From: Firmicutes bacterium HGW-Firmicutes-4
GTDB lineage: Bacteria; Bacillota; Clostridia; Eubacteriales; Eubacteriaceae
NCBI GenBank assembly: GCA_002841405.1
Contig: PGZR01000024.1
Coordinates: 1 to 39,271 of the forward strand
Length of the DNA: 39,271 nucleotides
Reading direction: 5' to 3'
Shown here: piece after piece, positions 1-39,271 of the stretch
How positions within the stretch are numbered: the stretch's first letter is position 1
Layout: each line of letters begins with the position of its first letter
The notes under the pieces: model-generated
Told to the model about the DNA's origin: nothing
Seen by the model: only the letters and a program-made list of their open reading frames with translations
The model's database searches: none
Made by a program: the position numbers and the translations under genes

Positions 1-480
1 TAAATTCGGTAGCGGGTTTAAATAAAAAGCATAGGGTTCCGGGCCTTTTAAATAATCGGTCAAGACCAGATGCCGCTCCATATGGCCCAGTTCTTTTTGT
101 AGCACTCCGGCAATCAGGGCATCGCCCAGGTCATTGCTGTCCAGTGACATCAGATATTCATTTAAGAAGCCATCGATGTAGTTCCCCGATGAGGGATTCT
201 TGTCGATCACTTCGGCAATGATACTCTCCCGGACGGATGTATTTTTTAAAATGTCTTTTAATAAATCCTCGACGTACAGCACCTCGGCGCCCCGTTTTCT
301 GAGGATCGCCGCAAAGGCATCGTGCTCCTCCTGCATCCTGGCCAACCAGGGAATATCCTCAAACAATAGTTCCTTCAGCGAGTCCGGAACAATCCGTTCC
401 AGTTCTTTACCCGGCCGATGAACCAGGACCTTTTTCAGGGTGCCAATTTCAGATTCTATCTTCAGGTTCTTAGCATTCAT
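1..480 (-). CDS. arcA: Arginine deiminase, N-terminal part (runs off the left edge)
   Basis: The minus-strand frame is open from an ATG at 480 to the window edge (160 codons) and is preceded by a GGAG ribosome site six bases upstream. The protein begins MNAKNLKIESEIGTLKKVL and continues with VHRPGKELERIVP, the usual N-terminal signature of ArcA, where arginine deiminases bind and orient the substrate. The visible part ends near FYLNPLPNL, just before the family's FTRDP motif, so the catalytic Asp, His and Cys residues lie outside the window. Arginine deiminase hydrolyses arginine to citrulline and ammonia in the cytoplasm, the first step of the ATP-yielding arginine deiminase pathway. An extended -10 box (TGGTATAAT) is read on this strand at 519-511. 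The rest of any arc operon would lie to the left. Confidence 0.9.
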   Translation of the reverse strand, partial: MNAKNLKIESEIGTLKKVLVHRPGKELERIVPDSLKELLFEDIPWLARMQEEHDAFAAILRKRGAEVLYVEDLLKDILKNTSVRESIIAEVIDKNPSSGNYIDGFLNEYLMSLDSNDLGDALIAGVLQKELGHMERHLVLTDYLKGPEPYAFYLNPLPNL

Positions 481-562
481 ATTTTATCTCCAATTTTGTA
501 ATACCCGGTTATTATACCATCGGTTTCATAAAAAGCCTACCATTAAAGTCAACAAATTAAGC

Positions 563-594
563 CAACAAAAAAAGAAGAACCTGAGTCCTTCTCC
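563..594 (-). terminator. Rho-independent terminator of veg
   Basis: On the minus strand an 8-bp stem (AGAAGGAC with GTTCTTCT, one G-T pair, loop TCAG) is followed by seven T. It lies about 25 bases past the veg stop codon. Confidence 0.7.
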
Positions 595-619
595 TAATGT
601 GGAACTTTTTATCTTGTCG

Positions 620-892
620 TTATGAAACTAACAGTGCACCGTCAACTTCATTCTCATCTAGTAATACAATTTTTACACTTTGAGTTAAGAGATCAGAATA
701 ACTGAAAGATAATTTCTGTTCTTTTCTTTTATCCTCTTGAACTCGTACAGTAAAAATACTGGGATAAGTGCTTTCAATTACCCCTTCTTTTTGGTAGAGT
801 TTTTTCTTGCTTTTATGTGCTTCAAGTTTGACTCGTTTACCAAGACAATTTTCCACCTCGCGTCTAATGTCCATAATGGTTGCTTTTGGCAT
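620..892 (-). CDS. veg: Veg family protein
   Basis: The gene encodes a basic 90-residue protein. I start it at ATG 892 because the AGAGAGG ribosome site sits at proper spacing for this ATG; a GTG three codons upstream overlaps the site. The sequence has IMDIRREVENCLGKRVKLEAHK followed by KKLYQKEGVIESTYPSIFTV and FSYSDLLTQSVKI, the layout of the Veg (former DUF1021) family. These are small SH3-like beta-barrel proteins of Firmicutes. In Bacillus subtilis Veg is abundantly transcribed and stimulates biofilm gene expression; its biochemical activity is not settled. It is monocistronic here, with a near-consensus promoter upstream and its own terminator. Confidence 0.88.
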   Translation of the reverse strand: MPKATIMDIRREVENCLGKRVKLEAHKSKKKLYQKEGVIESTYPSIFTVRVQEDKRKEQKLSFSYSDLLTQSVKIVLLDENEVDGALLVS

Positions 893-960
893 GAACTTCA
901 CCTCTCTGTGGTTTTCTCTACGTTAGTATACCACAGATTTGATGAAAAGTAAAATTTTTT

Positions 961-989
961 ATTATAACAAGACCTGGTTTTTTTGTCAA
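961..989 (-). promoter_or_regulatory. Near-consensus sigma-A promoter of veg
   Basis: On the minus strand TTGACA (989-984) and TATAAT (966-961) are separated by exactly 17 bases. Both hexamers are perfect consensus. This matches the strong veg promoter known from Bacillus. The start would lie about 60 bases upstream of the veg start codon. Confidence 0.85.
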
Positions 990-1085
990 TATGTAATTTT
1001 GATTTTCGTTTACATCTTGTTTAACGTTTACATTTCTTAAGTTTTCATCTTCTTATTTCATTAACAGCTCACCTTTAATCACAAA

Positions 1086-1817
1086 TCAATGTTTTTTCTT
1101 AGGCGCATTGGGGTTCGGATCTGGGGTTTCGTTAAACAGTGAATACATTTCCTTGCCATAACGCAGCGCTTCCACAATCCGCATCGGGTTATGCAGCCAG
1201 ATGGCGTCATCCAGCTTGGTTAGGACTTCAAAGGACTCAAATCCCCAGGTGCATAAAACTGGCAGCATTCCCGCTCTCAGAGCGGTTTCATAGTCAACCA
1301 CAGAATCCCCTACATATAGACATTCCTGGGGTTTTAGGCCCATTTTTGCGACCAGTTCCAAGGTTATCTCGGGATTTGGTTTTCGCAGTTCATCTCTGGT
1401 AAATCCCTGGACATCCACACAATCATAGTCGCTGAATAAGGCCTTCACCAGGGCTTTAGCCTCGTTATCAGGTTTGTTGGTACAAACACTCCAGGGAATA
1501 TTATGGTTCTTTAAATAATCCAATAATTTTGTGATCCCCGGATAAGGTCTGGTTTTTTTCTGATAGTTATTGGCATATTCCGATCTGACCATTTCAGTCA
1601 ATTTATCCACAAATCCTTCATCATCCCGATATTTTTCCGGCAAGGCATCCCGAGTCAGATTTCTCAGTCCTCTGCCGATGAACTTTTTTCCTTCTTCATA
1701 GGAATGAACTGGAAACTGATGATATCTCATAATCCCATTCACTGAATCAATCAGATCTTCCAGTGAATTAACCAGTGTGCCATCTAAATCAAAGATAATC
1801 CCCTTATACTTATGCAT
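1086..1817 (-). CDS. HAD-superfamily phosphatase, phosphoglycolate phosphatase-like
   Basis: This is a 243-residue cytoplasmic hydrolase of the HAD superfamily, subfamily I. Motif I is IIFDLDGTLVNS near residues 8-19 with the nucleophilic Asp. Motif II is the CTNKP segment around residue 113. Motif III is the lysine in DELRKPNPE, and motif IV is CLYVGDSVVDYETA. The helical cap between motifs I and II is of the Gph/PgmB type. The closest functional guess is phosphoglycolate phosphatase, but members of this branch also take pyrophosphate, beta-phosphoglucose or other phosphoesters, so the substrate is open. The C-terminal tail is rich in Pro, Asn and Lys. A GAGGAGG ribosome site precedes the ATG, and a TATAAT box is seen upstream on this strand near 1855. 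Confidence 0.82.
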   Translation of the reverse strand: MHKYKGIIFDLDGTLVNSLEDLIDSVNGIMRYHQFPVHSYEEGKKFIGRGLRNLTRDALPEKYRDDEGFVDKLTEMVRSEYANNYQKKTRPYPGITKLLDYLKNHNIPWSVCTNKPDNEAKALVKALFSDYDCVDVQGFTRDELRKPNPEITLELVAKMGLKPQECLYVGDSVVDYETALRAGMLPVLCTWGFESFEVLTKLDDAIWLHNPMRIVEALRYGKEMYSLFNETPDPNPNAPKKKH

Positions 1818-1880
1818 GTCATCCTCCTCTTTTGCGATTTCATGTTTTTTTATTATTATACCCCATTTTTTTAATAAATT

Positions 1881-1909
1881 TTGTTTTTTTAACGACTTTG
1901 GATTATAAT
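1881..1909 (+). promoter_or_regulatory. Sigma-A promoter of the LUD-pheA unit
   Basis: TTGTTT (1881-1886) and TATAAT (1904-1909) are separated by 17 bases. A ribosome site GGAGGT follows at 1928-1933. Transcription therefore starts well before the damaged LUD frame. Confidence 0.7.
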
Positions 1910-1939
1910 AAGATTATTCTTTTCTCTGGAGGTAATATT

Positions 1940-2529
1940 TTGGGTTATAAGGAAGATAATTATCTGAATCTCAGTAAATCTTTAATTAAAAAACGGCGCT
2001 GGAACTGGCCTTGTCACTAATTCCCCGCGGAGCCAGTGTGACCCATGGCGGTTCTGAATCGATCAAAGAAATCGGACTGCTAGATGCGGTTAAAAATGGT
2101 GATTATCAATATATTGATCGTAGTCTGGCGAAAACCGCCCAGGAAAAAAGAGAGGTGGTTGCCCAGGGGGTGTTGGCTCATACTTTTATTACCGGTACCA
2201 ATGCCATCACCATGGATGGCGAACTGGTCAATGTCGATGGGATGAGCAACCGGGTGGCACTGATGTGTTTTGGTCCCGAGCAGGTGATTGTCATTGCCGG
2301 GATCAACAAGGTGGTTGCCAATACCGATGCGGGGGTTTATCGGGCCCAAAATATTGCCGCACCGGTGAATGCCATCCGTTTGAATGCCAAAACTCCCTGT
2401 TATGACACCGGAAACTGCGCTCAATGTCATAGTGATGACTGTATGTGCGCTAACATCGTTGTTACCAGACACAGCCGCATCCCTGATCGGATTAAGGTAA
2501 TTCTGGTAGGAGAAAATATTGGCTACTGA
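1940..2529 (+). pseudogene. LUD-domain (lactate utilisation / DUF162) protein, N-terminus frameshifted and shortened
   Basis: From about 2001 the protein ALELALSLIPRGASVTHGG through TRHSRIPDRIKVILVGENIGY is a good LUD-domain (DUF162) sequence, including the Cys cluster CYDTGNCAQCHSDDCMC. The promoter and a GGAGGT site point to a TTG start at 1940. From there the frame reads MGYKEDNYLNLSKSLIKK and then leaves the LUD frame at a run of six A (1988-1993), ending at 2020. Joining the frames by a -1 shift still lacks about a dozen residues that family members have between the first helix and ALEL. The simplest reading is a small out-of-frame deletion. The remaining 519-base frame from TTG 2011 could still be translated, but I see no ribosome site for it. 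Its stop overlaps the pheA start. Confidence 0.6.
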
Positions 2530-3427
2530 CATGACGACTGAAGCGAATACCCTGAATGCTCTAAATCAGGCCTTTTCAGTTTATCCTCAAACCATCAAAA
2601 CCGAACCCCGGGTGGCGTATGCCGGCACCCGCGGGTCTTATGGTGAAGCAGCCAGTCTGGCTTTTTTTAAACAGGATTGTGTGCTGTCGCCATACAAAAC
2701 ATTTGAGGATGTTTTTGTGGCACTGAGTCAGGGCTTTATTGATTACGGTGTGCTGCCGATTGAAAACTCATCCACCGGCTCAATTGCCGCCGTTTATGAC
2801 CTGCTGTCCCGCTATCAGTATTATATTGTCGGCGAAGAAGAAATCAAGGCCCGGCACTGTCTGTTGGCTCCCAAAGGTGCCCGTTTGGAGTCGATCACCG
2901 AGGTTTATTCCCATCCTCAGGGTTTTTCCCAGTCCGAGGAATTTCTTAAGGACTATCCCGACTGGAAATGTATTCCTTACTTCAATACTGCCATCGCCGC
3001 TGCATATGTGGCTGAGCAAAATGACCCGACCATGGCCGCCATTGCCAGCAAGCGGGCTGGCGAAATCTATGACCTGGAAGTCCTGGCTGAAAACATCAAC
3101 TTTTCCCAAACCAACGTCACCCGGTTTGTGATTATTTCCCGGGAGATTGAACTGTTCGAAAATCCCAGCCGGGTCAGCATCGCCTTTCGGCTGCCCCATC
3201 GTCCCGGCGCGCTGTATGAAATCATCGGGATCTTTTCGGTCTTTTCACTAAACTTATGCAAGATCGAATCCCGGCCGCTGTTAAAAGAGAACTGGGAATA
3301 CCTGTTTTTCATTGACTTCACCGGCAACATTTCCCAGAATACCCTGGTCAACCTGCTGCCAATCATTCAGGAAAAGGCTGAATATTTTCAGTTTCTGGGC
3401 TATTATCCGCAGTTTGAAGAAAAATAA
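2519..3427 (+). CDS. pheA: Prephenate dehydratase
   Basis: This 302-residue enzyme converts prephenate to phenylpyruvate in phenylalanine synthesis. A TTG start at 2519 is chosen because AGGAG lies seven bases upstream; it overlaps the end of the LUD frame by 11 bases, suggesting coupled translation. The catalytic domain spans about residues 30-210 (VAYAGTRGSYGEAA, GVLPIENSSTGSI, NVTRFVII with the essential Thr-Arg-Phe). A C-terminal ACT domain follows from about 218 with HRPGALYEI and the ESRP phenylalanine-binding motif, so feedback inhibition is expected. No chorismate mutase domain precedes it: the first 30 residues look unstructured, so this is the monofunctional form. A terminator follows the stop. 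Confidence 0.93.
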   Translation: MATDMTTEANTLNALNQAFSVYPQTIKTEPRVAYAGTRGSYGEAASLAFFKQDCVLSPYKTFEDVFVALSQGFIDYGVLPIENSSTGSIAAVYDLLSRYQYYIVGEEEIKARHCLLAPKGARLESITEVYSHPQGFSQSEEFLKDYPDWKCIPYFNTAIAAAYVAEQNDPTMAAIASKRAGEIYDLEVLAENINFSQTNVTRFVIISREIELFENPSRVSIAFRLPHRPGALYEIIGIFSVFSLNLCKIESRPLLKENWEYLFFIDFTGNISQNTLVNLLPIIQEKAEYFQFLGYYPQFEEK

Positions 3428-3450
3428 GTTTATCTATTCACATCGCGACA

Positions 3451-3500
3451 AAACCCCAGGTTTTTACGACAATTCATCATCGTTAAACCTGGGGTTTTTA
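3451..3500. terminator. Bidirectional terminator between pheA and the zinc-ribbon gene
   Basis: Arms AAACCCCAGGTTT and AAACCTGGGGTTT enclose a 20-odd base loop and are followed by T runs in both directions. It serves the convergent genes on either side. Confidence 0.75.
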
Positions 3501-3511
3501 ATATTTACGGT

Positions 3512-3832
3512 TTAATCATAAAAGGCCATTCGGACCTGTCCATTAGCGTCAGCCGCCGGGCTGTAATCGTCGGAGTGACAATTGGGACAGCGAGCCTTGG
3601 CAGCAAAGCGGTAATGGCCGTCGGCACAGGTACCGGCTATCGCTTCCACCTTTTGTTTATAAGAGAAAGCCGGATTTTGGTCTTTAATTTTTTCCTCAAT
3701 CTCTTCCTGACGGATCGCTTTTTCTTCACCGCAGGTGTCACAGTGAAGCAGTTCAAAATTCAAACCACCGCCTTCCCGCACTTCAAACTCAGTCTGGCAT
3801 TGATTACAACGTGCTTTAAATTGTCTGCCCAA
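3512..3832 (-). CDS. Zinc-ribbon protein of unknown function
   Basis: A 106-residue protein starts at TTG 3832 with an AGGAGG site upstream. It carries CNQC near residue 9, CDTC near 32, a single Cys in GTCADGH and CPNC near 83. These are three CxxC knuckles plus one Cys, consistent with two zinc-ribbon-like sites. The middle (EEIEEKIKDQN) is charged and helical. The first CxxC pair resembles the small FmdB/CxxC zinc-ribbon type, but I do not recognise a defined family. It lies 50 bases downstream of the flagellinolysin gene on the same strand with no obvious terminator between, so read-through from the flagellin promoter is possible. Confidence 0.6.
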   Translation of the reverse strand: MGRQFKARCNQCQTEFEVREGGGLNFELLHCDTCGEEKAIRQEEIEEKIKDQNPAFSYKQKVEAIAGTCADGHYRFAAKARCPNCHSDDYSPAADANGQVRMAFYD

Positions 3833-3882
3833 TTTTACCGCCTCCTATTTTAATACGACTAATGATTTAAGCTACTCGTTCT

Positions 3883-5613
3883 TTAAGCTAATAACTGTAA
3901 GACCCCCTGGGGCTGCTGGTTGGCTTGCGATAGCATCGCCTGGGCTGCCTGCGTCAAGATATTGGTTTTGGTGAATTGCATCATTTCTCTGGCCATATCG
4001 ACATCGCGGATTCGGGACTCCGACGAAGACAGGTTTTCTGAGGATGATTCCAGATTCTTGATGGTATGTTCCAAGCGGTTTTGATAGGCTCCCAGCCGGG
4101 AACGCTCCGCAGACACCCGGGAGATCGCCGAATCACAGGAGCCGATGGCCGCATTGGCGGCGGTGTGACTATTGACGTTTAAACTGGCAATGCCCAGAGC
4201 GGACGCCCGCATATCACTGGTCGAGATCGCCATTGATTGGCCGGTATTGGCGCCGATCTGAATATTAAAGGACTGCGCCGCGGAATCGGCCAGATCCGGC
4301 CAGGTGATGTTAAAGCCGGACAAGGTTCCATCGGCAATGGTTTCCGGCATAATTGATTCAGCCGTTTTGGCAGCGCCGCCAGTCGCATCTGAACCGGTGG
4401 CTGAACCTGTGTCTGTTTCAGCGCCGGCATCCAAAGTAATGTCAGCCTCAAGCCAAAGGTCAGACATATCTATCATCCGCGTTTTAAACGTATTCAACCA
4501 ATCGGCTGTATCAATAAATCTGCCATCCATAGCTAAAGCGTCATCCAAGGTTCTTGTTGAATCACCTGCTAAATCTTGTAAAATGCCAGCAACGCCGCTA
4601 ATCGATTCATTTTCCAGAAACCGCACTGCCAGATAAGCAGCGGCATAGTCATGGCTATCTGCCGAACCCCAATCCTCATAGCGACCTGCCGCTATTCGGC
4701 TTACAACGTTTGCCAATCCGGTATCACTACCACCTAGGGCTGCAATACTGCTTTTTAGCCGCTCATCACCACCATGGGTAAATTCAGCTACCCCCTCGAT
4801 AAACCAACTGGATAAATCACCCATGTTCATGGTGGATGCCATCACTGCATGGGTCATCTCGTGGGCGATCACCCGGTCGACATATTGGTAATAGGTACCG
4901 CCATCCGGGGTGTCGGTCGGCTGGGCATAGGCCAGGTTGATTTTTAAGTTCAGATCCGATACCGCCTTACCGGTGATGTTGGGATCACCATAGGCATCCG
5001 CACCGGTTGCTACATAACTGGCTTCCACCATTGCGGCATAAGTACTGACTGAATCGTTGACGAACTCCACGGTCATATTAATACCGCTGGCTGATATTCC
5101 GTAGCTGGCTGTTACCAGATCTTCCGCCTCAGCCAACCACCATTTTTTCAGGCTGGAAATCAGATTCTGCTGATCGGCCGCACTGACCGCGGCATTGCCC
5201 TGATTAAGCAGCTTCTTGGTATTAAATTCGGTATTATTACCAATCCGGTCAACCTCACTGGCCAGCTGATCGATCTCGCTTTGAATCGCTTCCCGATCGG
5301 CAGTGGCATTGACGTCATTGGCGGCTTGCACCGACAGCTCCCGCATCCGCTGGATAATCGAATGGGTTTCACTGAGGGCTCCTTCTGCGGTTTGGATCAG
5401 CGAGATGGCATCCCGGGCATTATTGCCGGCCTGCCCCAGGCCCCGGATCTGGCCCCGCATTTTTTCGGAAATCGCCAGACCGGCGGCATTATCCCCTGCC
5501 CGGTTAATACTCTGCCCGGAAGACAACTTTTCCAGGGACTTACTGGCCTGGTTAGTATTATTGGTCAATTGTCGATAATTGTTAATTGCCATGATATTAT
5601 GGTTAATTCTCAT
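3883..5613 (-). CDS. Flagellinolysin: flagellin with an inserted zinc metalloprotease domain
   Basis: The 576-residue protein has normal flagellin ends. Residues 1-140 (MRINHNIMAINNYRQL, LSSGQSINRAGDNAAGLAIS, MRELSVQAAND) and about 480-576 (SRLGAYQNRLEHTI, RDVDMAREMMQFTK, QANQQPQGVLQLL) form the D0/D1 coiled-coil core that polymerises into the filament. The variable domain, about 150-400, is replaced by a peptidase: HEMTH at 251-255 gives two zinc ligands and the catalytic Glu, and WFIEGVAEF gives the likely third ligand, Glu273. This is the architecture of flagellinolysins, reported to form proteolytically active filaments. The exported protein should be surface displayed. A Ser/Thr/Gly/Ala-rich stretch (400-420) links the domains. 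Cys493 is unusual for a flagellin. The start is fixed by GGAGGTG upstream. No other motility gene is in the window. Confidence 0.9.
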   Translation of the reverse strand: MRINHNIMAINNYRQLTNNTNQASKSLEKLSSGQSINRAGDNAAGLAISEKMRGQIRGLGQAGNNARDAISLIQTAEGALSETHSIIQRMRELSVQAANDVNATADREAIQSEIDQLASEVDRIGNNTEFNTKKLLNQGNAAVSAADQQNLISSLKKWWLAEAEDLVTASYGISASGINMTVEFVNDSVSTYAAMVEASYVATGADAYGDPNITGKAVSDLNLKINLAYAQPTDTPDGGTYYQYVDRVIAHEMTHAVMASTMNMGDLSSWFIEGVAEFTHGGDERLKSSIAALGGSDTGLANVVSRIAAGRYEDWGSADSHDYAAAYLAVRFLENESISGVAGILQDLAGDSTRTLDDALAMDGRFIDTADWLNTFKTRMIDMSDLWLEADITLDAGAETDTGSATGSDATGGAAKTAESIMPETIADGTLSGFNITWPDLADSAAQSFNIQIGANTGQSMAISTSDMRASALGIASLNVNSHTAANAAIGSCDSAISRVSAERSRLGAYQNRLEHTIKNLESSSENLSSSESRIRDVDMAREMMQFTKTNILTQAAQAMLSQANQQPQGVLQLLA

Positions 5614-5734
5614 TTAGTCACCTCCTCTCCGATTGAATCTACCTGGTAATCATGATCAGATAAAAATACGAAGCAAATTTGCTCAAATGACGATTCTTAA
5701 TAAACACCAATATTCAACATTCGTATTTCAATAT

Positions 5735-5761
5735 ATATCGGCCAAACTGGATTAGCGCATA
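5735..5761 (-). promoter_or_regulatory. Sigma-D (sigma-28) type promoter of flagellinolysin
   Basis: The minus strand carries a perfect GCCGATAT -10 element (5742-5735). The -35 position 15 bases upstream reads TATG, a poor match to TAAA. The site is about 120 bases upstream of the start codon, fitting late flagellar gene control. Confidence 0.65.
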
Positions 5762-5841
5762 AGCTTTTTTATCCAGAATTTGACATTTGCTAAAATTTCT
5801 TGCTTGCGCTAATTATTTTACTCCCCTGCTTGAAAATTTCC

Positions 5842-5873
5842 ATAAAAAAACCGACGGCTTTCACATACCGTCG
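5842..5873 (-). terminator. Terminator of ileS
   Basis: On the minus strand CCGACGG and CCGTCGG pair perfectly around a 10-base loop and are followed by seven T. It begins just after the ileS stop codon. Confidence 0.85.
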
Positions 5874-5893
5874 GCTCTTATTTTTATTCGATT

Positions 5894-8800
5894 TTATTTT
5901 TTCGCCAGTTCAATCCAAGTATCATGACCATTCAAATTAAACATTTCGCCGACACCGGCTTTGACGGTGATTGTGTCAGCCAGGGTTTCGGTTTTAATAA
6001 AATCAGTATAGATTTCAATCGCCCGATCCATGGCGTCGTCACTGCTATAGCTGATATCGATGCGGTCCATCACTTCGTAGCCGTTGGATTTTCGCAGCTG
6101 CTGAATCCGGGAGACAAATTCCCGGGCACAGCCTTCATCGAGTAAATCTTGATTTAAGCTGGTATCGAGGATGATAAACTTGTTGTTGAACATCTGGACA
6201 TTGAAGCCTTCTTTGGCCGAAATCCGGATGTCGATGAAATCTTTGCGTAGTTCAAGGCTTTCACCGTCCAACTCAATCACAAAGCTGCCGTCGGCTTCCA
6301 GTTTGGCTACTACCTCACTGGCTTCTACCGAGGCCAGAGCCTTGCCCAGCAGCTTGACGTTTTTACCGAGAATCGGGCCGGCGACCTTGAAGTCTGGTTT
6401 TAAGGCATAGTTCATAAAGTCACCGAGATTGTCTTCAAAAACGACTTTTTTAATATTCAGTTCCTCTTCAATCAGAACGCAGAGATCGCCCAGGGTTTCG
6501 CGGTATTTACCATCGACAATAATCTTGGACAGTGGTTGTCTTACCTTGATCTGCGCTTCTTCCCGGGCACCGCGGCCGAGACTGACCAGTTCCCGAACCA
6601 GATCCATCGGCTCTTCAATGGCATCCTGAATCAGCTCTTCATTGACAGTCGGATAATCGGCCAGATGGACAGAAACACCGTCAGTCAGTTTTTGATACAG
6701 TTCTTCGGTGATGTAAGGGGCAAAGGGAGCACACAGGCGAACCACCCCTTCCAATACTTCCCAGGTGGTGTTATAAACGGCTTTTTTATCTTCCGTCAGC
6801 TCGGTGCCCCAGAAACGGCGGCGATTCCGGCGGATGTACCAGTTGGATAAATCTTCATTGACAAAGTTCTGGATTTTCTTGACTGCTTTAGTTAAATCAA
6901 AGACTTCCATTTCTTCTCTAACTTCTTTGATCAGGCGGTTGTATTTGGACAAGATCCAGGCATCGATTTCCGGCCGTTCGGCATAGGGCACAAAGAATTC
7001 CCGGGGATCGATGTTGTCGGTATTGGCATAAAGGGCAAAGAAATGATAGGTGTTTTTCAGGGTGTTAAAGAATTTACTTTGCACCTCCTTGATGCCCTTG
7101 ACATCAAAACGGGTGGGCGTCCAGGCCGGCGAGACATAGAGCAGATACCAGCGCAGGGCATCGGCCCCATATTCTTCAAACATTTCAAAAGGATTAACGG
7201 TGTTGCCCTTGGTTTTAGACATTTTTTGGCCATCGGCATCGAGAATCAAGTCATTGACCAACACCTTTTTGTAAGGCGCTTTACCAGTCACGAAGGACGA
7301 AATCGCCAGCAATGAATAGAACCAGCCCCGGGTCTGATCGATGCCTTCGCAGATGAAATCGGCCGGGAATTGTTCTTCCCACAGTTCTTTATTTTCAAAC
7401 GGGTAGTGATGTTGAGCAAAGGGCATCGAGCCGGAATCAAACCAGCAGTCGATAACGTCTTTGACCCGGGTCATCGTTTTGCCGCAATCAGGACAGGTGA
7501 AATGGACATCGTCGACATAAGGGCGATGCAGCTCAATGCTTTCATCGATATCCTCAACGGCCCGTTCCACCAGTTCTTTACGGGAACCGACGGTTTCCAG
7601 TTTACCGCAATCGTCACAGCGCCACACCGGCAGCGGGGTTCCCCAGTAGCGACTTCTCGAGATCGCCCAATCGTTGAGGTTTTCCAACCAGTTGCCAAAG
7701 CGTTTTTCGCCGACAAAATCCGGGTACCATTCGACACCGTTATTGTTTTCGATCAGGGTATCTTTGATCTTGGTCATTTCCAGATACCAGCTTGGTTTGG
7801 CATAATAGAGCAGCGGAGTCTTGCAACGCCAGCAATGCGGATAATTATGAGCCACCTTTTCTTTTTTGAACAGTTTGCCTTCGGCTTTTAACCATTTGAT
7901 GATATCGAGATCGGCATCGATGACAAACTGACCCTTCCAGGGGGTGTCGGTATATTTTCCGTCTTCAGCCACCGGTTGCAGCACCGGCAGATTGTACGCA
8001 CGGCCAACCTTGTAGTCATCTTCGCCAAAAGCGGGAGCGATATGAACAATCCCGGTACCGTCTTCGGTGGTGACATAATCGGCACAGGTGACAAAAAAGG
8101 CTTTTTTATCAGGCGTCACAAACGGCATCAGCTGCTCATACTCGACGTATTCCAGGGCTGACCCCTTCATCTCTTCCAAAATTTCGTAGTCTTCGCCCAG
8201 TAATTTGGGCGCCAGCACCTTGGCACAGATATAAACCTCATCATTGCTGCGGGCTTTGATATAATCGGCATCGGGATGAACGGCCAGGGCCACATTTGCG
8301 GCCAGGGTCCAGGGGGTGGTGGTCCAGACTAAAAAGTATTCATCGGCATCCTTGCGTTTAAAGGCGGCGACGACGGTATTGCTTTTGATCTCCTGATAGC
8401 CCTGAGCTACCTCATGGGAGGCCAGACCGGTGCCACAGCGGGGGCAATAGGGCATGATCTTGTGACCTTCATAGAGAAAGCCTTCTTTATTGAACTTATC
8501 GAGAATCCACCAGACGGTTTCAATATAATTATTATCCAATGTGATATAGGGATCTTCCATGTCAATGAAATAACCCATTTTACGGCTCATTTCCTTCCAT
8601 TGCCCTTCGTAATTGAAGACCGATTCCTTACATTTTTCGTTGAACTTATCGATGCCGTAGGCTTCAATTTCCGGTTTACTTGACAGCCCCAGCTGTTTTT
8701 CAACTTCGATTTCTACCGGCAGGCCATGGGTATCCCAGCCGCCCTTACGAAGGACCCGGTAACCGTCCATCACCTTGTACTTGCAGACTGTGTCTTTTAG

Positions 8801-8992
8801 GGTCCGGGCCAGCACGTGATGAATCCCGGGCCGGCCGTTGGCGGTGGGGGGACCTTCATAAAAAACAAAGTTTTCTTGTCCCTCCCGGTTATCGATGGTT
8901 TGCTGCAACAGATTCATTGCTTCCCATTGTTGTGAGATCGCATCTTCGCGGTCGCCGATTTTTCCCTCTATTAGTGTTTTAAACTGTGCCAA
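5894..8992 (-). CDS. ileS: Isoleucyl-tRNA synthetase, eukaryote-like (type 2)
   Basis: This 1032-residue class I synthetase charges tRNA-Ile in the cytoplasm. The start is TTG 8992, seven bases after GGAGGT. The ATP-binding HIGH motif appears as [10 protein letters not shown] near residue 55 and the second signature as [10 protein letters not shown] near 600. The editing (CP1) domain lies between, with [15 protein letters not shown]. The wording [24 protein letters not shown], with [16 protein letters not shown], is that of the eukaryote-like IleS2 clade rather than the E. coli type. That clade is known for low mupirocin sensitivity; resistance here is only an inference. The anticodon-binding and C-terminal domains follow from about residue 690. 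Expression is controlled by the T-box leader upstream. Confidence 0.96.
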   Translation of the reverse strand: [1032 protein letters not shown]

Positions 8993-9018
8993 ATTTCTAC
9001 CTCCATTAAGTCTCTCTG

Positions 9019-9062
9019 AGTTAAATTCTGTTAGTTAAATTCTTTTAGTTAAGTTCTCTTAG
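9019..9062 (-). repeat. 14-bp tandem repeat in the ileS leader
   Basis: Three consecutive copies of TTAAATTCTNTTAG-like units lie at 9021-9034, 9035-9048 and 9049-9062 (plus strand); the first two differ at one base and the third at two more. A weaker fourth unit lies at 9006-9020. They fall in the transcribed leader between the T-box terminator and the ileS ribosome site. Confidence 0.75.
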
Positions 9063-9204
9063 TTAATTAAGAGCTTGAAGTAAATGCGCTGAATTAATTG
9101 CGTGATCCAAATGCGCTCATAACTGTCAAATAAATTAAAGGCTTTTACTCAACTGTTCCGATAATAAATACGCGACACGTTCCGGCCAAACTTAACCGCG
9201 TCAA

Positions 9205-9445
9205 CAAAAAAACGCCCCCTGAAAAATCAAGGGACGAAAAATCGCGGTACCACCCAAGTTGGCAGAAAACTGCCCACTCTATGAAGTTAACGATTCCCCG
9301 GGGTTTCCTACCCTGATTTAAGCGATGGCTAACCAGTCTTCAGAAATCCTGTTCAAAGGTGATCTCTCTGAGGTGTCTTTTAATAATCTTTCACCAAAAT
9401 GATTATCTCTCTGCTAAAGCCTGCCCCACAGCGTCCTTATCCTGA
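9205..9445 (-). promoter_or_regulatory. T-box riboswitch controlling ileS
   Basis: Read on the minus strand, the leader contains the T-box core GGGTGGTACCGCG (9255-9243). It is followed by a terminator hairpin (about 9237-9212, arms CGTCCCT and AGGGGGCG) and a T run. Upstream are the stem I landmarks: an AGAGAG loop (about 9412-9407), a small stem with GGTG in its apical loop (about 9406-9384), and a candidate specifier ATC (9363-9361), an isoleucine codon. Uncharged tRNA-Ile is expected to stabilise the antiterminator and allow ileS transcription. Confidence 0.9.
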
Positions 9446-9495
9446 CATTTATGTTCTTATTTATAACGATTTAAAAGTAAAAAGGTCTGTTCTAT

Positions 9496-9524
9496 ATTCT
9501 ATCCAATATCCTTAATAAAATCAA
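9496..9524 (-). promoter_or_regulatory. Sigma-A promoter of the ileS leader
   Basis: TTGATT (9524-9519) and TAGAAT (9501-9496) on the minus strand are 17 bases apart. The resulting untranslated leader would be about 500 bases. Confidence 0.6.
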
Positions 9525-9617
9525 GTTTTTTGAAATCTTTATTCTAAAAATTAAGAATCTCGGTTATAATGATACAGTACCTCAATTACCTGCTGATTGC
9601 ATCCAAAGGAGTTATTT

Positions 9618-10220
9618 ATGAAAATACGTTATGTCGTTCTTTCGGTCTTACTGATTGGGGTTCTTATTGTCGGCGCCGTCCTGGTGATGCCAAAGCTGAT
9701 CAGCGATGAAGTAACCACCACGGATGAAGCCAGCAGCAGCACCACAACAACAACAACTGCGGTAACCAAAGAACCGGAAACCATAAAAAACAATCTGCCC
9801 GATACGACTGCTACCACCGCCATTGTCGTTCCTCAGGAAATGCAGACCGTTATCGCGGAAAATACTGCCGAAATCTATGTTGATGAACCTGGTCTTTTGG
9901 CTGGCAATTATCCCAGCCAGATGGTTCCGCTTTACGGCGTAACCAATCTTTCTCAGTCCCATCAGATTACCAGCGATTCGGGACATCCGGGCTGGAAAAC
10001 TTCCTATGTTTCCGATTATAGCACCGATGAACTTCTGGTTTTCTATCAGAACCTGCTGGCCAGTGCCCCTGATTATTCCGAGGAAGCTATTTCCGAATCA
10101 ACCCACTTGAAGGGAACCGTTAGCGGTTACAGCATCAGTATTGCGGTTTCGCCCAACAACCCCGATAAAACCGATCTGCCCGGCAACTCTGCCGTCAGTA
10201 TTTTTATCGAACAGGTCTAA
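9618..10220 (+). CDS. Secreted or membrane-anchored protein of unknown function
   Basis: A 200-residue protein starts at ATG 9618 behind AAAGGAG; an in-frame TTG at 9597 precedes the ribosome site and is not used. Residues 5-28 form one hydrophobic segment (VVLSVLLIGVLIVGAVLVM) after a basic start, so it is either a signal peptide or an N-terminal anchor. A Ser/Thr-rich linker follows (about residues 38-53), then a mostly polar domain with GWKTSYVSDYSTDELLVFYQ and a C-terminal SGYSISIAV segment. The last part resembles small extracellular domains in which a helix of the DELLxFY type precedes beta strands, but I do not recognise the family. A TATAAT box at 9565-9570 and a terminator at 10295-10332 delimit the gene. 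Confidence 0.72.
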   Translation: MKIRYVVLSVLLIGVLIVGAVLVMPKLISDEVTTTDEASSSTTTTTTAVTKEPETIKNNLPDTTATTAIVVPQEMQTVIAENTAEIYVDEPGLLAGNYPSQMVPLYGVTNLSQSHQITSDSGHPGWKTSYVSDYSTDELLVFYQNLLASAPDYSEEAISESTHLKGTVSGYSISIAVSPNNPDKTDLPGNSAVSIFIEQV

Positions 10221-10250
10221 TCGATGGGTTCAGATTTTTAAAAAAATACC

Positions 10251-10277
10251 TCAATTCAAGACCTTGTTTTGAATTGA
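10251..10277. repeat. Inverted repeat downstream of the secreted-protein gene
   Basis: TCAATTCAA and TTGAATTGA are perfect 9-bp arms around a 9-base spacer. The repeat lies about 75 bases upstream of the ECF transporter start and just before GATAAT/TATACT boxes, so it may be an operator or a weak hairpin. Confidence 0.5.
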
Positions 10278-10294
10278 AAAGTGAGATAATCTTA

Positions 10295-10332
10295 TACTAA
10301 GCCAACAGTTCATCGTCGGCTTAGTATTTTTT
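10295..10332 (+). terminator. Terminator or attenuator-like hairpin before the ECF gene
   Basis: Perfect 9-bp stem TACTAAGCC with GGCTTAGTA, loop 14 bases, followed by seven T. It ends the upstream gene; because it sits only about 20 bases before the ECF start codon it could also attenuate that gene. Confidence 0.75.
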
Positions 10333-10350
10333 TAGAATCGAGGACTTTTA

Positions 10351-10845
10351 ATGAATGATCAAACCAAAAAAATCACCTATACGGCGTTATTGATGGCCCT
10401 GACCTTTGTGATGACATCGCTGGTGAAGATCCCGCTGCCCACCGGTTATATTCATCCCGGTGATGGGGCGGTACTGTTATCCGCTTATATTTTAGGACCC
10501 TGGGGCGGTCTGATTGCCGCCGGGATTGGTTCTGCCAGTGCCGACTACTTCGGCGGTTACAGCGCCTACATGCTGCCCACCTTTATCGCTAAAGGCTCGA
10601 TGGCCTTTATTTTCGGCTCTCTGATGCAGCGCTTTCCCGAAAAGAATCTGCTGTACTTTGCTTTTCCTGCCGTGATTGCGATGACCGCCGTTTATTTCGT
10701 TTCCGAAGTGATCATGTACGGCAATATTGCCGGTCCTTTGGTGAACCTGCCCTTCAGTGCCCTTCAAGGTCTGGTCGGGATTGTGCTGGTCACGATTCTG
10801 CACAAACCCCTGGAACGCTTTCGCCTGAAACCGGTCAAGTTTTAA
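10351..10845 (+). CDS. ECF transporter S component, substrate unknown
   Basis: This 164-residue integral membrane protein begins MNDQTKKITYTALLMALTFVM, with an N-terminal helix carrying small Ala/Leu residues, as in the substrate-binding (S) components of energy-coupling factor transporters. About five to six membrane segments can be seen: near residues 10-25, 38-60, 68-88, 105-125 and 130-150. The short conserved stretch HPGDGAVLLSAYILGPWGG is typical of the generic ECF S-component family. S components bind a vitamin or similar small molecule and work with a shared EcfA/EcfA'/EcfT module; none of those genes is in the window. A GAGGA ribosome site precedes the ATG. The substrate cannot be told from sequence alone. 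Confidence 0.8.
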   Translation: MNDQTKKITYTALLMALTFVMTSLVKIPLPTGYIHPGDGAVLLSAYILGPWGGLIAAGIGSASADYFGGYSAYMLPTFIAKGSMAFIFGSLMQRFPEKNLLYFAFPAVIAMTAVYFVSEVIMYGNIAGPLVNLPFSALQGLVGIVLVTILHKPLERFRLKPVKF

Positions 10846-10850
10846 AAATC

Positions 10851-10878
10851 AAAAAAAGACCCCATGGGTCTTTTTTTA
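10851..10878. terminator. Bidirectional terminator between the ECF and carbonic-anhydrase-like genes
   Basis: AAAAAAAGACC and GGTCTTTTTTT form a perfect stem around a CCATG-type loop, giving T runs in both directions. Confidence 0.85.
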
Positions 10879-10901
10879 TTTGCACAGCGTTCGCTGAAGA
10901 T

Positions 10902-11375
10902 TTACATGTAACCCTTCATGGTATCCAGGTATTCTTCGGCATTGTCCCGGATGCCCTGAATTTCTTCGGGTTTCAACGCCCGGGCGACTTTGGCCGGGCT
11001 GCCCATGATGAGTGAATTGGGCGGAAAGACCTTGCCCTGGGTCACCAGCGAACCAGCTCCGACAATGGAATTTTCACCAATTTTGGCGCCGTTGAGGATA
11101 ATGGCCCCCATCCCGATCAGGACATTATCGCCAATCTCACAGCCGTGAATAATGGCATTGTGGCCGATGCTTACCCCGGCCCCGATGACCGTGGGATAAC
11201 CCGGCGCCACATGAACTACCGTACCATCCTGGATATTGGTGCGATCGCCAATCGTGATGCTGTCCACATCGCCCCGGATGACTGCCTGAAACCATACTGA
11301 GATAAAATTACCCAGCTTTACTTTTCCCACCACATCTGCACTTTTTGCTATAAAAATGGTTTTACCCAACATCAT
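10902..11375 (-). CDS. Gamma-carbonic-anhydrase-like hexapeptide-repeat protein
   Basis: The start at ATG 11375 is preferred because AAAGGTGGGG lies eight bases upstream; an ATG eight codons earlier comes before that site. The 157-residue protein is a left-handed beta helix: hexapeptide repeats run from about residue 10 to 140 (SADVVGKVKLGNFISVWFQAV, IGDRTNIQDGTVVHV, IGHNAIIHGCEIGDNVLIGMG, IGENSIVGAGSLV). The Cam/CamH-type zinc ligands are present in outline: His in VVHV, and two His in GHNAIIHGC. The VWFQAVIRGDVDSI and GSPAKVARAL segments are typical of the YrdA/PaaY branch. True carbonic anhydrase activity is plausible for a CO2-fixing anaerobe, but many members of this branch have low or no measured activity. 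It is transcribed alone, convergent with the ECF gene. Confidence 0.85.
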   Translation of the reverse strand: MMLGKTIFIAKSADVVGKVKLGNFISVWFQAVIRGDVDSITIGDRTNIQDGTVVHVAPGYPTVIGAGVSIGHNAIIHGCEIGDNVLIGMGAIILNGAKIGENSIVGAGSLVTQGKVFPPNSLIMGSPAKVARALKPEEIQGIRDNAEEYLDTMKGYM

Positions 11376-11499
11376 TTTGTTCACCCCACCTTTTTTCATT
11401 GTTATATGATACTATTTTCAGGACTTTTTGTAAAGTTTTTCCAAGAACCCCTAATTTATGATAAAATATCAGCAAAATGAAAACACAAAGGACGAGTCA

Positions 11500-13404
11500 A
11501 TGAATATTGCCAGTATTGAAAATCTTAAAAAAACCTATGGGGTGAAAACCCTTTTTAATCAACTCTCATTTTCCATCGCCGATACCGATAAGATTGGGGT
11601 GATTGGCGTTAATGGGTCGGGAAAAACCTCGCTGCTGCGGATCATTGGAAACCTCGATAGCCCGGATGCTGGGGAAGTTAAATTTTTCGGTACCAAACGG
11701 GTCGAAATTCTGTCCCAGGATCCCGATCTTGATCCGGATACCACGGTGCTTTCTCAAGTCTTTTCGGCCAACTCGCCGGAAATGAACCTGGTCCGGGATT
11801 ATGAGTCCACCCTGGCCGCCCTGGAAGATTCCCCCGAGGATGCCATCCTGCAAAAACGGCTGATGTCGCTGTCCCAGCGCATCGATGATGAAAACCTCTG
11901 GAACCTGAAATCCCAGGTGGAAACAATCCTCTCCCAGCTGGGCATTCATGACTATCATAAACAAATTGGTCAGCTTTCCGGTGGTCAGCGTAAACGGGTG
12001 GCGATGGCCTCGGCCCTGCTGACCCCCTGCGATCTGCTGATTCTCGATGAGCCCACCAATCACCTTGATAATGACACCATTGCCTGGCTGGAAAATTACC
12101 TGTTAAACCGTAAAGGGGCCCTGCTGATGGTTACCCATGACCGCTATTTTCTGGATCGGGTTGTCACCAAAACGATCGAATTGGATAAGGGCAACCTCTA
12201 TGAGTATACCGGCAATTATTCCGACTTTTTAGAACAGAAAGCCAACCGCCGGGAAGCTCAAACTGCCATCGAAGCCAAGCGCCAAAACCTCTACCGCCGG
12301 GAACTGGCCTGGATCCGCCGGGGCGCCCGGGCCCGGACGACCAAACAGAAAGCCCGGATTCAGCGCTTTGACGAGATCAAAGAACGGGCCACTGATCTTT
12401 CTGAAAACCAGATGGAAATCTCGGTGGGCTTTTCCCGACTCGGTAAAAAAGTCATTGAGATTGAGCATTTAAGTAAGTCATTCGGCCCGCAGCAAATTAT
12501 CAACGATTTTTCAATGATTCTCGGCCCCAGCGAACGGATTGGGATCATCGGGAAAAACGGTTATGGCAAGTCGACCCTGCTGAATCTGCTGGCCGGAAAA
12601 CTATCGCCAGATGGCGGCACCATCACCCTGGGTGATACCGTCAAACTCGGTTATTTTTCCCAGGAATCTGAGGATATGGATCTGAGCCTCCGGGCCATTG
12701 ATTATATCCGCGAAAAAGCCGAAGTGATGGAAAATTCCCGGGGCGAAACAGTTACGGCCGCCCAGATGATGGAACTGTTTCTGTTTGATAAAAACAGCCA
12801 ATGGGTTTATATCTCCGAACTCTCCGGTGGTGAACGGCGACGGCTTTATCTGCTGGGGATCCTGATGATGGCCCCCAACGTGCTGTTGTTTGATGAACCA
12901 ACCAACGATCTGGACATCGACACCCTGACCATTCTGGAAGCCTACCTGGATGAGTTTCAGGGTTCGGTCCTGACCGTTTCCCATGACCGCTATTTTCTGG
13001 ACCGCACCTGTGAACAGATTTTTTCCTTCGACGGTAAAGGTCAGATTACCACCCAAACCGGCAATTATTCGGACTATATCAAGAAACATCCGCTGACCGG
13101 CCTGGGTACCAAAGACGCTACCCCGGAGCAACCGGAGAAAAAAACCGCAGCCCCACCGATTGAAAAACCCAAAACCCGCAAGCCCGGTCTGACTTACAAG
13201 GAAAAACGGGAGCAGGAAGCGCTGCTGCTGGATCTGGAAGGCAAGGATCAACGGCTCGATTTTGTCACCAAGAAGCTGGCCGAAATCACCAAAGACTACA
13301 CCGTTTTGCAGGAACTGGCTGAAGAAAAGGCGGTTCTGGAAGAAGAACTGCTGGAGATTATGGATCGGCTGGAAACCCTGGAAAATCTCGAAAAAGGTGA
13401 ATAA
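11500..13404 (+). CDS. ABC-F family ATPase (Uup-like)
   Basis: The start is ATG 11500, eight bases after AAAGGA; an ATG at 11458 has no such site. The 634-residue soluble protein has two ABC domains and no membrane segments. Domain 1 has Walker A GVNGSGKTS (about residue 36), signature LSGGQRKR (about 160) and Walker B LLILDEPTNHLD. Domain 2 has GKNGYGKSTL (about 351), LSGGERRR (about 441) and LLFDEPTNDLD. The inter-domain linker (about 245-305) is rich in Arg and Lys. A Pro-rich spacer and a charged C-terminal coiled coil (about 540-634) match the Uup-type tail. ABC-F proteins bind the ribosome or nucleic acids. Whether this one acts in translation rescue, antibiotic protection or DNA stability cannot be decided; the C-terminal coiled coil favours Uup. 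Confidence 0.9.
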   Translation: MNIASIENLKKTYGVKTLFNQLSFSIADTDKIGVIGVNGSGKTSLLRIIGNLDSPDAGEVKFFGTKRVEILSQDPDLDPDTTVLSQVFSANSPEMNLVRDYESTLAALEDSPEDAILQKRLMSLSQRIDDENLWNLKSQVETILSQLGIHDYHKQIGQLSGGQRKRVAMASALLTPCDLLILDEPTNHLDNDTIAWLENYLLNRKGALLMVTHDRYFLDRVVTKTIELDKGNLYEYTGNYSDFLEQKANRREAQTAIEAKRQNLYRRELAWIRRGARARTTKQKARIQRFDEIKERATDLSENQMEISVGFSRLGKKVIEIEHLSKSFGPQQIINDFSMILGPSERIGIIGKNGYGKSTLLNLLAGKLSPDGGTITLGDTVKLGYFSQESEDMDLSLRAIDYIREKAEVMENSRGETVTAAQMMELFLFDKNSQWVYISELSGGERRRLYLLGILMMAPNVLLFDEPTNDLDIDTLTILEAYLDEFQGSVLTVSHDRYFLDRTCEQIFSFDGKGQITTQTGNYSDYIKKHPLTGLGTKDATPEQPEKKTAAPPIEKPKTRKPGLTYKEKREQEALLLDLEGKDQRLDFVTKKLAEITKDYTVLQELAEEKAVLEEELLEIMDRLETLENLEKGE

Positions 13405-13476
13405 TCTGGCCGGCACGGGTCAGACCCAAAACGAACCGGCACCGTAAATAAATTTGATAAAATTGGAAGGTAACAT

Positions 13477-14238
13477 ATGAAGATTATTTCGTGGAACGTC
13501 AACGGCATTCGGGCGGCCGCCCAAAAGGGCTTTCTGCCTTTTATAGAAGCAGCCAATCCGGATATTCTCTGCATTCAGGAAACCAAGGCGCATGACCATC
13601 AGCTGGAAGATAACCTACTCAATATCCCCGGTTATTCGGCCTATTTTCACTCCGGCGAAAAAAAGGGTTACAGCGGTACCGCGGTTTATTATAAAAGCCA
13701 ACCCCTGGCTATCCGCACCGGTTTATCCGACCCGGTTTTCAACAATGAAGGCCGCACCATTATTATGGAGTACCCGGATTTCATCCTTTATAATGTCTAT
13801 TTCCCCAACGGCCAGAAAGATGAGCAGCGGCTGGCTTTCAAGATGGACTTCAACCGCTGTCTGCAAAATGATGTCCAGGAACTACTGACAGCCGGTAAAA
13901 ACGTGATTGTCTGTGGGGATATCAACATCGCCCATCGCGAAATTGATTTGAAAAATCCCAAGGAAAACGCCAAGCGTTCCGGTTTCCTGCCAGAAGAACG
14001 AGCCTGGGTTGATGATTTCCTTGGCATCGGCATGGTCGACAGCTGGCGGCTGCAACATCCCGAAGCGATCAAATACAGCTGGTGGTCTTACCGCTTCAAT
14101 GCCCGGGCCAATAACGCCGGGTGGCGGATCGACTCCTTCTTCGTGTCTGAAAACTTTATGCCCCAGGTCGAGTGCACCGATATTCTCGATGAAGTAACGG
14201 GCTCAGATCATTGCCCGATTGTTTTGAGCCTGAAATGA
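13477..14238 (+). CDS. xth: Exodeoxyribonuclease III / AP endonuclease
   Basis: The 253-residue enzyme belongs to the exonuclease-endonuclease-phosphatase fold and cuts DNA at abasic sites and trims 3' ends during base excision repair. Characteristic segments are ISWNVNGIRAA (Asn7), CIQETKA with metal-binding Glu35, the YNVYFPNGQ loop, GDINIAHREIDLKNP with the catalytic Asp-Asn pair, a WWSYRFNARANNAGWRID block and the terminal SDHCPI with catalytic Asp-His. The length is normal for the family. A GGAAGG ribosome site precedes the ATG. It follows the ABC-F gene at 72 bases and may be co-transcribed with it. A second AP endonuclease of a different fold (Nfo, 27.5 kb) is also in the window. Confidence 0.95.
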   Translation: MKIISWNVNGIRAAAQKGFLPFIEAANPDILCIQETKAHDHQLEDNLLNIPGYSAYFHSGEKKGYSGTAVYYKSQPLAIRTGLSDPVFNNEGRTIIMEYPDFILYNVYFPNGQKDEQRLAFKMDFNRCLQNDVQELLTAGKNVIVCGDINIAHREIDLKNPKENAKRSGFLPEERAWVDDFLGIGMVDSWRLQHPEAIKYSWWSYRFNARANNAGWRIDSFFVSENFMPQVECTDILDEVTGSDHCPIVLSLK

Positions 14239-14241
14239 AAA

Positions 14242-14260
14242 AAGCACCCATTGGGTGCTT
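14242..14260 (-). terminator. Terminator acting on murE transcription
   Basis: AAGCACCC and GGGTGCTT form a perfect 8-bp stem around a 3-base loop. The T run follows on the minus strand, so it stops transcription coming from murE, right at the xth stop codon. Confidence 0.75.
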
Positions 14261-14284
14261 CTGACTGTCAAAAATGATAACCCA

Positions 14285-14350
14285 GTACCGGCAATTGTTA
14301 ATCATGTTGTACGCATCGCAGCGGACAACCGATTAACAATTGGTCGGTAC
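14285..14350. repeat. 66-bp imperfect palindrome in the xth-murE intergenic region
   Basis: The outer arms at 14285-14303 and 14331-14350 match over about 18 positions; they share AATTGTTAATC on the left and its complement on the right, with GTACCG/CGGTAC at the ends. The inner arms GTTGTACGC and GCGGACAAC pair with one mismatch around a 6-base loop. It lies inside both convergent transcripts. Confidence 0.7.
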
Positions 14351-14373
14351 GGTAGTTTAGCAACAACCTCAAG

Positions 14374-14394
14374 CACCCAGCGGGTGTTTTTTTT
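14374..14394 (+). terminator. Terminator of the xth transcript
   Basis: CACCC and GGGTG pair around AGC and are followed by eight T on the plus strand. Confidence 0.75.
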
Positions 14395-14404
14395 CTTACC
14401 TTTT

Positions 14405-15892
14405 CTAATTCTCAGACTTCAGTTTTAGGCGGGCGACGGCTTCTCGGGCCGTGTCCCATTCATTATAATAGAGGGTTTCGTCTTTCATAATTTCCTGTTT
14501 TTCATGGCCTTTACCGGCCAACACCAGGACATCCCCCGGGCGGCACAAGGTGGCCCCGTAATAGATGCCTTCCTGACGGAGTTCCACGGTGGCTACCTGA
14601 TCAGTCTTTTCCCGGACGCCAGCCACCACCGCATTGATAATGTCCATCGGGTTTTCACTGGCGGGATTGTCCGAGGTCACCACCACCATATCGGCATACT
14701 CTCCCGCGATCCGGCCCATAATCGGCCGTTTTTCCTTGTCGCGGTCGCCGTTGCAGCCAAAGACCAGAACAATCCGGCCGGTAAATATTTTCCGCACCGA
14801 CTGGAGCAGTTTTTCCAGGGAATCCGGGGAGTGGGCATAATCGATGACCACATCAAAGGGTGCCTCGAGATCCAGAATTTCCATCCGCCCTTCAACCCCC
14901 GGCATCGTCGCCAGGGCCTCCCGGATTACTGCCATGGATACCCCTTCGGTTACCGCGGCAATAATCGCGGCGATGGCATTATAAACCATAAACTCACCGG
15001 GGATATTTAACCATAATTTTTCTTCCCCATCCGGTGTAACCAGGGTAAATTCCGTTCCCTTCGCGCCAAAGACCAGCTCGCTGGCGCAATAGTCATGGCC
15101 CGGATTCAAGCCATAGGTGATCACCGGTACGCTTGTTTTTTCTTTTAAAATAGCGCACAGCTTCCGGCCCCAGGGGTCGTCCCCATTGATAATGTTGGCT
15201 TTTTGAGCCTGATAAAAGAGCTTGGCTTTGGCCTCAAAATAATTTTCGAAGGTTTTATGATAATCGAGATGATCCTGGGTCAGGTTGGTGAAGATGCCAT
15301 AATCAAAATCCACCCCATTGACCCGATCCAGAGCCAGTCCATGGGAGGAAACTTCCATAAATAAGTGGGTACAGCCCCGCTCCTTCATTTCGTTGATAAT
15401 TTCCTGGACTTCCAGTGATTCCGGCGTGGTGCGACCGCGATTATCGACGACCTGATCGCCGATCAGATTATGGATGGTACCGATTAGTCCGCATTTTTTG
15501 CCCTCTGTTTCAAAAATATGTTTAAGCATATAAGTCAACGAAGTTTTGCCGTTGGTTCCGGTAATGCCGGTGACCACCATCGACGCCGAGGGTTTTCCAT
15601 AAAAGCAGCTCCCCAGAATCCCCAGGGCATGGCGGGAATCGGCGACTTTGATGTAGCTTACATCGGCCTGATAGTCGCTCAGGTCATCCTGATGGACCAC
15701 CGCCATGGCGCCTTGGCTGATGGCCTTGCCGATGTATTGATGACCGTCCGTGACATAGCCGGGGATGGCCACAAACAGACTGCCCGGAACCACTTCCCGG
15801 GAATTGTAGCAAATTTTTCCTATATCACAATCAGGCTGATTGTTTGTGATTTCAATTATTTTAAGTTCTTTTAACAGTTTTTCCAGTTTCAT
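14405..15892 (-). CDS. murE: UDP-N-acetylmuramyl-tripeptide synthetase with a DNPA specificity motif
   Basis: The 495-residue Mur ligase adds the third residue to UDP-MurNAc-L-Ala(or L-Ser)-D-Glu in peptidoglycan synthesis. Three domains are visible: the N-terminal UDP-binding domain (about 1-100, with CYNSREVVPGSLFVAIPG), the central ATPase domain with P-loop TGTNGKTS (about residue 115) and HLFMEVSSHGL, and the C-terminal ligand domain from about 335. The family's third-residue motif, DNPR in meso-diaminopimelate enzymes, reads SDNPASENPMDI here. DNPA is the form described for the lysine-adding Staphylococcus aureus MurE, so a non-DAP diamino acid (lysine or ornithine) is likely. Group B, ornithine-type murein has been reported for Acetobacterium, as I recall. 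A GAGAGG site precedes ATG 15892. No other mur gene is adjacent. Confidence 0.92.
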   Translation of the reverse strand: MKLEKLLKELKIIEITNNQPDCDIGKICYNSREVVPGSLFVAIPGYVTDGHQYIGKAISQGAMAVVHQDDLSDYQADVSYIKVADSRHALGILGSCFYGKPSASMVVTGITGTNGKTSLTYMLKHIFETEGKKCGLIGTIHNLIGDQVVDNRGRTTPESLEVQEIINEMKERGCTHLFMEVSSHGLALDRVNGVDFDYGIFTNLTQDHLDYHKTFENYFEAKAKLFYQAQKANIINGDDPWGRKLCAILKEKTSVPVITYGLNPGHDYCASELVFGAKGTEFTLVTPDGEEKLWLNIPGEFMVYNAIAAIIAAVTEGVSMAVIREALATMPGVEGRMEILDLEAPFDVVIDYAHSPDSLEKLLQSVRKIFTGRIVLVFGCNGDRDKEKRPIMGRIAGEYADMVVVTSDNPASENPMDIINAVVAGVREKTDQVATVELRQEGIYYGATLCRPGDVLVLAGKGHEKQEIMKDETLYYNEWDTAREAVARLKLKSEN

Positions 15893-16032
15893 TGGTTTTC
15901 CTCTCTTGCTTATCTTCCGATAAAAAGCTTTTAAAATACTTCTTATTATACTGCTTTCTAAATTGTCTGTCTAGCTGTGTGTGCTACGGTGATCTAAACC
16001 CAACGCCATCCTTTAAGCACTATTTAGTCCAA

Positions 16033-16060
16033 TAAAAAAAGAGACACTTTTTAGCATCTC
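16033..16060 (-). terminator. Terminator of the corrinoid-GntR-DUF1638 unit
   Basis: On the minus strand GAGATGC and GTGTCTC pair (two G-T pairs) and are followed by seven T, about 40 bases after the DUF1638 stop. Confidence 0.65.
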
Positions 16061-16099
16061 CTGATTTATCGCAGCAATTTTAATTCCTGCTAAAATTTT

Positions 16100-16795
16100 T
16101 CACATGGTAAACATATTGGTACAAGATGCCACCGCACATTCCACCCCGAAATCATCCATCGATATTTCCGTTCCCGGTGCGATTACAACCACACGATGAT
16201 CCCAGTCCAGAGAAAGAAACATCTCCAACAGTTCCACATCTCCCTGAGTGATCACAAAATCTAATTTCAGGACCTGGCTTAAATGACGGGCACAATGGAT
16301 CCAGTCATCCGGGTCATAGGCGCCGGTATCGATCATCATCAGAGACTTGTAATTTTTAAACATGATTTCCATGATCATTTCGGCCCGTTTGGGACCATAT
16401 TTATTAATAGCATAGTGATATTCTTCTTTTAATGACTTTTTCCCCATCATCCAGCCTTTGGTAATGAAATAGGTTTCACCTCGGATGGATTTGAGTTTCT
16501 CTTTATTATGAAGCAGGATCTGAATACAATCTTCAGAACGCAGCAGTGCCAGGCTGGTATGGTCACTTCTCAATCCGATCAGCGCTTTACCACAGTTACC
16601 ATAACCCAAAAGGATGGTATCATATTCTTGATGGCTGTCAATCTCTTTTTGCAGTTCCTGGTTCAACAGGTCCGGGTTGTTATGAAGTTCTGCACTCATC
16701 CAAATAGTGTCATATTTAATGCCGGTATTCTTCATCGCTAAGCTCATCTCGTCTTGAATCATTCCACACGCAATTAATAAGATACTTTCTTTCAT
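16100..16795 (-). CDS. DUF1638 domain protein
   Basis: This 231-residue protein has no signal peptide or membrane segment. It begins MKESILLIACGMIQDEM and contains YDTILLGYGNCGKALIGLRS near residue 60, LALLRSEDCIQILL, FITKGWMMGKKSLKEEY, LMMIDTGAYDPDDW, and ends CAVASCTNMFTM. This is the pattern of the DUF1638 family, which is common in methylotrophic methanogens and acetogens beside corrinoid methyltransferase genes; its reaction is unknown as far as I know. The conserved Cys residues (ACGM, GNCGKA, SEDC, the terminal pair) suggest metal or thiol chemistry. It lies 22 bases after the GntR gene and appears to be the last gene of the corrinoid-GntR unit. The second copy of that unit lacks it. 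Confidence 0.8.
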   Translation of the reverse strand: MKESILLIACGMIQDEMSLAMKNTGIKYDTIWMSAELHNNPDLLNQELQKEIDSHQEYDTILLGYGNCGKALIGLRSDHTSLALLRSEDCIQILLHNKEKLKSIRGETYFITKGWMMGKKSLKEEYHYAINKYGPKRAEMIMEIMFKNYKSLMMIDTGAYDPDDWIHCARHLSQVLKLDFVITQGDVELLEMFLSLDWDHRVVVIAPGTEISMDDFGVECAVASCTNMFTM

Positions 16796-16817
16796 CCCAT
16801 ACCTCAGTTATTCATAA

Positions 16818-17522
16818 CTAATCGAAGGAAGCGATTGCCTCCAACCCGGAATCCTCACCGGTAAAGTACATCAGACCCCAACCAATGGGGTGATCTTTTT
16901 CATCCATCAGCTTCTGCTCAACAACCAGAACCGGATCGCCGTCCATAATATCCAGCACCTGACTGACTTCCCCTTTGGCTGCCATAGCCCTGATTTTAAG
17001 TTTTTTGGTCATCGCAAAAATCGAGTTCTTCTTAGCCACCATTTCCGGAAAGGTTGCGTAGCGGATCTCTTTTTCGACGATCGGAATGCCCCGATAATAG
17101 GGGATATATTTGATGTCGAAGGCCTTGACAACACCGTCGCTGACAAACACCCGTTTTACCACAATGACATGCTTATTTTCGGGGATTTCCAGATTAAAAC
17201 CCACCTCATAGCTGGGCTTCACCACATTGACCTCAATCAACCGGATTTCCTCACCCTTTTTCTCAGTAGTCATCATTTCATCAAAATGCAGCGTATAAGA
17301 ATCCAGATTCGGCTCACAGACATAGTTGCCTTTGCCCGGAATTGAGTAAATATAGCCCTCATTGACAAGCACAGCCAAACCTTTTCTGACTGTCATACGA
17401 CTGACATTAAACTCTTCACAAAGGAGATTTTCTGATTGTATGGCATCACCCGGTTTTATTTCTTCACTGGTTATTTTATATTTTATTGCATCAACTATTT
17501 TTAAATATTCGGGGGATCCCAT
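16818..17522 (-). CDS. GntR-family regulator with UTRA domain (copy 1)
   Basis: The 234-residue protein has an N-terminal winged helix (about residues 5-70: YLKIVDAIKYKI, IKPGDAIQSENLLCEEFNVSRMTVRKGLAVLVNEGYIYSIPGKGNYV), typical of the HutC/FarR subfamily of GntR. A UTRA effector-binding domain follows from about residue 85 (VIVVKRVFVSDG, IVEKEIRYATFPEM, GDPVLVVEQKLMDE). Such proteins bind DNA as dimers and release it on binding a small ligand; the ligand here is unknown. The gene starts 17 bases after the corrinoid gene, so the two are probably made together. A paralogue with the same neighbour lies at 34.6-35.3 kb. Candidate operators are the TGTATATACA palindrome at 19299-19308 and the repeats at 20151-20170. 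Confidence 0.88.
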   Translation of the reverse strand: MGSPEYLKIVDAIKYKITSEEIKPGDAIQSENLLCEEFNVSRMTVRKGLAVLVNEGYIYSIPGKGNYVCEPNLDSYTLHFDEMMTTEKKGEEIRLIEVNVVKPSYEVGFNLEIPENKHVIVVKRVFVSDGVVKAFDIKYIPYYRGIPIVEKEIRYATFPEMVAKKNSIFAMTKKLKIRAMAAKGEVSQVLDIMDGDPVLVVEQKLMDEKDHPIGWGLMYFTGEDSGLEAIASFD

Positions 17523-17539
17523 TTTTCTACCACCTTGGT

Positions 17540-18199
17540 CTATTTATCGTTATTTTTTTTCCCTGTTTTTTCGAGCATCCATAACTTGCATTTTTCAACA
17601 CCGGTCATCACATCTTTCGTGGCAAAATCTGCTCCCACAATCTCGGCTGCTTTTTCATCAATAACGGCGCCACCGATAATCACCCGATAATCATCCCGAA
17701 TTCCCCGGTTAACCAATTCACAGGACACCGCCCGCATTTCATAAATGGTTTCCTGCTGCATACCGCTCATTCCAATAATATCTGGTTTGGCGGTTTCAAT
17801 GGCTTCCATGACCTGATAAAGGGAAACATCGGTTCCCAGATCAATCAGTTCAAAGCCCGCCGTTCTGGCAAAGGAACCAAAAATATTTTTGCCGATATCG
17901 TGACAATCACCGGATACCGAAAATAGCAGTAATCTGCCGATTTTATTTTTGGGTGTCACTTTGGTAATTTCTTTTAATTCTTCGAGTTCCATCACTTCCT
18001 GAAAAATGATCCCGGCAAAAATCAAATCCGCAATAAAATAATCGCTGGTTTCGTATAGTTTGCCGACCCGCTCCATTCCAGTTTGCAGCCAATTGAAAAT
18101 GTCAATTGGTTTGAACCCCTTTCGAATCGCAATCCGAACAAGCTCCAGGGTTCGATCTTCGTATAATCCTTCGATGGATCTTACAATACTATGTTTCAT
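17540..18199 (-). CDS. Corrinoid protein 1 (methyltransferase carrier)
   Basis: The 219-residue cytoplasmic protein has the two-domain build of MtaC/MttC/MtvC-type corrinoid carriers: a four-helix cap (about 1-85, with GMERVGKLYETSDYFIADLIFAG) and a Rossmann-like cobalamin domain (about 88-210). The base-off/His-on motif DxHxxG is D98-C-H100-D-I-G103, so His100 should be the lower cobalt ligand. The conserved serine patch appears as GMSGMQQET rather than the more usual SxLLT type, and the GGA loop is IIGGAVID. It would accept a methyl group from a substrate-specific methyltransferase and pass it to tetrahydrofolate. No methyltransferase is adjacent: the next genes are a GntR regulator and a DUF1638 protein. 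A TTATCA-17-TATAAT promoter is upstream. Confidence 0.9.
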   Translation of the reverse strand: MKHSIVRSIEGLYEDRTLELVRIAIRKGFKPIDIFNWLQTGMERVGKLYETSDYFIADLIFAGIIFQEVMELEELKEITKVTPKNKIGRLLLFSVSGDCHDIGKNIFGSFARTAGFELIDLGTDVSLYQVMEAIETAKPDIIGMSGMQQETIYEMRAVSCELVNRGIRDDYRVIIGGAVIDEKAAEIVGADFATKDVMTGVEKCKLWMLEKTGKKNNDK

Positions 18200-18318
18200 A
18201 ATTTAAGTTCCACTCCCTTAAAGGTGTAAATTGAATACCACCGGCCATGTCTTCTTTTTATGGCTCTATTTAAATGATCACACCTGGAATTTCTAATTTA
18301 TTATTTAATATCCTCTTA

Positions 18319-18347
18319 ATTATAACCTAAATTATTTTTTTTGATAA
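18319..18347 (-). promoter_or_regulatory. Candidate sigma-A promoter of the corrinoid 1-GntR-DUF1638 unit
   Basis: TTATCA (18347-18342) and TATAAT (18324-18319) on the minus strand are 17 bases apart, leaving a leader of about 115 bases. Confidence 0.55.
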
Positions 18348-18388
18348 TGGTATAATTGATATAAATCTTGTAAATTTTATCAACTTTG

Positions 18389-18438
18389 AGTTTAGAGGCC
18401 TTTGCTCTTCATCATAGAAGAGCAAAAGTTACTAAACT
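18389..18438. repeat. Nested hairpin directly after focA-1
   Basis: Outer arms AGTTTAG/CTAAACT and a perfect inner 10-bp stem TTTGCTCTTC/GAAGAGCAAA around ATCATA make a 50-base stem-loop that starts seven bases after the focA-1 stop codon. No T run follows on either strand, so it is not a standard terminator; it may protect the mRNA 3' end. Confidence 0.6.
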
Positions 18439-18444
18439 GTTAGT

Positions 18445-19224
18445 TTATGCCGATATTTTTTTTGCGTAAGTAAAATGATAACAGGCTGGAATAATAATGG
18501 CACCGCCAATTATATTTCCCAAGGTTACCGGCAGAATATTATTCAGGAAGGCCTGGGCCCAGGTTACATCGGCACCACAGAAAATTCCCATAGGAATGAA
18601 GTACATGTTGGCCACACTATGTTCAAATCCAGACAAAACAAAGAGCATAATCGGGAACCAAATGGCAAAAATCTTACCAATAACATCTTTGGCACCAGAT
18701 TGCATCCAGACGGCCAGACAAACCAGCATGTTACAGAAAATTGCCCGGATAATCAATGGCATGAGCGGAATTGCAATCTTCGCTTCAGCAATACCAATCG
18801 CTTTTGCAGCCATTGCTTCGCCATAGAGACCGCTTTTTGACATTAAATAAGCTATTAAAACCGAACCGATTAGGTTGGCCATCCAAACTACACCCCAGTT
18901 ACGGAGCATCGCGCCGACGGTAATTTCCTTTTTGAAAACCGATAAGGTCATCAGATTATTACCTGTAAATAACTCGGCACCGCATAACACCACCAGCATC
19001 AAACCAACCGGGAACACACCGGCACCAATATACTTAGCAACGGTCGCTTCAAAACCCGTGCCAGCACCAGCCGTAATAACGGTAAAACCATAAGCTCCAA
19101 ATCCAATAAACACACCTGCAAAAATACCCAAAATGAGCATTTTGCTTATTGGAAGCTTGGCTTTGTTATTACATCCATTGACCATGTTCTCGCAAATTTC
19201 TGCGGGACTAAAAAAATTATTCAC
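18445..19224 (-). CDS. focA: Formate/nitrite-family channel (FocA/FdhC), copy 1
   Basis: The 259-residue membrane protein belongs to the FNT family of pentameric channels. Six membrane segments can be placed (about residues 27-50, 62-85, 108-128, 158-178, 185-208 and 230-252). Typical FNT segments are GFGAYGFTV, GAELFTGNNLMTL and LSGFEHSVANM with the central pore histidine. Its neighbours (formate dehydrogenase, fhs near copy 2) point to formate rather than nitrite. The GTG start at 19224 follows AGGAGGAG by a few bases. The second copy at 38.3-39.0 kb is about 90% identical over its whole length. A promoter with a palindrome over its -35 region lies about 60 bases upstream. Confidence 0.93.
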   Translation of the reverse strand: MNNFFSPAEICENMVNGCNNKAKLPISKMLILGIFAGVFIGFGAYGFTVITAGAGTGFEATVAKYIGAGVFPVGLMLVVLCGAELFTGNNLMTLSVFKKEITVGAMLRNWGVVWMANLIGSVLIAYLMSKSGLYGEAMAAKAIGIAEAKIAIPLMPLIIRAIFCNMLVCLAVWMQSGAKDVIGKIFAIWFPIMLFVLSGFEHSVANMYFIPMGIFCGADVTWAQAFLNNILPVTLGNIIGGAIIIPACYHFTYAKKISA

Positions 19225-19275
19225 CCTCTCCTCCTTGAATAAAGTTTTCCGATTTTCATGAAATCGTTTGTCGAA

Positions 19276-19308
19276 ATTATACCATACTTATATCGACCTG
19301 TATATACA
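19276..19308 (-). promoter_or_regulatory. focA-1 promoter with overlapping palindromic operator
   Basis: On the minus strand an extended -10 TGGTATAAT ends at 19276. The -35 region 17 bases upstream (TATACA) lies inside the perfect palindrome TGTATATACA (19308-19299). A related half-site TTTGTA lies further upstream (about 19320-19315). The palindrome has the size and AT core of GntR/UTRA operators; binding by the nearby GntR proteins is inferred only. Confidence 0.55.
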
Positions 19309-19393
19309 AATATCTACAAATCTTCGTTTTTCAAGGTAAAAATGAAGCTTGTTTTTGTCGTTCTGGTTAATGCTTTCCAAAATAAAAAAGGAT

Positions 19394-19422
19394 AAAAAGA
19401 GGAGCCTGCGCGCTTCTTTTTA
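19394..19422 (-). terminator. Terminator of corrinoid protein 2
   Basis: On the minus strand AAAAAGAAGC and GCTCCTCTTTTT pair with one mismatch around a GC-rich loop, with a T run. It lies about 50 bases after the stop codon. Confidence 0.65.
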
Positions 19423-19472
19423 CCCTTCGATTTGTGGATTGTTTATTGGTTATTCACTGTCGGATGTCCGGC

Positions 19473-20102
19473 TTATACCCATCCCTGACAGATTTTTACG
19501 CCTTCGGCGGCATTGGTCGTAAATTGATCAGCACCGACGTACTCGCAGGATTCTTTGGTTACCGGGTTTCCGCCGATGATTACCTTGGCATCAATGCCGG
19601 CAGCTTTCAGGGCATCAACCGTTTCTTTCATGGAGTCAATCGCCAGTGTTAAAACCCCGCTCATACCGATAATTGCTGGTTTGCATTCTTTGGCTTTTTC
19701 AACAAAGATTTCTGGGGCCACGTCGATACCCAAATCAACCACTTCAAAACCAGCTGCTTCCGACATACTTTTGAAGATATTTTTTCCGATATCATGTAAA
19801 TCGCCATGAACGGTGCCGATGATGATGGTTCCGGCAACGGCCGAGTCATCACTGCCTAAAACTGGTTTTAAGACATTGATTGCTTCGGTTAATAATTCCC
19901 CGGCGAAAATCAGGTCGCCCACAAAATACTCGCCTTTTTCGAAAAGATCGCCGACAATCGCCATCCCGCCCTGACAGGCAGCTACCGCTTCCTGTGCTTC
20001 TGCTTCGGAGGGATTAGTCGTTACGAAATCATTGAGCAGGTCCATTACATCTTCTTCTTCTAAATCTCCAACTGCCTGTGTTAAAACCTTTAAATCCAGC
20101 AT
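19473..20102 (-). CDS. Corrinoid protein 2 (methyltransferase carrier)
   Basis: The 209-residue protein shows the helical cap (about 1-85, GDLFEKGEYFVGDLIFAGELLTEAI) and the cobalamin domain (about 90-209) of the MtaC/MttC family. The cobalt-binding motif is GDLHDIGKNIF, with D101, His103 and G106. SGVLTLAIDSMKETV supplies the serine/threonine patch and IIGGNPV the loop around the nucleotide tail. The protein is acidic overall. It is monocistronic, with its own strong promoter and terminator, and lies between formate dehydrogenase and focA-1. It is more like a canonical MttC than corrinoid protein 1. No methyltransferase gene is beside it, so the methyl donor is unknown. Confidence 0.92.
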   Translation of the reverse strand: MLDLKVLTQAVGDLEEEDVMDLLNDFVTTNPSEAEAQEAVAACQGGMAIVGDLFEKGEYFVGDLIFAGELLTEAINVLKPVLGSDDSAVAGTIIIGTVHGDLHDIGKNIFKSMSEAAGFEVVDLGIDVAPEIFVEKAKECKPAIIGMSGVLTLAIDSMKETVDALKAAGIDAKVIIGGNPVTKESCEYVGADQFTTNAAEGVKICQGWV

Positions 20103-20150
20103 TTTAATACCCTTTCTTCTGAAAAAAATCAGCTCATAAAAACTTGTGTG

Positions 20151-20170
20151 ACATGTGTGTACATGTTTGT
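20151..20170. repeat. Two 10-bp direct repeats downstream of the corrinoid 2 promoter
   Basis: ACATGTGTGT (20151-20160) and ACATGTTTGT (20161-20170) differ at one base, and a partial copy CTTGTGTG precedes them. They lie at or just after the expected transcription start of corrinoid gene 2, a good place for a repressor site. Confidence 0.55.
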
Positions 20171-20176
20171 AATCAT

Positions 20177-20205
20177 ATGATACACCTTTAGCCGCTGATT
20201 GTCAA
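20177..20205 (-). promoter_or_regulatory. Sigma-A promoter of corrinoid protein 2
   Basis: TTGACA (20205-20200) and TATCAT (20182-20177) on the minus strand are exactly 17 bases apart. Confidence 0.8.
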
Positions 20206-20306
20206 GTAAACGCTATCAATTTTTTGTCATTTTGTTTTGTTACAGCAGCTGTTGGTTCGGTCAGGGTACAGCTACTGCAATCCCTTTTTAAAGCGCGTCA
20301 GCCAAC

Positions 20307-20332
20307 AAAAAAGGGGTACTTACGCACCCCTT
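20307..20332 (-). terminator. Terminator of formate dehydrogenase
   Basis: On the minus strand AAAGGGGTGC pairs with GTACCCCTTT around a 4-base loop and is followed by a T run, about 20 bases after the stop. Confidence 0.75.
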
Positions 20333-20349
20333 TAGTAAAACATCCCTAA

Positions 20350-23025
20350 TTATTTGGCAATTCGAACTTTTGACACTTTCAGTGGCGGAATTTTAGCAAT
20401 CGGATCCACCGCCCCACCAGTCAGGCAGTTCGCTCCCTTTTCGCCATAATGGAACGGCATGAACAGATTATTTTCCATAATCCCTTCATTAAACCGTGTC
20501 TTCGCTGACACGCTTCCCCGGGGTGATGTGACCTTTATCACATCGCCTTCAGCGATTCCATATTCCAACGCTTTGGCTGGATTGATTTCCACAAACGCGT
20601 CACCAGCAAGCGCTTCAATTCCCGGAGTCCGTTTTGTCATGGTTCGGGTATGATAATGCTCCAGAATTCGACCGGTCATCAAAATAAGCGGGTATTCTTC
20701 ATCGGCCTGATCTTCTGGTGGGATATAATCAGCTATCATAAAGGCCCCCAGACCTCTGGTGAATTTTCCGGCATGCAGGAATTTTGTACCTTCTGAGTCT
20801 TTACTTAAACATGGCCATTGAATCCGGTCGCCATTACCCAGTCGCTCATGGGAAACGCCGGTATAACTTGGTGTAACTGCGGCAATCTCTTCCATAATTT
20901 CAGCCGCGCTGGTAAAATCAAAGCCTTTGACGCCCATTGCGGTAGCGATCATCCCAATAATTTCCCAGTCATTTTTAGAAACCCCAGGACCATCAACTGC
21001 TTTTCTTAACAGCTGAATCCGTCGCTCAGTATTGGTAAAGGTTCCATCTTTTTCAGCATAAACATAGGCCGGTAAGACAACATCGGCAAATTCAGTTGTT
21101 TCGGTCAGGAAAATATCCTGAACGACGATGAAATTGGCCTTTTCCAGAGATTCTTTGACATGATTGGTATTCGGATCTGAAACCATCGGGTTTTCACCCA
21201 TAATGTATAAAAATTTAATGGTGCCATCTCCAACTCCGTCAATAATTTCAGTTAAGGTTTTGCCCGTATTCTGTGGCATCTTTAATCCCCAGGCCTTTTC
21301 AAACTTTTCAATTACTTCAGGATTTGCGGTTTTTTGATAGCCGGGCAGATCGCCTGGTAATGCACCCATATCACAGGCTCCTTGAACATTATTCTGTCCG
21401 CGAAGCGGATTTACGCCGCAGCCCTCCCGACCAATTTTTCCGGTGAGCATGGCTAAATTGGCTGTTGACATAACCCCGTCAGTACCAGTATTAAATTGCG
21501 TAACACCCATCGAATAAAAGATTCCGCCGCGATCCTTAGTCGCATAAAGAATCCCTGCTTTTCGCATTTCAGCTGGATCCACACCACAAATTTCAGCACA
21601 TTTTTCGACTGTGATGGTGTTCATGAATTCTAAAAATGTATCGTAACCTTCCGTTCGTTCATTAATAAAGTTTTTATCCTCAAGACCGGCATCCAGAATG
21701 GCCCGCATCAGTCCATTGAATAGTGGGACGTTTGTGCCGGGTTTGATCTGCAAATAAACATCCGCATAGTCGGCCAGTTCAATCTTTCGCGGTTCAGCAA
21801 CAATCAAGGCTGCCCCCTGAGCTTTCCGCTGTTTTATTTTTGCGCCGATAACCGGATGTGTTTCGGTCGTGTTGGAACCTGAAACCAGCATTACATCCAT
21901 CATCGCTATTTCTTCAATGCTGTTAGTCATGGCTCCACTGCCAAAAGATTTAGCCAAGCCAGCGACTGTCGAAGCATGGCATAGCCGCGCACAATGATCA
22001 ACGTTATTTGTTTCACCGACGGTTCTGATGAACTTCTGGAAAACATAATTATCTTCATTGGTACAACGCGCTGACGATAATCCGGCCACTGCCTGAGGTC
22101 CTTCGACTTTGGCTTCTTTAAGCTTTTGGACGACTAATGAAACCGCCTCTTCCCAGGTTGCCTCTTGTAAGACACCGTCTTTTCGAATCAACGGCGTTGT
22201 TAAACGATCGGGACTGCCAACGAAATCGTAAGCAAAACGGCCTTTTACACACAGCAAATTATCATTGACATGGCCCTCGGTGCTGAATACATCGGTAATC
22301 TGATTGTCAATTACTTTTAAGTTCAAGGTACAGCCTACTCCACAATAGGGACAAACCGTTTGAACCTGTTTGGCGTAACTGAACGGTTTAAACTGTTTCG
22401 GTGCCAGCGCCCCGGTTGGACATACCGCTATACAGTTTCCACAACTGACGCAATCTGTTTTGCCTCTTGGCAAATCATTGACAGTCTTAATGATGTTATC
22501 CTTATCAGGATCAAAACCGGCTAAGATATGATTGCATTGTAAATAGTCACATGCTTTGACACAGCGACTACATAAAACACACTTGCTGGGATCATACGTA
22601 TAAAACGGATTCGATTCATCAATCGGCCGGTCCGCATACCCCTCAGTTCCCTCCACTTTGTATGGATCATAATCAATCAAATTCGCATTTTGTTCGACAA
22701 AGAAACAAGCCTCATACTTATAACAAGACATACAATCAAATTTATGATCCACCATTAATACTTTTAGTGACTTACGGCGCTCGTTTCTAACTACAAATGT
22801 GTCGGTATTAACCACCATACCCTCAACAACTGGAGTTGAACATGCTTTCTCTAATTCTTTTGATCCGGCTACCTCGACCAAACACATCCGACAGGTTCCA
22901 TCTGGCGTGAAATCTTTAAAACTACACAGGGTTGGAATTTCAATGCCAATAGAACTCGCTGCCTTTAAAATTGTTGTACCACGTTCGACACTGATATTCT
23001 GTCCATCAATTATTAAATCAACCAT
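20350..23025 (-). CDS. fdhF: Formate dehydrogenase catalytic subunit, cysteine type, with N-terminal iron-sulfur domains
   Basis: The start is ATG 23025 after AAAGGGG; an earlier in-frame ATG overlaps the promoter. The 891-residue protein has, in order, a [2Fe-2S] domain (C34, C45, C48, C62), a NuoG-type site (His93, C98, C101, C107), a double [4Fe-4S] ferredoxin (C149-C152-C155-C159 and C192-C195-C198-C202), the molybdopterin-domain cluster (C225, C228, C232, C259), and the bis-molybdopterin domains. The metal-ligand residue is Cys349 in CARLCHAST, not selenocysteine. It should interconvert formate and CO2, feeding electrons through its FeS chain. This NuoG-like extension differs from the short FdhF of the Acetobacterium hydrogen-dependent CO2 reductase. 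No electron-transfer partner or FdhD gene is adjacent, so the redox partner is unknown. Mo versus W cannot be told. Confidence 0.93.
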   Translation of the reverse strand: MVDLIIDGQNISVERGTTILKAASSIGIEIPTLCSFKDFTPDGTCRMCLVEVAGSKELEKACSTPVVEGMVVNTDTFVVRNERRKSLKVLMVDHKFDCMSCYKYEACFFVEQNANLIDYDPYKVEGTEGYADRPIDESNPFYTYDPSKCVLCSRCVKACDYLQCNHILAGFDPDKDNIIKTVNDLPRGKTDCVSCGNCIAVCPTGALAPKQFKPFSYAKQVQTVCPYCGVGCTLNLKVIDNQITDVFSTEGHVNDNLLCVKGRFAYDFVGSPDRLTTPLIRKDGVLQEATWEEAVSLVVQKLKEAKVEGPQAVAGLSSARCTNEDNYVFQKFIRTVGETNNVDHCARLCHASTVAGLAKSFGSGAMTNSIEEIAMMDVMLVSGSNTTETHPVIGAKIKQRKAQGAALIVAEPRKIELADYADVYLQIKPGTNVPLFNGLMRAILDAGLEDKNFINERTEGYDTFLEFMNTITVEKCAEICGVDPAEMRKAGILYATKDRGGIFYSMGVTQFNTGTDGVMSTANLAMLTGKIGREGCGVNPLRGQNNVQGACDMGALPGDLPGYQKTANPEVIEKFEKAWGLKMPQNTGKTLTEIIDGVGDGTIKFLYIMGENPMVSDPNTNHVKESLEKANFIVVQDIFLTETTEFADVVLPAYVYAEKDGTFTNTERRIQLLRKAVDGPGVSKNDWEIIGMIATAMGVKGFDFTSAAEIMEEIAAVTPSYTGVSHERLGNGDRIQWPCLSKDSEGTKFLHAGKFTRGLGAFMIADYIPPEDQADEEYPLILMTGRILEHYHTRTMTKRTPGIEALAGDAFVEINPAKALEYGIAEGDVIKVTSPRGSVSAKTRFNEGIMENNLFMPFHYGEKGANCLTGGAVDPIAKIPPLKVSKVRIAK

Positions 23026-23053
23026 TCTTTTTCCCCTTTCTTTTAGTACGCTA

Positions 23054-23082
23054 AGTATATTCGAAATAGCTGTTGTTGTCAT
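23054..23082 (-). promoter_or_regulatory. Sigma-A promoter of formate dehydrogenase
   Basis: ATGACA (23082-23077) and TATACT (23059-23054) on the minus strand are 17 bases apart, about 30 bases before the start codon. The rest of the 23083-23325 stretch is AT-rich and shows no gene or clear structured element. Confidence 0.65.
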
Positions 23083-23321
23083 TGATAAATTTTTAACAAC
23101 TTTTTATCTTTGATCAGTATGGTTTTTATTCTCGATAAATCGCCTGTTACCCCAGCCATACTTTATTTCAAGCCTATCCGTAAGCATTTTTTCCTGCGAT
23201 CTGACCGTAGATATTTTTCGCTATTTTTTACCCGTTTTTTGTTATCCTATTTTTTTTACGATTAAACTATAAATTATTGCTTTTTTTCGAAGTACATAAT
23301 GGCTATTTTAATTATTTTATC

Positions 23322-23372
23322 GTAAAAAAACAAAAAGGATCGTTTTTTTTATCAACCCTTTTTGTTTTATTC
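23322..23372 (-). terminator. Terminator of the metal ATPase gene
   Basis: CAAAAAGG and CCTTTTTG form a stem around an AT-rich loop and are followed by seven T on the minus strand, about 45 bases after the stop. Confidence 0.6.
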
Positions 23373-23416
23373 TTCTTACTGCTACTATTTTACTTAAACA
23401 ACGTCGACCTATTTCA

Positions 23417-25600
23417 CTATTTTACTTTCTGCCAGAAGCCCCGGTAGCCGAGGATCCGGGTGGTATTTAAGATGGTCAGGATTGCGGCGCCGACATCGGC
23501 GAAAATGGCCAGATACATTTCACCCATGCCAAAGAAGGTCAGGGTCAGTACCGTGATTTTAATCCCCAATGCCAGGACGATGTTCTGAATCATGATCCGG
23601 CGGGTATATTTGGCAATATCCACCGACTTGACAATATCCATGGGATCATCTTTCATTAAAATGATATCGGCGGCTTCAATGGCGGCATCCGAACCCAGAG
23701 CGCCCATGGCAATACCGGCATCGGCCATGGCCAGCACTGGAGCATCGTTCATGCCGTCGCCGACAAAGATGGTTTTACCATCCTTATTATCCGCTTTAAT
23801 TTTTTCAAAAGCGGCCACCTTATCCTGGGGTAAACAATCGCCCCACACTTCATCCAGCTGCAGCTGCTGACCGATCTGGTTGGCAACCCGGACATTATCA
23901 CCGCTGAGCATGACCGTTTTTTTGGTACCCAGCCGTTTCAGCTGCTGCAGGGTGGCCAAAGCATTTTCCTTAACCATATCCCCCAGCACCAGATAACCAG
24001 CCAGTTGATTGTTGATGGTGATATACACGAGGGTGCCGGCTTCATTATTTTCAGCCGGGCTAATCTGATGATCCAACAACAGACTCTTGTTTCCAGCCAG
24101 GATCACCTGATCGTCGACTTCAACCCGGGTTCCTTTGCCAGGAATTTCGGCATAATTTTTTAGCCGTGTTTCGTCTACTTCCGCTTGGGCATAAACAGTG
24201 ATCGCCTTGCCGATGGGATGGTTGGAATAGTGTTCCCCAGCGGCCGCGGCAGCCAATAACTCGGCTTCGCTAAACCCGGCTGCCGGTACGGTTTTGATGA
24301 CCTTGAATTCACCCTGGGTCAACGTTCCGGTTTTGTCAAAAACAAAGACATTGGTCTGATAAAGAACATCCAGATAATTTCCGCCTTTAATCAGCACCCC
24401 TTCTTTGGAGGCCCGGCCGATACCTCCAAAATAACTGATCGGTATCGATAACACCAGGGCACAGGGACAGGAGACCACCAGAAAGATCAAGCTCTGATAA
24501 AACCAGGTTTCCCAGGAGGCCCCGGGAATCACCAGCGGCGGAATAATGGCCATAGCAATGGCGGAAAATACCACAATGGGGGTATAATAATGAGAAAATC
24601 GGGTAATAAACTTTTCCGTTTTACCTTTTTTATCACTGGCTTCTTCAATCAGATGCATAATTTTCATGGCGGTGGAGTTTTCATAGTCTTTGGTGACCAG
24701 CACCTTCAGTACTGCGTTGCCATTAATCATCCCGCTGAGGATTTCATCCCCCTTTTCGACCTTGCGGGGGTAGGATTCCCCGGTCAACGGAGAGGTATCC
24801 AAATGTGAAACCCCTTCCATGACGATCCCATCCGCCGGAATTTTTTCGCCGGATTTAATCACCAACACATCCCCCACCTTAACTTGTTTAGCATCAATGA
24901 CCATCTCACCATCGGGACCCACCCGATTGGCAGTAATCGCATTGAAGCTGATGGTTTCAGCAATCGACCGGCGGGCATTGTCGACGGCCCGATCCTGGAA
25001 ATATTCGCCGATCCCAAAAAAGATCATGACCCCGGCGGCTTCCGGCCATTCGGTTAAGACTAACGCGCCAAAGGTGGCGATGGTCATCAGGAAATTTTCG
25101 TCGAAGATCTGACCTTGACCGATATTTCGAAAGGCCAGCCGAATCACCCGATACCCGGCTAGTACATAAGCGGCCAGGAAAACCCCGATGGTGACCATTC
25201 CCAGATTGGCCGGTAGCATTACCTGGAACACAAAACCCAGAATAAATAACCCGATGGCTGTGATCAACTCCAGTTTCTGCCGTTTATCCATATCACCCAA
25301 AGCCTGCCCGAATTCAGGGACGGCCTGGCTGTTCTGCTGACCACCGCTACAGTCGCAGGAATCAGTCCCAACTGTCGATTTCCGGCTTTGGGAAACCACC
25401 ACGTGGGGTTCCAGCGAATGAACCAGTTTGACGATCGCATCATAGGTTTCTTCCTGAGTAAAGCCTTCCCCTTCGTCAATCACCAGTGAACCGGTTGCCA
25501 GGGACAGGCTGGCCGCTCTGACATTGGGCATTTTGCCAACCAGCTTTTCGATTTTTCCGGCACAGTTGGCACAGTTTAGTCCTTCTAAAAATACTTTCAT
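23417..25600 (-). CDS. cadA: Zn/Cd-translocating P1B-type ATPase
   Basis: The 727-residue pump has an N-terminal heavy-metal domain with GLNCANCAGKIEK (CxxC, residues about 8-20) and a short Cys-rich linker DSCDCSGG. It then has eight expected membrane segments, with the transport motif SCPCALVLSIP in the sixth. Catalytic motifs are DKTGTLT (phosphorylated Asp), HPIGKA, SGDN and GDGMNDAPVLAMADAGIAMG. The CPC motif plus a lysine-bearing segment after GDGMNDAP fits the P1B-2 (Zn/Cd/Pb) class. It exports metal across the cytoplasmic membrane with ATP. It is 24 bases behind an ArsR/SmtB repressor gene, forming a two-gene metal-resistance unit controlled by the operator at 25954-25967. Confidence 0.92.
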   Translation of the reverse strand: MKVFLEGLNCANCAGKIEKLVGKMPNVRAASLSLATGSLVIDEGEGFTQEETYDAIVKLVHSLEPHVVVSQSRKSTVGTDSCDCSGGQQNSQAVPEFGQALGDMDKRQKLELITAIGLFILGFVFQVMLPANLGMVTIGVFLAAYVLAGYRVIRLAFRNIGQGQIFDENFLMTIATFGALVLTEWPEAAGVMIFFGIGEYFQDRAVDNARRSIAETISFNAITANRVGPDGEMVIDAKQVKVGDVLVIKSGEKIPADGIVMEGVSHLDTSPLTGESYPRKVEKGDEILSGMINGNAVLKVLVTKDYENSTAMKIMHLIEEASDKKGKTEKFITRFSHYYTPIVVFSAIAMAIIPPLVIPGASWETWFYQSLIFLVVSCPCALVLSIPISYFGGIGRASKEGVLIKGGNYLDVLYQTNVFVFDKTGTLTQGEFKVIKTVPAAGFSEAELLAAAAAGEHYSNHPIGKAITVYAQAEVDETRLKNYAEIPGKGTRVEVDDQVILAGNKSLLLDHQISPAENNEAGTLVYITINNQLAGYLVLGDMVKENALATLQQLKRLGTKKTVMLSGDNVRVANQIGQQLQLDEVWGDCLPQDKVAAFEKIKADNKDGKTIFVGDGMNDAPVLAMADAGIAMGALGSDAAIEAADIILMKDDPMDIVKSVDIAKYTRRIMIQNIVLALGIKITVLTLTFFGMGEMYLAIFADVGAAILTILNTTRILGYRGFWQKVK

Positions 25601-25624
25601 GCTGATAACCTCTTTTCAATATCC

Positions 25625-25936
25625 CTAATGATGACTTAAATGGGTGATCGTTAGCAGCACTATCACTTCCACATGGGCATCATCCAGATGATAAAATTTC
25701 ATTTGACCTTCTTTTCGGTAACTGATGATTCGTTTATCTTTTAGGATTCGCAATTGATGGGATACTGCCGTACGACTGACATCTACCAGACTGACAATAT
25801 CATTCACACACAACTCGCCATTTTCAAACAGCGCTGAGACAATTTTTATCCGGGTGGGATCACCCAGCACCTTAAAAAATTCGGCTACCTCAAACAAGGT
25901 TTCCTCACTGTGATCGTTTTTCAAAACTTTATTCAT
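25625..25936 (-). CDS. ArsR/SmtB-family metal-sensing repressor (CzrA/CadC-like)
   Basis: The 103-residue winged-helix dimeric repressor has FKVLGDPTRIKIVSALFENGELCVNDI followed by the recognition helix VSRTAVSHQLRILKDKRII. The C-terminal helix DDAHVEVIVLLTITHLSHH has the Asp-x-His and His-x-x-His spacing of the alpha-5 zinc site of SmtB and CzrA. The ELCVND stretch keeps only one cysteine of the CadC alpha-3N motif. Zinc-type sensing through alpha-5 is therefore more likely than cadmium sensing through alpha-3. It should repress itself and the pump until metal binds. AAGGAG precedes the ATG. Confidence 0.9.
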   Translation of the reverse strand: MNKVLKNDHSEETLFEVAEFFKVLGDPTRIKIVSALFENGELCVNDIVSLVDVSRTAVSHQLRILKDKRIISYRKEGQMKFYHLDDAHVEVIVLLTITHLSHH

Positions 25937-25953
25937 CTCTACTCCTTAATACG

Positions 25954-25967
25954 TGAACACTTGCTCA
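25954..25967. promoter_or_regulatory. ArsR/SmtB-type operator
   Basis: TGAACACTTGCTCA is a 6-2-6 inverted repeat (TGAACA/TGCTCA, one mismatch) of the TGAACA type bound by SmtB, CzrA and CadC. It lies 17 bases upstream of the repressor start codon. Confidence 0.65.
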
Positions 25968-26032
25968 CTTATTAACGTAATGTTAGCATATTTTCTTGCC
26001 CGAATCAAGCACAATTTTAGCCGCAATAAATA

Positions 26033-26061
26033 TTGACATTTGTCAGGAATAGTGATAATTT
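26033..26061 (+). promoter_or_regulatory. Promoter and palindrome upstream of the UROD-family gene
   Basis: TTGACA (26033-26038) and TAATTT (26056-26061) are 17 bases apart. The -35 box is part of the perfect palindrome TGACATTTGTCA (26034-26045), a possible operator. A second TATAAT at 26069-26074 lacks a matching -35. Confidence 0.5.
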
Positions 26062-26115
26062 GAACCCGTATAATATTTTAGACGATTTCAATTAAAAGGA
26101 TAAAGGTCGATATAA

Positions 26116-27273
26116 ATGAGTAATACCAAACGATTATTGGACGAACGATTGATCCGTATTGAAAAAGCTGTTAATCTGGAAAAACCAGACCGGATTCCTA
26201 TTTTTGCCTTAAACGGCCCTGAGGTCGCCGTTGACTATTGCGGCCGTCACCTTAAAGCCGCCACCTGGGATCTGGAGATAATCCGGGAATGCCTGCCCAT
26301 TTACTATCGGGATATGAAGGTGGATGGCACCTCCTCGGCTTTTTTACGATGCCCCGGGACGTACACAACCATCGGTTCCCAGAATTTTGTCCCAAATAAG
26401 GATGGCTTTATGCAGCATCCCGAGGTCTGCGGAATGCTGGCCGATGAGTATGAAGCCCTGATTAAGGATCCCTTTAAGACTTTGGTGGATAAGGTCCTGC
26501 CCCGGCAATACAAGGCCTTTGATCAGCCCGGGATGCTGGGCGGATTGAACCTGGCCAAGGGGGCCCTCAGTCATCTGCGCCATACCAAAATCCTCCAGGA
26601 AATTGACGCCCACTGTAGTGAGACAGTGGGCGTCCCGATTATTTCGGCTAACATGATCGAAGCCCCCTTTGATTTCCTGGCTGATCAACTCCGCAGTTTT
26701 AAGGGTATTTCGGTGGATATGCATCGCTGTCCCGAGCTGGTGGAGCAGGCCTGTGAAGCCCTGTTTCCGCTGCTGCTGCGGTGGGCTGTGACCAGCTATC
26801 CCGGGCCGCCCAAAAAAATCCCGGCTATTTTTATGCCCCTGCATATGCCGTCATTTTTAAACCCCAAACAGTTTGAACGTTTTTACTGGCCGACCTTCTC
26901 CCGGCTGGTCAACACCCTTACCGGCATGGGCTATACGGTGACCTTATTTTTTGAAGGTAACTGGTCGAAATTATATGATTATCTGGGCAGCCTGAACCCC
27001 CATGTGGTGGGGATTTTTGAATACGGCGAACTAAAGACGATTAAGGAAAAGGTCGGCCAGACCATGTGCATCATGGGTAACTACCCCATTTCAGCCCTAA
27101 AATCCCAGTCCACCGAAGAATGTCTTGATCTAGCCAAAAAAATGATTGATGCAGGGGCTCCCGGAGGTGGCTATATTTTTACCACCGGCAAAGCCATTCT
27201 CCGGGGCAAAGGCCTGGATTTGGAAAAACTTCAGGCGGTCCATCAGTATGTAATCGATCACGGAAAATATTAG
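26116..27273 (+). CDS. Uroporphyrinogen decarboxylase-family protein, methyltransferase-like
   Basis: The 385-residue soluble protein shows the TIM-barrel UROD fold used by corrinoid methyltransferases such as MtaA and MtbA: RIEKAVNLEKPDRIPIFAL at the start, MHRCPELVEQACEALFPLL near residue 200, IFMPLHMPSFLNPKQFERFYWPTFSRLV near 240, and AGAPGGGYIFTTGKAILRG near the end. True heme-pathway HemE motifs are absent. The His-x-Cys zinc site of MtaA-type enzymes is not seen where expected; that strand reads VTLFFEGNW. It may therefore demethylate a substrate by another mechanism or have a new role. It is a candidate partner for the orphan corrinoid proteins of this region, but its substrate is unknown. 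A 50-codon gene follows 11 bases later. Confidence 0.8.
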   Translation: MSNTKRLLDERLIRIEKAVNLEKPDRIPIFALNGPEVAVDYCGRHLKAATWDLEIIRECLPIYYRDMKVDGTSSAFLRCPGTYTTIGSQNFVPNKDGFMQHPEVCGMLADEYEALIKDPFKTLVDKVLPRQYKAFDQPGMLGGLNLAKGALSHLRHTKILQEIDAHCSETVGVPIISANMIEAPFDFLADQLRSFKGISVDMHRCPELVEQACEALFPLLLRWAVTSYPGPPKKIPAIFMPLHMPSFLNPKQFERFYWPTFSRLVNTLTGMGYTVTLFFEGNWSKLYDYLGSLNPHVVGIFEYGELKTIKEKVGQTMCIMGNYPISALKSQSTEECLDLAKKMIDAGAPGGGYIFTTGKAILRGKGLDLEKLQAVHQYVIDHGKY

Positions 27274-27284
27274 CGAGGTGTTAT

Positions 27285-27437
27285 ATGGAAACCATCAAAT
27301 CTGAGTATCTGGATTATTTTGAAAGCTACGCCGCCCGACATCCCGAACTAACTGAAGAGGATATAGCCATTATGGCTGATCCCTGGGATGTCAACGAAGA
27401 TATGCTGTTGGGCTATGTGTTATCTTTATTAATTTAG
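27285..27437 (+). CDS. Small acidic protein (50 aa) following the UROD-family gene
   Basis: An ATG at 27285 behind GAGGTG opens a 50-codon frame, METIKSEYLDYFESYAARHP to GYVLSLLI, ending at TAG 27437. It has 11 acidic residues and two predicted helices (residues 1-17 and 36-50) around a TEEDIAIMADPWD middle. It starts 11 bases after the UROD-family stop and is followed directly by a terminator, so the two genes form one unit. I do not recognise the family. Confidence 0.6.
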   Translation: METIKSEYLDYFESYAARHPELTEEDIAIMADPWDVNEDMLLGYVLSLLI

Positions 27438-27465
27438 GATCCTGCCTGACCATTAAAAATGACGC

Positions 27466-27504
27466 AAAAAAGCAGTGATGGGTTCGCGCCATCGCTGCTT
27501 TTTT
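27466..27504. terminator. Bidirectional terminator between the UROD unit and nfo
   Basis: AAAAAAGCAGTGATGG and CCATCGCTGCTTTTTT pair with one mismatch around a GTTCGCG loop, with T runs both ways. Confidence 0.85.
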
Positions 27505-27527
27505 GTCGTGACAAGTAATTTTGGTGC

Positions 27528-28355
27528 TCAAAAGGATCGTAGCAAGGCAATTTCTTTTTGATAATCTAAAGTGACCTGCTGGGGTGTTTCCAGAAAAAAG
27601 GGCAAATCTTTCAGCTGGGGATGGGTAACAATCTGTTGAAAGGTTTCAATTCCCAGGGTTCCCAATCCTATTTTTTCGTGGCGGTCTTTGTTGCTGTTAA
27701 AGGGCATCATGCTGTCATTTAAGTGCAGACATTTTAAGTAATCGAGGCCGATGATCCGATCAAAATCTGCCAGCACACCATCCAGATTTCCGGCGATATC
27801 ATAGCCGCCGGAATAAACGTGGCAGGTATCCAGACAGATCCCCATTTTTTCGGGTAAGACCACCTGATCGATGATCATCTTCAATTCTTCAAAATTCCGC
27901 CCAATTTCGGTGCCTTTGCCAGACATGGTTTCCAGTACCACCGTGGCTTTCTGATCAGCCCACATTTCCGCGTTGAGAATCTCAACAATCGCTGTAATCC
28001 CCTCTGCCACCCCCTGACCGGTGTGGCTGCCGGGGTGAAAATTATACAGTTCACAGGGTAGTTCTTCCAGTCGCAGCAGGTCTTCTTTAAAGACCATCCG
28101 GGCAAATTCCCGGGTTTCCGGTTTGGCCGAGCACATATTAAGAGTGTAGGGGGCATGGGCCAGCAGTGGGCCAAACCCCTGAGTCTCGATAATCTGCCGG
28201 AGTCCGGCTACATCTTTGAGATCAAGGGCCTTGGCCTTACCACCCCGGGGATTCCGGGTGAAAAATTGGAAGGTGTTGGCTTCAATTTTTACCGCTTCTT
28301 GACCAGCTCTGGTAAATCCAGCGGCGATCGACAGGTGAGGTCCAATTATTAACAT
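27528..28355 (-). CDS. nfo: Endonuclease IV (deoxyribonuclease IV)
   Basis: The 275-residue TIM-barrel enzyme cuts DNA at abasic sites using three zinc ions. Zinc ligands can be followed along the chain: GPHLS (His7), LLAHAPY, LYNFHPGSHTG, VVLETMSGKG, GICLDTCHVYSGGYD, CLHLNDS, and NKDRHEKIGLG, with FFLETPQ near the end. The length is normal. Start ATG 28355 follows AAGGAGAT. It stands alone on the minus strand. With xth the window carries both structural classes of AP endonuclease. Confidence 0.94.
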   Translation of the reverse strand: MLIIGPHLSIAAGFTRAGQEAVKIEANTFQFFTRNPRGGKAKALDLKDVAGLRQIIETQGFGPLLAHAPYTLNMCSAKPETREFARMVFKEDLLRLEELPCELYNFHPGSHTGQGVAEGITAIVEILNAEMWADQKATVVLETMSGKGTEIGRNFEELKMIIDQVVLPEKMGICLDTCHVYSGGYDIAGNLDGVLADFDRIIGLDYLKCLHLNDSMMPFNSNKDRHEKIGLGTLGIETFQQIVTHPQLKDLPFFLETPQQVTLDYQKEIALLRSF

Positions 28356-28461
28356 CTTATATCTCCTTGTAATTTTATTGCCATTTAATATCTTTATAAG
28401 AATCTATTTTTCTATTTTATTTTTAATTATTACTAAAAGTTCTACATTTCTTATAATTTTC

Positions 28462-28490
28462 TTGATTATCTTTTCCACTTGTTATAAGAT
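28462..28490 (+). promoter_or_regulatory. Candidate promoter of the HdeD-like gene
   Basis: TTGATT (28462-28467) and TAAGAT (28485-28490) are 17 bases apart, about 50 bases upstream of the start codon. Confidence 0.45.
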
Positions 28491-28538
28491 ATAGTTGATT
28501 TGATTTACTCAATATTTTATTTTTGAAAGGAAGAAATA

Positions 28539-29063
28539 ATGAATGATTTTTTAAGAATGTCCAAAACATTGGGGATTGTTGTCGCTGTCCTGATGATCAT
28601 CCTCGGCGGCCTGATCTTTTTTGCGCCGTTATTCGCAGCCCAAATGATTATGTGGTTTTTTATTTCCGGTTTAATTATTTACGGCCTTTTTCACATCATA
28701 GTTTTCGCCAAAAGCGAAATCAAAAATGGCTGGAGTCTGACCTCCGGCATCATGGCTGTCTTACTGGGAGTTCTGCTGATTTTCTCCGATCCATTGTCCC
28801 GGGCCAGCACCTTGGCGTTTATGCTCGCTTTCATAGCACTGTCCACTGGCATGAACCAGGTTACGGCTTCATCGGTAATGAAAAAGCAGGGGGCTAACGG
28901 AACCGGCTGGCTACTGGCTTCGGGAATCATTAATATATTCTTATCGATTTTCCTGATTTTCAATCCCTTTGTGATGCTTCTGGGTTTCGGCATTATCGCC
29001 GGAGTGTACCTGATCTTTGGCGGCATCGCGCTCTTTGCCGAAAGCATGTCCACCCGTATCTAA
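28539..29063 (+). CDS. HdeD/DUF308-family membrane protein
   Basis: The 174-residue protein is almost entirely membrane embedded, with six hydrophobic segments (about residues 11-32, 36-55, 64-82, 88-106, 119-140 and 143-165). They are arranged as three similar pairs: GIVVAVLMIILGGLIFFAP, TSGIMAVLLGVLLIFSDP and ASGIINIFLSIFLIFNPF share the pattern of a glycine-rich helix ending in xxP. This internal repeat is characteristic of the HdeD/DUF308 family. HdeD is linked to acid tolerance in E. coli; the role in Firmicutes is unknown. GGAAG precedes the ATG, and a terminator follows. Confidence 0.82.
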   Translation: MNDFLRMSKTLGIVVAVLMIILGGLIFFAPLFAAQMIMWFFISGLIIYGLFHIIVFAKSEIKNGWSLTSGIMAVLLGVLLIFSDPLSRASTLAFMLAFIALSTGMNQVTASSVMKKQGANGTGWLLASGIINIFLSIFLIFNPFVMLLGFGIIAGVYLIFGGIALFAESMSTRI

Positions 29064-29069
29064 TAAGTA

Positions 29070-29104
29070 AAAGGATGTCTCTGAGAGACATCCTTATTTT
29101 TTTA
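29070..29104. terminator. Bidirectional terminator between the HdeD-like and ZIP genes
   Basis: AAGGATGTCTCT and AGAGACATCCTT form a near-continuous 12-bp palindromic stem followed by a T run on the plus strand. Confidence 0.8.
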
Positions 29105-29908
29105 GCCCAGTGATACATCCAGGATCATCATCAGGGTAAAACCGAACATCACGCCAATGGTGGCAATATCCCCTTCATGACCCAGCCTGGCTTCGGGAAT
29201 CAGTTCTTCAGCCACCACATAAATCATCGCCCCGGCGGCAAATGCCAGCGCAAAGGGCAGCAGCGGGGCAATAAAGACCACCGCGGCAGCTCCAATCACT
29301 GCTGCAACCGGCTCCACCATCCCGGAAAACTGACCGATCAAAAAAGCCTTACGGCGGCTCATGTTTTCTCGTCGCAACGGGATCGACACCGCCGCCCCTT
29401 CGGGAAAATTCTGAAGACCGATCCCTAAAGCCAGAGACACGGCTCCGGCCAGGGTCATCGCGGGAGATCCAGAAGCCAAGCCACCAAAAGCCACCCCCAC
29501 CGCCAGACCTTCAGGGATATTATGGAAGGTGATCGCCAACACCAGTAGCACACTCCGCTGCCAGGAGGTTTTGATCCCCTCCCGATGATTGGTGCCGGGA
29601 TGAACATGAGGCAGGATTTTATCCACCAACCACAGAAAAAAACCACCGCCTAAAAAGCCCAGAGACACAATCACATAAGCTGGCAAGGAACTGCTAACTT
29701 CAGCCATCTCAATGGCTGGCGCCAAAAGTGACCAAAAGCTGGCCGCAATCATCACCCCGGCGGCAAACCCCAACATCGCATTTAACACCTTGATGTTAAT
29801 TTCCTTGAAGAAGAAGACTAGAGATGCCCCCAGAGCGGTGACAAACCAGGTAAATAACCCGGCAAACAAGGCCAGCAGGACCGGCGGATACGCCAATAAA
29901 AATTCCAT
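29102..29908 (-). CDS. ZIP-family divalent metal transporter
   Basis: The 268-residue membrane protein has eight expected helices. Helix 4 contains [18 protein letters not shown] and helix 5 contains [17 protein letters not shown], the HNxPEG and paired NxPEG metal-site motifs of ZIP transporters. A short His-containing cytoplasmic loop ([13 protein letters not shown]) lies between helices 3 and 4. The C-terminal [17 protein letters not shown] is typical of the GufA/ZupT-like bacterial branch. Such proteins take up zinc, iron or manganese; a zinc role would complement the efflux pump at 23.4 kb, but specificity is not visible. GGAAGTG lies upstream of ATG 29908. It is monocistronic. Confidence 0.9.
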
Positions 29909-30050
29909 TTAATTCTACACTTCCTTTCACTGCTATTCGCTAACTTAAATGATTCTTATTTATCTCTCAGTATACTATAAAAAGGAGCTAAAAAACCAAT
30001 CTTTTTAAACCGTTCAGGCCCAATTTTATTGCTGCTTTTGCAAATAAACC

Positions 30051-30079
30051 TTGTTTATTCTGCTCCCCACTCCTATAAT
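30051..30079 (+). promoter_or_regulatory. Sigma-A promoter of the 94-residue protein gene
   Basis: TTGTTT (30051-30056) and TATAAT (30074-30079) are 17 bases apart. Confidence 0.65.
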
Positions 30080-30129
30080 TAATTTATCAGCCCGATACGG
30101 CTGAAATAACGCTGAAGAAGGTAATAACC

Positions 30130-30414
30130 ATGAAAAAAAGCGAATTAATTACAATCTTTAACACGGTACAGGAAAAATTTGAAGACGCTATCACCGAAGA
30201 ATTTTTTCTTCAACGTCTGAAACCCTATGCTGATGAAGATGGCTTTGTCGATTACCACAAATTAGCTATGTTTGCTCACAACGAATCTCTGGCTTCTGCA
30301 AAAGGTTTCTTTTTTGAAGTCCTTGCGGAGATTCTAGTGGATGAAGACGATGTGGTGATCGAAGACGAGCTTCCCGAAAGTGCTGATGAATCCCCTGAAG
30401 TAACCCCGGAATAA
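30130..30414 (+). CDS. Small acidic protein of unknown function
   Basis: The 94-residue protein has no signal peptide or membrane segment. A helical N-terminal half (KKSELITIFNTVQEKFEDAITEEFFLQRLKPY) leads to DEDGFVDYHKLAMFAHNESLASAKGFFFEVLAEIL and a strongly acidic tail (DEDDVVIEDELPESADESPEV). The DEDGFVDYHKL stretch looks superficially like an EF-hand loop, but the ligand positions fit poorly. I do not recognise the family. A GAAGG site lies upstream. A good promoter and a terminator show it is an independent gene. Confidence 0.7.
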   Translation: MKKSELITIFNTVQEKFEDAITEEFFLQRLKPYADEDGFVDYHKLAMFAHNESLASAKGFFFEVLAEILVDEDDVVIEDELPESADESPEVTPE

Positions 30415-30461
30415 GGACTGATCACTCCTGATCCCATCGGTAATTAACCACGATGACTTCC

Positions 30462-30504
30462 TAAAATGGCTCGACAGCAGATTTTGTGTCGGGCCATTTT
30501 TTTT
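30462..30504 (+). terminator. Terminator of the small acidic protein gene
   Basis: AAATGGC-CGACA and TGTCG-GCCATTT pair with one internal mismatch and are followed by nine T on the plus strand; it also separates the convergent pfkA. Confidence 0.8.
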
Positions 30505-30556
30505 TCGAAAAAAACAGAACGTCTAGCTGAATGCCATCCCGACCGAAAGACCACTG

Positions 30557-31654
30557 CTATTCGCCGAAGGAAACACCCAGACTTTTAGCCACCTGGATCA
30601 GCTCAGAATCGACATCCACCTGTTTGTTTTTACCAATCACCGCTTCCAGGGGGGCATCAGTCATCTTGCAATCCTGGAGTGCCACCATGCTGCCGAACTT
30701 GCCCTGGGCTATCAGCTCCACCGCCGCGACCCCGTAACGTGTCGATAAGAGCCGGTCATAGGCCGAGGTAATTCCACCACGCTGGAGATGACCCAAAACC
30801 GTATTGCGGATTTCATGATCCGATATTCTGGTTTCCAGGGCCAGGGCCAGCTTATTGCCGATGCCACCGAGCCGGACCGGATCTGGAGAATCGCCGACGA
30901 TTCGCTGAACCGTCAACTCGCCCCCCATTTCCATGGCCCCTTCAGATACCACAATGATGCTAAAGGGCAGGCCCCGCTGGCTGCGCTCATTCAACTTTGC
31001 GACAATGGCGTCCAAAGAAAAGGGAATTTCGGGAATCAGAATAACATCAGCCGATCCGGCAATCCCGGCGTGGAGAGCAATCCAGCCGGCATTGCGGCCC
31101 ATTACTTCGAGAATCATAATCCGATGGTGGGATTCCGCCGTGGTATGGAGCTTATCCAGAGCATCCACCACCACATCCACCGCTGAATTAAAACCAAAGG
31201 TGACATCGGTTTTAGACAGATCATTGTCAATCGTTTTGGGCACCCCGATGACGTTAACCCCTTTCCGGGCAAAATCCCGGGCGCTGGTCAGGGTACCGTC
31301 GCCGCCTAACACCACCAGCACATCTACCCCTTCTTTTTTCATGTTTGCCACCGCTACATCAGAGACATCCTTTTTAACACACTGGCCATTTTCTTCCACC
31401 TGATAGTCAAAGAGATTATCCTTGTTAGAGCTGTAAAGAATCGTGCCACCTTTGTGGAGGATGCCCGAAACGCTGCGGGCATCGAGTTTGATAAAGTCGT
31501 TGTTGTACAGCCCGCGGTACCCGAACTTGTAACCAATTACCTCGTAGCCGTAGTTGGCAATGGCGGCTTTGGTTACCGCCCGGATCACCGCATTCAAGCC
31601 GGGACAGTCGCCGCCGCCTGTTAAAATCCCAATTTTTTTAACCTGATTATTCAT
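30557..31654 (-). CDS. pfkA: 6-phosphofructokinase
   Basis: The 365-residue glycolytic enzyme phosphorylates fructose 6-phosphate. It starts MNNQVKKIGILTGGGDCPGLNAVI. The phosphoryl-donor site reads VVLGGDGTLTSA, keeping the Gly that marks ATP users (pyrophosphate enzymes have Asp there). The catalytic loop is PKTIDNDL, with Lys where E. coli has Gly. MGRNAGWIA and HLQRGG complete the substrate site. This Gly/Lys combination is found in the actinobacterial-type group III enzymes; ATP use is therefore most likely but not certain. The length exceeds the 320 residues of E. coli PfkA, as in that group. GGAG precedes the ATG; a TTGTAA-17-TATAAT promoter lies about 100 bases upstream. Confidence 0.93.
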   Translation of the reverse strand: MNNQVKKIGILTGGGDCPGLNAVIRAVTKAAIANYGYEVIGYKFGYRGLYNNDFIKLDARSVSGILHKGGTILYSSNKDNLFDYQVEENGQCVKKDVSDVAVANMKKEGVDVLVVLGGDGTLTSARDFARKGVNVIGVPKTIDNDLSKTDVTFGFNSAVDVVVDALDKLHTTAESHHRIMILEVMGRNAGWIALHAGIAGSADVILIPEIPFSLDAIVAKLNERSQRGLPFSIIVVSEGAMEMGGELTVQRIVGDSPDPVRLGGIGNKLALALETRISDHEIRNTVLGHLQRGGITSAYDRLLSTRYGVAAVELIAQGKFGSMVALQDCKMTDAPLEAVIGKNKQVDVDSELIQVAKSLGVSFGE

Positions 31655-31753
31655 CGCTTTTCTCCATTCTTTATCATAAATTTTATCACCCGGGATCTTG
31701 ATGCAACTCTAAATTAGCATTGATCCTGACAATTGTTATCGTTTCATACTATC

Positions 31754-31782
31754 ATTATATAGGAGCAACCATCAAATTACAA
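31754..31782 (-). promoter_or_regulatory. Candidate promoter of pfkA
   Basis: TTGTAA (31782-31777) and TATAAT (31759-31754) on the minus strand are 17 bases apart. In the remaining 31783-32024 stretch I see no further gene and no convincing plus-strand promoter for the lipoprotein. Confidence 0.55.
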
Positions 31783-32024
31783 AGACTATCGAGATTAACG
31801 CCGCTTTTTTGCCCTAATCCTTAAAAATCTTTAGTCTGGCGTCTTCTTATGGTTTCCGGCAATGCTCTGCATTTTATTTTTTTACGGTGATTATTCCTGT
31901 TCCCTCGGGGTACACAATAAGATAGAAAAAACAAAATCAGGGTCTCGCATCAGACGATGCCGTCGCACCCACGTTATTTACGGTAAAACCTTGCAGGAAT
32001 GAAAGAAAGGACAGGTCTAATCAA

Positions 32025-32786
32025 ATGAAGAAAAGCAGATTTTTAATTGTGTTTCTAGCGGTGATGTCAATATTTTTTCTCGCCAGTTGTGGCGGCGGCA
32101 ATGATGCTGCCACCACGGATGAAAGTCAAACCGCTGACCAAAAAACCGCCACCCTGGATGAAAATCTCAGTGGTGCGGCGCTGTTGAGTAGTCTCAATTT
32201 CAGCTATCCGAATTCCTTAAAAATGACCACTATAACCACCCTGGCCGACAGCCTGGATACTACCTCCACCACCTACACCAAAGGTGATAACTTTAAGATG
32301 GAGATGGAAATGCCTGATGTCGGCAAACAGATTACTATTTATAATGCCACTGAAGGTGTGACCTACCAGTACACCGAAGGCCAGACCACCGGAATTTCTT
32401 TTAAAGATCAGGAAATGAGCACCAATCTGGGCGATCTCGACCTGGACGCAGGAGTCACCAGTATCGATGACATCACTGATGTTTTTCCTGAAAACGTGGT
32501 GGCTCGGGTGGAAACCCTGAATGGCGAAAAAGTGATCTACATCGAAACCACAGAAAATGACGGGCAGAACGGTACTGTTGAAATGCGGATGTGGTTTTCA
32601 ACTAAGTATGGCGTCCCGCTGAAAACCGAAATTCTCAACAACGGCACCCTGGCTATGAGCTCGGTGGTGACTGATATTTCCGACGGTGACATCGCCGACA
32701 GTCAGTTTACCCCACCATCTAACATCGTCTTCACCGATTTTTCATCCATGAATCTGGATGATCTCACTGCAATCCCAGAGCCCTGA
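32025..32786 (+). CDS. Lipoprotein of unknown function
   Basis: The 253-residue protein has a lipoprotein signal peptide: MKKSR, a hydrophobic core and the lipobox LASC with the lipid-bearing Cys at residue 22, followed by GGG and a polar, Thr/Asp-rich linker. The mature part (about 50-245) is rich in beta strands, with FKMEMEMPDVGKQITIYNATEGVTY and EMRMWFSTKYGVPLKTEI. This up-down strand order and the phrase about a conversion of template values resembles LolA/LppX-like half-barrels found in Firmicute lipoproteins, but I cannot assign a family. It should be anchored on the outer face of the cytoplasmic membrane. AAAGGAC lies upstream, and a terminator follows. Confidence 0.75.
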   Translation: MKKSRFLIVFLAVMSIFFLASCGGGNDAATTDESQTADQKTATLDENLSGAALLSSLNFSYPNSLKMTTITTLADSLDTTSTTYTKGDNFKMEMEMPDVGKQITIYNATEGVTYQYTEGQTTGISFKDQEMSTNLGDLDLDAGVTSIDDITDVFPENVVARVETLNGEKVIYIETTENDGQNGTVEMRMWFSTKYGVPLKTEILNNGTLAMSSVVTDISDGDIADSQFTPPSNIVFTDFSSMNLDDLTAIPEP

Positions 32787-32807
32787 CCGGGGATCAATAA
32801 ATTAAAC

Positions 32808-32842
32808 GCAAAAAGGCCTGAGCTGGTAGCCAGGCCTTTTTT
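32808..32842. terminator. Terminator between the lipoprotein and radical SAM genes
   Basis: AAAAAGGCCTG and CAGGCCTTTTTT form a perfect stem around a 10-base loop, with T runs in both directions. Confidence 0.85.
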
Positions 32843-32902
32843 GACGAGTGATTATTATTCCTCCCGGCGGTTTTTCTCATCCTGGGAGCGCCGCTGAAAA
32901 AT

Positions 32903-33919
32903 TTAGGGACAGCGGATAAAATTTCGGACCCACAGACAATCAGAACACGAAGGGGTGTTGAAATAGCAATCGTATTTGGTGTCTTCCACCAGGCTGCAGC
33001 CGCCCCGGAGATCACAATCAATACAAGAAGGATACTGATTGTTATAAACAGTGTTCCAGAAGTTCTGATAATCTTTGCCTTCAATAATCGCATTCAGGGA
33101 GTTTTCTTTGACATTACCAAAAGAATGTTTGAGCACTCTTTTCTTATCCCCGAAAACATATTCGTCATAACTGTTGGCCAGCCGGTAACAGGACATCACT
33201 TCGCCACCAGCGTCCACATAGATATAGCCCTTGTCGATAAAGGAACAGCGCCGTTCTGTTTTCAGTTCCATATCTGGGATGTTGATCTTGATGTCCCGGT
33301 AGGTAAAGATTTTCTCCAGGTAGGCCTTGCCTTCAGGGTTTTCATAGCGGTTGTAAAAAATATCTTCGGTATCCTTGGCGTTAATCGGCAGGAGATGGGA
33401 CAGAGACAGGCGGTGAAAGCCATAGTGCCGCATCATTTTCATAATATCAAAAAGTGCTTCCGAATTACTTTTGGTCAACACATAGGCAATCCCAACCTTA
33501 GGGGTGGAGGAATGAGTCCGTTTGCGATAGTCGGCAAATATTTCAAAGGTGTTGATCAGCTGATCCTTAACCCCCTGGGAGTCCTCATGATACTGATCCG
33601 CCGAAAAATAAACCTCGGTGAATTTTTCGCAGACGAGTTTCGCTTTTTCATCAGACATGATCCCGTTGCTGGTCATAAACAGATCGTAGTCAGCAAATAG
33701 TTCAACTGCTTCCTTGAAATAGGGGTAGACCGTGGGTTCGCCAATTCCGCCGAAAAAAACTTCCTTTAGGGAGGGAAAGGCTTTAACCTGCTCCCGGATT
33801 GATTTGAGCAATTCCAGATCCATATCTCCCTCAACCGTATCCCAAGTGTGCCGAAAACACATTTCACAATTCAAATTGCACCGGTTTGTCAGTTCAATAT
33901 AAATTCGTTTAAGTTCCAT
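32903..33919 (-). CDS. Radical SAM/SPASM-domain protein, possibly of the tungsten-cofactor maturase type
   Basis: The start is ATG 33919 after GAGGA; the open frame extends 42 codons further without a ribosome site. The 338-residue enzyme has the radical SAM cluster motif CNLNCEMC at about residues 13-20, then a GGIGEPTVYP SAM-binding segment. The C-terminal SPASM region is Cys-rich: CSFIDKGYIYVDAGGEVMSC, CIDCDLRGGC, CYF, CSDCLW and a terminal CP, enough for two auxiliary [4Fe-4S] clusters. The NRCNLNCEMCFRHTWD wording resembles the family proposed to mature tungsten-cofactor oxidoreductases, but no aldehyde oxidoreductase-like or small precursor gene is beside it. A peptide or enzyme modification role is the general inference. 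It has its own promoter and palindrome. Confidence 0.8.
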   Translation of the reverse strand: MELKRIYIELTNRCNLNCEMCFRHTWDTVEGDMDLELLKSIREQVKAFPSLKEVFFGGIGEPTVYPYFKEAVELFADYDLFMTSNGIMSDEKAKLVCEKFTEVYFSADQYHEDSQGVKDQLINTFEIFADYRKRTHSSTPKVGIAYVLTKSNSEALFDIMKMMRHYGFHRLSLSHLLPINAKDTEDIFYNRYENPEGKAYLEKIFTYRDIKINIPDMELKTERRCSFIDKGYIYVDAGGEVMSCYRLANSYDEYVFGDKKRVLKHSFGNVKENSLNAIIEGKDYQNFWNTVYNNQYPSCIDCDLRGGCSLVEDTKYDCYFNTPSCSDCLWVRNFIRCP

Positions 33920-34030
33920 TTTATTTCCTCGCTTTTTTAACAGCAGCCGCTTAGACTTCGGCGGTTGGCCGGTTTTCCCATTTTCTTTTCCCCATTCAAG
34001 ACCGAAATCTGATGACTGGGACTCCGTTTT

Positions 34031-34054
34031 ACATATGAACATCAAATCATATGT
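34031..34054. promoter_or_regulatory. Perfect inverted repeat downstream of the radical SAM promoter
   Basis: ACATATGA and TCATATGT are perfect 8-bp arms separated by 8 bases. The site begins about six bases after the expected transcription start, a typical repressor position. Confidence 0.6.
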
Positions 34055-34066
34055 TTCATATTGATA

Positions 34067-34095
34067 ATAGTATCGCCTGCCTGAGACTTTGTCAA
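34067..34095 (-). promoter_or_regulatory. Sigma-A promoter of the radical SAM gene
   Basis: TTGACA (34095-34090) and TACTAT (34072-34067) on the minus strand are 17 bases apart, giving a leader of about 140 bases. The stretch 34096-34293 shows no gene. Confidence 0.75.
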
Positions 34096-34293
34096 CTGTT
34101 ATTTTTTGCGGCTGATCAAATGACGTGGTGACGTTTGGGCTTTCCGCTCATCCCGGTTGGTTGGCTTCACTTTTCTGTAAATCATTGGATTTCATAGGAT
34201 TGCTCCAATGGATAATCACCATCAATCCCTAAAGATCACACATTCTGATTTTATTAGTTTTTTGCGGGTGCTGAAAGTTGTTTTAAAAAAGAC

Positions 34294-34322
34294 TTTACTT
34301 TTTGCAAAGATTCATGTAAAAT
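34294..34322 (+). promoter_or_regulatory. Candidate promoter of tRNA-Val
   Basis: TTTACT (34294-34299) and TAAAAT (34317-34322) are 17 bases apart and end 17 bases before the tRNA. Confidence 0.6.
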
Positions 34323-34339
34323 GATCAAGCAGTAAACGT

Positions 34340-34415
34340 GATCTCGTAGCTCAGCTGGCAGAGCACTACCTTGACATGGTAGGGGTCGATGGTTCAAGTC
34401 CATTCGGGATCACCA
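34340..34415 (+). tRNA. tRNA-Val (anticodon GAC)
   Basis: The 76-base gene folds as a standard cloverleaf. The acceptor stem GATCTCG pairs with CGGGATC. The D arm contains TAGCTCAGCTGGCAGAGCA, the anticodon stem CTACC/GGTAG frames the loop TTGACAT with anticodon GAC, and the T arm carries GGTTCAAGTCC. The discriminator A and CCA end are encoded. It reads GUC (and GUU) valine codons. It is a single tRNA gene, not part of a cluster. Confidence 0.96.
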
Positions 34416-34429
34416 ATTATTAAATAACA

Positions 34430-34466
34430 AAGCCATTTGCAGATTGAATGCAAATGGCTTTTATTT
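34430..34466 (+). terminator. Terminator of the tRNA gene
   Basis: AAGCCATTTGC and GCAAATGGCTT form a perfect 11-bp stem around a 9-base loop, followed by a T-rich run. Confidence 0.85.
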
Positions 34467-34515
34467 TATTTTAACCGAAATTTAACCGATTAAAACAACA
34501 TTTTTATTTAGCCTA

Positions 34516-34566
34516 AAAAAATCCCCGGCAGTAAGCCTCCCATCTCGGTGGGAGGCTTACTGCCGG
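34516..34566 (-). terminator. Strong terminator of the corrinoid 3-GntR 2 unit
   Basis: A perfect 18-bp stem (34525-34542 with 34549-34566, loop of six bases) is followed on the minus strand by GGATTTTTTT. It lies about 80 bases after the GntR stop codon and is the longest perfect stem in the window. Confidence 0.8.
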
Positions 34567-34643
34567 AGACTAGTTAGTGTTATTAGCGTTATCTTCCTCT
34601 CAATTTTTGTCTGTGACTTGAAAAATTTTAGGATTGTTGTTTT

Positions 34644-35348
34644 TTAGAAAGTAGTTTCCGCTGTCAGGGTAAAGTAATTCTTTTTGATATAAAATTCATT
34701 GTAGCTGATCGGCATGTTGTCTTCCATCGAAATAATATTCTGAGATACCAGAAAGCAGCAGTCGTCATGATCAATCTGCAGGTTTTCCCGAACTTCCAGG
34801 GGGGGATGAACAATATCAATGTTGAGGATTTTTTTATGCTGAAAATGAAGCTTACCCTTTTCCATAATGCCATGGAAATTGGCAAAATTAATCACATCTT
34901 CGACAATCGGATTGCCCTTCTGATAGGGCAAAAAGATGGTTGAATACTGAATCACCTCATCTTTTATTTTAGTGGCCTTCTGAATTTTAATGACTTTTTC
35001 AAAAGAACCAATTTTAAGTTCCCGCATCAGTTTCCGACCTGGGGTAATGACTCCGACGCTGACCAGCTTGACCTCTTCGACCTCCCCTTTGAGGCTGTCA
35101 ATTTCATCAAAATAAAACTGATACTGATTAGCCGAGGGTTCACAGACATAATTCCCTTTACCGGGAATGGTATAAATATATTTTTCATTGACCAGCAGTG
35201 CCAGACTTTTACGCAGGGTAGTCCGGCTGACATCAAACTGTTCCGCCATTTCATATTCCGACGGCAGCAGATCCCCGGGTTTTAAGATCCCCTTTTCGAT
35301 TTTCCCTTTAATATCATTGACGATATCAAGATATAGAATTTTTCTCAT
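34644..35348 (-). CDS. GntR-family regulator with UTRA domain (copy 2)
   Basis: The 234-residue protein is a paralogue of the GntR protein at 16.8-17.5 kb, with the same length. Its winged helix reads YLDIVNDIKGKI, LLPSEYEMAEQFDVSRTTLRKSLALLVNEKYIYTIPGKGNYVCEP; the last 20 residues of this stretch are nearly the same in both copies. The UTRA domain (about residue 80 on) has diverged more (VIKIQKATKIKDE, IVEDVINFANFHGI, CCFLVSQNIISMED), so the two may sense different ligands while binding similar DNA. It starts 14 bases after corrinoid gene 3, as in copy 1. No DUF1638 gene follows. A strong terminator ends the unit. Confidence 0.88.
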   Translation of the reverse strand: MRKILYLDIVNDIKGKIEKGILKPGDLLPSEYEMAEQFDVSRTTLRKSLALLVNEKYIYTIPGKGNYVCEPSANQYQFYFDEIDSLKGEVEEVKLVSVGVITPGRKLMRELKIGSFEKVIKIQKATKIKDEVIQYSTIFLPYQKGNPIVEDVINFANFHGIMEKGKLHFQHKKILNIDIVHPPLEVRENLQIDHDDCCFLVSQNIISMEDNMPISYNEFYIKKNYFTLTAETTF

Positions 35349-35362
35349 AGCCCATCACCCAT

Positions 35363-35992
35363 TCATTGTAAAAGCCATTGCTTGCAGATATTAACCCCTT
35401 CGATGGCATCGCTGGAGAAGCCGTCGGCCCCCACATATTTGGCATAGTCGGTTCCCGCCAGAGCCCCTCCCAGAATGATTTTAATATCATCCCGGAGTCC
35501 CTGAGCAACGATCTCATCGATGACTTCTTTGATATTTTCCACCACCGAGGTGAGAATTCCGCTGATCCCCAGAATCGCCGGTTTTTCAGTGCGAATAATT
35601 TCGATAAACCGTTTGGTGGAAACATCGGTGCCCATATCGATAACCTCAAACCCTTCAGCCCGGAGCATGCTGATAAAAATGTTTTTACCAACATCGTGGA
35701 TATCGTCAAAGACCGTTCCCACCACGATCTTGCCCTGGCTGCGGCCGTCAATCAATTGCGTGCTGTCCATGCCCATCATCCCCAACAGGTTGGATACCAG
35801 TTCCCCGGCCATAATCAGATCGGCGATATAATATTCCCCTTCTTCGTAGCGAATCGCCACCCGCTGCAAAGCAAAATTAAGCTGATTGGCGATGTCTTTT
35901 TTTGCTTTTCCCGTTTCCAGTTCGGCCGCCACCAGGGCCATCGCCCGTTTTTCATCAATTGCCTCAACTGCGGCAATAATTTTTGTCTCCAT
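35363..35992 (-). CDS. Corrinoid protein 3 (methyltransferase carrier)
   Basis: I start the gene at ATG 35992 behind GGGTGG, which gives 209 residues starting METKIIAAVEAIDEKRAM; the open frame upstream has no start with a clear ribosome site. The helical cap (about 1-80, YEEGEYYIADLIMAGELVSNLLG) is followed by the cobalamin domain with DDIHDVGKNIF (D97, His99, G102 as the DxHxxG motif), SGILTSVVENIKEVI and ILGGALAG. Of the three corrinoid proteins this and number 2 keep the SGxLT patch; number 1 does not. It lies directly before GntR copy 2 and divergent from fbp. No methyltransferase or corrinoid-reducing activator gene is near. Confidence 0.9.
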   Translation of the reverse strand: METKIIAAVEAIDEKRAMALVAAELETGKAKKDIANQLNFALQRVAIRYEEGEYYIADLIMAGELVSNLLGMMGMDSTQLIDGRSQGKIVVGTVFDDIHDVGKNIFISMLRAEGFEVIDMGTDVSTKRFIEIIRTEKPAILGISGILTSVVENIKEVIDEIVAQGLRDDIKIILGGALAGTDYAKYVGADGFSSDAIEGVNICKQWLLQ

Positions 35993-36078
35993 CGATTCCA
36001 CCCGTTCATTTAAAACTAAGATTTTGTAGCATTGGACCCGGGCTTTGACCTGGTCCGGATCAATTGCTGATACTTTCC

Positions 36079-36107
36079 ATTTTATCACGGAATCCGCCGT
36101 TTGTCTT
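36079..36107 (-). promoter_or_regulatory. Candidate promoter of the corrinoid 3-GntR 2 unit
   Basis: AAGACA (36107-36102) and TAAAAT (36084-36079) on the minus strand are 17 bases apart. This position supports the shorter start at 35992. The divergent fbp gene has a TATAAT box at 36154-36159. Confidence 0.55.
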
Positions 36108-36210
36108 TAGCTGGTCGAGATATTTTTTAATGGCTTTTTAATGCTTTCAAGTGTATAATCAGGACGAAAACATTTTCATTTTCAATTCGAATTTTAAGAT
36201 AGAGGTCGAT

Positions 36211-38205
36211 ATGAACGGTTATACAAAAGCACAACTTCAAGAAAATCAGAAATACCTGGAGCTATTGTCCCAAAGCTTTCCCAACATTACCAGCGCTGTG
36301 GGTGAGGTTGTCAATCTGAAAGCGATTCTGAACCTTCCCAAGGGGACTGAGCATTTTCTCACCGATATTCACGGTGAGCACGAAGCCTTTAACCATGTGA
36401 TGCAAAACGCTTCCGGCGCCATCAAACGCAAGGTCCACCAGGAACTGGGCAACACCATTGCCTTTGAAGAACTGGAAGAGTTATCCACCCTGATTTACTA
36501 TCCCGAAGAAAAAATTGATTTGATCAAAAAGGAACGGAGTCGGGATTCCCTGGACAACTGGTACAAACTGACCATTTACCGGCTGGTGAAGGTGTGCCGT
36601 GCGGCGGCCTCAAAATACACCCGGTCCAAGGTCCGTAAAGCCCTGCCTAAAGACTTTGCCTATATTATGGAAGAGCTGCTCCAAGAAGATGAACACCGTT
36701 TTAACAAACGGGAATATTACCAGGAGATTATTGAAAGCCTGGTTAAACTGGAACGGGCCCAGCACTTTATTGTTGAGATTTCTGGAGTGATCAAACGGCT
36801 GACCATTGATCATCTGCATATTATTGGCGATATTTACGACCGGGGCGCTGGTCCCGACGAGGTGATGGACACCCTGATGCGCCACCATTCCCTCGATATG
36901 CAATGGGGCAACCACGATATTCTCTGGATGGGCGCCGCCGCCGGCAATGCCGCCTGTATCGCAAATGCTGTCCGGATTGCCCTCCGTTACGCCAACATGG
37001 ATGTGCTGGAAAACGGCTATGGCATCAACCTGCTGCCACTTGCGTCTTTTGCCAACCGGGTTTACAGCGACGATGCCTGTACCAAATTTTTGCCCAAAAT
37101 TTCCGATAGCCACACCGTCTCAGACCAGGAAATTGCGCTGATGGCCAAAATGCACAAGGCTATTGCGATGATCCAGTTCAAGCTCGAAGAATGCATGATC
37201 GACAATCATCCCGAATATAACATGGCCAAGCGCCAGCTGCTGCGCCGGATCGATTTTGATAACGGCACCGCAACTGTCGAGGGGGTTGTTTACCCGCTTA
37301 ACGATACAAACTTCCCGACTCTTGATCCAGCTGATCCCTGTGTCCTGACCGAGGAAGAAACCCTGGTCATGGACCGCTTGGTTTACGCTTTCCTGCACAG
37401 TGAAAAACTCCAGAAACATATCCGTTTTATGTATGCCAAAGGTAGCATGTACAAGGTCTTCAACGACAACCTGCTCTTTCATGCCTGTGTATTGTTGAAT
37501 GACGACGGCAGTTTTAAAGAAAAAGAAATCGCCGGTAAAAGTTACGCCGGTAAAAACCTGATGGATAAATTTGACCAGATGGCCCGGGAAGCCTATTTCG
37601 GCAAAACCGATATGGATGAAAACCCCACCCGCACTGATTTTCTGTGGTTCCTTTGGTGCCATGAGGATTCGCCGCTGTTCGGCAAAGATAAAATGGCTAC
37701 TTTTGAACGTTATTTCATTGATGATAAAACACCCCATAAAGAATATCATGCGCCGTTTTATCTACTAATTGACGAGGATGATGAACTGGCCCGAAAAATT
37801 CTGGTGGAATTTGGGGTTGACCCGGACCAGGGCCACCTAATCAACGGTCACATTCCGGTTAAGGCCACCTCCGGCGAAAGTCCAATTCGAGCCAAAGGCA
37901 AACAGCTAGTCATCGACGGCGGCTTTGCCCGGGCCTATCAGAAAACCACCGGCATTGCCGGCTACACCTTAACCTATAATTCCTACGGGCTGATTCTAAT
38001 CAGTCACGACCCCTTTGAATCGGTTGAGAAGGCGATTGCCGACGGGGTTGACATCAAATCCACCCTGATGGTGGTAGAAAAAACCACCGAGCGAAAACGG
38101 GTTCGTGACACCGATACCGGTAAAGCCATCATGGCCCAGGTAGAAGACCTGGAAATGCTGATCACCGCCTACCGCAAAGGTCTGATCAAAGAAAAACAAT
38201 ATTAA
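36211..38205 (+). CDS. fbp: Fructose-1,6-bisphosphatase, class III
   Basis: The start is ATG 36211 behind AGAGGT; a GTG at 36151 overlaps the TATAAT box and is rejected. The 664-residue protein is the large Firmicute-type (class III) fructose bisphosphatase of gluconeogenesis, of the metallophosphoesterase fold. Metal-binding motifs are FLTDIHGEHEAF, IIGDIYDRGAGPDEV and MQWGNHDILWMGAAAG, and a later NGHIPVKATSGESPIRAKGKQLVIDGGFARAY. The C-terminal part (SYGLILISHDPFESVEKAI) is also typical. An acetogen growing on one-carbon substrates needs this step to make hexoses. It lies between the corrinoid 3 and focA-2 genes but on the opposite strand, splitting a gene order that is continuous at 17.5-19.2 kb. 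Confidence 0.94.
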   Translation: MNGYTKAQLQENQKYLELLSQSFPNITSAVGEVVNLKAILNLPKGTEHFLTDIHGEHEAFNHVMQNASGAIKRKVHQELGNTIAFEELEELSTLIYYPEEKIDLIKKERSRDSLDNWYKLTIYRLVKVCRAAASKYTRSKVRKALPKDFAYIMEELLQEDEHRFNKREYYQEIIESLVKLERAQHFIVEISGVIKRLTIDHLHIIGDIYDRGAGPDEVMDTLMRHHSLDMQWGNHDILWMGAAAGNAACIANAVRIALRYANMDVLENGYGINLLPLASFANRVYSDDACTKFLPKISDSHTVSDQEIALMAKMHKAIAMIQFKLEECMIDNHPEYNMAKRQLLRRIDFDNGTATVEGVVYPLNDTNFPTLDPADPCVLTEEETLVMDRLVYAFLHSEKLQKHIRFMYAKGSMYKVFNDNLLFHACVLLNDDGSFKEKEIAGKSYAGKNLMDKFDQMAREAYFGKTDMDENPTRTDFLWFLWCHEDSPLFGKDKMATFERYFIDDKTPHKEYHAPFYLLIDEDDELARKILVEFGVDPDQGHLINGHIPVKATSGESPIRAKGKQLVIDGGFARAYQKTTGIAGYTLTYNSYGLILISHDPFESVEKAIADGVDIKSTLMVVEKTTERKRVRDTDTGKAIMAQVEDLEMLITAYRKGLIKEKQY

Positions 38206-38244
38206 CAAAAAAGAACCCCTGCCTAGGCAGGGGTTCTTTTTTGT
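38206..38244. terminator. Bidirectional terminator between fbp and focA-2
   Basis: AAAAAAGAACCCCTGCC and GGCAGGGGTTCTTTTTT form a perfect palindromic stem around TAG/CTA-type bases, with T runs in both directions. Confidence 0.9.
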
Positions 38245-38260
38245 TTTTTTCAGTCTCTGA

Positions 38261-39034
38261 TTATGCTGCTTTTTTAGCATAGGTAAAATGATAACAAACC
38301 GGAATAATAATGGCCCCGCCAATAATGTTCCCCAGTGTTACCGGGATAATATTGTTCAGGAAAGCCTGAGTCCAGGTTACATCAGCACCACATAAAATGC
38401 CCATCGGGATGAAGAACATATTGGCCACACTATGTTCAAATCCGGACAAGACGAACAGCATGATCGGGAACCAGATGGCAAAAATCTTGCCAATGATGTC
38501 TTTGGCACCAGATTGCATCCAGACAGCCAGACAAACCAGCATGTTACAGAAAATAGCCCGAATAATCACCGGCATCAAGGGAATGGCAATTTTAGCTTCT
38601 GCAATACCAATCGCTTTGGCAGTCATCGCTTCACCGTACAGGCCGCTTTGTGACATTAAATAAGCCAGCAACAGCGATCCGACCAGATTGGCAGCCCAAA
38701 CCACACCCCAGTTGCGCAGCATCGCGCCAACCGTAATTTCTTTTTTGAATACCGATAAAGTCATCAGATTATTACCGGTAAACAGTTCGGCACCGCACAT
38801 GACCACCAGCATCAGACCGACCGGGAAGACTCCAGCACCGATATACTTAGCCAGGGTAGCTTCAAAGCCAGTTCCGGCCCCAGAAAGAATTACCGTAAAA
38901 CCATAGCCTCCAAAACCGATGAAGACGCCAGCAAAAATACCCAAAACGATCATTTTTCCGATTGACAGCTTGGCCTTATTATTACAGCCTTTTACCATGT
39001 TATCGCAGATTTCTGCGGGACTAAAAAAATTCAT
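38261..39034 (-). CDS. focA: Formate/nitrite-family channel (FocA/FdhC), copy 2
   Basis: The 257-residue channel is about 90% identical to the copy at 18.4-19.2 kb, with only about 25 differences by eye, mostly conservative and in membrane segments. FNT landmarks are the same: GFGGYGFTV, GAELFTGNNLMTL and LSGFEHSVANM with the pore histidine. It starts at ATG after AGGAG. It lies about 140 bases downstream of fhs, the formate-activating enzyme, on the same strand; a weak hairpin separates them. This makes formate the likely substrate. The TGTATATACA palindrome seen in front of copy 1 is not found here, so the two copies are probably regulated differently. Confidence 0.93.
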   Translation of the reverse strand: MNFFSPAEICDNMVKGCNNKAKLSIGKMIVLGIFAGVFIGFGGYGFTVILSGAGTGFEATLAKYIGAGVFPVGLMLVVMCGAELFTGNNLMTLSVFKKEITVGAMLRNWGVVWAANLVGSLLLAYLMSQSGLYGEAMTAKAIGIAEAKIAIPLMPVIIRAIFCNMLVCLAVWMQSGAKDIIGKIFAIWFPIMLFVLSGFEHSVANMFFIPMGILCGADVTWTQAFLNNIIPVTLGNIIGGAIIIPVCYHFTYAKKAA

Positions 39035-39127
39035 ATTCGTTCTCCTCTTTCAAAGGTTAAATTTTTAAGGATTTTTTTTAGACGATTTTATAATTTCACA
39101 CTTGCCAATTTATGAATAACGAGTTAA

Positions 39128-39149
39128 GAGGAATCCCCGAGGATTCCTC
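39128..39149 (-). terminator. Hairpin after fhs
   Basis: GAGGAATCC and GGATTCCTC form a perfect 9-bp stem around a 4-base loop 27 bases after the fhs stop. The minus-strand T run is weak (TTAACTCGTT), so read-through into focA-2 is possible. Confidence 0.5.
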
Positions 39150-39175
39150 ACTTTTATGCTTGATTTTTGCCGTTT

Positions 39176-39271
39176 CTAGAATAAACCAGAAATTACACCA
39201 TTTTCATCGACGTCAATTTTTTCGGCTGCTGGTACTTTTGGCAGACCTGGCATTTTCATGATATCGCCAGT
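39176..39271 (-). CDS. fhs: Formate-tetrahydrofolate ligase, C-terminal end (runs off the right edge)
   Basis: The last 31 codons before TAG at 39178-39176 read [20 protein letters not shown] and then [11 protein letters not shown]. This matches the invariant end of formyl-tetrahydrofolate synthetases (TMPGLPKxPAA...IDVDxxGxxxGLF). Fhs activates formate with ATP and tetrahydrofolate in the methyl branch of the Wood-Ljungdahl pathway. Only the C-terminus is visible, so the catalytic residues cannot be checked. Its place just upstream of focA-2 links formate transport and activation. Confidence 0.9.

Follow-up and report, generated by a model that had tools for sequence, protein, structure and literature searches.

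A conserved corrinoid-GntR/UTRA gene pair with optional formate-channel neighbours in Firmicutes bacterium HGW-Firmicutes-4

Gene content of the two clusters

The window, a 39,271-bp stretch of contig PGZR01000024.1, carries twice on its minus strand the gene order focA, corrinoid protein, GntR/UTRA regulator (19224-16818 and 39034-34644). This order had been described in the initial annotation; open reading frames and strands agreed with it, and Pfam searches confirmed the families. The first cluster begins with focA1 (18445..19224, minus strand; PF01226, 1.5e-83), which encodes a channel of the formate/nitrite (FNT) family and occupies what is termed here slot 1. It is followed by Cor1 (17540..18199, minus strand; PF02607 and PF02310), a stand-alone corrinoid protein that retains the DxHxxG motif, and by its paired GntR/UTRA regulator GntR1 (16818..17522, minus strand; PF00392 and PF07702). 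Directly after GntR1, a DUF1638 protein is encoded (16100..16795, minus strand; PF07796, 6.3e-46).

A predicted GntR1 operator, consisting of two overlapping palindromic matches, is located upstream of focA1 (19290..19317, minus strand), with an exact core TGTATATACA at 19299-19308. It overlaps the -35 element of a promoter-like site of focA1, TATACA-17-TATAAT with TG before the -10 element (19276..19304, minus strand; 10 of 12 positions matched, by consensus only). Between focA1 and fdhF lies the gene of a catalytic-type corrinoid protein, CorA (19473..20102, minus strand), whose best PDB sequence match was 4jgi (1.5e-68). The fdhF gene for formate dehydrogenase alpha (20350..23082, minus strand; TIGR01591 over cut-off) is followed by a terminator-like hairpin (20333-20310). 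A UroD-family protein, a possible methyltransferase, is encoded on the plus strand (26116..27273; PF01208), and its sole PDB match at E ≤ 0.001 was CdmB of A. dehalogenans (9rui, 7.4e-25).

The second cluster starts at the window edge with the 3′ end of the formate-tetrahydrofolate ligase gene fhs (39179..39271, minus strand), comprising the last 31 residues (PF01268, 3.5e-8, positions 526-556 of 556). The FNT channel gene focA2 (38261..39034, minus strand; PF01226, 1.6e-82) is directly downstream of fhs. The Firmicute fructose-1,6-bisphosphatase gene fbp had been placed on the opposite strand inside this cluster, and FBPase_2 was indeed identified at 36151..38205 on the plus strand (PF06874, 1.6e-296). 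A bidirectional terminator-like hairpin, recognised by consensus match only, separates fbp from focA2 (38204..38245). The stand-alone corrinoid protein Cor2 (35363..36088, minus strand; B12-binding_2 and B12-binding) and the GntR/UTRA regulator GntR2 (34644..35348, minus strand) follow, with a further terminator-like hairpin behind GntR2 (34569-34522). The Cor2 start is probably at 35992 rather than 36088, because the same start was aligned in all 12 sequences compared. The first reading of the sequence had overlooked CorA, the DUF1638 gene, the fhs end and the hairpin at 38204-38245.

The GntR and UTRA domains of both regulators scored above the Pfam gathering thresholds, and neither protein reached the cut-off of any listed NCBIfam model. 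FocA1 and FocA2 were assigned to Form_Nir_trans, with PF01226 and TIGR00790 above cut-off; the FocA equivalog model TIGR04060 was missed (202 bits vs a cut-off of 290). Formate specificity of the channels would nevertheless fit the adjacency of fhs. Rfam searches of the window at gathering scores returned only T-box, tRNA and HPnc0260 matches, and riboswitch control was accordingly rejected as a candidate.

The corrinoid-GntR/UTRA pair and its neighbours

In 71 of 79 loci with called ORFs, Cor immediately preceded GntR, and tblastn added pairs at L139, L142, L150 and L154, bringing the total to 75 of 80. Spacing was at most 30 nt in 69 of the 71 pairs, 38 of them overlapping or abutting (ORF starts as called); at L189 the pair is interrupted by a gap of 0.5 kb. 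No adjacent corrinoid gene accompanied GntR in 4 of the 80 loci (L145, L151, L165 and L194). Pairwise distances of Cor and GntR were strongly correlated (r = 0.95, 75 pairs, with 0 of 2000 permutations as high), a value inflated by shared species history, and the main groups were identical in the two trees. The conserved unit is the tightly spaced corrinoid-GntR/UTRA pair and not FocA-corrinoid-GntR. These data support a real, co-inherited unit that is old in both copies, and to this extent the functional unit proposed in the initial annotation was borne out.

Rows for the corrinoid tree were selected by eye and comprised 25 of the 71 locus pairs together with 7 of the 43 CorA-type proteins; among 29 own-genome matches, six had no usable ORF (L007, L023, L024, L026, L028 and L029) and four duplicated rows already present. 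The GntR-paired proteins, including Cor1, separated in this tree from the catalytic ones (support 85/94, not starred), and CorA of the window grouped with CorA copies from other genera, which adjoin UroD. Outside Acetobacterium, the neighbours at 42 type-1 loci were O-demethylase-type genes: MtrH at 32, UroD at 28, RamA-like at 22 and DUF1638 at 21. We considered whether Cor1 and Cor2 might be ordinary methyl carriers, with GntR acting as a local operon regulator that senses a methylated substrate through UTRA and the tight spacing reflecting operon packing. UTRA domains bind small ligands, DxHxxG is retained in 74 of 75 paired corrinoids, and MTTB-family methyltransferase genes (Pfam) adjoin a paired-type Cor on contig C95 of the same genome and in genome G034, as would suit a catalytic role. 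However, apart from the tree position, a separate catalytic CorA was present at 26 of the 42 loci, the constant neighbour was GntR and not a methyltransferase, and no methyltransferase gene directly adjoins the copy 2 pair in the window. We regard the carrier explanation as possible but on balance improbable. An LRD-type insertion was rejected as a residue signature of paired corrinoids, as it did not discriminate (50 of 75 vs 25 of 43).

FocA, which had been taken as a constant member, proved to be an optional neighbour. Slot 1 held focA1 in 7 of 18 same-genus genomes in which the GntR1 locus was seen and lacked it in the other 11, and six relatives whose flanks were complete (L181, L185, L188, L192, L197 and L199) had no FocA next to fbp-Cor2-GntR2. 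At seven loci lacking FocA, tblastn of the operator-Cor1 interval found no FocA remnant. FocA does occur within 10 kb of GntR1 also at L140, L146, L147 and L149. The formate channels came later than the Cor-GntR pair.

The idea of a single functional unit of three genes (FocA, corrinoid protein and GntR/UTRA), duplicated whole, draws on the collinear order in both clusters, the position of focA1 beneath the predicted operator and the four additional FocA occurrences just mentioned. The two FocA proteins, estimated earlier as about 90% identical, share 89.5% identity (83.7% at the DNA level), and the greater divergence of their partners was confirmed, with 37.8% identity for Cor1/Cor2 and 38.4% for GntR1/GntR2. 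In the FocA tree, slot-1 and slot-2 proteins were intermixed. A single joint duplication of the three genes is therefore not supported. In clade tests with orthologs, sister clades of Cor1 and Cor2 were not rejected (AU p = 0.25), as a shared duplication would allow, whereas sister clades of GntR1 and GntR2 were (AU p = 0.002). The sister relationship of the two window Cor proteins alone was also rejected, a test that excludes only duplication within the species because orthologs were left outside. Cor and GntR may, without FocA, have been duplicated together at an early date.

The fbp gene and the hairpin between focA2 and Cor2 further oppose a three-gene unit. As this terminator-like hairpin lies between convergent fbp and focA2, a transcript shared by focA2 and Cor2-GntR2 is unlikely. 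Instead, focA2 adjoins fhs. Several further genomes of the order have the same fhs-focA arrangement, among them G012, G011 and G009 and, by eye, G004; here fbp-Cor2-GntR2 happens to come next. For copy 2 the three-gene reading is largely refuted, and as a whole we consider it very improbable. The two clusters are best explained as two anciently diverged pairs with different recent neighbours, not as copies of a three-gene module.

A predicted GntR1 operator and its candidate targets

Of 56 type-1 loci, 14 near-copies, picked by eye, were set aside ahead of both motif training and the test of targets. Training on 42 regions upstream of Cor (upstream of GntR in five loci without a called Cor) yielded the palindrome GTATATAC-N2-GTATATAC, with LL of 73.1 vs 29.8 for shuffled regions. 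Using a matrix from the regions of other records, the window operator scored 19.5 and 13.1 bits, and these were the only window matches of at least 9 bits. An exact match to the core alone is near chance; the longer pattern is also exact at the window operator.

Further operator-like sites were found in the same genome upstream of fhs, at mtrH and at a ramA-like gene. Contig C134 carries MtrH-like (Pterin_bind) and RACo-like genes with such sites; the strict site lies behind mtrH, and the one ahead of mtrH is a core-only match. At mtrH genes, which were outside the training set, the motif was present in 12 of 25 cases vs 4 of 386 other ORFs (p = 2e-13), and in 0 of 12 at GntR2-type loci. At 14 bits or more, type-1 loci had the motif at 13 of 37 paired Cor genes, 3 of 30 CorA, 2 of 19 RamA and 2 of 24 DUF1638 genes, and at none of 31 UroD or 4 fhs genes.

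The strict pattern occurred in 18 of 19 same-genus genomes and its reverse in 0 of 19. GntR1 was present in all 19 and split in G018, the sole genome without a site. The 36 strict sites were distributed over the GntR1 locus (17), mtrH/fhs/ramA (15) and the interval between rpiB and atpI (4). No strict match was detected in four of five g5 genomes (GntR1 identity 79%) or in G019 (61%), and E. callanderi L138 had only a looser site of 16.1 bits. The fhs copy on contig C116, which probably precedes focA2, had no visible operator ahead of it. For GntR2, an alignment of 12 fbp-Cor2 gaps contained conserved blocks, none of which was called as an operator.

In FocA-less Acetobacterium, the site lies 0.2-0.5 kb upstream of Cor1, which has its own nearer promoter-like site. 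The low occupancy of slot 1, together with the adjacency of FocA to fhs in several other genomes, would suit a chance insertion of focA1 behind the operator, in which case selection would not have tied formate passage to GntR1. Against this, six of seven loci, the window among them, have the site 82-85 bp from focA (at L125 it is 48 bp, measured to the ORF start as called), although the FocA proteins of these loci were 66-94% identical to that of the window. In addition, a 20.9-bit site heads a cluster of focA, Cor, GntR and DUF1638 in G054, an operator-like site heads the mtrH-fhs-focA stretch at L146/L147, and operator-like sites occur at fhs copies too. Chance insertion therefore appears unlikely. 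The GTATATAC half-sites upstream of focA in L079 and L149 reached best matrix scores of only 9.8 and 8.9 bits and were not counted.

Proposed role and comparison with known systems

On the basis of gene order and predicted sites, we propose, with a probability of roughly 60%, that GntR1 is the repressor of a methyl-group/C1 regulon into which focA1 was recruited, with Cor1 as a reporter of corrinoid state to GntR1. GntR1 would bind GTATATAC-N2-GTATATAC at the promoters of its own Cor1-GntR1-DUF1638 genes, of mtrH (a methyl-tetrahydrofolate-type methyltransferase), of the RamA-like activase and of fhs, and in this lineage focA1 would have been added to the same switch. Methyl groups from demethylation would enter as methyl-THF and be partly oxidised towards formate, which could then be passed or re-activated. 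Cor1, encoded just before GntR1, may serve as its B12-based sensor, most likely reporting the methyl or redox state of the bound corrinoid. More broadly, and at clearly less than even odds, a dedicated corrinoid protein distinct from methyl carriers may act in anaerobic Firmicutes as a B12-based methyl-flux sensor. Depending on whether its corrinoid is methyl-Co(III), Co(II) or Co(I), it would gate a GntR/UTRA repressor controlling demethylation, the Wood-Ljungdahl methyl branch and formate passage together.

Known O-demethylase systems include Mtv of Moorella, and 4jgi is presumably a Desulfitobacterium O-demethylase corrinoid protein. The available text of PMC10418091 names Odm and Vdm of Acetobacterium dehalogenans. 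The window resembles these systems in its CorA, which is closest to 4jgi, and at other loci the pair is accompanied by CorA, UroD, MtrH and RamA-like genes. It differs in that neither MtrH nor a RamA-like activase was matched in the window, both being on contig C134, and the UroD gene, with CdmB as nearest solved relative, is 6 kb from CorA on the other strand.

Another comparison is offered by AerR, which is encoded next to its repressor CrtJ, a protein not known to be of the GntR/UTRA type. In Rhodobacter capsulatus, according to the accessible part of PMC5362033, the B12-binding AerR partners with this DNA-binding repressor. Cor is likewise a stand-alone B12-binding protein encoded beside a putative repressor; however, the putative partner of Cor1 is a GntR/UTRA and not a CrtJ/PpsR-type protein, for which reason Cor1 was not classed as AerR, and the setting is anaerobic methyl metabolism. 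The B12 photoreceptor repressor CarH also links B12 binding to transcription control (PMC4557120, portion available), but as a single protein using coenzyme B12 and light, whereas two genes and a GntR-kind HTH are involved here. The nearest statement found on a corrinoid-GntR pair, in the available text of PMC4791908, places GntR-family regulators with corrinoid genes in Eubacterium limosum. GntR1 shares with GntR/HutC (UTRA) regulators the wHTH-UTRA architecture and a predicted palindromic GTATATAC-type motif, and differs from them in that such regulators are here mostly found beside a corrinoid gene.

To our knowledge, little is known about the regulators that decide when, in methyl-using acetogens, the methyl branch operates in the direction of formate and CO2. 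The present analysis names a regulator, GntR1, its probable partner Cor1, an operator-like motif and a list of candidate targets, all open to testing in culturable, harmless strains. The striking collinearity of the two clusters is accounted for by two pairs of old origin that acquired their formate neighbours later. If Cor1 is indeed a sensor, the pair would represent B12-based signalling outside light sensing.

Two gene sets in the window

The window, contig C201, comes from a draft genome of 3.73 Mb; judged by GntR1, the nearest named relatives of that genome belong to Acetobacterium (contig scan with a GntR alignment, best 80 of 195 stretches). Both minus-strand sets of FocA, corrinoid protein and GntR/UTRA regulator were recovered as initially annotated. 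Identities were 89.5% for FocA1/FocA2, 37.8% for Cor1/Cor2 and 38.4% for GntR1/GntR2. Four features add to the initial annotation. CorA, a second corrinoid gene, lies between fdhF and focA1, and GntR1 is followed by a DUF1638 gene. The 3′ end of fhs (formate-tetrahydrofolate ligase) lies upstream of focA2, and there are terminator-like hairpins downstream of fdhF as well as in the fbp-focA2 gap. The contig ends within fhs, which is multi-copy in this genome.

Elsewhere, a T-box leader (9227-9452, minus strand) precedes a 1032-aa ORF (5894-8992), and a zinc/cadmium-type P-type ATPase with an ArsR-family regulator (23417-25936) lies between the UroD gene and fdhF. A tRNA gene (34377-34510, minus strand) just downstream of GntR2 is overlapped in antisense by an HPnc0260 match (34340-34412, plus strand).

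The corrinoid-GntR pair and its FocA neighbour

The three genes had been proposed to form one functional unit. Linkage held for the corrinoid protein and GntR, but not for FocA as a constant member. The contig scan found 195 stretches encoding relatives, and in 75 of the best 80 a corrinoid gene lay directly upstream of GntR (71 by ORF, 4 by tblastn). Spacing was at most 30 nt in 69/71 loci and the genes overlapped or abutted in 38/71, with ORF starts as called, making translational coupling likely. The DxHxxG cofactor-ligand motif was retained in 74 of the 75 paired corrinoid proteins. This genome has 29 corrinoid-cap matches, and four of its five UTRA genes adjoin one of them. The GntR1 type is rare within a class-wide sample: only 4 of 148 genomes, two of them same-genus, gave a match at 1e-30. 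At one locus (L194, 2390-2627) fbp adjoins GntR2 and Cor2 is missing, so a GntR2-type regulator can persist without a corrinoid neighbour.

In a corrinoid tree of 56 selected proteins, one branch parted 30 paired from 26 catalytic-type proteins (support 85/94, not starred), and its main groups recurred in the GntR tree (29 rows). Partner distances correlated at 0.95, and both trees (98/90 and 95/91) placed copy 2 with Alkalibacter pairs and C36-type pairs. When joint duplication was checked with orthologs included, the AU test rejected sister clades of copies 1 and 2 in the case of GntR (p = 0.002), whereas for Cor it did not (p = 0.25). Together, these sequence comparisons argue that the pair is old and inherited as a pair, its copies having diverged before the genus.

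FocA behaved differently as a neighbour. Of 18 same-genus genomes, 7 have it in slot 1, the position between CorA and Cor1, and 11 lack it there; G018 yielded no locus. For slot 2, an fhs-focA-fbp order was found in the window, G012, G011 and G009, and by eye in G004; the G001 contig starts 480 bases before focA2, and two loci (L181, L185) carry fhs then fbp without focA between. A joint duplication that included FocA was not supported, as slot-1 and slot-2 proteins failed to separate into two clades. Since slot-1 FocA of G003 and G015 grouped with fhs-linked FocA of G005 and G014 (98/96), and fhs also adjoins focA in L075, L085, L092 and L093, FocA is a younger neighbour of the pair, and its own older partner is probably the formate-activating enzyme. 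The focA copies of G002 and G006 (L084, 9307-10075; L088) match in pieces or with stops, consistent with a dispensable focA.

A predicted GntR1 operator

The motif was trained on 42 regions lying upstream of type-1 (GntR1-kind) Cor genes; five loci had no Cor called, and there the region upstream of GntR was taken. Excluded beforehand were 14 near-copies chosen by eye. The predicted palindromic operator, gTATATACatGTATATAc, reached a log-likelihood of 73.1 versus 29.8 for shuffled sequence, and 56 of 59 sites of at least 14 bits in type-1 loci were intergenic. Among untrained genes of these loci, the motif occurred at mtrH in 12/25, FocA in 3/7, CorA in 3/30, RamA in 2/19, DUF1638 in 2/24, UroD in 0/31, fhs in 0/4 and other ORFs in 4/386. 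In GntR2-type loci it occurred at one ORF only, of the class "other" (1/272), and at no mtrH (0/12).

The window's only strong matches (19290-19317) lie over the -35 of a promoter-like site of focA1. Most GntR/UTRA proteins act as repressors that a ligand relieves, and this position fits repression, which GntR1 would exert from the predicted operator.

GntR1 is present at 89% identity or more in all 19 same-genus genomes. A strict pattern gave 36 matches in 18 of them and none when reversed. In G018, GntR1 is split over two frames and no operator site was found. Of the strict matches, 17 belong to the GntR1 locus, 15 sit at mtrH, fhs or ramA, and 4 fall in the rpiB-atpI gap. This genome has three: one at focA1, one some 95 bp ahead of fhs on C214, and one 0.45 kb past mtrH, close to the end of C134. 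In four relatives (L251, L252, L257, L268) the site at the C134-like position falls between mtrH and fhs; C134 also carries a second, core-only site between divergent mtrH and ramA-like genes. With up to two mismatches allowed, matches were at background (25 versus 21 reversed). Counting against the prediction, 4/5 of the g5 genomes have GntR1 (79% identity) without a strict match, so the pattern there is looser or different; E. callanderi has a 16.1-bit site (L138).

The rpiB-atpI site, ahead of an ATP synthase gene (Pfam LacAB_rpiB and ATPase_gene1), is exact in four same-genus genomes, G001, G002, G007 and G012 (L233, L244, L254, L269) and has one mismatch in this genome (C30, 21141-21157; L208). 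In G054 (L079/L140, 3262-10125), a 20.9-bit site heads genes for 2Fe-2S thioredoxin-like, Nuo51-like and iron-only hydrogenase proteins, then FocA, Cor, GntR and DUF1638. Loci of the C36-like GntR type (L186, L187, L193, L200-L202, L204) differ: directly before Cor, inspection by eye showed another conserved block, which reads ACAGATATGTACGTAAG or close to that.

Neighbouring genes and a possible role for Cor1

At 42 type-1 loci outside Acetobacterium, we found genes for MtrH (32), UroD (28), CorA-type corrinoid proteins (26), RamA-like proteins (22), DUF1638 (21), fhs (6) and FocA (4); reference proteins matched Pfam Pterin_bind (MtrH-like), RACo (RamA-like) and FTHFS (fhs). This set resembles that of O-demethylases. 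CorA's closest PDB sequence was 4jgi, a Desulfitobacterium O-demethylase corrinoid protein. Fitness data tie DUF1638, along with a RamA-like protein, to B12-dependent methionine synthesis (PMC5764234), and an earlier account of E. limosum methyltransferase clusters describes GntR regulators accompanied by B12-binding proteins (PMC4791908).

Because Cor1 is tightly linked to GntR1, falls in a separate tree group and is accompanied by another, catalytic corrinoid protein in 26/42 loci, we infer that it would act as a sensor for GntR1. The main rival reading makes Cor1 an ordinary carrier, which is favoured by the MTTB-family gene adjoining a paired-type Cor on this genome's contig C95 and in G034. 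For the logic of the sensor role, AerR-CrtJ offers a precedent (PMC5362033). The predicted targets would couple the entry of methyl groups (MtrH, activase) to the handling of formate (fhs, focA1), a set that, judged from sequence, fits growth on methyl groups oxidised in part through formyl-THF and formate.
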